A DNA stretch of 48,022 nt from Polyangiaceae bacterium (GCA_026989935.1 JALSIN010000379.1:1-48022), one strand, 5' to 3'; positions 1-48,022 are shown, numbered from the stretch's first letter. Made by a program: numbers and translations. Notes: generated by a model not told the origin, from the letters alone.

Positions 1-2
1 CG

Positions 3-1637
3 GCGTGCGAGGCGACGGCGCAGGAACTGGGGGACGCCTGGAGCGAGGAGGTGGCGGCGTCGGTGCGGTCGGGACTTGCGGGGACGGGGATCCCGTACGC
101 GGCGGACGCGGCCGAGCGGGCGGTGGGGTACCTGGCCGAGCAGGCGGAGGCGTGGCGTTCGGCGCGGGTGGCGGCGTGCCTGGCGTCGGAGGTGCAGCGG
201 CGGTGGACGCCAAAGCTGTACGCGCGGTCGCGGTGGTGCCTGGAGGACCGCCGGTTGGAGCTGGGCGCGCTGGCGCGGGAGCTGGCGTCGCCGCCGCCGT
301 CGCAGGAGGAGGCGCGGACGGTGGTGCAGAAGGCGGTGCAGGCGGCGTCGGATCTGTCGCGGGTGGCGCCGTGCGTGGACGCGGCTCGTCTTTCGCACCT
401 GCCAGACCCGCCGGCCCCGGCGCAGGCGCCGCGGCTGGCGAAGGTGCGGCGGGGGCTGTCGGAGGCGGACGCGAAGGCGCGATCGGGACGGTACGAGGCG
501 GGGCTCGCGGCGGCGCAGCGGGCACGGTCGGAGGCACAGGATCTCGGGTGGCCGCCGCTGGTGGCGCGGGCGCGGGCGGTGGAGGGGGCGTTGCTCGACG
601 AGGCCGGCAAGTACGGCGAGGCGGAGGCGTCGCTGGAGGCGGCGTACTTTTCGTCGGCGGCGGACGGGGCGTGGGAGACGGCGGCGCGGGCGGCGGCGAA
701 CCTGGTCCACACGGTGGGGGACCGCAGGGCCGAGCACGCGGCGGGGCTTCGGTGGGGGCGGCACGCGCAGGTGGTGCTTGCCCGGCTCGGGGAGCCGGAG
801 GATGGGCTGCGGCGCGCCGGTTTGTTCACCCAACTCGCCGTCGTGCACGAGGCCCGCGGCGAATTTGCGCAGGCGTTGGCCCTTCTCGAGCGTGCGCTTT
901 CGATTCGCGAGACGTCGCTTGGTTTCGAGCACCCGGAGGTGGCAGAGATCCTCAACGACCTCGCCGTCGTGCACGAGGCCCGTGGCGAGTACGAGCAGGC
1001 CCGGGTGTTGCACGAGCGTGTGCTGGCCATCTGGGAGACCTCGCTGGGCCCCGAGCATCCGCTCGTCGCGACGTCTCTCAACAACCTCGCCAACGTGTAC
1101 AACGCCGGCCGGCAGTACGAGCAGGCGCGGGTGTTGTACGAGCGAGCGCTGGCCATCTGGGAGACGTCGCTGGGCCCCGAGCATCCACTCGTCGCGATTC
1201 CCCTCGATCACCTCGCCGACGTGCACCAGGCCCGCGGCGAGTACGAGCAGGCGGGGGTGTTGTACGAGCGAGCGCTGGCCATCTGGGAGACGCCGCTGAG
1301 GCCCGAGCACCCGCGTGTGGCGCAACCCCTCGTGGGACTCGCCGAGGTCGCCCTGGCCCGCCGGGCGCCGGGGAAGGCCGTGCCGCTCGCCGAGCGGGCG
1401 GTGGCGATTCGAGCGGCCGGTGAGGACTCGGTATCCGCCGAGGCCCTTGCCGAGGCCCGGTTCGTGCTCGCCCGGGCGCTGTGGGCCGCGCCGGCGGGCA
1501 AGGGGCGCGACCGGCCGCGGGCGCTGTCGTTGGCCCGCGAGGCGCTCGCCGCCTACGAGGCCGCCGGGGAGGCCACACAACAGGAGCGCGACGAGGTCCG
1601 CACCTTCCTCGCCGAGCACGCCCCGGAGGCGAAGTAG
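3..1637 (+). CDS. TPR-repeat protein, 3' part (probable C-terminus of a Ser/Thr protein kinase)
   Basis: The frame is open from the left edge, so the gene starts outside the window; the GTG at 51 in the ORF track is only the first in-frame start codon. The visible part has an alpha-helical Cys-containing segment, then four 42-residue tetratricopeptide units of the TPR_12 type, recognisable by the recurring GPEHP and YEQARVLYERAL motifs, and an Ala-rich helical C-terminus. This arrangement is the usual C-terminal half of myxobacterial Ser/Thr kinases with TPR sensor domains, so an N-terminal kinase domain is expected upstream; that is inference, since no kinase motif is in the window. The TPR array probably binds partner proteins. 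The TPR units are also near-identical repeats at DNA level, listed separately. Confidence 0.8.
   Translation, partial: ACEATAQELGDAWSEEVAASVRSGLAGTGIPYAADAAERAVGYLAEQAEAWRSARVAACLASEVQRRWTPKLYARSRWCLEDRRLELGALARELASPPPSQEEARTVVQKAVQAASDLSRVAPCVDAARLSHLPDPPAPAQAPRLAKVRRGLSEADAKARSGRYEAGLAAAQRARSEAQDLGWPPLVARARAVEGALLDEAGKYGEAEASLEAAYFSSAADGAWETAARAAANLVHTVGDRRAEHAAGLRWGRHAQVVLARLGEPEDGLRRAGLFTQLAVVHEARGEFAQALALLERALSIRETSLGFEHPEVAEILNDLAVVHEARGEYEQARVLHERVLAIWETSLGPEHPLVATSLNNLANVYNAGRQYEQARVLYERALAIWETSLGPEHPLVAIPLDHLADVHQARGEYEQAGVLYERALAIWETPLRPEHPRVAQPLVGLAEVALARRAPGKAVPLAERAVAIRAAGEDSVSAEALAEARFVLARALWAAPAGKGRDRPRALSLAREALAAYEAAGEATQQERDEVRTFLAEHAPEAK
834..1337 (+). repeat. Four tandem 126-bp repeats encoding TPR units
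   Basis: The phrase CTCGCC recurs at 834, 960, 1086, 1212 and 1338, exactly 126 bp apart, and the stretches between are very similar. The period is 42 codons, one TPR_12 unit. The high DNA identity of the middle units suggests recent unit duplication or gene conversion. Confidence 0.9.
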
Positions 1638-1737
1638 CCCGCCGGCCGCTTCGCCGACGCCGGGCTCCAGCGGTCGCGGTTCCTGGGAATCTGCGGCGCC
1701 GCGTCGGCGCGCCCCTTGCGCGGCGCATCCTTCCGGC

Positions 1738-1743
1738 TATCGT
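1738..1743 (+). promoter_or_regulatory. Putative -10 element TATCGT for the SDR gene
   Basis: TATCGT ends 7 nt before the GTG at 1751 and TTGCGC lies 16 nt further upstream (1716-1721) as a possible -35. No Shine-Dalgarno is present. This supports the GTG at 1751 as a leaderless start and argues against the GTG at 1742, which overlaps the element. Confidence 0.45.
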
Positions 1744-1750
1744 GCCGGAC

Positions 1751-2575
1751 GTGGCCGACCTCGCAGGCAAGACGATCTTCATCACCGGCGCGAGCCGGGG
1801 CATTGGCGAAGCGATCGCCGTTCGCTGCGCGCAAGACGGCGCGAACGTCGTGCTCGTCGCCAAGACGAAGGAACCGCACCCGAAGCTGCCGGGCACGATC
1901 TACACCGCCGCCGAGAAGGTGGAGGCCGCCGGCGGCAGGGCGCTGCCGGTGGTGGCGGACGTGCGGTTCGAGGATCAGGTGGCCGCCGCCGTGGACCGCG
2001 CCGTGGAGACCTTCGGGGGGATCGACGTCCTGGTCAACAACGCCAGCGCGATCAGCCTGACGGGCACGCTCGCCACGTCCATGAAGAAGTTCGACCTGAT
2101 GCACCAGGTCAACGTGCGCGCCACGTTCCTGTGCTCGAAGCTGTGCATCCCGCACCTGCTCGTGCGCGACAACCCGCACATCCTGAACCTCTCCCCGCCG
2201 CTTTCGATGAAGCCCAAGTGGTTTGCGGGCCACGTGGCCTACACCATGTCGAAGTACGGGATGAGCATGTGCGTGCTCGGCATGGCCGCCGAGTTCGCCG
2301 ACAAGGGGCTCGCCGTCAACGCGCTGTGGCCCAAGACGGCCATCGCCACGGCGGCGGTCCGCAACCTGCTCGGGGGCGAGGCCACGATCCGGCGCTGCCG
2401 TACGCCCGAGATCATGGCCGACGCGGCCCACGCGATCCTCACCCGCCCTGCGCGCGACACCACGGGCAACTTCTTCGTGGACGAGCAGGTGCTGCGCGAG
2501 GCCGGCGTGACCGACTTCCAGAAGTACGCGGTGGACCCCTCGCAGGATCTCCTGCCGGACTTCTTCCTGGACTGA
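1751..2575 (+). CDS. SDR family oxidoreductase, HSDL2-like
   Basis: Short-chain dehydrogenase with the NAD(P)-binding motif TGASRGIG near the N-terminus, the NNAS motif in mid-protein and the catalytic YxxxK as YTMSKYG. It carries hallmarks of the hydroxysteroid dehydrogenase-like 2 group: AKTKEPHPKLPGTIYTAAE, NLSPPLS and VNALWPKTAI. Family members act on lipid or steroid-like substrates; the substrate here is unknown. The ORF track extends to 1481, but the Rossmann fold begins right after the GTGs at 1742 and 1751. I chose 1751 because of the promoter-like element in front. The protein is about 274 aa and lacks the C-terminal SCP2 domain of animal HSDL2. The metallophosphoesterase gene follows after 15 bp, so the two are probably co-transcribed. 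Confidence 0.88.
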   Translation: MADLAGKTIFITGASRGIGEAIAVRCAQDGANVVLVAKTKEPHPKLPGTIYTAAEKVEAAGGRALPVVADVRFEDQVAAAVDRAVETFGGIDVLVNNASAISLTGTLATSMKKFDLMHQVNVRATFLCSKLCIPHLLVRDNPHILNLSPPLSMKPKWFAGHVAYTMSKYGMSMCVLGMAAEFADKGLAVNALWPKTAIATAAVRNLLGGEATIRRCRTPEIMADAAHAILTRPARDTTGNFFVDEQVLREAGVTDFQKYAVDPSQDLLPDFFLD

Positions 2576-2590
2576 GGGCGTCGGACCCGG

Positions 2591-3769
2591 ATGCACGCCC
2601 GCCTCGTGCTGTTCGGGGTCGTCGTCGGCGGCCTTTGGCTGCTCGCGGCCTACGGTGTGGCGCGGGTGAGCTTTCGAGGCTTTCGGGCCCCGATGCGCCG
2701 CCGGTTGCGGGCCGTCGTGCTCGTCGCGGCCGCCCTGCCGATCGTGACCATGGTGGTCGGGCGCGGCGGCGCCGCCGGGCGCGGGTGGCTGCCGCTCGTG
2801 GGCTTTTCCATCCTGGGCTGGCTGTCGATCTTCTTCGCGGGCGCCGCGGCGGTGCACGGTGCGGCCGCGCTCGTGCGGTGGGCGCGGCGCCGGGACCGGA
2901 CCGGCGGGCGCCCCCGGCCGGCGGATCCCTCCCGGCGCGCGTTCTTGCAGCGCGGGGTGGACGCGGCGCTGATGGGCGGAGCGGGGGCGCTGTCCGTGGC
3001 CGGGTACGCCGAGGCGGTCCGGCTGCCGCGCACGGTCACCGTCGAGGTGCCCATCGCGGGGCTCGCCCCGGGCCTCGACGGCTACACCATCGTGCAGCTT
3101 TCGGACGTCCACGTCGGGCCCACGATCGGGCGCGCCTATCTCCAAGGGCTCGTCGATCGGGCCCGTGCCCTCGCCCCGGATCTGGTGGCGGTCACCGGCG
3201 ACCTGGTGGACGGCTTCGTGCCCGACCTTGCGGCCGAGGTCGAGCCGCTGCGGGAGTTGCACGCGCCCGACGGGGTCTTCTTCGTCACGGGCAACCACGA
3301 GTACTACTGGGACGCGCCGGCCTGGTGCGACCACCTGCGCACGCTCGGGATCGTCGTGCTGCAAAACGAGCACCGCGTCGTGGCGCACGACCGCGGGGGG
3401 CTGGTGATCGCCGGCGTCTTCGACCACCGCGGCGACCGGTTCGTCCCGGGCCACGCGCCGGACCCGGCCGGGGCGCTGTCGGGGGCGCCCGAGGGCGTCC
3501 CGGCCGTCGTGCTCGCCCACCAGCCGAGGACGGCCCGTGCGTGTGTCCGGGCGGGGGCCGGGCTCGTGCTGTGCGGCCACACGCACGGGGGGCAGTACTT
3601 TCCCATGAACCTGCTCGTCGGACTCGTGCAGCCCTTCGTGGCAGGGCTTGCCCGGGTGGACGCCGCGTGGGTCTACGTCAGCCGCGGGTCGGGGTACTGG
3701 GGGCCGCCGAACCGCCTGGGGGCCCCCGCGGAGATCACCCGCATCGTGCTGCGGGCGGCGCCCGCGTAG
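2591..3769 (+). CDS. Membrane-anchored metallophosphoesterase
   Basis: A 392-aa protein with an N-terminal membrane part (helices near residues 4-25, 40-58 and 67-97), a basic linker, a further hydrophobic segment after SRRAFLQRG, and a C-terminal calcineurin-like phosphoesterase domain. The metal-binding motifs are complete and in order: LSDVHVG, TGDLVDG, TGNHEYY, AHQP and CGHTHGGQ. The family (YaeI/YkuE-like) hydrolyses phosphoesters, in some members of lipids such as UDP-2,3-diacylglucosamine; the substrate cannot be read from the sequence. The SRRAFLQ segment resembles a twin-arginine motif but is internal, so Tat export is uncertain. Start is ATG 15 bp after the SDR stop. Confidence 0.88.
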   Translation: MHARLVLFGVVVGGLWLLAAYGVARVSFRGFRAPMRRRLRAVVLVAAALPIVTMVVGRGGAAGRGWLPLVGFSILGWLSIFFAGAAAVHGAAALVRWARRRDRTGGRPRPADPSRRAFLQRGVDAALMGGAGALSVAGYAEAVRLPRTVTVEVPIAGLAPGLDGYTIVQLSDVHVGPTIGRAYLQGLVDRARALAPDLVAVTGDLVDGFVPDLAAEVEPLRELHAPDGVFFVTGNHEYYWDAPAWCDHLRTLGIVVLQNEHRVVAHDRGGLVIAGVFDHRGDRFVPGHAPDPAGALSGAPEGVPAVVLAHQPRTARACVRAGAGLVLCGHTHGGQYFPMNLLVGLVQPFVAGLARVDAAWVYVSRGSGYWGPPNRLGAPAEITRIVLRAAPA

Positions 3770-3785
3770 CGGCGGGGATCGGGGA

Positions 3786-4178
3786 TCACCGGTCGTCGCC
3801 GAAGTGGATCCGGATCCCCAGGTGGCTCAGCAGCTCCCCCATCTCGATGGGCTTTTGCACGTAGTGGTGGACCGTGCCGTCGGCCAGCGCCTGCTCGATC
3901 CCCGGGACGCGATAGCCCGACATGAGGATCCGGCGCGTCGCGGGGAATCGGGTGGCGACCGTCCGGAGGAACGACAGCCCGTCGTGGCCCGGCATCCGGT
4001 AGTCGGCGATCACCACGTCGCACGGGCTCGCGTCGAGGATCTGGAGGGCCGCCGCGGCCGACGGCGAGGCCAGCACCTCGATGGACCGCTTCCCGAGGAG
4101 TCGGCGCAGCGCGAGCAGGATGCTCGCCTCGTCGTCCACGAGGAGCACCCGCCGGACGTGGGAGGATCGAAGCGTCAT
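3786..4178 (-). CDS. Single-domain response regulator (receiver only)
   Basis: A 130-aa protein consisting of one CheY-like receiver domain: acidic pair D15-D16, phosphoacceptor D59 in IADYRMPG, and conserved K109 in QKPIE. It has no output domain, so it must act through protein contacts, either as a phosphorelay intermediate or as a partner of a kinase elsewhere; no histidine kinase is adjacent. It is convergent with the metallophosphoesterase (16 bp between stops) and divergent from the glycosylase gene. The ATG at 4178 is the natural start because the receiver fold begins within ten residues. Confidence 0.88.
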   Translation of the reverse strand: MTLRSSHVRRVLLVDDEASILLALRRLLGKRSIEVLASPSAAAALQILDASPCDVVIADYRMPGHDGLSFLRTVATRFPATRRILMSGYRVPGIEQALADGTVHHYVQKPIEMGELLSHLGIRIHFGDDR

Positions 4179-4195
4179 TCGGAATCGTTGCGTAG

Positions 4196-4224
4196 CCTAC
4201 CAAGATTTCTTTTCTTGTAAATCC
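4196..4224 (-). promoter_or_regulatory. AT-rich upstream region of the receiver gene, possible promoter
   Basis: About 25 nt of A/T-rich sequence stand out in the GC-rich background. Read on the minus strand it contains TTTACA followed 16 nt later by TAGGCT, a weak -35/-10 pair upstream of the ATG at 4178. No other function is evident. Confidence 0.3.
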
Positions 4225-4376
4225 AGCCTGCGCCCGCACCCGCACGCGCGCCACGTTCCTGGGACGGGCGCCGCCCGGGCTCCCACGAACCCGCCGCCCG
4301 CCGTCCATCGTACGGGCCGACGGCGCGGGGACGCGCGAGCGTCCGGCGCAATGCGCGCCGCGCCGGTGGGCCGTGG

Positions 4377-4382
4377 TAGCGT
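4377..4382 (+). promoter_or_regulatory. Putative -10 element TAGCGT (glycosylase gene)
   Basis: TAGCGT, preceded by GG, ends 9 nt before the ATG at 4392. There is no Shine-Dalgarno sequence, which fits a leaderless or very short-leader transcript. Confidence 0.45.
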
Positions 4383-4391
4383 CCGCCGCCG

Positions 4392-5144
4392 ATGCCGCGC
4401 CCCCGCACGGACGAACTCGTGGCCGTCGCACGAACCCTGCGCGACGAGACGAAGGTTCGGTCGTTCGGTCCAAACGTAGCGTATGTCTACGCGCCGCTGG
4501 TCTATGCCTGGGACGTCCACGAGGCGTACCTGCGGCGGTACGGGGGCCGCCAAGGGGTCGCGTTGCTCGTGGGGATGAACCCCGGGCCCTTCGGCATGGC
4601 GCAAACGGGCGTGCCGTTCGGGGAGGTGGCGGCGGTCCGGCACTACCTGGGGCTTTCGGGCACGATCGGACGGCCGGCCCGCGAGCATCCCAAGCGCCCC
4701 GTCCTCGGGTTCGAGTGCCCGCGGTCCGAGGTCAGCGGCCGGCGCCTTTGGGGGCTCGCCGCCGCCTGCTTCCCGGACCCGGACGACCTGTTCGATCGGT
4801 ACTTCGTCGCCAACTACTGCCCGCTGCTGTTCCTCGACGAGGGCGGCCGCAACCTCACGCCCGACAAGTTGCCGAAGGCCGCCGCCGAGCCCTGCTTCGA
4901 GGCGTGCGACGAGGCGATCCGGCGGACCGTGGATCTGCTGGCGCCGCGCGCGGTGGTGGGCGTCGGGGCGTTCGCCACGCGGCGCCTGCGCCGGATCCTG
5001 GCGGACCGGCCCGTACCGATCCACACGGTGCTGCACCCGAGCCCGGCCAGCCCCCGGGCGAACCGCGGCTGGGCGGCGGCCGCCCGCGCCGAGCTGGCGC
5101 GCTGCGGGCTGTGCGGGCGGGCCGGCGAGACCGCCGCTTGCTAG
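4392..5144 (+). CDS. SMUG1-type uracil-DNA glycosylase (UDG family 3)
   Basis: A 250-aa member of the uracil-DNA glycosylase superfamily with the two SMUG1 signature motifs: GMNPGPFGMAQTGVPFGEV near residue 60, holding the catalytic Asn and the uracil-binding loop, and HPSPASPRANRGW near the C-terminus with the catalytic/intercalation loop. SMUG1 enzymes remove uracil and oxidised pyrimidines such as 5-hydroxymethyluracil from DNA. They are common in animals and patchy in bacteria. The protein acts in cytoplasmic base excision repair. It is divergent from the receiver gene and followed by msrA after 12 bp. Confidence 0.92.
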   Translation: MPRPRTDELVAVARTLRDETKVRSFGPNVAYVYAPLVYAWDVHEAYLRRYGGRQGVALLVGMNPGPFGMAQTGVPFGEVAAVRHYLGLSGTIGRPAREHPKRPVLGFECPRSEVSGRRLWGLAAACFPDPDDLFDRYFVANYCPLLFLDEGGRNLTPDKLPKAAAEPCFEACDEAIRRTVDLLAPRAVVGVGAFATRRLRRILADRPVPIHTVLHPSPASPRANRGWAAAARAELARCGLCGRAGETAAC

Positions 5145-5147
5145 GAT
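5142..5147 (+). promoter_or_regulatory. Putative -10 element TAGGAT overlapping the glycosylase stop codon (msrA)
   Basis: The TAG stop of the glycosylase forms the first three bases of TAGGAT, which ends 9 nt before the msrA ATG at 5157. The same bases include AGGA, so a weak ribosome-binding role is an alternative. Confidence 0.35.
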
Positions 5148-5156
5148 CCTTTGGCC

Positions 5157-5807
5157 ATGGCGCCCCTCGCCCCCTCGCATCTCGTCCCCCCCGACCAGGC
5201 GCTGCCCGGCCGGGACACCCCCATGCCCGTCCCGGCGCGCCACCACGTGCTCGGCACACCCATGGAGGGGCCCTGGCCCGACGGCCACGCGGTGGCGGTC
5301 TTCGGGATGGGCTGCTTCTGGGGGGCCGAGCGGCTCTTTTGGTCCATGGAGGGCGTTTTCTGCACGGCGGTCGGCTACGCCGGCGGCTACACGAAGAACC
5401 CGACCTACCGCGAGGTGTGCACCGGGCGGACCGGGCACGCGGAGGTCGTGCGCGTCGTCTTCGATCCGGCCCGGATCGCCTACGAAGCGCTCCTGGCCGC
5501 GTTCTGGGAGAACCACGACCCGACCCAGGGGATGCGTCAGGGCAACGACGTGGGCACCCAGTACCGCTCGATCGTCCTTGCGACCGACGACGACCAGCGC
5601 GCCCGGGCGCTCGCCTCGAAGGAGGCCTACGCCGAGCGCCTCGCCGCGGCCGGATACGGCCCCGTCACGACGACCGTCGAGCCGCTTTCCGTCTTCTACT
5701 TCGCCGAGCCCGAGCACCAGCAGTACCTCGCCAAGCATCCCGGCGGCTACTGCGGCCTGGGCGGAACGGGCGTTTCGTGCCCGGTGGGGCTCGGCGTGGG
5801 CGGCTGA
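5157..5807 (+). CDS. msrA: Peptide-methionine (S)-S-oxide reductase MsrA
   Basis: About 216 aa with the MsrA catalytic motif [10 protein letters not shown] (nucleophilic Cys), [12 protein letters not shown], the conserved [12 protein letters not shown] stretch, [16 protein letters not shown], and C-terminal cysteines in [13 protein letters not shown] that can serve as resolving residues. It reduces methionine-S-sulfoxide in proteins using thioredoxin, a repair function in the cytoplasm. The N-terminus has about 45 extra residues before the core with no obvious signal peptide. The ORF track begins at the TTG at 5151, but the ATG at 5157 is preferred for codon type and spacing. It is followed after 14 bp by pdxB. 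Confidence 0.93.
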
Positions 5808-5821
5808 TCCCGGGCAGGCCG

Positions 5822-6997
5822 ATGCGCCCGCGGATCCTGGTGGACGGCCGCCTGCCCGGTGCCCGGCGCCTGTTTGCGCCGCTGGGGGACGTCGAGCCCT
5901 TCGAGGGGCCCGCGCCGCCGCGGACGGCCCTTCGGCGGGCCGAGGCGCTGGTGGTCCGCAGCGTCACCCGCGTGGACCGGGCCCTGATCGACGCCGCGCC
6001 GCGGCTTTCGTTCGTGGGGACCGCCACGTCGGGAACGGATCACGTGGACCGGGCGGCCCTGGCCGAGCGCGCGATCGCGTTCGCCGCGGCGCTCGGCTCG
6101 AACGCCGCGGCCGTGGCGGAGTACGTGCTGGCGGCCGTGGTGGGCGTGCTCGCCGTGCCGCCGCCGGGCCCCGTGGGGATCGTGGGCTTCGGACACGTCG
6201 GACGTCGGGTCCACGCGGCGTTTTCGGTCCTCGGGTACCAAACGCTCGTGTGTGACCCGCCTCTGGCGGAGCTGCGGGCGCGCCGGGCCGCCCTCGGTGG
6301 CGGCGCCCACGCCGAGAGCCTCGCCCGCGCGGTCCCCCTGCTCCCCTTGCCCGACCTGCTGGCGCGCGCCCGGGTGGTCACCGTGCACGTGCCCCGCACG
6401 AGAGCCGGCCGACACCGCACGGTGGGCCTGCTGGACCGGGTGGCCCTCGGACGGATGCAACCCGGGGCGGCCCTCGTGCAGACGAGCCGCGCCGGAGTGG
6501 TGGACCTCGCCGCGGCGGTGGACCGGGGGCTTCGTCTCGTGGTGGACGTGTGGCCCGGGGAGCCGCGGGTCCCGCGCCGCCTTCTCGCGGCCTGCCGTCC
6601 GGCGCTCGCGGCTGCCACGCCGCACGTGGCGGGTGCGACGGCCGCGGCCAAACGCCGGGCGATCCGCTCGATCCAGCGTGCGCTGGCGCGGCACCTTCGC
6701 CGGAGCCTTCCCCCCGATTCGCCGCCCCGACGGGCCGCTGCGACGCTCGACGCGCGCGGGCGCACCCTGGGCGAGTGCCTCGATGCGCTCGTCGGCCTGC
6801 GCGCCTCCTGCCGGGCCCTCGCGCGGGCGGCGGCGACCTCGCCCGGGGCCCGGGTGGACCTCGAGCCCCTGCGCCGGCGCCTGCGGCCGGAGCTTGCGGA
6901 GGTGACGATCCGCGGCGCCGCCCCGGGCGTCGGGGCCGCCCTCGACGCCGTGCTGCGGGCGCTCGCCCCGTTCGACGACGCGGCCGGCTTCGCGTAG
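5822..6997 (+). CDS. pdxB: 4-phosphoerythronate dehydrogenase PdxB
   Basis: A D-isomer-specific 2-hydroxyacid dehydrogenase of about 391 aa. The N-terminal ILVDGRLPGAR and VRSVTRVD, then FVGTATSGTDHVD, are specific PdxB motifs. The NAD-binding motif is GIVGFGHVGRRV and the catalytic Arg/Glu/His are in QTSRAGV, VWPGEP and TPHVAG. A C-terminal dimerisation-type domain follows, as in proteobacterial PdxB. It oxidises 4-phosphoerythronate in the DXP-independent-of-PLP-salvage branch of pyridoxal phosphate synthesis. The ORF track merges it with a long upstream shadow; the real start is the ATG at 5822, directly before the fold. Confidence 0.9.
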   Translation: MRPRILVDGRLPGARRLFAPLGDVEPFEGPAPPRTALRRAEALVVRSVTRVDRALIDAAPRLSFVGTATSGTDHVDRAALAERAIAFAAALGSNAAAVAEYVLAAVVGVLAVPPPGPVGIVGFGHVGRRVHAAFSVLGYQTLVCDPPLAELRARRAALGGGAHAESLARAVPLLPLPDLLARARVVTVHVPRTRAGRHRTVGLLDRVALGRMQPGAALVQTSRAGVVDLAAAVDRGLRLVVDVWPGEPRVPRRLLAACRPALAAATPHVAGATAAAKRRAIRSIQRALARHLRRSLPPDSPPRRAAATLDARGRTLGECLDALVGLRASCRALARAAATSPGARVDLEPLRRRLRPELAEVTIRGAAPGVGAALDAVLRALAPFDDAAGFA

Positions 6998-7000
6998 CGT
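6995..7000 (+). promoter_or_regulatory. Putative -10 element TAGCGT overlapping the pdxB stop codon (acyltransferase gene)
   Basis: The pdxB TAG stop forms the start of TAGCGT, which ends 8 nt before the ATG at 7009. No Shine-Dalgarno is visible. Confidence 0.42.
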
Positions 7001-7008
7001 TGGGCATC

Positions 7009-7620
7009 ATGGCCTTTCGCGTGGGCTCGAAGCTCCTGCGCCTGCTCGGACGAGCGGGTCTTCGGCTGGTCGGCTGGCGCGCCGCCGGCACGGCGCCCGA
7101 CCGCGGCGTCGTCCTCATCGCGGCGCCTCACACGAGCAACTGGGACCTCTTGTACATGCTGCTCGTCGCCGCCGAGCTGGGGATCGAGGTGCACTGGGTG
7201 GGCAAGCACACCCTGTTTCGGCCGCCCTTGGGCTGGTTGATGCGTGCGGTGGGGGGGATCCCGGTGGACCGCAGGGCGCGCCACGGCGCCGTCGAGCAAC
7301 TCGCCCGGGCGTTCGAGCGCGACCCGAACATGATCCTGGCGGTCGCGCCGGAGGGGACCCGCGGCAAGGCCCCCTATTGGAAGAGCGGCTTCTACGAGAT
7401 CGCGCGGGCCGCCGGGGTGCCGATCGCGTTGGGCTACCTGGACTACGCCCGCAAGGAGGGAGGGATCGGGCCGTGGGTCGAGGTCACCGGCGACCGCGCG
7501 GCCGACATGGAGAAGATCCGGGCCTTCTACGCCGACAAGACGGCGCGTCGGCCCGAGGCGTTCACCCCGCCGCGCCTGCGCGAGGAGGCGGCCGGCGAGG
7601 CGGGCTCACCCCGCCGGTAG
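7009..7620 (+). CDS. PlsC-like 1-acyl-glycerophosphate acyltransferase family protein
   Basis: A 203-aa protein with the acyltransferase motif [10 protein letters not shown] (HX4D catalytic pair) near residue 43, GGIPVDRR as motif II/III, and [15 protein letters not shown] as the phosphate-binding EGTR motif. This group transfers acyl chains to glycerol-phosphate or related lipids at the cytoplasmic face of the membrane. The short length and HTSNWD motif match the 'glycerol acyltransferase' subgroup rather than classical PlsC. The 3' end overlaps the convergent vWA gene by 15 bp. Confidence 0.87.
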
Positions 7621-8613
7621 CGCGTCGCACGTGGTCTCGATGAGGGACAGGGCCTCGTCGAAGAACGGCGCGTAGTCGGGGGCGCACACGTCGCCGACCA
7701 TCCCGTTGGGCCCGAACAGATCCGTGAACGCGATGATCTGGCTCGCGATCTGGGCGCCCTCGCTGCCGTTCCACTGAAACGGCGGGCACAGGTTCGGCTT
7801 CGGGTGCCCCACGAGGGACAGGACGATCACCCGGGCCGGGTCGCCGCCGGCGCGCGCCACCAGGTCCTCGTACCAGTCGCCGGGGGTGCCCGGGGTGTCT
7901 TCGAGATCGTCTTCGTCCGTGACGATCACCGTCACGAGCACGGCGTCGGCGCGGCGAAACCCCGCGTTGCAGCCGTTCTCGGCGAGATTCGCCGGGGCGA
8001 GGGCTTCGAGGGCGGCGAGCACCGGCCGCTCCTTCGGGTCGCCCTCGGTGCCCACCTGCGCGGCGCAGGCGAAGTCCGCCACGAGGTCGTCGGCCCCGGT
8101 GAGGTAGCGCCCCTCGGAAAACGGCGCACACATGGCGTTGCTCGACCCTGCGCCGCCGGTCTTGGTCGTCAGGGCGCCGACCATCGTGCAGCCCGCTTCG
8201 TTGAAGGCGTAGGCGTCGGTCGTCACCACGCCGACGTGGACGTCGAGGCCGCCGTCCACCAGCGCCAACAGACCGTCGGAGAAGCCGGGGAAGCTGGCGA
8301 TGAGGTTCGCCTGCTCGTCGGCCATGCTGTACGAGTCGTCGATGACGAACAGCACGTCGATGCCGGGGCACGGGGCCACCTCGGGGACGTCCACGCCGCC
8401 GCCCAGATCGAAACGGGGCGGCGAAGGGGCGCCGGCGGAGGCGCCGCCGCCGGACGAAGCGCCGCCGGTGGTCGCGGGATCGGGCGGGGGGCCGGTTTCG
8501 TCCGAGATCGCGGTCGTCGCGGCGACGTCGGGACCGGCGAACCCCGCCGGTCCGGGGGCGGTGAACGTACAGGCCGACACGAAGGACACGAGGACCGTGG
8601 GGGCATGTTTCAT
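7606..8613 (-). CDS. von Willebrand factor A-like lipoprotein
   Basis: About 335 aa. It begins with a short lipoprotein signal ([15 protein letters not shown], lipidated Cys at about residue 15), then a Pro/Gly/Ser/Thr linker, then a vWA-like domain with the MIDAS motif in FVIDDSYSM, a conserved VVTTDAY, and a late VTDEDD acidic motif. Several Cys are spread through the domain, as in exported proteins. Such proteins in Myxococcota are surface or periplasmic metal-dependent adhesion modules of unknown ligand. The ORF track starts at a GTG at 8631, but the ATG at 8613 sits directly before the signal sequence. No clear promoter was seen. Confidence 0.82.
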
Positions 8614-8938
8614 GCCACGGGGTGGATTCACGCGCCGTGCCGACCCCGGCGGACCCGTCCCGCGGCCGTGGACCGATCCGCCCCCGTGTGCCGCGCCCCG
8701 TCCCGCCGGTGAACGGCCCGTCGCCGGGCCGGGCCGGGCGTCGGCCCGGTGGTGCGGGATCGGGCGACGGCGCCGCGGGTCCCTCCGCCGCCGGCGGGGG
8801 TGCGCTGCGGCCGCCGCCGGTCCCGTGGGCGGCTCGTGCGTCCCGGCGGGGTGTGGGTCGGCCCGGGGCCCGGCCGCGGGCCCGGCCGGCGTCCCGCCGG
8901 GGCACGGGCGGATGCGCGCGTGCTACAGTGCCCGCGGG
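8614..8938. other. Intergenic region of 325 bp with no supported gene
   Basis: Very GC-rich sequence between two divergent genes. All ORFs crossing it are Arg/Pro/Gly-rich and lack start-site or domain support. It must hold the promoters of the vWA and PilZ genes, of which only the TACAGT element at 8924 is recognisable. Confidence 0.7.
8924..8929 (+). promoter_or_regulatory. Putative -10 element TACAGT (PilZ gene)
   Basis: TACAGT preceded by GC ends 9 nt before the ATG at 8939. It matches TATAAT at four of six positions and no Shine-Dalgarno is present. Confidence 0.45.
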
Positions 8939-9637
8939 ATGCCGAGCGGGCCGAGCACCAAGCATCTGCCGCGGATGCCGGGGCGCAGCGACCTGCGGGT
9001 GCTGCGGCTGCGGGCCGCGGACCTGCGCCACGTCACCCGGCTCGTGTCGGGGGCCTACCGCATCGAGGTGCCCACGCGGGACCGCGTCACCGTGGGGGAC
9101 GCCGTGATGGTCGAGGTGACGCTCGGCCCGATGGAGGACGAGATCGGATTCGACGGCGTCGTGCTGGCGATCGAGCCGGACCACGGCGCGCGCCGATCGT
9201 GGGTGCGGATCGAGGTCGCCCCCGTGGACGCCCCGCGGCTTTCGTTCTTGCTCGACGTCCTGCGGGGGGCGCGGCGCGGCGTGCCGCGGCGGTATCGGCG
9301 GATCCCCGTGGACGTGCCCGCGCGGTGGCTGCACGGGATCCGTCCCAGTCACGGCGTGTGCCGCACGCTCAGCCCGGGCGGCGCGTTCGTGGAGACCGCG
9401 ACCCCGGTGCCGGTGGGCACGCACCTCGAACTCGAGCTGCGCGACGACCCCCGGCGGGGCCCGATCGTGATCCCAGGGACGGCCGTGTGGGCCGGGCGGC
9501 TGGGCGGACACCTGGGCTTCGGGTTCCGCGCCGACCAGCGCGGCGGTCCCGCCGGGGCGCGCCTGGCCGATCTGCTCCGCGCGTGGGAACGGACGGTCGG
9601 GCCGGATCTCGTCACCTTGGGTCGCCTTCGGAGCTGA
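8939..9637 (+). CDS. PilZ domain protein
   Basis: About 232 aa. The N-terminal half (to about residue 105) is a beta-rich module like the PilZN/YcgR-N fold. The C-terminal half is a PilZ domain beginning [14 protein letters not shown] and continuing with [12 protein letters not shown] and a closing HLGFGFRA. The RxxxR motif is present as RRYRR, but the second c-di-GMP motif, D/NxSxxG, reads TLSPGG with Thr in place of Asp/Asn, so nucleotide binding may be weak. Myxobacterial PilZ proteins affect motility and polysaccharide. An alternative ATG lies at 8912, upstream of the promoter-like TACAGT; I prefer 8939. Confidence 0.8.
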
Positions 9638-9649
9638 CGGCGGCGGCCG

Positions 9650-9671
9650 GGCGCACACCCTTCGGTGCGCC
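9650..9671 (+). terminator. Possible terminator hairpin after the PilZ gene
   Basis: Perfect 7-bp stem GGCGCAC/GTGCGCC with an 8-nt loop containing TTCG, 13 bp after the PilZ stop. No T-run follows. Confidence 0.35.
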
Positions 9672-9700
9672 GCCGGCTGCCGGTGTGGTAAGGCTCCGCC

Positions 9701-10399
9701 GTGGCACGGCGCGTCCTGCTCGTCGAAGACGAGGCCGACCTGCGGGCGTCGGTGGCGTTCGCGGTGCGGCGGGCCGGCTACCAGGTCACCGAGGCGGGCA
9801 CCGGCGCCGAGGCCCTCGCCGCCGTCGCCACCGCGCCGGTTCCCGACGTGGTCGTGCTCGACGTGATGCTCCCCGACCTGTCCGGGGTGGAGGTCTGCCG
9901 CCGGCTGCGCGCGGACCGGCGCACCGCCGACTGCGGGGTCGTGATGCTCACCGCCCGTTCCGAGGAGTTCGATCGGGTGCTCGGGTTCGAGGCCGGGGCC
10001 GACGACTACGTGACCAAGCCCTTCTCCATGCGGGAGCTGCTGCTGCGGATCGAGGCGTTGTTGCGCAGGACGAAGCGGCCGCCGGCCCCCGCGAAGGCGC
10101 TCGCAAGCGGCCCCATCGTCGTGGACGTGGACGCGCACGAGGTGACGGTGGACGGCGTGCAGGTCACGTTGACGGCCCTGGAGTTTCGTCTCCTGGTCAC
10201 CTTGATGGAGCGCAGGGGGCGCGTGCAGACGCGCGAGATGCTGCTGCGGGACGTGTGGGGGATCGACGCGGACGTGACCACGCGCACGGTGGACACCCAC
10301 GTCAAGCGCCTGCGACAGAAGCTCGGCCCGGCGGGCGCCGCGGTGGAGACCGTTCGGGGGGTGGGGTACCGGTTTCGGGAGGGTGGCTCGGAATCGTGA
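9701..10399 (+). CDS. phoB: PhoB-like response regulator (OmpR family)
   Basis: 232 aa. The receiver has the acidic pocket E9-D10, phosphoacceptor D54 in VLDVMLPD and the VTKPF lysine. The C-terminal winged-helix domain has [24 protein letters not shown] and [16 protein letters not shown], closest in style to PhoB. Its position directly upstream of the pst-phoU genes supports the role of phosphate-starvation regulator binding the Pho box at 10547. No PhoR kinase gene is adjacent; it must lie elsewhere. The start is GTG at 9701; TAAGGCT lies 5 nt before it and no Shine-Dalgarno is seen. Confidence 0.85.
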
Positions 10400-10546
10400 A
10401 GGGATCGCGCCGGTTCCACCCGCCGTCGCGGGGTGCCGTACTCGCACGGCGTCCCGGTGCCCGCGCACGCCGGCCGGGTTCGGGCCGGGCGCGCCGTCTT
10501 CGGCCGTGGCGGCTCGGCGGGCATCGGGCGCATACCGCGCATGCGG

Positions 10547-10575
10547 TTGTTTCGCGGTTGTCACGCGTCTGTCAC
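10547..10575 (+). promoter_or_regulatory. Pho box upstream of pstS
   Basis: Three direct 7-bp repeats with 4-bp spacers, an exact 11-bp period: TTGTTTC at 10547, TTGTCAC at 10558 and CTGTCAC at 10569. The last two match the classical PhoB half-site CTGTCA(T/C). A further GGTCAC lies at 10583, two bases out of phase. The site is 60-88 bp upstream of pstS and is the expected PhoB operator for the pstSCAB-phoU operon. Confidence 0.85.
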
Positions 10576-10618
10576 CTTCGTCGGTCACAAGGCGGGGGCA
10601 ACGAACCCACCACGCTAC

Positions 10619-10623
10619 GGAGG
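10619..10623 (+). promoter_or_regulatory. Shine-Dalgarno GGAGG of pstS
   Basis: GGAGG lies 11 nt before the pstS ATG at 10635 and fixes this start. It also shows that leadered, Shine-Dalgarno-driven genes occur here beside the putative leaderless ones. Confidence 0.65.
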
Positions 10624-10634
10624 CTCCGTTTCCC

Positions 10635-11696
10635 ATGAAGATCCACGCGCGTTCCCACACCACGTTCCTCGCCCTGGCCGTCGTGCTCGCCGGCTGCGGC
10701 AGCAAGCACAAGGCGGCGGCAGAAGCCGGCGGCGGTCCCTCGGCGAAGGGGGCCGGTGCACCCGCGGAGGCGGCCGAGGGGACCGTCACGGTGGACGGTT
10801 CGAGTACCGTGTTCCCGATCACCGAGGCCGTCGCCGAGGAATTCCAGAAGACCAGCAAGCACCGCGTGACCATCGGCGTGTCGGGCACCGGCGGCGGTTT
10901 CAAGAAGTTCTGCCAGGGGGAGGTGGCGGTGACCGGTGCCTCGCGGCCGATCAAGCCGAGCGAGGTGGAACTGTGCCGGAAGAACGGGGTCGAGTACGTC
11001 GAGCTGCCCGTGGCCTACGATGGCCTCGCCGTCCTCGTGCACCCGAAGAACGACTGGGTGGAGGCGATGACCGTCGAGGAGCTCAAGAAGCTGTGGGCGC
11101 CCGAGGCCCAGGGGACGATCACGAAGTGGAGCCAGATCCGGGCGGGCTGGCCCGACAAGGAGATCCACCTGTTCGGACCCGGCGTGGACTCGGGGACGTA
11201 CGACTACTTCACGAAGGCCGTCGTCGGCAAGGAGCACGCGAGCCGCGGCGACTACACGTCGAGCGAGGACGACAACGTGCTCGTGCAGGGGATCTCCACC
11301 GACCCCCTGGCGCTCGGCTTCATGGGGTTCGCCTACTACGTGGAGAACAAGGACAAGCTCAAGCTCGTCCCCATCGACGACGGCAACGACGCCAACGGCG
11401 CGGGACCGATCGCCCCATCGGCCGAGACCGTGTCGAACGGCACGTACCAGCCGCTTTCGCGCCCGATCTTCATCTATGTGTCGAAGAAGGCCGCCGGCCG
11501 ACCGGAGGTCGGGTCGTTCGTGGACTTCTACCTTGCCAACGCCGCGAAGCTGGCGGCCGAGGTGGGCTACATCCCCCTGCCCGACAAGGCGTACACCCTG
11601 GCAAAGAAGCGCTTTGCCGACAAGGTGACGGGCTCGATCTTCGGAGGGAAGGGCTCGAAGGTGGGCGTGTCCATCGAGGCGCTTCTCGCCGGCTGA
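10635..11696 (+). CDS. pstS: Phosphate ABC transporter substrate-binding lipoprotein PstS
   Basis: About 353 aa. A lipoprotein signal peptide ends in VVLAGC, followed by an Ala/Gly-rich linker and a PstS domain with [26 protein letters not shown], the ITKWSQIR motif and DSGTYDYF, the residues that form the phosphate-binding cleft in the PstS family. It binds periplasmic phosphate and delivers it to PstCA. It is the first gene of the pst operon and lies behind a Pho box, so phosphate-starvation induction by PhoB is expected. Length is normal for the family. Confidence 0.95.
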
Positions 11697-11726
11697 CCGG
11701 GCGATGCAAAGAGGGCGGACGATGCC

Positions 11727-12617
<891 letters not shown>

Positions 12618-12624
12618 ACGAACC

Positions 12625-13473
12625 ATGTCCGCCCGCCGCCGCCCGTCCGAGCGCCTGTTCCGTCTCGTGTGCCTCGCCGCGACCGCCGGGCCCCTCGGCG
12701 TGCTCGCCTGGCTCGTCGGGGACACGCTCGTCGATGGGATCGACCGCCTGTCGTGGTCGTTCCTTGCGAGCTATCCTTCGCGGCACGCCGAGCAGGCGGG
12801 GATCCTTCCGGCCGTCGCCGGTTCGCTTTGGCTCATCGTCACGACTGCCCTCATCGCGCTGCCGATCGGGGTGGGGGCGGCGCTGTTCCTGGAGGAGTAC
12901 GGGGGGCGGTCGCGGCTCGCCCGGATCATCGAGATCAACATCGCGAACCTGGCGGGGGTCCCGTCGGTGCTCTACGGCTTGCTGGGGCTTGGGATCTTCG
13001 TCCGCACCCTGGGGCTGGGGCGCAGCGTCATCGCCGGCGCCGCGACCCTCGCACTGCTCGTGCTGCCCATCGTGATCCTGGCCTCCCGGGAGGCCCTTCG
13101 CACCGTGCCCGACGGCCTGCGCGAGGCGAGCTACGCCCTGGGCGCCACGACGTTCCAGACGCTGCGGCACGTGGTGCTGCCCATGGCTCTGCCGGGCATC
13201 CTGACCGGCGCGATCCTCGCGATCTCCCGCGCCATCGGGGAGACGGCGCCGCTCATCGTGGTGGGGGCGCTGTCCTACGTCACGTTCGTGCCCGACGCCC
13301 TCGACGCACCCTTTACGGCGCTGCCGATCCAGATCTACAACTGGGTCTCGCGGCCGCAGGAAGCGTTCTTGAAGAACGCGGCCGCCGGTATCATCGTGCT
13401 GCTCGCGACGATGCTCGTGCTGAACGCGGCGGCCGTCCTCCTGCGCCACCGCCTCGACGCCAGAAAGCCATGA
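12625..13473 (+). CDS. pstA: Phosphate ABC transporter permease PstA
   Basis: 282 aa with six predicted membrane segments. Signatures are [31 protein letters not shown], the EAA loop [14 protein letters not shown] and [16 protein letters not shown]. It pairs with PstC in the inner membrane. The stop codon overlaps the pstB start as ATGA, indicating translational coupling. Confidence 0.95.
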
Positions 13474-14312
13474 CGATGGTAGCCGCCATGCAGACCTCGA
13501 CCCGCCCCAGCCCCGACCGCCCCAACGGCGCCGCCGAGCCCTCACCGGGCGCGGCGCGGGCCAAGGTGACCGTGTCGGGGTTGCGCGCGTGGTTTTCGGA
13601 CCACGAGGTGCTCCACGGCATCGACATGGAGATCCTCGAAAACCGGGTCACCGCCATCATCGGGCCGTCGGGATGTGGAAAGTCCACGTTCATCCGTTGC
13701 CTCAACCGGATGCACGAGCACGTCCCGGGCGCGCGCATGGCGGGGCGGATCCTGCTCGACGGCACGGACGTCTACGGGCCCGACATCGACCCGGTGCTGC
13801 TGCGCCGCCGGGTCGGCATGGTGTTCCAGAAGCCGAATCCGTTTCCCAACATGACCATCGAGCAGAACGTGCTGGCGGGGCTGTTGCTCACGCGCCGGCT
13901 CGACAAGGCCCGCCGCGAGGAGATCGTGGAGAGGGCCCTGCGCGGAGCGGCGCTGTGGGACGAGGTCAAGGACCGGCTCCATCTGCCCGGCACGGGGCTG
14001 TCCGGTGGGCAGCAGCAGCGTTTGTGCATCGCGCGGGCCATCGCCGTGGAGCCCGAGGTGCTCTTGATGGACGAGCCCTGCTCGGCGCTCGATCCGATCG
14101 CCACGGCGCGTATCGAAGACCTCATCCACGAACTGTGCGAGCGCTACACGATCGCCATCGTCACGCACAACATGCAACAGGCGGCCCGGGTGTCCGACAC
14201 CACGGCGTTCTTTCTCTCCGGGGAACTCGTCGAGATGGGCGAGACGAACCGGATCTTCACGGCGCCGAAGGATCCGCGGACCGAGGACTACATCACCGGC
14301 AAGTTCGGCTAG
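13470..14312 (+). CDS. pstB: Phosphate ABC transporter ATPase PstB
   Basis: About 280 aa. Walker A is GPSGCGKST, the Q-loop is VFQKPNPFP, the ABC signature [16 protein letters not shown], Walker [14 protein letters not shown] and the H-loop [18 protein letters not shown] and the conserved [14 protein letters not shown] segment are specific to PstB. It powers phosphate import. The ORF track extends to 12669, but the real start is one of ATG 13470 (overlapping the pstA stop), 13476 or 13488; the ABC fold begins about 30 residues later. I chose the coupled ATG. Confidence 0.94.
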
Positions 14313-14332
14313 CAACGTCAGGAGCCATCGGG

Positions 14333-15025
14333 ATGCCCAAGACCCACACCGACCGCGAGTACGAGCAACAGCTCCAGCTTCTGCGCGAGCGGCTCGTCAT
14401 CATGGCGGGCCGGGTGGAGGAGATGATCGGTCTTTCGATCCGGGCGCTGGTGGAGCGGGACGTGCCGCTGGCCCGGCGCACCATCGAGGCGGACCACCGT
14501 GTCAATCGCCTGGAGGTCGAGACGGACGAGCTGTGCCTCGTGATCCTCGCCAAGCGCCAGCCCATGGCCTCCGACCTGCGGTTCATCACGCTGGCGCTCA
14601 AGATGGTCACGGACCTCGAACGCATCGGGGACCTGGCCGTCAACATTTGCGAGCGCGCCGTCGAGCTGGCCGCGATGCCGCAGCTTACGCCGTGGGACGA
14701 CATCGTCCGCATGGGCGACGTGGTCCGTTCCATGGTGCGCGACGCCATCGACGCCTTCGTGCAGTCGGACGCCGAGCAGGCCCAGCGGGTGATCGAGCGT
14801 GACAACGAGGTGGACGACCTCTACACCAAGGTCTTCCGCGACGTGCTGGCGATCATGATGGCCGATTCGACGGCCGTCGAGCGCGGGATCCACGTGCAGT
14901 CGGTGGCCAAGTGGCTCGAACGCATGGCCGACCACTGCACGAACCTCGCCGAGCTCGTGGTCTTCATGGTCAAGGGCAAGGACATCCGCCACATGGGCCG
15001 GATGGACGACGAGCCCGCAGGGTAG
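14333..15025 (+). CDS. phoU: Phosphate transport system regulator PhoU
   Basis: About 230 aa, all-helical, made of two PhoU three-helix repeats. The metal-binding E/DxxxD-type motifs appear as DLERIGDLAVNICE and LERMADHCTNLAE, one in each half. PhoU links the Pst transporter to PhoR/PhoB signalling, keeping the regulon off when phosphate is plentiful. ATG at 14333 has AGGAG upstream. It is the last gene of the operon and converges on a Cys-rich lipoprotein gene with 7 bp between the stops. Confidence 0.94.
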   Translation: MPKTHTDREYEQQLQLLRERLVIMAGRVEEMIGLSIRALVERDVPLARRTIEADHRVNRLEVETDELCLVILAKRQPMASDLRFITLALKMVTDLERIGDLAVNICERAVELAAMPQLTPWDDIVRMGDVVRSMVRDAIDAFVQSDAEQAQRVIERDNEVDDLYTKVFRDVLAIMMADSTAVERGIHVQSVAKWLERMADHCTNLAELVVFMVKGKDIRHMGRMDDEPAG

Positions 15026-15032
15026 GGGCGGC

Positions 15033-16154
15033 CTACATGCACGCGCCGCTGTTGCATTTTTCACTGCAGCACTCGACGGGGAAGTTGCACAAAGCGCCCG
15101 AGACCTTGCAGATGGAAGGCGCGCACGCCCCCAGGTTCGCGTTGCAGACGAAACCCATGCAGCAATTGTCGTCGGTGTTGCACGGCTTGTTGAGACCGTT
15201 GCAGCAACCGCTCGTGTCGAACGTGCAGTCGTCGTTGCAGGCGACTCCGCCGTCGGGCGCCGGCTTTGCCATGTCGAACCCCAGGTCCTTGCAGGTCTTC
15301 GGCGGGTCGAGGCCCGGCTCGCACGCCTCCGTGCCCTCGATGGCTCCGTCGCCGCACGAGGTGCAGCTCGAGATGTTGAACGCACTACAGTCGTCCTCGC
15401 AGGCCAGGTCGCCCGCGTCATAGTTCCCCACGTCGGGGCAGGCCAGCCCGTCGAGGTCCTGGCCGTCGCACACCTCGTCGTCCTCCTTGATGTCGTTCCC
15501 GCACAGCGAGCAGTCGGAGAAGTCGAAGGCCTTGCAGTCGGGCATGCAGGCGACCGGTTCCGGGCCGTGGTAGCCCTCCTGGGCGAAGCTGTCGCACGTC
15601 TTGCCGCCCACGTCGTCGCCGTCGCAGACCTCCGGCCCCTCGGCCACGTCGTCGCCGCAGGTGTAGCAGCCGCCGTAGTCAATCTGGCAGGTGAGGGTGC
15701 AGGTCGGCTGGCCGGCCTGCTTGCCCACGTCGCCGCAGCTTGCGCCCCCGAGATCCTGGTCGTCGCAGGCCTCGCCCGGGTCGATCACCCCGTCGCCGCA
15801 CCCGGAGCCGGTGCACCCCCCGAAATCGAGGGTGCAGTCGTCGCGGCACGCGACGGAGCCACCCGAAAAGCCCTGTCCCAGACAGGTCACGCCGCCGAGG
15901 TCGGCACCGTCACATTCCTCGGGCGACTGGCGAACGCCGTCGCCGCACTCGGCCGTGCCGGTCGTGCTCCCGCCCGCCGATGCGCTGCCGGCGGTGGCGG
16001 TGGACGTGGCCGCGGCGGTGGCCGACGACCCGGACCCGCCCCCGGCGGTGCCCGTCCCGTTCGCCTGGAACGCCGGGTTCGTCCGCCGGCACGCGGTCGT
16101 GAGGCCGAGCGCCAGCGTGAGCACGATCCAGGGAGCGGAGAGCAGCCGGGCCAT
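15033..16154 (-). CDS. Cys-rich repeat lipoprotein (myxobacterial CGDGV/EECDG type)
   Basis: 373 aa. The signal sequence ends in LGLTTAC, a plausible though not ideal lipobox. A low-complexity Thr/Ala/Gly/Ser linker (residues about 30-70) precedes at least five repeats of the form CGDGV-x-EECDG...C, as in the Myxococcus cysteine-rich repeat family. A compact Cys-rich C-terminal domain with CCMGFVC and ECCSEKCNSGAC follows. These are exported, disulfide-stabilised surface proteins of unknown function. The promoter-like TAGAGT sits 6 nt before the ATG. The gene is convergent with phoU. Confidence 0.82.
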   Translation of the reverse strand: MARLLSAPWIVLTLALGLTTACRRTNPAFQANGTGTAGGGSGSSATAAATSTATAGSASAGGSTTGTAECGDGVRQSPEECDGADLGGVTCLGQGFSGGSVACRDDCTLDFGGCTGSGCGDGVIDPGEACDDQDLGGASCGDVGKQAGQPTCTLTCQIDYGGCYTCGDDVAEGPEVCDGDDVGGKTCDSFAQEGYHGPEPVACMPDCKAFDFSDCSLCGNDIKEDDEVCDGQDLDGLACPDVGNYDAGDLACEDDCSAFNISSCTSCGDGAIEGTEACEPGLDPPKTCKDLGFDMAKPAPDGGVACNDDCTFDTSGCCNGLNKPCNTDDNCCMGFVCNANLGACAPSICKVSGALCNFPVECCSEKCNSGACM

Positions 16155-16160
16155 GGATCC

Positions 16161-16166
16161 ACTCTA
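16161..16166 (-). promoter_or_regulatory. Putative -10 element TAGAGT (Cys-rich lipoprotein gene)
   Basis: On the minus strand TAGAGT, preceded by GC, ends 6 nt before the ATG at 16154. No Shine-Dalgarno fits in the 6-nt spacer, so a leaderless transcript is the natural reading. Confidence 0.48.
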
Positions 16167-16263
16167 GCACGCGAGACACCGCCTGGGCCGCGTCTTCCGG
16201 GCCCAGCCGCGCGCGGCCGAAGATGGGCCTTGACGGCGCGTGCTTCGGGGCGGCAATTGGGGG

Positions 16264-16269
16264 TATCGT
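16264..16269 (+). promoter_or_regulatory. Putative -10 element TATCGT (unknown protein gene)
   Basis: TATCGT preceded by GG ends 6 nt before the ATG at 16276. The spacer CCCGCC has no ribosome-binding site. Confidence 0.5.
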
Positions 16270-16275
16270 CCCGCC

Positions 16276-16788
16276 ATGGCACGCGACGACATCGACCTCG
16301 ATCACGTGACCGTCCACCGCGCGCCGGGCGCGTCCGCGGACGGTCCGGTGACCTCGCCCGACGGCGTGCTCATCGTCGTGCGCAAGGCGTTCGGGCCCAC
16401 CGGTGCCCCGCTGGTGGGGATCTCCGACGTGACCTTCGACGGCTACCCGGCGGTCACGGTCGGCGTGCGCGCAAACGAGCAGGAGGGGCTGGTGCACCTG
16501 TCCCCGATCCACGGAGATCGTCGCAAGGTGACCGACCTCGTCCTCGAGGACGGGACCAAGTGCGAGCTGTTCTGCCCCACGTCCGGCCGGCCGTTGCCCA
16601 AGGTCGGCCGCGTGGTCGAGGGGGAGGACGCCGAGTACTACGCCCTGTACCTGACCGACCGGCTCGACCGCGGCAGCGCGATCTACGTCAGCGACCTCTG
16701 GGGCCACTATCACTCCCGGATCGTGGACGAAGGGGAGCTCATCTCCGCCTGGGCCGCCTCGGCCGACGGCGCCGCGTCGGCGTCCTGA
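16276..16788 (+). CDS. Conserved-looking protein of unknown function
   Basis: 170 aa, acidic and soluble, without signal peptide or membrane segment. I do not recognise the family. Visible features are a beta-rich N-terminal part, a central CxxxCP motif (KCELFCPTSGRPL) that resembles half of a small metal site, and a well-formed C-terminal segment rich in Tyr, Asp and Arg (EYYALYLTDRLD, WGHYHSRI) typical of a conserved fold. The ORF track begins at 16240; I use the ATG at 16276 because a TATCGT element lies directly before it. It is divergent from the Cys-rich lipoprotein and convergent with the amidohydrolase-like gene. Confidence 0.7.
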   Translation: MARDDIDLDHVTVHRAPGASADGPVTSPDGVLIVVRKAFGPTGAPLVGISDVTFDGYPAVTVGVRANEQEGLVHLSPIHGDRRKVTDLVLEDGTKCELFCPTSGRPLPKVGRVVEGEDAEYYALYLTDRLDRGSAIYVSDLWGHYHSRIVDEGELISAWAASADGAASAS

Positions 16789-16803
16789 CCCCGCGAGCGG
16801 TGC

Positions 16804-17499
16804 CTACGGCGGCGCGCCGGCGTACGCAAAGCCCAGGCCGGCCCCTTCGAGCAGCAGTTCCACCACCTGGCGCTGCATCTCGACGCGGCGGGCCTCGCAA
16901 AACCCCATCCAGGTCTCGACGCAAAGCCCCACGCAGCCGGTGGCCTCGACGATGACCTCCGTCGAGGAGGTCGGCACCGGGTAGTAGAGAGGCGCCCAGC
17001 GCTCGGACGGATCGCGCAGGGTCCGGTTGAGGCGCTCGATGGTGGCGGGCACGATCGGCGGGACCGGCTCGACGCCGTAGACGAGGGTCTGCCCGAAGGA
17101 GGGCGTGACGGCCGGGTCGTAGCGCTTGCGGCTTTCGTGGAGCGTCGCGACGAGGGCCGGGCGCTCGTCGAGCACCAGGTCCATGAACCGCCGGGCGAGC
17201 CGCGCCTCGCGGGCCGCCCCCGCCGCATCGCCGGGGAAGCAGCGGTTGAGGTCCAGCCCGCCGGGCGCCGTGCGGCTTCGCGCCCGGAAGGCCGGGGGGT
17301 TCATGACCGGCACGACGAGCAGGCGCCCGGCCCGCGGTCGCAGGCCGGCCTCGAGCATCTCGAACAGGGCGTGGGCGCCGGCCACCTCGTCGCCGTGGAT
17401 CGCCGCCTGCACGAGGGCCGTGGGCCCCGGGCGGTCGGCCTCGAAGACGTGCACGGCGACGTTCGGGGCGAGGAAGTGGTCTCCGGCGGGCAGCGGCAT
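16804..17499 (-). CDS. Succinylglutamate desuccinylase/aspartoacylase family protein
   Basis: 231 aa with the zinc-binding layout of the M14-like AstE/AspA family: AAIHGDEVAG near residue 35 (His and Glu ligands), VMNPPAFRARSRTAPGGLDLNRCFPG (substrate-binding Asn-Arg) and the third zinc ligand in ATLHES. A late catalytic Glu may be in VIVEATG or CVETWMG. Members hydrolyse N-acyl amino acids or related amides in the cytoplasm; the substrate is unknown. It is shorter than typical AstE (about 320 aa). TAGGAA lies 14 nt before the start, not a good match to TANNNT. Confidence 0.83.
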   Translation of the reverse strand: MPLPAGDHFLAPNVAVHVFEADRPGPTALVQAAIHGDEVAGAHALFEMLEAGLRPRAGRLLVVPVMNPPAFRARSRTAPGGLDLNRCFPGDAAGAAREARLARRFMDLVLDERPALVATLHESRKRYDPAVTPSFGQTLVYGVEPVPPIVPATIERLNRTLRDPSERWAPLYYPVPTSSTEVIVEATGCVGLCVETWMGFCEARRVEMQRQVVELLLEGAGLGFAYAGAPP

Positions 17500-17623
17500 C
17501 GGTTCGCCTTCCTACCCGCCTGGGCGGCCCCCGCGCAACCGGGGGGCGGGACGGCCCGCCGCTTCGGGCGCCGGCCGGCCCTTGCGGCGCCGCGCGCTCC
17601 GTGACAGCGTGGCAGGTGCTGCG

Positions 17624-18952
17624 ATGAGCGCCCCCGTCGTTCGCCCCCGGCAACGCCTCGGCAAGTACCGCATCGTCCGCCGGATCGGTCGGGGCGGCTA
17701 CGCCGACGTGTACGAGGCGACGGACACCATCGAGGGGCTGCGCGTGGCGCTGAAGATCCCCTCGGCCGAGGCGCTCTCACCCGCGGTGCTCGAGGAGGTC
17801 CGGCGGGAGATCCGGCTGGCGGCCGTTCTCGACCACCCGAACGTCCTGCCGCTCAAGAACGCCGACGTCCTCGAAGGGCGCCTGGTCATCGCCTACCCCC
17901 TCGGGGTCGAGACGCTGGAACATCGGCTGGCCCGCCGGCTCGGGGTGCGGCGCGCCCTGGAGCTGGCCGATCAGATCCTGGCGGGGCTCGCCTGCGCCCA
18001 CGAGCACGGCATCATCCACTGTGACATAAAACCCGACAACATCCTGCTGTTCGACGACGGCACCGCCAAGATCGCGGACTTCGGTATCGCGAAGGTGGGC
18101 ACGCGCACGCTGCAGGCGTCGGGCACGGGCACCGTGGGGTACATGGCACCCGAACAGGCGATGGGCCGTCCGTCGCCGCGCTCCGACGTGTTCGCGGCCG
18201 GCATGGTGCTCTATCGTATGTTCACGGGGGTGTTGCCGCAGTGGCCGCTCGCCTGGCCGCTGCCGGGGCATCGGCGCCTGCGGAAGATCGGGGCCGAGGT
18301 GACGGAGGTGCTGCGCCGGGCGCTCGAAGTGGACCCGCGCCGCAGGTACCGGGACGCGGGGGCGATGTTGCGGGCCTTTCGGGCGGCGCGCCGCAAGGTG
18401 ACGGCCCGCACGAAGCCAACAATGCGCGCCGCCGGCGGCAACGGCGTGGCGGTCGGCCGGGACTGGCGACGCGTGCGGGCGCGACAGTACCGGCGCCTCG
18501 TGTCGGACTGGTTGCGTCACGACGACGACTGCCCCGCCTGCGGCGAGCCGTTCGACGAGCGCATGACCCATTGCCCGTTCTGTGGCCAGGCGCGTCCGTT
18601 CTACGACGGCCCGACGACCATGCCCCGCCGGTGTGAGCGCTGCGGGCGGGGCGTCAAGCTCGACTGGAAGTACTGCGCGCACTGCTACGGCGCGGCGGTC
18701 GGGCCCGCGAGCGGTCGGACGTACACGGATCGCCGCTACGCCGCTCGATGCACCTCGGCTCGGTGCACGCGCAAGGTGCTCATCCCCTTCAGCCGGTATT
18801 GCCCGTGGTGCCGGACGAAGGTGCGACGGCGGTGGAAGATCCCCGGTGTCGGCGGACAGTGCCGGCGATGCGGGTCGAGCGTGGTCGCCGGCTTTTGGTC
18901 CCACTGCGCCTTTTGCGGCTCGGCCTTGCCGACGAAACGCAACACCAGGTAA
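17624..18952 (+). CDS. Ser/Thr protein kinase with C-terminal zinc-ribbon array
   Basis: About 442 aa. Residues 14-270 are a protein kinase domain: glycine loop IGRGGYADVYEA, catalytic Lys K44 in VALKIP, catalytic loop IIHCDIKPDN, ADFGIAK, and YMAPEQA. The loop reads HCD instead of HRD, so it is a non-RD kinase. After a basic linker the C-terminal 130 residues hold four Cys-rich ribbons: CPACGEPF with CPFCGQ, CERCGRG with CAHC, CTSARC with CPWC, and CRRCGSS with CAFCGS. There is no transmembrane segment, so it is a cytoplasmic kinase whose ribbons may bind nucleic acid or protein. The next gene encodes a PP2C phosphatase 8 bp downstream, a likely antagonist. Start is the ATG at 17624; the ORF track's 17126 start is a shadow. 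Confidence 0.9.
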   Translation: MSAPVVRPRQRLGKYRIVRRIGRGGYADVYEATDTIEGLRVALKIPSAEALSPAVLEEVRREIRLAAVLDHPNVLPLKNADVLEGRLVIAYPLGVETLEHRLARRLGVRRALELADQILAGLACAHEHGIIHCDIKPDNILLFDDGTAKIADFGIAKVGTRTLQASGTGTVGYMAPEQAMGRPSPRSDVFAAGMVLYRMFTGVLPQWPLAWPLPGHRRLRKIGAEVTEVLRRALEVDPRRRYRDAGAMLRAFRAARRKVTARTKPTMRAAGGNGVAVGRDWRRVRARQYRRLVSDWLRHDDDCPACGEPFDERMTHCPFCGQARPFYDGPTTMPRRCERCGRGVKLDWKYCAHCYGAAVGPASGRTYTDRRYAARCTSARCTRKVLIPFSRYCPWCRTKVRRRWKIPGVGGQCRRCGSSVVAGFWSHCAFCGSALPTKRNTR

Positions 18953-18955
18953 CGT
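18950..18955 (+). promoter_or_regulatory. Putative -10 element TAACGT overlapping the kinase stop codon (PP2C gene)
   Basis: The TAA stop of the kinase forms the start of TAACGT, which ends 5 nt before the GTG at 18961. It could give the phosphatase its own leaderless transcript. Confidence 0.35.
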
Positions 18956-18960
18956 ACGGC

Positions 18961-19770
18961 GTGCCCGGCGAGCACAGCGCGCTTCCCGTCCTGTGTGGGC
19001 TGTTCGAGGTGGACCGCGACGAGCCGCGGCGCGTCGAGACCGCCGCGGGCGTGGCGGTGCTGATCTCCGTGCGCTCGCCCGCGGCGGACGGCGTCAACGA
19101 GGACGCGGCCGTCGCCCTCGACGGCGGCGCGGTGACGGTGCTGGCCGTGGCCGACGGATACGGGGGTGGGCCGACGGGGGAGCGCGCGGCGCGCCTTTCG
19201 CTGGAGGCGCTGGCGGAGGGGGCGGCATCGGCGGCCGACGGCGCGCAGGCGTTGCTGGCGGCGGCCCGCGCCGCCAACCGGGCGGTGTCGGCCCTCGGGA
19301 CCGGCGCGGCGACGACCCTGCTCGCGGCTGTCGTGGACGGGGCGACGGTCACGACCATGAGCGTCGGTGACTCGATGCTGGTGGTCGTCGGCCAGCGCGG
19401 CAAGATCAAGCTGCGCTCGGTGCCGCACTCGCCGGTGGGGTACGCGGTGGAATCGGGGCTGCTCGACGAGGAAGACGCGATGCACCACGAGGCGCGGCAC
19501 TTTGTCTCGAACATGATCGGCGAACCGACCCTGCGCATGGAGCTGACGGTGGGGACGCCGCTATCCCCCCGCGACACCCTCGTTCTCGGGACGGACGGGC
19601 TGTGGGACAACCTGCGTGTGGACGAGGTCATCGAGACGGTCCGCACCGGGGCGCTCGACGAGGCGGCCGCGACCCTGGCGCGGAAGGTGCGGGGCCGCAT
19701 GGTGGCGCCGGCCCCGGGCGAGCCGTCGAAGACGGACGACTGTACGTTCATCCTGTATCGCCCGGTGTGA
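18961..19770 (+). CDS. PP2C-type Ser/Thr protein phosphatase
   Basis: About 269 aa with the metal-binding and catalytic motifs of the PPM/PP2C family: [17 protein letters not shown], the [10 protein letters not shown] strand, [20 protein letters not shown] and the terminal [12 protein letters not shown]. It dephosphorylates phospho-Ser/Thr using two Mn/Mg ions. GTG at 18961 is the only start near the beginning of the fold; it lies 8 bp after the kinase stop, so kinase and phosphatase form a pair. The 3' end overlaps the convergent glycosyltransferase gene by 23 bp. Confidence 0.88.
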
Positions 19771-21292
19771 GCGCGCCGGTCCGAAGCCGGGGGTGGCGGA
19801 CCGGGCGGTCGCCGGCGGCCGGCCGCGTGCGGCGCTCGAAGATGCACCAGGATACGCGGGCGCCGACGGCCAGCTCGTGCGCGAGGGCATAGTTCGGAGC
19901 GAAGCGCGGGTCGTGGAAGATCCGCTTCGAGCCGGCCATGTGGGCCTTGCCGCAACCGCTTTCGAGGATGAAGACGAGGTAGCGCGGCATCACGTCGAAG
20001 ATCCGGTCCGTAAAGCCCGGGCCCAGCTTGCGCGTGTAGCCCCCGGGCAGCCGGCCGATCACCGGGTCCACCAGGCCCAAGAGGTCGAGGATCGGGTAGT
20101 CGGTCGCGTAGCCGACGTAGCCGAGGTCGCCGATCCCCACCGTACCCCGCCGGTGGCGCAGCAACCAGTCGGCGGTCTGCCCGGCGGCGTTGCGCCAGAA
20201 CAGGCGCTCGTCCACCATGAAGACGCGGTGGGCGGTGCGCAGTTTCGCGGGGCGTTGCCACAGGGCGGCGGCTAGGAGCGCACCGGCCGCGAGCCGTACG
20301 GGCAGGCGCCGGTGGTCGAGGGCCGCCCGCAGCGTCGCGCCGCACAGGGCGAAGCCGATCGGCTCGATGGGCACGAAGAAGCGGAAGAACTTCATCCAGT
20401 CGCCGCCGACCAGGACCACGTAGGCGGCGAAGGTGGCCACGGCGAGTCCGGCCGCCACGCCGAGGGCGACCCGCCGCAGGGCGAAGAAGACGAGCGCGAC
20501 CGGCAGCAGCGCCCACACGGGGCCCGCGTGTTCGAGGTAGCCGCGCAGGTAGGCGGTGCCGCCGGCGATCTGCGCCCGCACGTCGCCGGTCTTGGCGACG
20601 AAGGTAAACGGCACCCACAGCCCGTAGTAGGCGCGACGGAACGCAAGGTGGGCGGCGACCGGCGCCGTGAACACGGCGATCCGAACGAGGGTTCGGCGCG
20701 AGAGCAAACCGCGGCCGGTCGCGAGCAGGGCGAACCCGAAGAACAGCGGGCCTTCGGGGCGCAGGCCGGTGGCGGCGGCGAAGACGAGGGCCGAGGGCCA
20801 CACGGGGCGCCCGGCCGCTTCCTCCCGCGCGACGAGGACGAACCCCCACACGCAGCTGGCGGCGAAGGCGGCGGTCTCGAGGCCGAAGACCGCGTAGCCG
20901 GTCAACGGCCCCGACGTGGCGAGAAACCAAGGGGCGAGCGGCGGGGTGCGACGCAGGGGCACGAGTCGGCGCTCCAGGGCGAAGGCGCCCGCCATCGCCG
21001 CAAGCGCCGAGGCGGCGCCGAGGATCTTGGCCAGGAGGTTCGGGTCGATCCCGAGACGGATCCCCCCGGCGAGCACGACGGTCCACAGGAAGTTCGTGTA
21101 GCCCTCGACGCGCTCGCCGGGGTTGTAGACGAGGCCCAGGCCGCGGGCGAGGTTGCGGGCGTAACGATAGGAGATGTAGGCGTCGTCCACCGTAAACGGC
21201 CAAACGCGCGCCATGTAGAAGGCGCACAGGGCCGCGGGGAGGACGAACCCGACGAGCAGGTGGACGGATCGGCGACCGAAACGAGGGCGCAT
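19748..21292 (-). CDS. GT-C type membrane glycosyltransferase, AftB-like
   Basis: About 514 aa with roughly ten membrane helices. The first periplasmic loop has [17 protein letters not shown] and [15 protein letters not shown], the acidic DD motif and Gly-Glu-Gly-Tyr-Thr stretch of GT-C enzymes like the mycobacterial arabinofuranosyltransferase AftB. The C-terminal third is a soluble periplasmic domain. Such enzymes transfer sugars from polyprenyl-phosphate donors to envelope polysaccharide or lipid; donor and acceptor are unknown here. The ORF track fuses it to an upstream shadow up to 23809; the ATG at 21292 directly precedes the first helix. It follows the DUF5690 gene after 47 bp on the same strand, so the two are probably co-transcribed. 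Confidence 0.8.
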
Positions 21293-21339
21293 GGGCGAGG
21301 CGAAGGGCGAAGGAAACCACCCGCGGCGGGGCGAGCCTA

Positions 21340-22611
21340 TCACGGGGCCGGGGGGCGCCGCCGCGCCAGGGCCGCCGCGCTGACCGCGAACAGGCCCGTG
21401 CAGGCAAGGCCCGTGGCGTAGGACAGGGTGCGGAAGAAGGATAGCCACGGCGTCGAGGGCCCGAAGGTCTGCTTGCCGAGCAGCAGCAGGATCGAGCCGG
21501 CGTAGCCGGCGGCGTCCGTCACGTAGATCATGAACACCGCGGTGCCGACCGTGCCCGTGGCCGCGATCATACGGTCGAACAGGACGCATCCGTAGGGCAC
21601 GTACGCCAGGTACAGGCCGAGCCCGACCAGGATCATGAACGCCGAGCCGGGGACGAGCCCCAGGTCGAAGGCGAGGGTCGCGCCGGCCACGAGCGCCGTG
21701 CCGGCGGCCATGAGCCCGTGGACGGCCAACAGCGCCGTGCGGTTGTCGCGGACGCGGACCAGGGCGGCGAGGGCGGCCAGGACGACGACGGCGATGGGGA
21801 TCTCCGAGACCGTGAGGATCCGGGGGCGGTCGGCCCAGCCCAGCGCGTTCCAGATCTCCACGGCGAAGTTGTCGCGGATGTCGCGGTAGGCGGTCAGCAG
21901 GACGTAGAGGGTCGTGAGCGCGGCGAGCGCCACGGCGTGTCGCCGTACGAAGGCCCGGCGGGCGCCCGCGCGCATGGGGCGGCGGGCGGTGCGCTCGGCC
22001 TCGTCGTGATGGGACGGCGGCGGCAGGGCGGCCAGTCCGGCCACGCCCGCCAGGAACAGCGGCAGGAAGCAAAGGCCCGTCAGCGCGGGCATCCACGCCT
22101 CGGGCACCCCGGCCAGCACGAGGGCGCGGCCGACGGTCTTGACCACGCCGCTTGCGACGATATAGGAACCACTGAGGCCCGCGCCCAGGATCTCGGAGGT
22201 GCGCCGGCCCTCCAGATAGCCGTACACGAGCCCCCACACCCCGCCGAGACAAAGGCCGTTGCCGAACATGGCGGCCAGGCGCAGCCACGGCCCGGCCAGG
22301 GCGAACAGCACCAGGAAGCCCTCGGCGGCGAGCACGACCGACAGCAGGGCGGCGGTCCGTCGTACGGGCGCAAGCTCCGACAGCACCCGGATGCCGAGAA
22401 ACTTGGCCGTCGCGTAGCCAACGAGTTGGCTCGAAAGCACCGCGATCTTGAGGTCGAACCCGCCCACCTGCGCGCCCTCGAACACCGCCGCCGCGATGGG
22501 CTTGCGGAAGGCGTACATGCAAAAGTACGTCGTAAAGGACGAGACGATCGCGAACGGGACGAGCGCGGCCGGCGGGGCCGCGGCCAGGCGGGTACGAAGT
22601 CGTGCGAGCAC
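21340..22611 (-). CDS. DUF5690 family multi-spanning membrane protein (MFS-like)
   Basis: About 423 aa with some 11-12 hydrophobic helices, arranged like a major facilitator transporter. The first helix has the DUF5690 hallmark [23 protein letters not shown]; later come [23 protein letters not shown] and [18 protein letters not shown]. Function is unknown; related to GPH/OPA-like transporters by overall look only. The start is uncertain: GTG at 22611 lies just before the first helix, TTG at 22704 is an alternative, and the ORF track's 22857 overlaps the divergent TatT gene and is unlikely. It precedes the GT-C glycosyltransferase, which hints at an envelope polysaccharide role. Confidence 0.78.
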
Positions 22612-22771
22612 GCGGTCGGGCGCAAGCAGGCCAGAGAACGCACGGGGCGTAAAGGGCGAGCGGGCCCGCGCGGTTTGACGCCGCTTGCGGTCCCGTGGTA
22701 GCAATCCGGCCAGCTGCGCTGTTTGCGCCGATTGCAGCGCGCCATCCGTTTTTTTCAAGGACGCCTTTCGC

Positions 22772-23734
22772 ATGTCGAACCGATCTCGTTCTCTTCTCCT
22801 TCGTGCATCCGTGCCCCTCGTCGCAGCTTCGATCCTGTGCGGTTGCGCCGGCCGCAAGGCGGCCTGGGAGGGCGCCCCGCAGCCGTCGGCGTCTCCCGAG
22901 GCCGGCGGCTCGGCGGCGGTGCGAAAGTGCTACGATCCGGCGGGTACCCTCGACGAGGCCACGGCCAAGCAGGTGGCCGATCTCGTCGCCCAGGGCGACG
23001 CAGCCTGGGCCGAGCGCACCAGCCCGGACGCGATCCGCAAGGCCATTGCGGCCTGGGAGGAGGCGGCCAAGATCGAGACCGGCAACGTGGACCTGCTGGT
23101 CAAGCTCACACGGGCCCACTACTTCCTGGCCGACGGCTACCTGCGGGCGGACGCCAAGGCCTACCTCGCCACCATGGACAAGGGGGTCTCCTGGGGCGAG
23201 TGCGCGATCGCGGCCGCGAGTCCGGCCTTCGCCAAGAAGCTCGAAGGCGGCGCCAAGCTGCACGAGGCGGTCACGGTGGTGCCCAAGGAGGGCGTGCCGG
23301 CGATGTACTGGTACGCCTCGGCGCTGGGCAAGTGGGCCAAGAAGAAGGGGTTTGCCGTCTTGCTCGGCCAGAAGGACAACGTCAAGGCCACGATGGACCG
23401 GTGCCTGGCCCTCGACCCGGAGTACTACTATGCGGGCCCGTACCGCTACTTCGGCGCCTACTACGCCGTGGCGCCGAGCTTCGCCGGCGGCGACCTCAAC
23501 AAGTCGCGCGAGTTCTTCGAGAAGTCGCTCGCCCTCGAGCCGCGCTACCTCGGGACGAAGGTGCTGTGGGCCCAGGAGCTCGCGGTCAAGCTGCAGGACG
23601 AGGACGAGTTCGACCGCCTGCTCGGCGAGGTGCTCGCGGCCCCCGACGACATCATTCCCGAGCTCGTCCCCGAGACCCTCGTCGAGAAGCAAAAGGCCAA
23701 GGAGCTCATGGCGCAAAAGGACGAGCTCTTCTAG
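22772..23734 (+). CDS. TRAP transporter TatT-component lipoprotein
   Basis: About 320 aa. A lipoprotein signal ends in SILCGC, then an all-helical domain of TPR-like pairs typical of TatT (TP0956 of Treponema pallidum): the hydrophobic helix around residue 110-125 ([10 protein letters not shown]), [31 protein letters not shown] with [21 protein letters not shown], and the closing [10 protein letters not shown]-type helix. TatT forms a trimer that docks onto the substrate-binding protein of TRAP systems in the periplasm. The three downstream TRAP genes confirm the role. ATG at 22772 has AAGGA about 13 nt upstream. The divergent DUF5690 gene begins about 160 bp away. Confidence 0.9.
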
Positions 23735-23844
23735 CGCACTTGGCGCGGGCCATGGGGGGCGATTGAATGCTCCAGCGCCCGCCCGCGTCCAACCGTGCCG
23801 GACGGCCACGCCGTCTTTTCCCTTGGACCCAGGAGACCGACCCC

Positions 23845-24855
23845 ATGAACACGCGCTCGAAGCTCTCCCGCCGCTCCTTCGTCGCCGGCTCGGCCGGTGT
23901 GTTCCTCGTGCCCCGCTTCGCCAAGGCCGAGGCGGAATTCACCATGAAGGTGGCGAGCGTGGCGCCGGCTGGCACGCCGTGGGCCAAGCACCTGCGGGCG
24001 CTCAAGAAGCGGATCCAGAACGACAGCGGCGGCCGGATCAAGGTCAAGGCGTACCTGGGCGGCGCCCTGGGCGACGAGATCGCCACCGCCGAGGCGACCA
24101 AGCGTGGGGCGATCCAGGTCTTCGGGGGGACGGCGGCGGCGCTCGCCTCGGCGGTGCCGGAGCTTGCGGTGGTGGAGCTGCCGTTTCTGTTCGACCGGGT
24201 CGCCCAGGCCGACCACGTGCTCGACCACGTGATCCGGCAGGACCTGGAGAAGCTGCTTTGGGATCGCGGCTACAAGCTGGCCTTCTACTCGGAGAACGGC
24301 TGGCGCTCCATCGGCACGAACTTCGGACCGGTCCACGGCCCGAAGGATCTCGCCGGCAAGAAGATGCGCTCGATGGAGTCGGACGTGCACCTTGCCACCT
24401 GGCGGGCGCTGGGCGCCTCCCCCGTCCCGATCCCCGTCACGGAGGTGCTCTCGGCGCTGCAGACCGGCGTGGTGGACGGCTTCGACAACACGCCGCTGTT
24501 CACCTTCGCCGCCTCCTGGTACCAGGGGATCAACAACTTTACGCTCACCCGGCACAGCTACCAGCCGGGGCTGGTGGTGATCTCGCGCAAGTGGTGGGAG
24601 AAGCTGCCCGCCGACCTGCAGCAGGTCGTGCTCGGCGACCCGGCGGCCGAGTCCAAGAAGGGGCGCCGCGGCGTGCGGGCGATCCGCAAGATGCTGGTGC
24701 AGAACTTCACGAACGCCGGGATCGCCGTCTACGAGCCCACGGCCGCCGAGCGTGCGGCGATGCGCCAGGCCACGCGCAAGGTGCACGACGAGTTCGCGCG
24801 CAAGACGGGCTCGGCCGGCAAGCGGCTGCTCGACAAGATCCGCAAGGCTCTTTGA
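23845..24855 (+). CDS. dctP: TRAP transporter substrate-binding protein (DctP family)
   Basis: About 336 aa. A twin-arginine signal, [17 protein letters not shown], is followed by a DctP fold with [48 protein letters not shown] and the ligand-binding region [25 protein letters not shown] is the conserved C-terminal lobe motif. It binds the solute in the periplasm, together with the TatT lipoprotein, and passes it to DctQM. Export folded via Tat is inferred from the RR motif. The ORF track start (23767) is too early; the ATG at 23845 has AGGAGA 9 nt upstream. Confidence 0.92.
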
Positions 24856-24968
24856 CGGGGCGCCGTTCGTCGGGGCAGGGGCGTCCGCGGCGGCGCCCAA
24901 GCCCTGCGGCCGATCCGCGGCGCGCCCCGGGTCACCGTCGGGGCCGTCGCCGCCGGCCGTTTTTCCGG

Positions 24969-24974
24969 TAGGAT
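24969..24974 (+). promoter_or_regulatory. TAGGAT element before dctQ
   Basis: TAGGAT preceded by GG ends 7 nt before the GTG at 24982. If it is a -10, the dctQ start would be the GTG at 24982 rather than the ATG at 24973 that overlaps it. Confidence 0.35.
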
Positions 24975-25794
24975 GCGCTCCGTGACAGCGTTTCTTACGC
25001 GCCTCGACCGAGCCGTGTACCGCGCGGAGCGGAGCCTCGTCGTGGCGGGCCTCGTGGTGATGAGCGCGGTCGTCTTCCTGGACGTCCTGCACCGCACCGC
25101 GGCGGACCCCGACGGCCTGCTCGTGCGGCTCGTGCACCGCGCCTGGGGCGGCGGCGACGCGATCGCCGACTCGACCCGGACCGTCGCCCTCCTCCTGGGC
25201 TTTGCCTTCTGGTGGCTCGTGTTCGCGTTCGCCCTGCGCAGCCGCAAGGCCGACCGTCCGATCCCGGCAGGCCGGGCCCTTGCGGTGGCGGCGGGGATCA
25301 CCCTGGCGGCCTACGCGGGGGTGCGCGCGATCGTGGCGCTCTTTCCCAACGGCTTCATCTGGTCGCAGCCGTTCGCCCTGGTCCTGCTGTTGTGGGTGGG
25401 CTTCCTGGGGGCGTCCATGTGCACCTACGAGGACAAGCATCTTCGCGTCGAGGCCGCGGAGCGGGCGTTGCCGGAGGCCGCCCGCCGGCCCGTCGCCGTG
25501 GTGCGGTACCTGGGGACCGCCGCCTTCTGCGCCTTCCTGGTGGTCGCGTCGTGGAAGTACATGGTCTTCCACTTCGAGGAGTGGGTCGCCACGGAGCACC
25601 GCGGTGGCATGTTCCTGGGCACCGAGGTGCCGCGGTGGGTGGGCTTCTTGGTGCTGCCGATCGCCTTCTTCGTGATGGCGGCGCGGTTTGCCGGGCGCGC
25701 GGTGCAGGCGGCCCGCGGCACCCTCCGCACCCGCGACGCCGTGGCCGACCTGGTGGCCGGCCGCAAGGCTTCGGCGGGGGGAGGGGGCGCGTGA
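24973..25794 (+). CDS. dctQ: TRAP transporter small membrane subunit (DctQ family)
   Basis: 273 aa, clearly longer than the usual 150-180 aa. Six hydrophobic segments are visible (about residues 23-43, 70-92, 103-125, 132-150, 184-205 and 223-243), against four in canonical DctQ. The order (SLVVAGLVVMSAVVFLDVLHR first, a GFLGASM segment in the middle, YLGTAAFC near the end) fits DctQ with a two-helix insertion. It joins with DctM to form the inner-membrane translocator. Start is ATG 24973 or, nine bases later, GTG 24982. The stop overlaps the dctM GTG as GTGA. Confidence 0.82.
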   Translation: MRSVTAFLTRLDRAVYRAERSLVVAGLVVMSAVVFLDVLHRTAADPDGLLVRLVHRAWGGGDAIADSTRTVALLLGFAFWWLVFAFALRSRKADRPIPAGRALAVAAGITLAAYAGVRAIVALFPNGFIWSQPFALVLLLWVGFLGASMCTYEDKHLRVEAAERALPEAARRPVAVVRYLGTAAFCAFLVVASWKYMVFHFEEWVATEHRGGMFLGTEVPRWVGFLVLPIAFFVMAARFAGRAVQAARGTLRTRDAVADLVAGRKASAGGGGA

Positions 25795-27494
25795 AGGCCG
25801 GGCGCGCGGTCTCGTCACGCGCGGGGGACGTGGCGCGGATGGCGGCCGCGGCGGCGCTCGCGCCGGCGACGGCGATGGCGGCCGACGCCGCGGCCGTGCC
25901 GGGCGGCGGCCTTTGGATCGCCTTGCTGCTGGTAGCCCTCGTGGTCGTCGGGGCGCCGCTGTTCCTGCTCATCGGCATGCTCGCCACGGCCGCGTTCGTG
26001 CTCTACGGCGACGGCGTCGAGCAGGCCATGGACGTCTTCCCCGCGGTCATCGCGAACCTCACGAAGGCGAACGTGCTGCTGGCGATCCCGTTCTTCGTGG
26101 TGTCGGGGGCGATCATGTCGGCGGGCGACATCGCCAACCGGCTCATCGCCTTCACACGGGCGCTCGTGGCCCCGATCCCCGGCGGGTTGGCCGTGGCCTC
26201 CGTGGGTGCGTGCGTGTTCTTCGCCGCGATCTCCGGCAGCAGCCCCGTGACGGTCATCGCCATCGGCTCGATCATGTTTCCCGCGCTGTGCTCGGAGCGC
26301 TACCGCGAGCCGTTCGCCCTGGGCCTGGTGACCACGGCCGGGTCGCTGGGGATCCTCATCCCGCCGTCGATCCCCATGATCCTCTACGCGCTCGCCGCCT
26401 CCGGGCCGCGGCCGCTCGACGTGGGCGAGCTGTTCCTGGCCGGCGTGTTGCCGGGCCTGCTCATCGGCGGTCTGCTCGCGGCCTACGGGGCGTGGACGGC
26501 CTGGCGGCAGGGGCTCGATCGCGGGCGGTTCGACCTCGGGCTCGTGCTCGCGCGGCTGCGGGACGGCTTCTGGGCGTTGATGCTCCCCGTCGTGATCCTC
26601 GGGGGGATCTACAGCGGCCTGTTCACCCCCACCGAGGCCGCGGCGGTGTCCGTGGTGTACGCCGTCTTCGTGGAGCTTTTCATCCATCGCGAGCTCTCCT
26701 GGCGCGACCTGCCGCGGATCCTGGCCGACTCGGCCGTGATGATGGGAACGCTCCTCATCATCATGGCGCTGGCGTTCGGTTTGAACCACTTCCTCGTGGA
26801 CGAGCAGGTGCCGGACCGCGCCGTGGCGTGGATCCGTTCCATGGACCTTTCGGCGGTGGGGTTCTTGCTGGTGGTCAACGTGTTCCTGCTGGGGGTGGGG
26901 GCGCTGATGGACTCGGTGTCGGCGATCCTCATCCTCGCGCCGCTGCTGACCCCCATCGCGGCGGGCCTTGGGATCGATCCGGTCCACATGGGGGTGATCT
27001 TCATCGTGAACCTGGAGATCGGGTATCTTACGCCGCCCATCGGTCTCAACCTGTTCGTGTCGTCGGCCGTCTTCGAGAAGAAGATGGGCGAGGTCATCCG
27101 TTCGGTGGTGCCGTTCATCGGCATCATGCTGGTGGGGCTCGCGATCGTGACGTACGTGCCGTCCGTGGCGCTCGGGCCCGTGCGGGTGCTGCTGCGGGAC
27201 GAGCCGTTCCACGTGACGCTGCCGGATGCGCCGCCGGCCCCGGCGCCCGGCCTCGCCGACCTGGACGCGGAGGACGGGGACGACGACGTCGCCGGCCCCA
27301 TCGAGCCGCCCAAGCCGAAGGGCGGCGTCCTCTCCGTCGAGGAGATGATGCAACTTGCCGGGGAGACGGACGGGGAGACGGACGGCCCCGCGCCCGGTGG
27401 GGGCCGCGTGCTGTCGGTGGAGGAGATGATGCAGATGGCCGAGGCCCTCGGCGAGACGGACACGGACGGCGCGGTGGAGGCGACGGGCCCGTAG
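25791..27494 (+). CDS. dctM: TRAP transporter large permease (DctM family) with repeated C-terminal tail
   Basis: About 567 aa. A short N-terminal region (to about residue 35) precedes 12 or so membrane helices with DctM signatures: AIPFFVVSGAIMSAGDIANRLI, FFAAISGSSPVTVIAIGSIMFP, GILIPPSIPMILYAL, LFTPTEAAAVSVVYA and NLEIGYLTPPIGLNLFV. It is the ion-coupled translocating subunit. After the last helix a cytoplasmic or periplasmic tail of about 90 residues contains two copies of LSVEEMMQ, each followed by an acidic GETDG stretch; that tail is not part of the family. GTG 25791 overlaps the dctQ stop. The ORF track start at 25212 lies inside dctQ and is a shadow. Confidence 0.9.
   Translation: MKAGRAVSSRAGDVARMAAAAALAPATAMAADAAAVPGGGLWIALLLVALVVVGAPLFLLIGMLATAAFVLYGDGVEQAMDVFPAVIANLTKANVLLAIPFFVVSGAIMSAGDIANRLIAFTRALVAPIPGGLAVASVGACVFFAAISGSSPVTVIAIGSIMFPALCSERYREPFALGLVTTAGSLGILIPPSIPMILYALAASGPRPLDVGELFLAGVLPGLLIGGLLAAYGAWTAWRQGLDRGRFDLGLVLARLRDGFWALMLPVVILGGIYSGLFTPTEAAAVSVVYAVFVELFIHRELSWRDLPRILADSAVMMGTLLIIMALAFGLNHFLVDEQVPDRAVAWIRSMDLSAVGFLLVVNVFLLGVGALMDSVSAILILAPLLTPIAAGLGIDPVHMGVIFIVNLEIGYLTPPIGLNLFVSSAVFEKKMGEVIRSVVPFIGIMLVGLAIVTYVPSVALGPVRVLLRDEPFHVTLPDAPPAPAPGLADLDAEDGDDDVAGPIEPPKPKGGVLSVEEMMQLAGETDGETDGPAPGGGRVLSVEEMMQMAEALGETDTDGAVEATGP
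27321..27470 (+). repeat. Duplicated tail module in DctM (GG-x-VLSVEEMMQ-x-A...GETDG)
   Basis: Two related coding repeats at 27321-27386 and 27399-27470. Both encode VLSVEEMMQ followed by a short segment ending in ETDG or DTDG. The DNA is diverged between copies while the peptide core is kept, which suggests selection on the protein motif. Confidence 0.8.
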
Positions 27495-27568
27495 GGCCCC
27501 AGCTCCGGACCGGTGCGACAACTTGCCGCGATGGGGCCGTTTCGCTTCGCGGCCGGGAGGGGGGCTCG

Positions 27569-27574
27569 TAGATT
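27569..27574 (+). promoter_or_regulatory. Putative -10 element TAGATT, leadered type
   Basis: TAGATT lies 33 nt before the ATG at 27608 with a GGGAGA ribosome-binding site between, so this gene would have a conventional short leader. Confidence 0.4.
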
Positions 27575-27607
27575 GGCTCCGCCAACCGAACGGGAGACCG
27601 ACGCATC

Positions 27608-28042
27608 ATGACCACACCACGGTTCTTTTCGATCCTCGCGCTGACCATCCTATCGTGGCCGCTTGCCTGCAAGTCCGACGACGGCGGGGACACGAACGGG
27701 CTTTCGAACGAGGAAGCCTGCCAGAACATCATCGAGGCGTGCCACACCAAGGACGACGGCAGCGACCCGGTGATCAACGGCTGCCACGAGAACGCCCACG
27801 ACGGCGGCGACTGCCTGAAGGACTACGACATGTGTCTGAAAGCGTGCAATGACGCGCCGGCCATCTCCGGCGGACACGAATCGCACGGGACGCACGGCAG
27901 CGGGACGCACGGCAGCGGGACGCACGGCGGCGGGACGCACGGCAGCGGGACGCACGGCAGCGGGACGCACGGCAGCGGGACGCACGGATCCGCCGGGACG
28001 AACACGGGCACTGCGGGGACGAGCGGCGGCGCACATGGATGA
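27608..28042 (+). CDS. Small Cys-containing lipoprotein with His-rich GTHGS repeat
   Basis: 144 aa. Signal sequence to about residue 20 with lipobox LSWPLAC; a short Cys-containing domain (EEACQNIIEACHTKDDG, CLKDYDMCLKAC, six Cys) and then seven GTHGS-type pentapeptides and a Thr/Gly tail. The regularly spaced His could bind transition metals, but this is inference. ATG at 27608 has GGGAGA about 12 nt upstream. The gene follows dctM by 113 bp and probably has its own promoter. Homologues are not recognised. Confidence 0.78.
   Translation: MTTPRFFSILALTILSWPLACKSDDGGDTNGLSNEEACQNIIEACHTKDDGSDPVINGCHENAHDGGDCLKDYDMCLKACNDAPAISGGHESHGTHGSGTHGSGTHGGGTHGSGTHGSGTHGSGTHGSAGTNTGTAGTSGGAHG
27887..27991 (+). 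repeat. Seven tandem 15-bp repeats (GGGACGCACGGCAGC)
   Basis: Seven head-to-tail copies coding GTHGS, with one GGC and one GGATCC variant. Slippage-prone, so copy number may vary between strains. Confidence 0.92.
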
Positions 28043-28209
28043 CGGTCCGGGCCGCCGTTCGCCCGCTGCGAGCCCGTGAACCGGTCCCGCCCGCCGGCCA
28101 CGCGGCGATGGCTTCGCGCCTGCGGCGCCCGCGGGGTTCGGCACGTGCCCGCGGGTCTCGGCATGGGCCCCGTGGGTTTCGGCATGGGCTCGCGGGCCCT
28201 GTGGCCGCA

Positions 28210-28234
28210 GCCCCGCGCCGTGGCGGCGCGGGGC
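28210..28234. terminator. Bidirectional terminator candidate between convergent genes
   Basis: Perfect 11-bp stem GCCCCGCGCCG/CGGCGCGGGGC with a 3-nt loop TGG. It sits between the stop at 28042 and the stop at 28292 of two convergent genes, where a factor-independent or partly Rho-assisted terminator is expected. No T-run follows. The rest of 28043-28291 shows no gene. Confidence 0.5.
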
Positions 28235-28291
28235 CCGGTGGGTTTGCGGGGGCTGGGACGGTGCCGGGGCCTTGCGGCCGCACCGGCTCGC

Positions 28292-29650
28292 TCAGTCCAG
28301 CGGTGCGAGGTCTTCGGCGCGGACGCGGTGGATCGTGAGGGGGCCGGGCATCCGGCGGTACGTCTCGCCGGCGCCCGCGGCGACGGCCGGCGCGTGCCCC
28401 GTCGCGCCGTCGGTCAGGTCCGAGACGGCGACGACCTCCGGGCCGCAGGCGCCGGGTGCCAGGTCCACCAGGGCGAGCTTGCCGTAGCCCGGGTCGTCCG
28501 GGGCGGGCAGGAAGGGCCCCGTTCCCACGACGAGCCGTCCGCCGTCCGCCGTGGCCGCGAGGGCCACGGGCTCGAGGTCGCGTCCGTCCGCCCCCGTGAA
28601 CAGGTCCTCGAGGCCGGAAAGCTGCGGGCACGCCTCCAGCGCCTCGCCGCCGGTGCGCACGGGGTGGATCCCCCGGCGGCCGAGGGTGCCCGCCACCAGC
28701 ACCGCGTCGCCCACGGCCACCAGGTCCGTGAGCGTCCCGGCGGCGCCGGGGGCAATCTCGGCCACGTCGCCGAGCGCACAGCCTTCGTCGAGCCGCCACA
28801 GCCGCGCCGGGTCCGCGCTGGCGGTGACGGGGGACTCGGCCACGACCACGAAGTCCCCCGCGGCGGCGACGGCACGTACGCGGGCGTTCGACACCGGCGG
28901 CAGATCGCACAGGGCCACGGGCGAGATCGTGGCCCCGTCCACGGCGTAGAAGGCCACGGCCTCGTTACCGTCGCAGGCCACGGCGAGCCGTCCGCCGGGC
29001 AGCACGACCACCTCGCCCGCGGCGTCGCAGGCTCCCTCGGGCAGGTCGTCGAGGGGCCGCGGCACGCCCGCGGCGCCGCCGTCTACGAACTGCACGGAGC
29101 CGGGGTGCGTCCAGGTGTCCTCGGGCGCGAACAGGTCGTTCTCGACGGCGGTCACGAAGGCGCCCGCGCCGGCCCGCGCCACGAAGATCGCCTCCTGGGC
29201 CCCCGCGTCCACGAGCCGGGCCCCGCCGACCGCGGCCGCGCCGTCGAAGAAGGCCTCCTTCGGCACGGTCGCCCCGATGTCGTGGTCCGCGAGGGTCGAA
29301 AGCGGGAGCCACAGCAGCGACCCGCGGTCGCGCGCCGGATAATGTCCAATCGGGACGAGCAGGTCGGGACCGAGGACCGCCGTTTCGTAGGGTTCGTCGA
29401 GCCGGTCGTCGCCGTAGTCGCCGCCGGGGTTCGGGTCGAGGTCGAGATCCACGCTCCCCCGGTAGGCCGGGCCGTCGTCGAGCGAGAAGACTTCGAGCCG
29501 GTCGTCGAGGGACAGGGCGGCGAACAGGAACGTGCAGGGCGGCTGCGCGCACGTAAGCAGGCCGCCGTCGGGCCACGTGCCGGCCGCGGGACCCCCGCCG
29601 GCCGTGCACGAGGCCGCCAGGAGGCACGCGAGGAGGGGGCGTCGGGTCAC
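28292..29650 (-). CDS. Lipoprotein of unknown function, translationally coupled to regA
   Basis: About 452 aa. VTRRPLLACLLAASC is a lipoprotein signal. The rest is rich in beta-strand-like, Asp/Gly-rich repeats (DDRLEVFSLDDGPAY, VAVGDAVLVAGTLG, ALAATADGGRLVVGTGPF), suggesting a beta-propeller fold of the exported kind. It is not recognised. Its GTG start overlaps the regA stop as GTGA, and regA overlaps regB, so the three genes are one operon. The ORF track start at 29779 lies in regA and is not the gene start. A link with redox sensing is inferred from context only. Confidence 0.75.
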   Translation of the reverse strand: MTRRPLLACLLAASCTAGGGPAAGTWPDGGLLTCAQPPCTFLFAALSLDDRLEVFSLDDGPAYRGSVDLDLDPNPGGDYGDDRLDEPYETAVLGPDLLVPIGHYPARDRGSLLWLPLSTLADHDIGATVPKEAFFDGAAAVGGARLVDAGAQEAIFVARAGAGAFVTAVENDLFAPEDTWTHPGSVQFVDGGAAGVPRPLDDLPEGACDAAGEVVVLPGGRLAVACDGNEAVAFYAVDGATISPVALCDLPPVSNARVRAVAAAGDFVVVAESPVTASADPARLWRLDEGCALGDVAEIAPGAAGTLTDLVAVGDAVLVAGTLGRRGIHPVRTGGEALEACPQLSGLEDLFTGADGRDLEPVALAATADGGRLVVGTGPFLPAPDDPGYGKLALVDLAPGACGPEVVAVSDLTDGATGHAPAVAAGAGETYRRMPGPLTIHRVRAEDLAPLD

Positions 29651-30189
29651 CGCGGGTTCTCTCCGCTTCGCTTGCGTGCGAGCTTGCGCTGGAGCGTGCG
29701 CCGGTGCATGCCGAGGCGTCGAGCCGTCTCGGAGACGTTGTGGCCGGTCTCGGCCAGCACACGCTGGATGTGGTCCCATTCGAGCTCCTCGAGGGTCGGC
29801 GGCGTGGTGGGGGGCGGCGCGGGCGTACCGGACGGCTCGAAGGCGGCCTGGATCGCCTCGGCCGAGGCGGGCTTGGTCAGGTAGTTGACCGCGCCCAGGC
29901 GCATGGCCTCGACGGCCGTCGGGATGCTGCCGTAGCCCGTCAGCACCACGACGGCCAGGCGCGGGAAACGTTCCGCGAGCGCCCGCACGACCTCCAGCCC
30001 GTTCTCGCCCCCGAGGCGCAGGTCCACGACGGCCCGGGAGGGGTGGTGGGCCGTGGCCTCGGCCAGGGCCGAGCGCAGGTCGTTGGCGATGAAGGCCACG
30101 TCGCCGCGTCTTCGCAGGGCCCCCGCCAGGGCCTTGGCGAAGGCCAGGTCGTCGTCCACGACCAGGTAGCGGTGCCGGTCCTCGATCAT
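29647..30189 (-). CDS. regA: Redox response regulator RegA/PrrA/ActR family
   Basis: 180 aa. N-terminal receiver: D12-D13 in VVDDDLAF, phosphoacceptor D56 in VVDLRLGGENG, and LTKPAS. A Pro-rich linker leads to a Fis-like helix-turn-helix, VSETARRLGMHRRTLQRKLARKR, with the typical RegA sequence. It is the partner of RegB and in Alphaproteobacteria controls photosynthesis, respiration and cbb3 oxidase genes. The start ATG overlaps the regB stop codon by 4 bp. The downstream lipoprotein is also coupled. Confidence 0.93.
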   Translation of the reverse strand: MIEDRHRYLVVDDDLAFAKALAGALRRRGDVAFIANDLRSALAEATAHHPSRAVVDLRLGGENGLEVVRALAERFPRLAVVVLTGYGSIPTAVEAMRLGAVNYLTKPASAEAIQAAFEPSGTPAPPPTTPPTLEELEWDHIQRVLAETGHNVSETARRLGMHRRTLQRKLARKRSGENPR

Positions 30190-31445
30190 GGTGCAGGGTC
30201 GTGATCGGGACGGGCCGGCCAGGTCACCTCGACCAGGGTGCCACCGCCCGGGTTCGGGGACAAGGCGATCGAACCGCCCATGCGGCGAAGCTGCGCCCGG
30301 ATGAGAAAGAGGCCGAGCCCCGTGCCGCTGCCGTCGGGACGCCGGTGGAAGAAGGGGTCGAAGGCGTGGGCGAGGTCCTCGTCGCGCATGCCGTGGCCGC
30401 GGTCGGCGACGGTGGCGACGAAGCGGTCGTCGGCGACGTCGAGCCGCACGCGCACGCCCCGCGGCGGCGGGGGCTGCGGCAGGGCTCGCAGGGCGTTTTC
30501 GACGAGCTCGCGCAACTGGCGGGTCACGATGCGGATCGGCTGCACGATGCGGGCATCCTTCGCGGCGGGCGTGATCGTGACCTCCACGACGCCGGGGGGG
30601 GCGAGCTCCTGGAGGGCCGGCGCGAGGTCCGGGGGCCGAAACGGCGCGACCTCGTCGCGGGTGCCCGTGATCACCAGCTCCGGGCTCGCCATGTCCTCGA
30701 CGATCCGGCGGCAGCGCCGGACCTGCGCGCGGATCGTGGCGATGGCCTCGTCGCGGTCGGCCGGCGCCATGTCGGCGAGGTCCGAGGCGAGCAGCTCGAT
30801 GGTGCCCAGCGGGGTGGACAGCTCGTGGGCGGCGCCGGCGGCGAGGGTGCCGAGGGCTGCGGCGTGGCGGTCCTCGAGGTGGGCGCGCTCGAGGACGCGC
30901 AGGCGCTCGCGCTGCCGGGCCAGGGCCACGGCGATCCGGTGCATGAACACCGCGACGAGGGATCCCGCGCAGGCGAAGGCGAGCGCCATGCCCCGCAGGT
31001 GGTGCGTCATCGTGTCGTCGCGGGCGGCCATCGGCGTGGACAGGGCGAGCAGCACCCCGAAGCCCGCGACGGCGGCGGCCGCGACGGCGGCGGTCCAGCG
31101 CGGTGAAAGGTGCGTGGCGAGGGCGACCGGCACGAAATACAGGGCCGTAAAGGGGTTCGTGGCGCCGCCGAAGACCGACAACAACGCCGACAGGGCGGCC
31201 ACGTCCCACAGCAGGTGACGTCCGGCCCTCGGCGCGGGCGCGAGGCCGCGGCCCGAAGCCCGCAACAGCGGCAGGCACGCTGCGAGCCAGGCGGCGCCGA
31301 CCGCGGCGGCGGCGGGCCAGGCTGCGGTCGCCGCGCCGCTCGGATCGCCGATCGACGGCACCGCCGCCCACGCGAAGACGAACGCGACCATGGCGAGGCG
31401 GGCGAGGAGCAGTTCGCGGACGGGCAGGCCGGCCACCGGGGGCAT
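30186..31445 (-). CDS. regB: Redox sensor histidine kinase RegB/PrrB family
   Basis: 419 aa. An N-terminal membrane domain of about six helices includes FGGATNPFTALYFVPVALA, the quinone-binding GGxxNPF motif of RegB. The H-box is GAAHELSTPLGTIELLASDL and the redox-active Cys sits in VRRCRRIVEDM. The N, G1 and G2 boxes appear as LRELVENAL, DRGHGM and GTGLGLFLIRAQL. It senses the redox state of the quinone pool and phosphorylates RegA. Features match RegB unusually well for a non-alphaproteobacterial genome. ATG at 31445; no clear promoter element found. Confidence 0.93.
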   Translation of the reverse strand: MPPVAGLPVRELLLARLAMVAFVFAWAAVPSIGDPSGAATAAWPAAAAVGAAWLAACLPLLRASGRGLAPAPRAGRHLLWDVAALSALLSVFGGATNPFTALYFVPVALATHLSPRWTAAVAAAAVAGFGVLLALSTPMAARDDTMTHHLRGMALAFACAGSLVAVFMHRIAVALARQRERLRVLERAHLEDRHAAALGTLAAGAAHELSTPLGTIELLASDLADMAPADRDEAIATIRAQVRRCRRIVEDMASPELVITGTRDEVAPFRPPDLAPALQELAPPGVVEVTITPAAKDARIVQPIRIVTRQLRELVENALRALPQPPPPRGVRVRLDVADDRFVATVADRGHGMRDEDLAHAFDPFFHRRPDGSGTGLGLFLIRAQLRRMGGSIALSPNPGGGTLVEVTWPARPDHDPAP

Positions 31446-31533
31446 GGTGCCAGCCGGCCGCGGCGCTTGGGGCCGCGGCGGCGGCGGCCTGCGGCGGATC
31501 GTCGCACGGGGTGCGGGGCGCGACCGTCGTGGC

Positions 31534-31539
31534 TATCTT
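31534..31539 (+). promoter_or_regulatory. Putative -10 element TATCTT (YtkA-like lipoprotein gene)
   Basis: TATCTT preceded by GC ends 6 nt before a GTG at 31546 and 9 nt before the ATG at 31549. Confidence 0.42.
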
Positions 31540-31548
31540 GGGGCCGTG

Positions 31549-32061
31549 ATGGCCATCCCGCGAAGCTTTCTGGTCTCCACCCTCCTGGCTGTTTCCCTGT
31601 GCCCGGCCCTGGCCTGCGACACGGGCGGGGACGGCGGGGACTCGACGACCGGCATGGTCGAAGACCCGTGCGCGAATGACGACCGCGGGGACGACTACGC
31701 GGTGGGGCTTTCGCGCGTGGGCGAGCAGGGCAACGTGCGGCTTACGTTCGTGGACGCGATGCCGGCTCCGCCGCGCAAGGGGGACAACCGGTGGGTCCTG
31801 ACGGCCGAGCTCGAGGGCACCGGTGTGGCGGTCCAGGACGCGACGTTCACCGTGACACCGTTCATGCCCGACCACGGCCACGGCACGCCCGTGCCGGTGG
31901 AGGTCTCCAGGGCGCAGGATGCGGCGGGCACGTGGATCTTCGACCCGGTCAACCTCATGATGGCCGGCCTGTGGGAGATCACGTTCGACGTGGAGGTCGC
32001 CTCGGACACGGAAACGACGGTCACCGACTCGGTGGTCTTTCGCTTCTGCGTCGATCCGTAA
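31549..32061 (+). CDS. Lipoprotein with YtkA-like domain
   Basis: About 170 aa. The signal sequence ends in SLCPALAC, followed by an acidic linker and a small beta-sandwich with the YtkA-like pattern PFMPDHGHGTPVPVEV and NLMMAGLWEITFDVEV. YtkA/FixH-type domains are found in proteins linked to copper handling and respiration, where the PDHGHG histidines may bind copper; that role is inference here. The GTG at 31546 is an in-frame alternative start. The ORF track's 31390 start is too early. Confidence 0.8.
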   Translation: MAIPRSFLVSTLLAVSLCPALACDTGGDGGDSTTGMVEDPCANDDRGDDYAVGLSRVGEQGNVRLTFVDAMPAPPRKGDNRWVLTAELEGTGVAVQDATFTVTPFMPDHGHGTPVPVEVSRAQDAAGTWIFDPVNLMMAGLWEITFDVEVASDTETTVTDSVVFRFCVDP

Positions 32062-32064
32062 GCG

Positions 32065-32104
32065 GCGGCCCCGGTGGCGGGCGTGCAGCTGCCGCCGGGG
32101 CGGC
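32065..32104 (+). terminator. Hairpin after the YtkA-like gene
   Basis: A 14-bp stem (GCGGCCCCGGTGGC with GCCGCCGGGGCGGC, one mismatch and one G-T pair) separated by 12 nt begins 3 bp after the stop. No T-run follows; possible terminator. Confidence 0.4.
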
Positions 32105-32144
32105 GGCTGCGAGCGCGGGGCCGGTTGTGGCACCCTCGGGGCCC

Positions 32145-33311
32145 ATGACGAGCGCCCCCGCCTACGAAGACCTGTTCGACCCCACCGAGGAGCACCGCAT
32201 GCTGCGGCAGATGGTGGCCCAGTTCGCCCGCCGCGAGGTCGCACCGCAGGCGGCCGAGTTCGACGAAAAGGGCGTGCTCAACGTGCCGTTGTTCCGCAAG
32301 CTCGGCGAGCTGGGCCTGCTCGGGATCACCGTGCCCGAGGCGGACGGCGGCGCCGGCATGGACGCCGTGGCGGCGGTCATCGTGCACCACGAGCTGTCGA
32401 AGTACGACCCGGGCTTTACCCTGGCGTACCTCGCTCACAGCATGTTGTTCGTCAACAACTTCTACCACTGCTCGAACCCGGCGCAGCGCGCCAAGTACCT
32501 GTCCAAGGTGATCTCCGGCGAGTGGATCGGCGGGATGGGCATGACCGAGCCCGGCGCGGGCACGGACGTGCTCGGCATGACGACCACGGCGGTGCGGGCG
32601 GACGGGGGCTACGTCTTGAACGGGACGAAGACGTACATCACGAACGCCTGCGAAGGGACGTGCTTTCTGGTCTATGCCAAGCTCGACGGCCGGATCACCG
32701 CCTTCGTGGTGGACCGGGACTGTCCGGGCTTCTCCACCTCGAACCACATCGACAAGCTCGGGATGCGCGGCTCGACGATGGCCGAGCTGATCTTCGAGGA
32801 CTGCCGGGTGCCCCGGGAGAACCTGCTCGGGCGCGAGGGCGACGGGCTCGTCCACATGATGCGCAACCTGGAGATCGAGCGTCTTGCGCTCGCGGCCATG
32901 AGCGTGGGGATCGCCGAGCGGTGCGTGGAGATCATGGTGGACTACGCCTCCGAGCGGAAGGCCTTCGGGCAGCCCATCCACCGCTTCGGGCAGATCCAGC
33001 GCTACATCGGGGAGGGCTACGCCAGGAAGGAGGCGGCCAAGTGCCTGGTATACGCGGTCGCGCGCGCCGTCGGCCCGAACCTGCGCAACCGGATCGGGTC
33101 GGACGCGGCCAAGCTCTTTGCGGCGCCCGTGGGCAAGGAGGTGGCGGACTTCGCCATGCAGGTGATGGGCGGCGCCGGCTACTGCCGCGAGTATCCGGTC
33201 GAGCGGCTGTGGCGGGACGCGAAGCTGCTCGAGATCGGCGGGGGCACCCTGGAGGCGCACCAGAAGAACCTGACGAAGGATCTTACGAAGGCCAGGACGG
33301 AGGGGGCGTAG
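32145..33311 (+). CDS. Acyl-CoA dehydrogenase family protein
   Basis: 388 aa with the flavoprotein motifs GMGMTEPGAGTD, LNGTKTYITNA, KLGMRGSTMAEL and DYASERKAFGQPI. In most family members the catalytic base is the Glu of a YEGT motif near the end; here the equivalent reads EIGGGTLEAH, so another residue must act as base, as in isovaleryl- and some branched-chain dehydrogenases. It oxidises an acyl-CoA in the cytoplasm; the substrate is not predictable. The ORF track start at 31791 is a shadow. It is followed after 2 bp by a Rieske protein gene, probably in the same operon. Confidence 0.9.
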   Translation: MTSAPAYEDLFDPTEEHRMLRQMVAQFARREVAPQAAEFDEKGVLNVPLFRKLGELGLLGITVPEADGGAGMDAVAAVIVHHELSKYDPGFTLAYLAHSMLFVNNFYHCSNPAQRAKYLSKVISGEWIGGMGMTEPGAGTDVLGMTTTAVRADGGYVLNGTKTYITNACEGTCFLVYAKLDGRITAFVVDRDCPGFSTSNHIDKLGMRGSTMAELIFEDCRVPRENLLGREGDGLVHMMRNLEIERLALAAMSVGIAERCVEIMVDYASERKAFGQPIHRFGQIQRYIGEGYARKEAAKCLVYAVARAVGPNLRNRIGSDAAKLFAAPVGKEVADFAMQVMGGAGYCREYPVERLWRDAKLLEIGGGTLEAHQKNLTKDLTKARTEGA

Positions 33312-33313
33312 CC

Positions 33314-33676
33314 GTGCCGGTGCGGGTGCCCAAAGCCGCGCGCCTGGGCGAGGGCGAGGCCCGGACCTTCGCCTACGTCGAAGCCGGCGAGCTGCGGGAG
33401 GGGTTCGTCCTGCGCGCCGGCGGGCGGCTGGTGGCGTATCGCAACCGCTGCCCGCACCTGGGCGTCGATCTCGACATGGGCACCGGGGCGTTCTTCAGCG
33501 CGAAGCTCGGCCGGATCTACTGCCACACCCACGGCGCCACCTTCGAGCCGGCAACGGGCCGGTGCGACGCGGGGCCGTGCCTGGGGCAAGCCCTCGAGCC
33601 CCTCGGGGTGCGGGTCGAGGGCGAAGATGCCGTCGTGTCGGCATCACCCGGCGGTGTGCGCAACGGTTGCGCATAG
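33314..33676 (+). CDS. Rieske [2Fe-2S] protein
   Basis: About 120 aa. It has the Rieske cluster-binding pattern CPHLG (C-x-H) and, 24 residues later, YCHTHGA (C-x-x-H), with surrounding sequence like small Rieske ferredoxins of the NirD/MocE type. Cytoplasmic, no signal peptide. It probably transfers electrons for an oxygenase or dehydrogenase; the adjacent acyl-CoA dehydrogenase, 2 bp upstream, is the most likely partner by context. GTG at 33314 is the start. Confidence 0.85.
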   Translation: MPVRVPKAARLGEGEARTFAYVEAGELREGFVLRAGGRLVAYRNRCPHLGVDLDMGTGAFFSAKLGRIYCHTHGATFEPATGRCDAGPCLGQALEPLGVRVEGEDAVVSASPGGVRNGCA

Positions 33677-33724
33677 GGCGCAACCTGGACCGCGGGATCT
33701 TCGCCGCCGGGGCGCTCGTTCTGG

Positions 33725-33730
33725 TACCCT
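33725..33730 (+). promoter_or_regulatory. Putative -10 element TACCCT, leadered type
   Basis: TACCCT ends 23 nt before the ATG at 33754, with GGAGG at 33740-33744 in the leader as ribosome-binding site. It shows the same TANNNT core at a conventional distance. Confidence 0.4.
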
Positions 33731-33753
33731 CGGGCGCCTGGAGGATTCCCACC

Positions 33754-34596
33754 ATGACACATTCGAAGTTCCTTTCTTTCCTGGCCGCCTGCACCCTCGC
33801 CACGACGGGTTGTTCGGGGGACTCGTCCTCGAGTGGATCGGGCAGCGGCACCGAGTCCACGAGCGAGACCCAGGGCGCGAGCACCTCGGCGGGCGCCACG
33901 ACGATGGATACCGCCTCGAGCACCACCGCGGCCACCGCCGGCACCACCATGAGCGAGCCCAAGCCGAACGGCGAGGCCTGTGCGGATGACACGGAGTGCG
34001 AGTCCGGCAAGTGCTTCCTGATCCCCGCGCTCGGTGGGATCTGCGGCGAGTGCAAGACGGACGCCGACTGTGAGAGCGGCGGGTGCACGATCCCGAATCC
34101 GCTGGCCTCGCCGCCGGAGGGGTCGAAGTGCAACATGGGCGAACTCGGCGCCGGCTGCGAGACCGATTCCGTGTGCCAGGCGGGCCTCAAGTGCGCCCTC
34201 ATCCTGGACGTGACCGGCCTGCTGACGATCCGCACCTGCTCCGAGTGCGCGACCGACGCGGACTGCGACGCCGGCAAGGTCTGCAACCCGACGGTCAGCG
34301 TGGCCGACTTGGCAGGTGAGAAGACGTGCGTGGATCCCGGGACGATCCCGGACGGCGAGGCGTGCGACCTCGAGGGGTCGGGGGACGACGCCTGCATGAA
34401 CTTCTGCGAGGCCGCCGACATCATGGGCCTGGCAGAGCTCGGTGTGTGCAGCCCGTGCGACGTGGACACGAACATGGGCTGCGGCGCCGGCGAGACCTGC
34501 GCTCCGCCCGCGATCGACCTCAACGCCAACGCGCTCGTGCCCGGCATGTGCGAGGCCGGCACGGGCGGCGGCACGGGCGGCTCCACCGGCGGTTGA
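33754..34596 (+). CDS. Cys-rich lipoprotein (Dickkopf-like CESGKC repeats)
   Basis: 280 aa. Signal sequence with lipobox LATTGC, then a Ser/Thr/Gly linker of about 45 residues, then repeated Cys modules (DTECESGKC, DADCESGGC, DSVCQAGLKC, DADCDAGKVC, DTNMGCGAGETC). This is the Dickkopf N-like pattern common in Myxococcota surface proteins. It ends with a Gly/Thr tail. Function unknown. It is followed by a strong hairpin. Confidence 0.82.
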   Translation: MTHSKFLSFLAACTLATTGCSGDSSSSGSGSGTESTSETQGASTSAGATTMDTASSTTAATAGTTMSEPKPNGEACADDTECESGKCFLIPALGGICGECKTDADCESGGCTIPNPLASPPEGSKCNMGELGAGCETDSVCQAGLKCALILDVTGLLTIRTCSECATDADCDAGKVCNPTVSVADLAGEKTCVDPGTIPDGEACDLEGSGDDACMNFCEAADIMGLAELGVCSPCDVDTNMGCGAGETCAPPAIDLNANALVPGMCEAGTGGGTGGSTGG

Positions 34597-34620
34597 TCGT
34601 TCGCTCGCCCTCGCGGCCCC

Positions 34621-34654
34621 GCGCCCCGCCCGCGCGTTTCGCCGGGCGGGGCGC
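34621..34654. terminator. Strong intrinsic terminator between convergent genes
   Basis: A perfect 12-bp stem GCGCCCCGCCCG/CGGGCGGGGCGC with a loop that can itself extend by GCG/CGC around TTT, 25 bp after the lipoprotein stop. TTCATATACT follows. On the minus strand it can also end the helicase transcript. It is the best terminator candidate in the window. The rest of 34597-34789 holds no gene. Confidence 0.7.
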
Positions 34655-34789
34655 TTCATATACTCCAGCCAACCCCGTCACCTGCCACGAACTGCCCGCC
34701 CGCAGCGACCTGCACGGGGCGGTGCCGTCCTGCGGGGCGGCACATCGAGCCGGCGGGTGTGCCCGCCGCGCGGCGGAAGCCCTCCGGCT

Positions 34790-36844
34790 TCAGGGGCCGT
34801 CGGGTGCGAAGGACGCCAGGAAGTCGTCCATCGTCCGGGCCAGCGCCTCGCCGTCGAGGATCTCGTCGCGCAGGATGTCGTGCTCGGTCACGTCGTCGGG
34901 CAGCTCCGCGAGGAACCGGCTCGGCGCCCGCTCGACCAGGCGGCCGCGCGCCGTCCGCCGCGCCGCCCGCACGAGCCACAGGGCCTCGCGGGCGCGGGTG
35001 ATCCCCACGTAGAACAGACGCCGCTCCTCCTCCACGTCGCCGGGGACGGGGTCGCTGGCCCGCGGCTCGAGGGCGCGGGTGTGGGGCAGGCGGCCCTCCT
35101 CGCACCCGATGAGGAACACGTGGTCCCACTCGAGCCCCTTCGCGCTGTGCAAGGTGGCGAGGGTCACGACGTCCCCCGTGGGTTCGTCCGTGTCCTTGCC
35201 CCGCAGGGACAGCGTCGCCAGGAACTCGTGCCAGGGGATGCGCCCGTCGCCTCCGGTGCGTTGCTCGAAGCGCTCGACCGCCGAGACGAGCCAGGTGACC
35301 GCCTCCCAGCGGGCGGCCGCCGCGGCCTCGCTGCCCGTGCTGCGCTCGATGAGGCCGCGCAGGTCCACGGCGCGCAGCAGGTCGGCCAGGGCGGCGGCGT
35401 GTCCGTGGCGCCGCGCGTCCTGGCGCGCTCGCGCCACGAGGTCACGCACGTGGGCCAGCGCCTTGCGGGCCGCTGGGGTGAGCCCTTCGACCCGGTCGGC
35501 GTCGAGCACCGCGTCCCACAGCCGCCCGGCGCGCGCCTTCGCGTGGTTCGACAGCCGGGCGAAGGTGGCCGGCCCCAGGCCGCGGGGAGGTGTTTCGAGG
35601 GCGCGGCGCACGGCCAGGTCGTTGCGCGGCGCCACGAGGAGCTGGAAGTAGGCCAGCGCGTCCTTGACCTCCTTGCGGTCGTAGACCGCCTGCCCGCCCA
35701 GGACGCGGTAGGCGATCTGCGCCATCTGCAGGTGCGTCTCGACGGGGCGCGCCTGGGTGGCCGAACGGTAGAGCACCGCCACCTCCCGGGGCCGGACGCC
35801 GTCCTTGCGGACGAGGGTGCGGATCCGGTCGGCGACCCAGGCGGCCTCGGCCTCACCGTCCGGGGCGACCACCACCGTGACGGCGCCCGCTTCGGACCGT
35901 GTCGGACGCAGGGTCTTCGCGTGGCGCAGGCGGTTGTGGGCGACGACGGCGTTCGCCGCGCGCAGGATCGGTGGCCGCGAGCGGTAGTTGCGTTCGAGCT
36001 TGATCACCACGGCCCCGGGGAAGTGCTCCTCGAAGCGCAGGATGTTGGCGACGGTGGCCCCCCGGAAGCCGTAGATCGCCTGGTCGTCGTCCCCCACCAC
36101 GCACACGTTCCGCGCCGGCCCGCAAAGACCCCGCACGAGGGCGAGCTGGGCGGCGTTCGTGTCCTGGTACTCGTCCACCATGAGGTACTGGAAGCGCGCG
36201 CGCCAGCGCTCGGCCGTGGCGGGACGCTCGGCCAGCCCCTGCGCGACGCGGCAGACCAGGTCGTCGAAGTCCACGGCGCCCAGGGAGGCAAGGCGCTCGA
36301 CGTAGGGCCCGTACACCTCGGCGGCCACCGCGTCGTAGGGGTCGTCCCGCACCGTCCGCGCCGCCTGGTCGGGGGCGACGAAGGCGTTCTTCCACAGCCC
36401 GATCCGCTGGGCGACGGCGGCCACGTCGAAGCGGCGCTCGCCCCCCGGGACGTGGATCCGAAGCTCGGACAGCAGGGATCGGACCAGGCCCAGGGTGTCC
36501 CCCTGGTCGAGGATCGAAAAACGCGCGCTCTCCAGCCCGAAGCCCTCGGGGTCCTCCCGCAGGATGCGGGCGCCGAGGCTGTGGAAGGTGGACAGGACCA
36601 GCGCCTGCGCGAGGGCCGGGTCCACCATCGCGGCCACGCGCGCGCGCATCTCCTCGGCGGCCTTGTTCGTGAACGTGACCCCGACGATGGTGTCCGGGGC
36701 GATCCCCATCGACAGCAGGCGCACGATGCGGTGGGTCAGCACCCGCGTCTTGCCGGACCCGGCGCCGGCGAGCACGAGGACGGGGCCTTCCGTGGTCTCG
36801 ACGGCACGGGTCTGCTCGGGGTTCAAGGCGGGCGCAGGATGCAT
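34790..36844 (-). CDS. UvrD/PcrA/Rep-type DNA helicase
   Basis: About 684 aa, superfamily 1A helicase. Motifs in order: LNPEQTRAVETTEGPVLVLAGAGSGKTRVLTHRI (Q and I), VTFTNKAAEEMRARV (Ia), MVDEYQDTN (II), VVGDDDQAIYGFRG (III), LERNYRS (IV), TLHSAKGLEWDHVFLIGCEEG (V) and RRLFYVGITRARE (VI). It unwinds DNA in repair or replication restart. Length and motifs fit PcrA/UvrD. The ORF track start at 37165 overlaps the divergent MBL gene; the ATG at 36844 directly precedes the first motif. It is convergent with the Cys-rich lipoprotein. Confidence 0.93.
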   Translation of the reverse strand: MHPAPALNPEQTRAVETTEGPVLVLAGAGSGKTRVLTHRIVRLLSMGIAPDTIVGVTFTNKAAEEMRARVAAMVDPALAQALVLSTFHSLGARILREDPEGFGLESARFSILDQGDTLGLVRSLLSELRIHVPGGERRFDVAAVAQRIGLWKNAFVAPDQAARTVRDDPYDAVAAEVYGPYVERLASLGAVDFDDLVCRVAQGLAERPATAERWRARFQYLMVDEYQDTNAAQLALVRGLCGPARNVCVVGDDDQAIYGFRGATVANILRFEEHFPGAVVIKLERNYRSRPPILRAANAVVAHNRLRHAKTLRPTRSEAGAVTVVVAPDGEAEAAWVADRIRTLVRKDGVRPREVAVLYRSATQARPVETHLQMAQIAYRVLGGQAVYDRKEVKDALAYFQLLVAPRNDLAVRRALETPPRGLGPATFARLSNHAKARAGRLWDAVLDADRVEGLTPAARKALAHVRDLVARARQDARRHGHAAALADLLRAVDLRGLIERSTGSEAAAAARWEAVTWLVSAVERFEQRTGGDGRIPWHEFLATLSLRGKDTDEPTGDVVTLATLHSAKGLEWDHVFLIGCEEGRLPHTRALEPRASDPVPGDVEEERRLFYVGITRAREALWLVRAARRTARGRLVERAPSRFLAELPDDVTEHDILRDEILDGEALARTMDDFLASFAPDGP

Positions 36845-36931
36845 GAAGCGGGCGCGATGGTAGGGGATCGCGGGCCGAGCACAACCGCCCTCGGGTGCAA
36901 CCGAGCGGTGGACCGCAAGGGCGGCGAAGGA

Positions 36932-36937
36932 TAGGCT
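36932..36937 (+). promoter_or_regulatory. Putative -10 element TAGGCT (MBL hydrolase gene)
   Basis: TAGGCT ends 10 nt before the ATG at 36948. The spacer GCAGGGTGCG has only a weak purine run. Confidence 0.35.
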
Positions 36938-36947
36938 GCAGGGTGCG

Positions 36948-37613
36948 ATGCTCGCCGTCGAACGCATCGAGGTCGGCCTGTTGCACAACGTGTCCGAGAT
37001 CGTGGCGTGCCCCGGGACCGGCGCGGCGGCGCTGGTCGATCCGGCCTTCGAGATCGACCGGATCCTCGGGCGCGTTCGGGCGCGGGGGCTGCGGGTGGAG
37101 GCGATCCTGCTGACGCACACCCACGACGACCACGTGGCCGGGCTCGACGAGGTCGTGGCGGCCACGGGGGCGCCGGTGCGGTGCCACCCGTACGAGGCGG
37201 CGCGGGTGCGGGCGCTCGGTGCGTTGGCGGTACCGGTCGAAGACGGTGCGCGGATCCCCGTGGGGCACGGCTTCGTCGAGGCCCTGTACGCCCCCGGTCA
37301 CACGCCCGGGTGCGTGTGCTGGTATCTGCCGGTCGAGCGCATCTTGATGACCGGTGACGTGCTGTTCGTCGGGTCGTGCGGCGGAGTGTCGTACCCGGAC
37401 TCGGATCCTGCCGCCATGTACGAAACCCTGTGCCGCATCGCCGACCTGCCCGAGGACGTGCGGATCTTCCCGGGGCACGACTACGGCCCCACGCCGACGA
37501 GCACCGTGGGGTGGGAGGTGGCGCGCAACCCGGCCCTCCAGGCGCCCGATCTGGCGGCGTTTTGCGCCCTCAAGGGCGTGCCCGTGCCCGGCGCGGGCGC
37601 GGGTCGTCGATGA
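36948..37613 (+). CDS. MBL-fold hydrolase (glyoxalase II / ETHE1-like)
   Basis: 221 aa metallo-beta-lactamase fold with LLTHTHDDHVAGL (HxHxDH), APGHTPGCVCWY, MTGDVLFVGSCG and FPGHDYGPT, giving a complete binuclear or mononuclear metal site. The spacing and SCG motif are closest to glyoxalase II and ETHE1-type persulfide dioxygenases; I cannot decide between them. Cytoplasmic. Its 3' end overlaps the convergent barrel-like gene by 44 bp. Confidence 0.83.
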   Translation: MLAVERIEVGLLHNVSEIVACPGTGAAALVDPAFEIDRILGRVRARGLRVEAILLTHTHDDHVAGLDEVVAATGAPVRCHPYEAARVRALGALAVPVEDGARIPVGHGFVEALYAPGHTPGCVCWYLPVERILMTGDVLFVGSCGGVSYPDSDPAAMYETLCRIADLPEDVRIFPGHDYGPTPTSTVGWEVARNPALQAPDLAAFCALKGVPVPGAGAGRR

Positions 37614-38298
37614 GGGCGAAGGCGACGCCGATCCCCGCCACGAAGGTCGACAGCCACCGCGCCTCGCGCTCGCCCTGGAAGGTGCGGCGTTCGTAGGGGC
37701 CGAGGACGTAGCCGCCCCAGGGCTCGATGCGAAGCCGCGGCGAGACGGGGAAGCGCACCCCGGCGGCGAGGGCGAACGAGACGCGCCCCCATCGGGCCGT
37801 GCCCGCGGGGACGTCGGCGAGCGGGGCGTCGAACCGCTCCGGGCCGAAGGCGTGCACGAAGGCGGTCTCGAAGCGCCCGAACAGCCGGTGCCCGTACAGC
37901 CCGATGCCGATCGCCGGCGCCACGACCCCGCTGTACAGGCGCTTGTCGCGGACCACGTTGCCCGCCGCGTGGAGGCGGCCGTGCAGCCGCAGCGGCCCCA
38001 CGAGCCCAAGACGCAGCTCGGCGCTCGCGCCCAGACCGAAGAACCGCCCCGCCCGGGCGCAGGTGCGGCGGTCCAGGTCGCACTGCTCGTTGCCGAAGGC
38101 GTGGGGGCCCGTCACGACCGAGCCCTGGACCTCGAGCAGGGCCCGGTGTGAAGGGCGTGGGACCGGGCGCCGGGCGTCTGCGGCGGGCGCGGCGCCCCCG
38201 GCGAGCAGCGCGGCGATGGCCGCGGCGCTGCGGCGCAGCGGGCGGTCGTCGCCGCAACGGACGGGGGAACGGGTCGGGCTCTGGTACCTTGGGGCCAT
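37570..38298 (-). CDS. Probable outer-membrane beta-barrel protein, uncertain start
   Basis: About 242 aa from the ATG at 38298. A basic stretch and RRSAAAIAALLAGGAAPAADA look like a cleavable signal sequence. The rest alternates polar and hydrophobic residues with regularly spaced aromatic and Gly residues (GRVSFALAAGVRFPVS, RIEPWGGYVLGPYE), the pattern of an outer-membrane barrel. Two Cys lie in QCDLDRRTC. It is not recognised further. The start is unsettled: the ATG overlaps the divergent eda ATG on the other strand and there is no ribosome-binding site. Confidence 0.6.
   Translation of the reverse strand: MAPRYQSPTRSPVRCGDDRPLRRSAAAIAALLAGGAAPAADARRPVPRPSHRALLEVQGSVVTGPHAFGNEQCDLDRRTCARAGRFFGLGASAELRLGLVGPLRLHGRLHAAGNVVRDKRLYSGVVAPAIGIGLYGHRLFGRFETAFVHAFGPERFDAPLADVPAGTARWGRVSFALAAGVRFPVSPRLRIEPWGGYVLGPYERRTFQGEREARWLSTFVAGIGVAFALIDDPRPRRARARP
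38285..38290 (+). promoter_or_regulatory. Putative -10 element TACCTT (eda)
   Basis: TACCTT preceded by GG ends 6 nt before the ATG at 38297; the spacer GGGGCC is identical to the one at 31540. Confidence 0.47.
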
Positions 38299-38998
38299 GC
38301 GATGCTCCCCCGACGCAGTGGTCGATCGCCTGTGGCACGAGCGCGCGAGCGCGATCTTGCGGTGCAACGACCCGAAGACGGCGAAGATCGCCATGGAGGC
38401 CGCGATCGCCGGGGGCTTTCGTATCGTGGAGTTTACGATGACGATCCCCGGGGCGGTGGACCTCGTGGCGGAGTTCGCCGAGCGCCCGGATCTCGTCGTG
38501 GGGGCGGGTACGGTGCTGCGGCCCGACGTGGTGGACGCGGTGGCGGCCGCGGGGGCCTCGTTCGTGGTCTCGCCCGTCGTGGACGAGGCCGTGATCGAGC
38601 GGTGCCGGGTGCGCGGCGTGGCGGCGATACCCGGTTGCGCCACGCCCACGGAGCTTGCCCGCGCCCATCGGGCGGGGGCTGTGTTGCAGAAGCTCTTTCC
38701 GTGTCCGGCCGGCGGGCCCGCCTTCGTGCGCAGCGTGCTCGGGCCCATGCCGTTTTGCCGCCTCGTGCCCACGAACGGCGTGGACGAGACGAACGCCGTG
38801 GCGTTCTTCGAGGCGGGGGTGTTCGCGGTCGGGTTCGTCGCCCCGTTGTTCGAGCCCGCGGCGCTGGCCGCCCGGGACGGGGCCCGAATCGAGGCGCGGG
38901 CCCGGACCCTCCTGGCGGCCGTGCGGGCCTTCGATCGTCCCGGTGCCCCGCCCCGCCCGGCGTTCGATCCGTGGGCCCGCGGCTCCGGGGCGCGGTAG
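38297..38998 (+). CDS. eda: KDPG/KHG aldolase family protein (Eda-like)
   Basis: About 233 aa class I aldolase barrel. Glu45 in IVEFTMT, VGAGTVLRP, SPVVDEAVI, IPGCATPTEL, the Schiff-base Lys in VLQKLFP and VPTNGV match 2-keto-3-deoxy-6-phosphogluconate aldolase. It cleaves KDPG to pyruvate and glyceraldehyde-3-phosphate in the Entner-Doudoroff pathway, or a related keto acid. No other Entner-Doudoroff gene is adjacent. Start is ATG 38297, 6 nt after a TACCTT element. It is divergent from the barrel-like gene with overlapping start codons. Confidence 0.88.
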   Translation: MRCSPDAVVDRLWHERASAILRCNDPKTAKIAMEAAIAGGFRIVEFTMTIPGAVDLVAEFAERPDLVVGAGTVLRPDVVDAVAAAGASFVVSPVVDEAVIERCRVRGVAAIPGCATPTELARAHRAGAVLQKLFPCPAGGPAFVRSVLGPMPFCRLVPTNGVDETNAVAFFEAGVFAVGFVAPLFEPAALAARDGARIEARARTLLAAVRAFDRPGAPPRPAFDPWARGSGAR

Positions 38999-39069
38999 GG
39001 GGCGGTCGTCACCGGGGGGCCTCAGCCCCGTGGCACGGCCGGCGCGTGGTGGCGCGCGGCGCGATGCGA

Positions 39070-39098
39070 GGCGGTCCCCATGGGTCGCGGGGACCGCC
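39070..39098 (+). terminator. Terminator candidate after eda
   Basis: Perfect 10-bp stem GGCGGTCCCC/GGGGACCGCC with a 9-nt loop, 72 bp after the eda stop. No T-run. The remaining 39099-39266 is upstream region of the cbb3 operon, with a conspicuous A/T-richer stretch around 39180-39216. Confidence 0.5.
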
Positions 39099-39250
39099 GG
39101 GCGGTGCGGTGGCCGGAGGTCGGATCCAGGAAGGTCGCCGCCTGCCCCGTCTCGTCGCCGTCCGAGACGACCCGAGTGCGGCAAAGAATGCGTAACTTTG
39201 GCGTAAAAAGGCAAACCTTGCGCTGCTCGTGCGCCTGCGCGCACCTATAT

Positions 39251-39257
39251 GGGGAGG
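39251..39257 (+). promoter_or_regulatory. Shine-Dalgarno GGGGAGG of ccoNO
   Basis: GGGGAGG lies 9 nt before the ATG at 39267 and decides that start over the ORF track's ATG at 39249, which overlaps it. Confidence 0.7.
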
Positions 39258-39266
39258 CGCGATACC

Positions 39267-41582
39267 ATGAACGACGACAGCTCCCCCTCCCACACGCAGG
39301 GGCACGAGAACGCCGAGAGCCTCGACCGGTTCTCCTACGACGACGGGATCGTCCGCCTGTTCTTCTGGGCGACCCTCGTGTGGGCGATCGTGGCCTTTAC
39401 GGTCGGCGTCTTCATCGCGCTCCTGCTGGTCCTCCCCGACCTTTCCGGCGGCCTGCCGTACCTCGCCTTCGGCCGGTTGCGCCCCCTGCACACGAACGCG
39501 GCGATCTTCGCGTTCGCGGGCAACGCGCTGTTTGCGGCCACCTACTACTCCACGCAGCGCCTGGTCAAGGCGCGGATGTGGAGCGACGCGCTGTCGCGGC
39601 TGCACTTTTGGGGTTGGCAGCTCATCATCGTGGCGGCGGCGTTGACGCTGCCGCTGGGGATCACGCAGGGCAAGGAGTACGCCGAGCTCGAGTGGCCCAT
39701 CGACATCGCCATCGCGGTGGTGTGGGTCGGGTTCTTCGGGGTCAACTTCTTCATGACCTTGAAGCACCGGCGCGAGCGTCACCTGTACGTGGCGATCTGG
39801 TTCTACATCGCCACGATCATCACGGTGGCGGTGCTGCACGTGTTCAACAACCTCGTGCTGCCCGTCGATGCGCTCAAGAGCATCCCGATCTACGCGGGCG
39901 TGCAGGACGCCTTCATGCAGTGGTGGTACGGCCACAACGCCGTGGCCTTCTTCCTGACCACGCCCTTCCTGGGCCTGATGTACTACTTCTTGCCCAAGGC
40001 GGCCGAGCGGCCGGTCTTTTCCTACAAGCTGAGCATCCTGCACTTCTGGTCGCTGGTGTTCATCTACATCTGGGCGGGCCCGCACCACCTGCACTACACG
40101 GCGCTGCCCCAGTGGGCGTCGGCCCTCGGGATGGTGTTCTCCGTGATGCTGTGGATGCCGAGTTGGGGCGGGATGATCAACGGCCTGCTCACCTTGCGGG
40201 GGGCGTGGCACAAGGTCGCCGAAGATCCCGTGCTCAAGTTCTTCGTGACCGGCGTGACCTTCTACGGCATGTCCACCTTCGAAGGTCCGATGTTGTCGGT
40301 CCGGGCGGTCAACGCGCTGTCCCACTACACGGACTGGACGATCGCCCACGTACACTCGGGGGCGCTGGGGTGGAACGGGATGATGAGCTTCGGGATGCTC
40401 TACTTCCTGGCGCCGCGGCTGTTCCAGACCAAGCTGTGGAGCAAGAAGCTCGCCACGTGGCACTTTTGGATCGCCACGGTGGGCCTCGTGCTCTACATCG
40501 TGCCCATCTACGTGGCGGGGCTCACGCAGGGCCTGATGTGGCGGGCGTTCGACGACATGGGCAACCTCGCCTATCCGAACTTTGTCGAGACCGTCGAGGC
40601 CATCAAGCCGATGTGGTGGGTGCGCGTCCTCGGGGGCACGCTCTACCTGACGGGCGGGGTCCTGGCCCTGGTGAACCTGGTCAAGACGTGGCAGGGCCGA
40701 CCGAAGACCTATGAGGTGCCCGTCGTGTCCGCGCCCCCGCTTGCGAGGGAGTACCGCGATCCGCCCCCGCCGGCCCCGCGGGCCGAGGCCGTGCCGGAGT
40801 TCGCCAAGCGGTTCGACGTGTGGCTCCAACTCGCCTGGCACCGGATCTGGGAGCGCAAGCCCCTGCGCTTCTCCCTGTGGGTGACCGCGGCCGTCGTGAC
40901 CGCCTCGCTGTTCGAGATCATCCCCACGTTCCTCATCCGCTCGAACGTGCCCACGATCGCCAGCGTGCGGCCCTACACCCCGCTGGAGTTGGCCGGCCGG
41001 GACATCTACGTGGCCGAGGGTTGCTACAACTGCCACTCGCAGATGATCCGCCCCATCTTCTCCGAGACGGAGCGGTATGGCGAGTACTCCAAGCCCGGTG
41101 AGTTCGTCTACGATCGTCCCTTCCAGTGGGGGTCACGCCGGATCGGGCCGGATCTCGCCCGCGAGGGGGGCAAGCAGTCGAACCTGTGGCAGTACGTCCA
41201 CCTGGTCAACCCGCGCGACATCGACGAGAACTCGGTGATGCCCTCGTACGCCTTCTTGACGCGCGAGCGGCTCGACTTCCGCCAGATTCCGCCGCGCGTG
41301 GCGGCGGCCGCGGCCCTCGGGGCGCCCTACGGCGAGGCCCTCGACCATGCCGAGGCGATGGCCCGCGCCCAGGCCAAGACCATCGCCGACAGCATCGTGG
41401 CGCAGGGCGGACCGGCCAGCGTGGCCCTCGACAACGGCGAGACGATCCCCCTCGAAGAGACGAAGGCGATCGCGCTCATCGCCTACCTGCAGCGACTCGG
41501 GACGGATCTGTACGCGCAGCCGGCCGAGGCGAGTGCGCAGCGATCGGCCGGACCGACGGCCGGAAAGAAGGCCGCACCATGA
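39267..41582 (+). CDS. ccoNO: cbb3-type cytochrome c oxidase subunits I and II fused (CcoN-CcoO)
   Basis: 771 aa. Residues to about 480 are CcoN: about 12 helices with heme and CuB ligands in LHTNAAIFAF, WYGHNAVAFF, AGPHHLHYT and IAHVHSGALGWNG. A Pro-rich linker (about 490-515) joins this to CcoO: one transmembrane helix and a heme c site GCYNCHSQMIRP, followed by FQWGSRRIGPDLAREGGK and MPSYAFL. Oxygen is reduced to water at the CcoN site, with electrons from CcoO and CcoP. The two are separate genes in proteobacterial models; fusion is known in other phyla. The chain ends at a stop overlapping ccoQ (ATGA). Confidence 0.95.
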   Translation: MNDDSSPSHTQGHENAESLDRFSYDDGIVRLFFWATLVWAIVAFTVGVFIALLLVLPDLSGGLPYLAFGRLRPLHTNAAIFAFAGNALFAATYYSTQRLVKARMWSDALSRLHFWGWQLIIVAAALTLPLGITQGKEYAELEWPIDIAIAVVWVGFFGVNFFMTLKHRRERHLYVAIWFYIATIITVAVLHVFNNLVLPVDALKSIPIYAGVQDAFMQWWYGHNAVAFFLTTPFLGLMYYFLPKAAERPVFSYKLSILHFWSLVFIYIWAGPHHLHYTALPQWASALGMVFSVMLWMPSWGGMINGLLTLRGAWHKVAEDPVLKFFVTGVTFYGMSTFEGPMLSVRAVNALSHYTDWTIAHVHSGALGWNGMMSFGMLYFLAPRLFQTKLWSKKLATWHFWIATVGLVLYIVPIYVAGLTQGLMWRAFDDMGNLAYPNFVETVEAIKPMWWVRVLGGTLYLTGGVLALVNLVKTWQGRPKTYEVPVVSAPPLAREYRDPPPPAPRAEAVPEFAKRFDVWLQLAWHRIWERKPLRFSLWVTAAVVTASLFEIIPTFLIRSNVPTIASVRPYTPLELAGRDIYVAEGCYNCHSQMIRPIFSETERYGEYSKPGEFVYDRPFQWGSRRIGPDLAREGGKQSNLWQYVHLVNPRDIDENSVMPSYAFLTRERLDFRQIPPRVAAAAALGAPYGEALDHAEAMARAQAKTIADSIVAQGGPASVALDNGETIPLEETKAIALIAYLQRLGTDLYAQPAEASAQRSAGPTAGKKAAP

Positions 41583-41755
41583 TCCGCGACGTGCTCGGAA
41601 GGCTGGACTACTCCGCGTTCGCGGAGATCGCCCTGCTCGGCTTTCTGGGGGTGTTCGTCGTCGTCGCCGTCCGCACCCTGCGCAAGCCGAGCTCCGACTT
41701 CGACCACGACGCACGGATCCCACTGGACGATACGCCCGAAAGAGGGGCCCCATGA
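41579..41755 (+). CDS. ccoQ: CcoQ-like small subunit of cbb3 oxidase
   Basis: 58 aa, not listed as its own line in the ORF track. One transmembrane helix, IALLGFLGVFVVVAVRTL, followed by a hydrophilic tail with DHDARIPLDD, matching FixQ/CcoQ in size, topology and position. The start overlaps the ccoNO stop and the stop overlaps the ccoP start, both as ATGA. It stabilises the oxidase or its CcoP interaction in other species. Confidence 0.85.
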   Translation: MIRDVLGRLDYSAFAEIALLGFLGVFVVVAVRTLRKPSSDFDHDARIPLDDTPERGAP

Positions 41756-42327
41756 CCACGAAGGCCGAACAAGACATCCTCCTCGACCACAACTACGACG
41801 GCATCCAGGAGTACGACAACCCGTTGCCTGGCTGGTGGAGCGGGCTGTTCGTCGGATCCATCGTCTTTTCGATCCTCTACCTCCTGTACCACCACACGGG
41901 GGTGGAGGGCCGCTCGATCTACGACGAGTACGACCGCGAGGCCGCCGAGGTGTTCGAGAAGCGCTTCGCCGAGCTGGGGGAGCTTACGCCCGACAAGCAG
42001 ACCATCTTGAAGTACATGGAGGACCCGAAGTGGCTCGCGGTCGGGGCCTCCATCTTCAAGGCCAACTGCGTAAGTTGTCACGGAGACGGCGGTCTCGGCA
42101 ACGTGGGTCCCAACCTCACGGACGATGCGTGGATCAACGTCCAGAGCGTCGAGGACATCGCCAAGGTCATCACGAACGGCGCGGCCGGCGGCGCCATGCC
42201 CGCCTGGAAGAACCGCCTGTCCCACCCCAACCAGATCGTCCTGACGGCGGCCTACGTGGCCTCGCTGCGGGGCAAGGGCGGTGGCGGCAAGGCGCCCCAG
42301 GGGAGGACGATCCCCCCGTGGAAGTAG
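41752..42327 (+). CDS. ccoP: cbb3-type oxidase subunit III, single-heme CcoP
   Basis: 191 aa. The N-terminal LPGWWSGLFVGSIVFSIL is the standard CcoP membrane helix (NPLPGWW motif), then a linker and a cytochrome c domain with NCVSCHGDGG and axial Met in GAMPAWKNRL. Only one CXXCH is present, whereas the common CcoP has two; the protein is correspondingly short (about 290 aa is usual). It passes electrons to the CcoO heme. Translation is coupled to ccoQ. Ends with a Gly/Lys-rich tail. Confidence 0.93.
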   Translation: MTTKAEQDILLDHNYDGIQEYDNPLPGWWSGLFVGSIVFSILYLLYHHTGVEGRSIYDEYDREAAEVFEKRFAELGELTPDKQTILKYMEDPKWLAVGASIFKANCVSCHGDGGLGNVGPNLTDDAWINVQSVEDIAKVITNGAAGGAMPAWKNRLSHPNQIVLTAAYVASLRGKGGGGKAPQGRTIPPWK

Positions 42328-42352
42328 GCGCGGCGAAGGTGTGCAGGGTTCC

Positions 42353-43783
42353 ATGAACCGCCCGCTGTCCGAGTCCCTCTTGCCCCCCGAGGAGCACGTT
42401 CTTTCGACCCTCGAGGCCGACGGGCGTCGCCGCTGGCTCAAGCCGCGCCTTTCGAAAGGGGCCTACTACCGCAAGCGGCGGCTGGTGGCCTATGCGCTGT
42501 TCGCCGTCTGGACGGTGCTCCCGTTCGTGCGGATCGGCGGGCAGCCGGCGGTCCTGCTCGACGTCCCCGCCCGGCGTTTCACCCTGTTCGGGTTCACCTT
42601 CCTGCCGACGGACACGGTCCTGTTGGCCCTGTTCCTGCTCGCGCTGTTGCTTGCGTTCTTCATGGCCACGGCGCTGTTCGGGCGCGTGTGGTGTGGCTGG
42701 GCCTGTCCCCAGACCGTCTACCTGGAGTTTCTGTTCCGGCCCATCGAGCGCCTGTTCGAGGGGACCGCCGGCCGCGGCGGCCCGCCCAAGAAGCCCGTAT
42801 CGGCCGCGCGCACGGCCGGCAAGGTGATCGTCTCCTTCCTCGCCTGCCTGTACGTGGCCAACACCTTCCTCGCCTACTTCGTGGGCGTCGAGCGCCTGGG
42901 CCGCTGGATCGTCGCCGGCCCCTTCGCCCACCCGGCGGCCTTCTTGGTGGTCGCGGCGGTGACGGCGCTGATGATGTTCGACTTCCTGTACTTTCGGGAG
43001 CAGATGTGCATCCTCACCTGCCCCTACGGGCGGTTGCAGTCGGTGCTCCTGGACCGGGACTCGCTCATCGTCGCCTACGACCGGCGCCGTGGGGAGCCGC
43101 GGGGCAAGGCGTCGAAGAAGGCCCTGGGCGAGGCCGGCGACTGCGTGGACTGCATGCGGTGCGTGACGACGTGCCCCACGGGCATCGACATCCGGGAGGG
43201 GCTGCAGATGGAGTGCATCCACTGCACGCAGTGCATCGACGCCTGCGACGACGTGATGCACAGGCTGGGGCGGGCGCCGCGCCTTGTCCGCTACAGCTCG
43301 AAAAACCGCGACGCCGGGGCCCCGAAGCGGCTGTTGCGCGTGCGCACGGTGCTCTACCCGGTGTTGCTCGGGATCGTCCTGACCGCCTTCTTCGTGGTGC
43401 TGGCCCACAAGACGGACGTGCAGACCACCGTGGTGCGCAACCCCGGCAGTCCCTTCGTGGTGACGGACGAGGGGGCCGTCCGCAACGTCTTCCAGGTCAA
43501 GATGACGAACCGCCGCAAGACGCCGCGCACGGTGACGGTGCGCGTGACCCGGCCGGCGGCCGCGCGGGTCGTGGCGGGGCACGAGCGGGTCGAGATCCCG
43601 GGCGGCCGGACCGTCGTGGCGCCCGTGACGGTGGAGATCGGTCGGTCGGCCTGGGCCGGTCACCCCGTCCCGGTCACGCTGGAGGTCCGGGACGCGCACG
43701 ACGACACCCTGCTTGGAAGCGACGAGATCCGGTTCTTGGGCCCCCTCGGGGCCGTCCATCCCGCGAAAAAGGAGACGCCGTGA
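42353..43783 (+). CDS. ccoG: cbb3 oxidase accessory protein CcoG (polyferredoxin, FixG family)
   Basis: 476 aa. N-terminal membrane part with about five helices, the Cys-rich membrane motif VWCGWACPQTVYLE and EQMCILTCPYGRLQ, then two [4Fe-4S] ferredoxin motifs in CVDCMRCVTTCPTGID and CIHCTQCIDACDDVM, and a C-terminal Ig-like FixG_C domain. CcoG reduces copper for cbb3 assembly in Rhodobacter. Follows ccoP after 25 bp and overlaps ccoH (GTGA). Confidence 0.95.
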   Translation: MNRPLSESLLPPEEHVLSTLEADGRRRWLKPRLSKGAYYRKRRLVAYALFAVWTVLPFVRIGGQPAVLLDVPARRFTLFGFTFLPTDTVLLALFLLALLLAFFMATALFGRVWCGWACPQTVYLEFLFRPIERLFEGTAGRGGPPKKPVSAARTAGKVIVSFLACLYVANTFLAYFVGVERLGRWIVAGPFAHPAAFLVVAAVTALMMFDFLYFREQMCILTCPYGRLQSVLLDRDSLIVAYDRRRGEPRGKASKKALGEAGDCVDCMRCVTTCPTGIDIREGLQMECIHCTQCIDACDDVMHRLGRAPRLVRYSSKNRDAGAPKRLLRVRTVLYPVLLGIVLTAFFVVLAHKTDVQTTVVRNPGSPFVVTDEGAVRNVFQVKMTNRRKTPRTVTVRVTRPAAARVVAGHERVEIPGGRTVVAPVTVEIGRSAWAGHPVPVTLEVRDAHDDTLLGSDEIRFLGPLGAVHPAKKETP

Positions 43784-44286
43784 TCCCGCACGTCGAACGC
43801 GCCGTCGAGCGCAGGGCCATGCGCCGGTGGATGTTTTTCATCGGTGCCTTTTTCGTGTTCGAGTTCGTGCTGTGGGGGACGGCGATTTACGTGGTGCACG
43901 ACGACCCCTCCCACGCGGTGGTCGAGGCCTACGACGAGAAGGCGCTGGCCTGGGACGAGCACCGGCTGGCGCTTGCGGCCTCGAAGGCGCTCGGGTGGGC
44001 GTCGCAGGTGACCCTCGACCCGACCGGAGGCCGGGTGCGCGTGCGGCTGCTCGACCGTCACGGGCGGCCCGTCGCGGGGGCCCGGCTGTCCGCCCGCGTC
44101 TACCACCGGGCCCGGGCCGGGCGCTCCCAGGTGGTGACGTTGACCGAGACGACCCCGGGCGACTACGGCGCGGCGGTGCGGTTGGGGCGGCCCGGCCGGT
44201 GGGTGGTGGAGCTTGCGGCCGAGCGGGGGGCGGACCGTTACGTGGAGACGGCCGACCTGTGGATCGAAGGAGGGGCCCGGCCGTGA
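43780..44286 (+). CDS. ccoH: CcoH/FixH family protein
   Basis: About 168 aa. One N-terminal membrane helix, RWMFFIGAFFVFEFVLWGTAIYVV, then a periplasmic beta-rich domain with DPSHAVVEAYDEKALAWDEHR and VRVRLLDRHGRPVAGARLSARVYH, the FixH pattern. It assists cbb3 assembly, probably by protein-protein contact. Coupled by GTGA to ccoG upstream and to the SafE-like gene downstream. Confidence 0.88.
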   Translation: MIPHVERAVERRAMRRWMFFIGAFFVFEFVLWGTAIYVVHDDPSHAVVEAYDEKALAWDEHRLALAASKALGWASQVTLDPTGGRVRVRLLDRHGRPVAGARLSARVYHRARAGRSQVVTLTETTPGDYGAAVRLGRPGRWVVELAAERGADRYVETADLWIEGGARP

Positions 44287-45032
44287 TCGACGCCGGGCTG
44301 GTCACGACCGCGCTCGCGGCGAGCCTCGCCGGCAGCCTCCACTGCGCCGGGATGTGCGGGCCCATCGTGGGGCTCGCGGCGCTCCACCCGGGCCCGTCGG
44401 CGAAGGGGCGGCGAGTCCGCCTGCACGGGACCGTCGGGCACGCGCTCGGTCGCCTCGTGGTCTACGGGGCGTTCGGCATGGTGGCGGGTGCCTCGGGCCA
44501 CCTGCTCGACGGTCTGGCGAGCACCCACGGCGCGATGGGCGTGGCCGCCCGCGCGTCCGGGGTGGGGCTCGTCGTGGCCGGCCTGCTCGGCCTGCTCGGA
44601 TGGCGCACCGGCGCCGGTGGGGGGCTCGGGCCCGTGGCGCGACCGCTCGACCGCCTCCGCCGCGCCATCGTCCGCCGCCTCGAGGCCGGCGGACCGCGCG
44701 CGCCGTTGCTGGCGGGGATCGGGCTCGGCGTCCTGTCGAGCCTGCTGCCCTGCGGCTTCCTGTGGGCGTTCGTGCTGGCGGCCGCGGGCACGGCCGACCC
44801 CTGGGGCGGCGCGCTCGTGATGGCCGCGTTCTGGGCCGGGACCGTGCCCGTGCTGTCGGCCCTGGGGCTCGGCGGCGACCTCGTCCGCCGGCGCCTGCGG
44901 GGCCGGCTGGCCGCGGCCGTACCCGCCCTGCTCGTGGCGGTGGGGGTGTTCATCCTCGCCGTGCGGGTGCCCACACCGTCCCGTGGGGACGACGGCGGCG
45001 CCCCGGCGCCGTGCCACGGACACGGAGGGTAG
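44283..45032 (+). CDS. Sulfite exporter TauE/SafE family membrane protein
   Basis: 249 aa, about six hydrophobic helices. It begins with SLAGSLHCAGMCGPIVGL, a membrane-embedded His-Cys-Met-Cys motif characteristic of COG2836 proteins found in cbb3 assembly loci, and later SLLPCGFLWAFVLAAAGTADP. Members are thought to transport copper or a reductant for oxidase assembly; this is inference from location. The C-terminal tail PCHGHGG could bind metal. Starts with GTG overlapping ccoH and is followed by ccoI after 4 bp. Confidence 0.87.
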   Translation: MIDAGLVTTALAASLAGSLHCAGMCGPIVGLAALHPGPSAKGRRVRLHGTVGHALGRLVVYGAFGMVAGASGHLLDGLASTHGAMGVAARASGVGLVVAGLLGLLGWRTGAGGGLGPVARPLDRLRRAIVRRLEAGGPRAPLLAGIGLGVLSSLLPCGFLWAFVLAAAGTADPWGGALVMAAFWAGTVPVLSALGLGGDLVRRRLRGRLAAAVPALLVAVGVFILAVRVPTPSRGDDGGAPAPCHGHGG

Positions 45033-45036
45033 GACC

Positions 45037-47430
45037 GTGCCCGCGACGCCCGCGACCCCCTCCGCCGCCTGCCGCCACTGCGGCGCGCCGCTTCGGGGCG
45101 CGGGCGCGTTCGAGACGCGCGGCTTCTGCTGCGCCGGGTGCGAGATCGCGGCCGGGCTCGTGACGCCGGACGGCCTTTGCCCCTACGTGGCGGGGCTCGA
45201 CGAGGACGGGCCGGACGACGGCGTCGCCTACGGGGCTCTCGACGACCCGGCCGTCGAGGCACGGTCCACCGAAGCCCTCGCCGGGGGGCACCGGCGCGTG
45301 CGCGTTCGGCTGTCGGACCTGCGCTGCGCGTCGTGCGTGTGGCTGCTCGAACGCCTGCCGTCGCTCGTCGAGGGCGTGCTCGATGCCCGCGTGCGCCTGC
45401 ACCCGGCGTCCATCGAGGTGACGTACCGCCGGCCGGCCACCCTGGGCGCGATCGCCCGCATGCTCGCCCGCCTCGGGTACGATCCGCGCCTGGGCGACGG
45501 GGCCGACGAGACCGACCACGCCGCCCGCCGGGCCGACCTGGCGCGGATCGGAGTCGCCGGCGCCTGCGCCGGCAACGCCATGCTCCTGGCCGTGGCCCTG
45601 TACCTGGGCGACGCCTACGGCATGGGGGCCCAGGCCCGCTCCCTGCTGCGGTCCCTGTCCGCCGTCGTCGGGCTCGTGGCGATCGCCGGGCCCGGGCGCG
45701 TGTTCCTGCGCGGGGCGGTGTCGGCGCTCGCGACCCGCACGCCCCACATGGACCTGCCCGTCGCCCTCGGCCTCGTCGTGGGCGCCGCGGCCGGAACGAT
45801 CAACGTCCTGCGTGGGGCCGGCGCGATCTACTTCGACACGCTGTCCGTCCTCGTGTTCCTGCTGCTGGTCGGTCGAAGCCTCCAATCGTGGCAGCAGCGG
45901 CGGGCCCTGTCGGCGGTGGCGGTGCTGCGCCAGCTCGTGCCCGCCGCGGCCCGCCGTTTCGAGGACGGGAACTGGCGCACCGTGCCGTCGTCGGCCCTGC
46001 GTCCGGGGGACCGTGTGCGCGTGGACGCCGAGGCCGTGTTCCCCGCCGACGGGGTGGTGGCGGCTGGCGAGGGGGCCGTGGACGCCGCGCTCCTGACCGG
46101 CGAGACCCGGCCGGTCCCGGTCGCGCCGGGGTCGCCGGTGCACGCGGGCACGGTCAACGCCGCGGGCCCCCTGGAGGTGCTCGTCGAGCGCGTCGGGGAG
46201 GCGACCCGGCTCGGCCGCATCGGGGCGCTCGTGGAGCAGGCGGCCACCACGCGCGCGCGCCTGGTGCGGGCCGCCGACCGGATCGGGGCCGGGTTCGTGG
46301 TGGCCGTCACGGCCCTGGCGGCGGTGACCTTCGCGGTCTGGTGGCCCGAAAGCCCGTCGCTCGCCGTCGAGCACGCGGTGGCCCTGCTCGTGGTGGCCTG
46401 CCCGTGCGCCCTCGGCCTCGCGACGCCGCTTGCGGTGGCCGCCGCGGCGGCGGCCGGGGCGCGTGCGAGGATCTTCGTGCGCGACGCGGACGCCCTCGAG
46501 GCCCTGCGGGGTGCACGGACGGTGTTGTTCGACAAGACGGGCACCCTGACCGAAGCCCGCCCGTCGGTGGCGCGCTACCTGGGCGATCCGGGCGCCCGAG
46601 GGCGGGCGGTCGCCCTGGAGCAGGGGATCGCTCATCCCGTGGCCCGCGCCGTCGCGGCCTCGTCGGCGCCGCCGTCCGTGCGCGTGGCGCGGGTGGAGAC
46701 CGGGCGCGGCCTGCAGGGCGTCGCGGGCGTCGTGGACGGGCGGCCCGTGGCGGTGGGCAGCGCCGCCTATCTCGCGTCGCGGGGCGTGCCGATCGAAGGG
46801 CCCCTCGCGGACGCATGGGCCGCCCACCGGGCCGCGGGGCGACCGGCGGTGGGCGTGGCCGAAGGTGGCCGTCTCGCCGGCGTCTTCCTGCTCGACCACG
46901 CGGTGCGGCCGGGGGCACGGGCCCTCGTGGACGCGCTGCGCGGGCGCGGGGTGGACGTGGCGATCGTCTCCGGGGACGTGCCGGAGGTGGTGCGGTCGGT
47001 GGGACGCGCCCTCGGGCTGGGCCCGCGGGCCTGTCACGGAGACGTCTCGCCGGAGGGCAAGCTCGCGCTCGTCCGGACCCGCCGCCGCCCGGTGGTCGTC
47101 GTCGGCGACGGGGTCAACGATGCGATCGCCCTGCGGGCCGCCGACGTGGGGATCGCCGTGGGCGGCGGGGCCGAGGCGGCGCTTCGGGCCGCTGCCGTGT
47201 TCTGCGACCGACCCGGCATCGAGCCGGTCCGCGCCGTCTTCGCCCTGGCCGACCGCACGTGGGCCGTCGTGCGACGCAACGTCCTGGTGTCCCTGGCCTA
47301 CAACGCCGTGGCCGTGGGGCTCGCCATGGCCGGCGCCATCGGACCGCTCTCGGCTGCGGTGCTGATGCCGGCCAGCTCGATGACGGTCGTGGCGCTGACG
47401 CTCGCCGGCCTCGGAAGGTGGCGCCCGTGA
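45037..47430 (+). CDS. ccoI: Copper-exporting P-type ATPase CcoI (FixI)
   Basis: About 797 aa. N-terminal Cys pairs (CRHCGAP, FCCAGCE) and an HMA-like domain with RCASCVWLLE precede the membrane part, which has the CPC motif in VACPCALGLATPLA. The ATPase motifs are LLTGETRPVPV, VLFDKTGTLTEA, AHPVARAV and VVGDGVNDAIA. It delivers copper across the inner membrane for the CuB site of cbb3 oxidase. Its GTG start follows the SafE-like gene; its stop overlaps ccoS. Confidence 0.95.
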   Translation: MPATPATPSAACRHCGAPLRGAGAFETRGFCCAGCEIAAGLVTPDGLCPYVAGLDEDGPDDGVAYGALDDPAVEARSTEALAGGHRRVRVRLSDLRCASCVWLLERLPSLVEGVLDARVRLHPASIEVTYRRPATLGAIARMLARLGYDPRLGDGADETDHAARRADLARIGVAGACAGNAMLLAVALYLGDAYGMGAQARSLLRSLSAVVGLVAIAGPGRVFLRGAVSALATRTPHMDLPVALGLVVGAAAGTINVLRGAGAIYFDTLSVLVFLLLVGRSLQSWQQRRALSAVAVLRQLVPAAARRFEDGNWRTVPSSALRPGDRVRVDAEAVFPADGVVAAGEGAVDAALLTGETRPVPVAPGSPVHAGTVNAAGPLEVLVERVGEATRLGRIGALVEQAATTRARLVRAADRIGAGFVVAVTALAAVTFAVWWPESPSLAVEHAVALLVVACPCALGLATPLAVAAAAAAGARARIFVRDADALEALRGARTVLFDKTGTLTEARPSVARYLGDPGARGRAVALEQGIAHPVARAVAASSAPPSVRVARVETGRGLQGVAGVVDGRPVAVGSAAYLASRGVPIEGPLADAWAAHRAAGRPAVGVAEGGRLAGVFLLDHAVRPGARALVDALRGRGVDVAIVSGDVPEVVRSVGRALGLGPRACHGDVSPEGKLALVRTRRRPVVVVGDGVNDAIALRAADVGIAVGGGAEAALRAAAVFCDRPGIEPVRAVFALADRTWAVVRRNVLVSLAYNAVAVGLAMAGAIGPLSAAVLMPASSMTVVALTLAGLGRWRP

Positions 47431-47681
47431 GCGTGCTGCTCATCGCCGTCCCGGCGGCGCTCCTGCTCGTGGCGGGCTTCGCCTGGGCCTTCGTCCGCAG
47501 CGCCCGCGCCGGCGCGTTCGACGATCTGGAGACCCCCGCCCTGCGCATCCTCGCCGACGACGAGCCCCGCCCGCCACCCTCCCCGTCCGCCGGGAATCCC
47601 GAAGCGCCGCCCCCGTCGTCGCGGTCGTGCCGCCGAGGAGCCCACGCCGCGCCCTCGACCGGCCCCCCTCCAAAGAGGTAA
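47427..47681 (+). CDS. ccoS: cbb3 oxidase assembly protein CcoS
   Basis: 84 aa, a small gene missed as a distinct ORF in the track. One transmembrane helix (VLLIAVPAALLLVAGFAWAF) followed by SARAGAFDDLETPALRILADD, the CcoS signature. A longer Pro/Ser-rich tail than usual follows. Required for heme/copper insertion in the oxidase. GTG start overlaps the ccoI stop (GTGA). Confidence 0.9.
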   Translation: MSVLLIAVPAALLLVAGFAWAFVRSARAGAFDDLETPALRILADDEPRPPPSPSAGNPEAPPPSSRSCRRGAHAAPSTGPPPKR

Positions 47682-47684
47682 CGT
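47679..47684 (+). promoter_or_regulatory. Putative -10 element TAACGT overlapping the ccoS stop codon
   Basis: The ccoS TAA stop is the start of TAACGT, which ends 7 nt before the ATG at 47692 of the next gene. Confidence 0.4.
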
Positions 47685-47691
47685 GATCGTC

Positions 47692-48022
47692 ATGCGAAAA
47701 CCACTGTACGTCGTCGCGATCATATGGACTTTGAGCGGTTGCAGCGGCGGCGGCTCCACGGCGTCGGGAGGTACGGAGACCACGACGGCGGCGACCACCG
47801 CGACCACGTCGGGCCCGGCAACCGCGGGGACGGGGACCGGCACGGTGACGGGGACCGGCACGGTGACGGGGACCGGCACGGGGACGGGGACCGGCACGGT
47901 GACGTCGTCGATGTCCACGAGTTCCACGAGCACCGGGCCCAAGTTCGACGTGGGGGCGGGGATGGACGGTGGGGTGGGGTGCTACCAGTGTTCCGCGGAC
48001 CTGCACGACGTGCTCGACTGCA
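47692..48022 (+). CDS. Lipoprotein, 5' part, cut by the window edge
   Basis: The ORF track omits it because the frame runs off the right edge. The visible 110 residues are a lipoprotein signal (MRKPLYVVAIIWTLSGC), a long Thr/Gly/Ser/Ala linker with four TGTGTV-type repeats, and the start of a conserved domain: KFDVGAGMD, then CYQCSADLHDVLDC. From memory, similar Cys-rich starts occur in Nannocystineae IgGFc-binding-like surface proteins; that is an impression, not a search result. An in-frame GTG at 47683 is an alternative start, but TAACGT overlaps it. Confidence 0.7.
   Translation, partial: MRKPLYVVAIIWTLSGCSGGGSTASGGTETTTAATTATTSGPATAGTGTGTVTGTGTVTGTGTGTGTGTVTSSMSTSSTSTGPKFDVGAGMDGGVGCYQCSADLHDVLDC
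47830..47901 (+). repeat. Four tandem 18-bp repeats in the lipoprotein linker
   Basis: ACGGGGACCGGCACGGTG occurs four times in a row, with GGG for GTG at the end of the third copy, coding TGTGTV/TGTGTG. Slippage-prone linker repeat. Confidence 0.88.

What the first reader, a model, noticed from the sequence alone, without database searches (positions are those of the whole stretch)
1738..47691. Recurrent S-TANNNT box 5-10 nt before start codons: likely leaderless promoters
Seen directly: TANNNT, usually after GG or GC, ends 5-10 nt before the start codon of genes at 1751 (TATCGT), 4392 (TAGCGT), 5157 (TAGGAT), 7009 (TAGCGT), 8939 (TACAGT), 16154 minus (TAGAGT), 16276 (TATCGT), 18961 (TAACGT), 24982 (TAGGAT), 31546/31549 (TATCTT), 36948 (TAGGCT), 38297 (TACCTT) and 47692 (TAACGT). 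Most lack a Shine-Dalgarno. A -10 at this distance places the transcript start at or next to the start codon. Known: TANNNT at this spacing marks leaderless promoters in Deinococcus and Actinobacteria. In DNA this GC-rich, three fixed A/T positions in so narrow a window should be rare by chance. I infer widespread leaderless transcription in this lineage.
Basis: partly seen in the sequence, partly recalled or inferred. Interest (0 to 1): 0.75.

Follow-up and report, generated by a model that had tools for sequence, protein, structure and literature searches.

The report
Leaderless gene promoters in a myxobacterium
In this uncultured myxobacterial relative, about a quarter of the genes that head a transcription unit carry their promoter so close to the start codon that the messenger RNA probably begins at the start codon itself, a known bacterial arrangement shown here for a little-studied lineage by statistics, comparison with relatives and promoter anatomy, but not yet by experiment.

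Summary
All 13 TANNNT boxes exist, and the pattern is genome-wide. In 785 kb of the same genome, 116 boxes lie 6-11 nt before 399 transcription-unit-first starts, against 24 expected. Genes inside operons lack it and use Shine-Dalgarno sites. The box is a sigma-70 -10 element: it is preceded by TGN in 44% of cases (extended -10) and by a TTG 17-18 bp upstream (-35), both fixed to the box rather than to the start codon. Gaps under 6 nt are almost absent, as a start at or just before the start codon requires. In a same-genus genome the box is kept in 20 of 27 orthologues although the flanks are randomised. All 11 family homologues of dctQ carry one, 9 at leaderless spacing. Leaderless, or at most a few nt of leader, is the best explanation. 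Corrections: the host is Myxococcota, Nannocystaceae-like. Four boxes (5157, 7009, 18961, 47692) overlap an upstream stop codon; 18961 is probably chance, and 7009 and 47692 are unverified. TA-led genes were already predicted in delta-proteobacteria (Zheng 2011), so this is a new member of a known kind. No transcript ends have been mapped.

The parts
1738..1743 (+). TATCGT box, gap 7 to GTG 1751 (short-chain dehydrogenase)
   Evidence: conserved as TAAGGT, gap 7, in same-genus G001
4377..4382 (+). TAGCGT box with TGG extension, gap 9 to ATG 4392 (uracil-DNA glycosylase superfamily)
   Evidence: conserved TAGCGT, gap 9, in G001
5142..5147 (+). TAGGAT box with TGC extension, gap 9 to ATG 5157 (PMSR family, peptide methionine sulfoxide reductase); its TAG is also the stop codon of 4392-5144
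   Evidence: G001 has TACCCT, gap 8, with no stop codon in it, so the box is kept for its own sake
6995..7000 (+). TAGCGT box, gap 8 to ATG 7009 (acyltransferase); TAG is the stop codon of 5822-6997
   Evidence: not testable in G001 (contig break); unverified
8924..8929 (+). TACAGT box with TGC extension, gap 9 to ATG 8939 (PilZ domain protein)
   Evidence: conserved TAGGTT, gap 8, in G001; protein alignment starts at residue 1
16161..16166 (-). TAGAGT box with TGC extension, gap 6 to ATG 16154 (no Pfam match)
   Evidence: conserved TACGAT, gap 6, in G001
16264..16269 (+). TATCGT box, gap 6 to ATG 16276 (no Pfam match); divergent with 16154
   Evidence: conserved TATGGT, gap 6
18950..18955 (+). 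TAACGT, gap 5 to GTG 18961 (PP2C phosphatase); TAA is the stop codon of the kinase gene 17624-18952; probably chance
   Evidence: not conserved in G001 (TAGGAC)
24969..24974 (+). TAGGAT box, gap 7 to GTG 24982 (TRAP transporter DctQ)
   Evidence: TANNNT upstream in all 11 family homologues, 9 at leaderless spacing
31534..31539 (+). TATCTT box, gap 6 to GTG 31546 (9 to ATG 31549) (YtkA-like)
   Evidence: conserved TATGGT in G001
36932..36937 (+). TAGGCT box, gap 10 to ATG 36948 (metallo-beta-lactamase fold)
   Evidence: conserved TACCCT, gap 9
38285..38290 (+). TACCTT box with TGG extension, gap 6 to ATG 38297 (KDPG/KHG aldolase)
   Evidence: conserved TAGGTT, gap 6
47679..47684 (+). TAACGT, gap 7 to ATG 47692; TAA is also the stop codon of the FixS/CcoS ORF
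   Evidence: FixS domain in frame up to 47681; beyond the stretch compared with G001; unverified

Best explanation
The TANNNT boxes are the -10 elements of primary-sigma (sigma-70/RpoD) promoters placed so that RNA polymerase starts at, or up to about 5 nt before, the A/G of the start codon. The messages are therefore leaderless or near-leaderless and must be translated without a Shine-Dalgarno site. In this Nannocystaceae-like lineage they serve roughly a quarter of transcription-unit-first genes, are often of the extended -10 type (TGN-TANNNT) with a weak -35 (TTG) 17-18 bp upstream, and coexist with ordinary SD-led translation of operon-internal genes. Shown: position, enrichment, promoter anatomy, class specificity and conservation. 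Inferred: the transcript start and leaderless translation.
For: Peak at hexamer starts -17..-12 with a sharp fall after -12 (13 at -12, 2 at -11, 1 at -10), as expected if at least 6 nt must separate the -10 from the start base. Enrichment 116 against 24.0 expected, P about 2e-41, in 399 first/mid genes. Box-anchored TGN in 51 of 115 (6 expected), and TTG at -23/-24 in 16 against at most 2 at any other position. SD-like sites in 7/115 boxed against 59/284 unboxed genes, P 2e-4, and in 40% of operon-internal genes. ATG/GTG only at boxed called starts, no TTG among 54. Orthologue footprint 20/27 against 2/76, with upstream flanks at random identity 0.30-0.32 (0.30 expected). DctQ family conservation. 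Same signal in relatives G001, G004, G020, G034 and G087, and in the Deinococcus MP1 positive control; absent in E. coli. RpoD regions 2.4-3.0 align nearly residue for residue with RpoD of a solved structure.
Against: No 5' ends have been mapped. Gaps of 9-11 nt would leave leaders of 1-5 nt. Two of 11 dctQ homologues have the box 18-20 nt upstream of the aligned start. Seven of 27 boxed orthologue pairs lack the box in the sister genome. Additional leadered promoters further upstream cannot be excluded: 16 sense against 6 antisense TGNTANNNT occur in upstream DNA of unboxed first genes. Starts were called by a home-made coding-potential caller.
Confidence: 0.9

Rival explanations
1. The TAG/TAA of the box is simply the stop codon of the upstream gene, which tends to lie about 10 nt before the next start in tight operons.
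For: True for 4 of the 13 window sites (5157, 7009, 18961, 47692) and for 8 of 12 boxes at operon-internal genes.
Against: 0 of 116 boxes at first/mid genes coincide with an upstream stop. Most boxes begin TAC or TAT, which are not stops. At 5157 the sister genome keeps the box as TACCCT, with no stop.
Confidence: 0.04
2. The boxes are real promoters, but the true translation starts lie further downstream, so the genes have ordinary leaders and the apparent spacing is an annotation artefact.
For: Start codons are inferred, and several boxed starts are not the highest-scoring start of the caller (71 of 115 are).
Against: A random start choice would not give the sharp 6-11 nt gap with almost nothing at 5 or less. 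Protein alignments with the sister genome start at residue 1 for 8939, 16154, 16276, 24982, 36948 and 38297. The codon-position conservation pattern is present after the start codon, while DNA upstream of the box is at random identity. Boxed genes lack SD sites.
Confidence: 0.05
3. The box is not a promoter but a translational or composition feature (an AT-rich unstructured patch before the start codon).
For: AT-rich start regions are common in bacteria (general knowledge).
Against: The enrichment is specific to T-A-N-N-N-T, the best of all three-fixed patterns, and the middle bases are not AT-rich. TGN and TTG elements sit at promoter distances from the box rather than from the start codon. 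It is confined to transcription-unit-first genes, whereas a translational aid should also serve operon-internal genes.
Confidence: 0.02

Closest known systems
TA-led (leaderless) genes of bacteria, Zheng et al. 2011 (PMC3160421)
   Same: TANNNT about 12 nt (first T) upstream of the start; absent SD; coexistence with SD-led genes. The paper already reports TA-led genes in 8 of 33 delta-proteobacterial genomes at 5.7-20.6%.
   Different: The main text does not contain 'Myxococc' or 'Sorangium'; family-level conservation, the TGN extension and the -35 of this lineage are added here.
Mycobacterium tuberculosis leaderless promoters, Cortes et al. 2013 (PMC3898074)
   Same: TANNNT -10, 26% of genes with a primary TSS leaderless, experimentally mapped.
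   Different: There only 7% of TANNNT boxes have TGN and no -35 was found; here 44% have TGN and a TTG -35 is visible.
ORF-adjacent -10-motif of Deinococcus-Thermus, Zhong et al. 2025 (PMC12340547)
   Same: -10 motif a few bp before the ORF drives leaderless mRNA; about 30% of ORFs on average in the phylum.
   Different: In my Deinococcus sample TGN precedes 1 of 20 boxes, so the extended -10 looks typical of the present lineage.

Membership tests
Bacterial leaderless (TA-led) genes | TANNNT hexamer beginning about 12-17 nt upstream of the start codon, above shuffled expectation | tested here: met
   54 of 303 against shuffle mean 3.8, maximum 11; 116 against 24.0
Bacterial leaderless (TA-led) genes | No Shine-Dalgarno site in front of the start | tested here: met
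   SD-like tetramer in 7/115 boxed genes, 59/284 unboxed, 40% of internal genes
Bacterial leaderless (TA-led) genes | Transcription start within about 5 nt of the start codon | not testable with these tools
   Needs RNA from a cultured relative; the spacing cut-off at 6 nt is indirect support
Bacterial leaderless (TA-led) genes | mRNA without leader is translated | not testable with these tools
   No ribosome profiling or reporter data
Sigma-70 (group 1) promoter | -10 element with extended -10 (TGN) and/or -35 at 16-18 bp | tested here: met
   TGN 51/115; TTG at 17-18 bp spacer 16/115, elsewhere at most 2 per position
Sigma-70 (group 1) promoter | Genome encodes a group 1 sigma factor with conserved regions 2.4 and 3.0 | tested here: met
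   RpoD in G000:C180 aligns nearly residue for residue with an RpoD chain over these regions
Mycobacterial-type leaderless promoter | TANNNT with little TGN and no detectable -35 | tested here: not met
   TGN 44% and a -35 TTG peak, against 7% and none in M. tuberculosis

The most novel reading that the evidence does not exclude
In Nannocystaceae and other Polyangia, being leaderless is a gene-specific trait under long-term selection: the same genes (for example dctQ) keep an extended -10 box fused to the start codon across genera, and this promoter type (TGN-TANNNT with -35) is a lineage-specific variant distinct from the mycobacterial and deinococcal ones.
Probability: 0.35. Interest if true: 0.55.

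Novelty: new member of a known kind. Interest (0 to 1): 0.4.

Why it matters
It extends solid evidence for a mixed leaderless/Shine-Dalgarno gene-expression regime to a predatory, drug-producing Gram-negative group in which I found no open-access genome-wide 5'-end map. Practical consequences: gene starts in these genomes can be corrected with the box, promoters can be read directly from sequence, and expression constructs for Nannocystaceae genes should not assume a ribosome-binding site.

Tried and rejected
The first single-pattern count (GGY..TANNNT..ATG) was too restrictive to be useful. No 16S was found in the genome, so its anti-SD could not be read; phylum relatives have an intact CCTCC tail. 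My gene caller failed on E. coli, so annotated starts were used instead. The backwards-pattern control is not a perfect null (ratio about 0.5 in out-of-class genomes), so it is used only for comparison between groups; the out-of-class group is 55 of the genomes, typed by hand. The phmmer alignment shown for RpoD is to entry 7ye1 rather than to E. coli. Stop-codon coincidence was tested and rejected as the general explanation but accepted for 18961.

Full report
What was checked. The window is contig C379 of a 4.47 Mb draft genome in 471 contigs, 95% complete, GC 72.5%. The closest named relatives of its RpoD are a Polyangia MAG (67%) and a Nannocystaceae MAG (62%). The genomes of these two records match the same-family handles G007 and G005 by identical match coordinates, so the window belongs to a Nannocystaceae-like family of Myxococcota, order Nannocystales by name.

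Is it more than chance? I wrote a gene caller that uses codon statistics only, so start calls are blind to upstream motifs. In 666 kb of the genome, 303 genes head a transcription unit by position; 54 have TANNNT beginning at -17..-12, against 4-11 in equal windows further upstream and a dinucleotide-shuffle mean of 3.8 with maximum 11 in 300. Of all hexamer patterns with three fixed positions, TA...T is the most enriched (P about 2e-28). 9,872 internal ATG/GTG codons show no peak. Allowing alternative in-frame starts near the called one, in 785 kb, 116 boxes are seen against 24.0 expected at 399 first/mid genes, an excess of about 23% of such genes. E. coli first genes with annotated starts show depletion, 3 against 13.4, and a Deinococcus plasmid, the positive control, shows 20 against 5.1.

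Where it is not. Operon-internal genes have few boxes (3 of 134; 12 against 3.5 in the inclusive count). Eight of those 12 are stop codons of the preceding gene. These genes instead have SD-like tetramers at 40%. Boxed genes have them at 7/115, unboxed first/mid genes at 59/284 (P 2e-4). The signal therefore marks transcription-unit heads and replaces, rather than accompanies, an SD site.

What it is. Aligned on the box, not on the start codon, two further elements appear: TG at -3/-2 in 51 of 115 (about 6 expected), the extended -10; and TTG at -23 (10) or -24 (6), against at most 2 at any other position, a -35 with a 17-18 bp spacer. Variants TGN-CANNNT (8 against 1.2), TGN-TANNNC (10 against 1.2) and TGN-TANNNA (5 against 0.5) are enriched at the same spacing, so the true number is somewhat higher. 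The gap peaks at 6-9 nt and falls sharply below 6. That is what is expected if transcription starting about 7 nt or more after the -10 must not begin inside the coding sequence (general knowledge of sigma-70 promoters). Gaps of 6-8 fit a start exactly at A/GUG; 9-11 would leave 1-5 nt, which M. tuberculosis workers also call leaderless (5' UTR between -5 and +5). The primary sigma factor's regions 2.4 and 3.0 align nearly residue for residue with RpoD of a solved structure.

Conservation. Against the same-genus genome G001, 27 reciprocal-best pairs have a box in the present genome and 20 keep it at the homologous start; of 76 unboxed pairs only 2 have one in G001. DNA upstream of the box is at random identity (0.30-0.32; random 0.30) and coding-type conservation is present after the start codon, so the box alone has been kept. 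In the window, 1751, 4392, 5157, 8939, 16154(-), 16276, 24982, 31546, 36948 and 38297 are conserved. 18961 is not: gap 5, TAA is an upstream stop, TAGGAC in G001. 7009 and 47692 fall on a contig break or outside the compared stretch, and also overlap upstream stops. For dctQ at 24982, all 11 family homologues at 36-74% protein identity have a TANNNT box, nine with 7-11 nt and two with 18-20 nt to the aligned start.

How far it extends. Sampled stretches show an excess in the same genus (G001, P 2e-8) and family (G004 1e-4; G020 5e-6), and in the same class (G034 and G087 about 1e-3; G049 weak, 0.05); none in two other phylum members (G045, G086). A scan of TGS-TANNNT-(6-9)-RTG over 115 phylum genomes gave 286 matches against 102 for the reversed control in the window's genome. 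The median ratio is 1.2 in the same class (22 genomes) and 0.47 in 55 out-of-class genomes (Mann-Whitney P 2e-5). GC content was not controlled in that scan, so 'a trait of much of the class Polyangia' is tentative.

What is known. Zheng et al. 2011 defined TA-led genes computationally and already counted 8 of 33 delta-proteobacterial genomes with 5.7-20.6% such genes. GeneMarkS-2 work predicts leaderless transcription in 21.6% of bacterial species (PMC9581028). Leaderless transcripts are experimentally mapped in M. tuberculosis, and in Deinococcus-Thermus the -10-motif has been tested with reporters and transcript levels. Searches for leaderless work in myxobacteria found no dedicated open-access study; subscription papers are not covered. 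The kind is therefore known; this lineage, its high TGN share (44% against 7% in M. tuberculosis, and 1 of 20 in the Deinococcus sample) and its family-level conservation are additions.

Verdict. Ordinary in kind, unusually well supported for a purely sequence-based claim, and directly testable in cultured Nannocystis. Not shown: the 5' ends and leaderless translation.

Noticed in passing
window 39267-41582: A single ORF carries both a COX1-type (CcoN) domain and a FixO (CcoO) domain, a fused cbb3 oxidase subunit, followed downstream by a P-type ATPase and a FixS ORF.
   Followed up: no
window about 47430-47681: The FixS/CcoS gene is read in the frame of the long spurious ORF 45138-47681, not that of the P-type ATPase; my gene caller missed it.
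   Followed up: partly
window 32145 and 17624, and their G001 orthologues: TG-anchored CANNNT variants (TGTGGCACCCT / TGTGGCAACCT; TGACAGCGT in both) sit upstream of these starts and are conserved, suggesting -10 variants beyond TANNNT.
   Followed up: partly
window 22919-25794: A TRAP transporter cluster begins with a TAtT (T-component) gene followed by DctP and DctQ; DctQ has its own start-adjacent promoter box while 23845 has a conserved AGGAG ribosome site.
   Followed up: no
G000:C369:46913-48478: The genome holds a second RpoD-like sigma factor, 58% identical to the primary one, also present in the same-genus genome.
   Followed up: no
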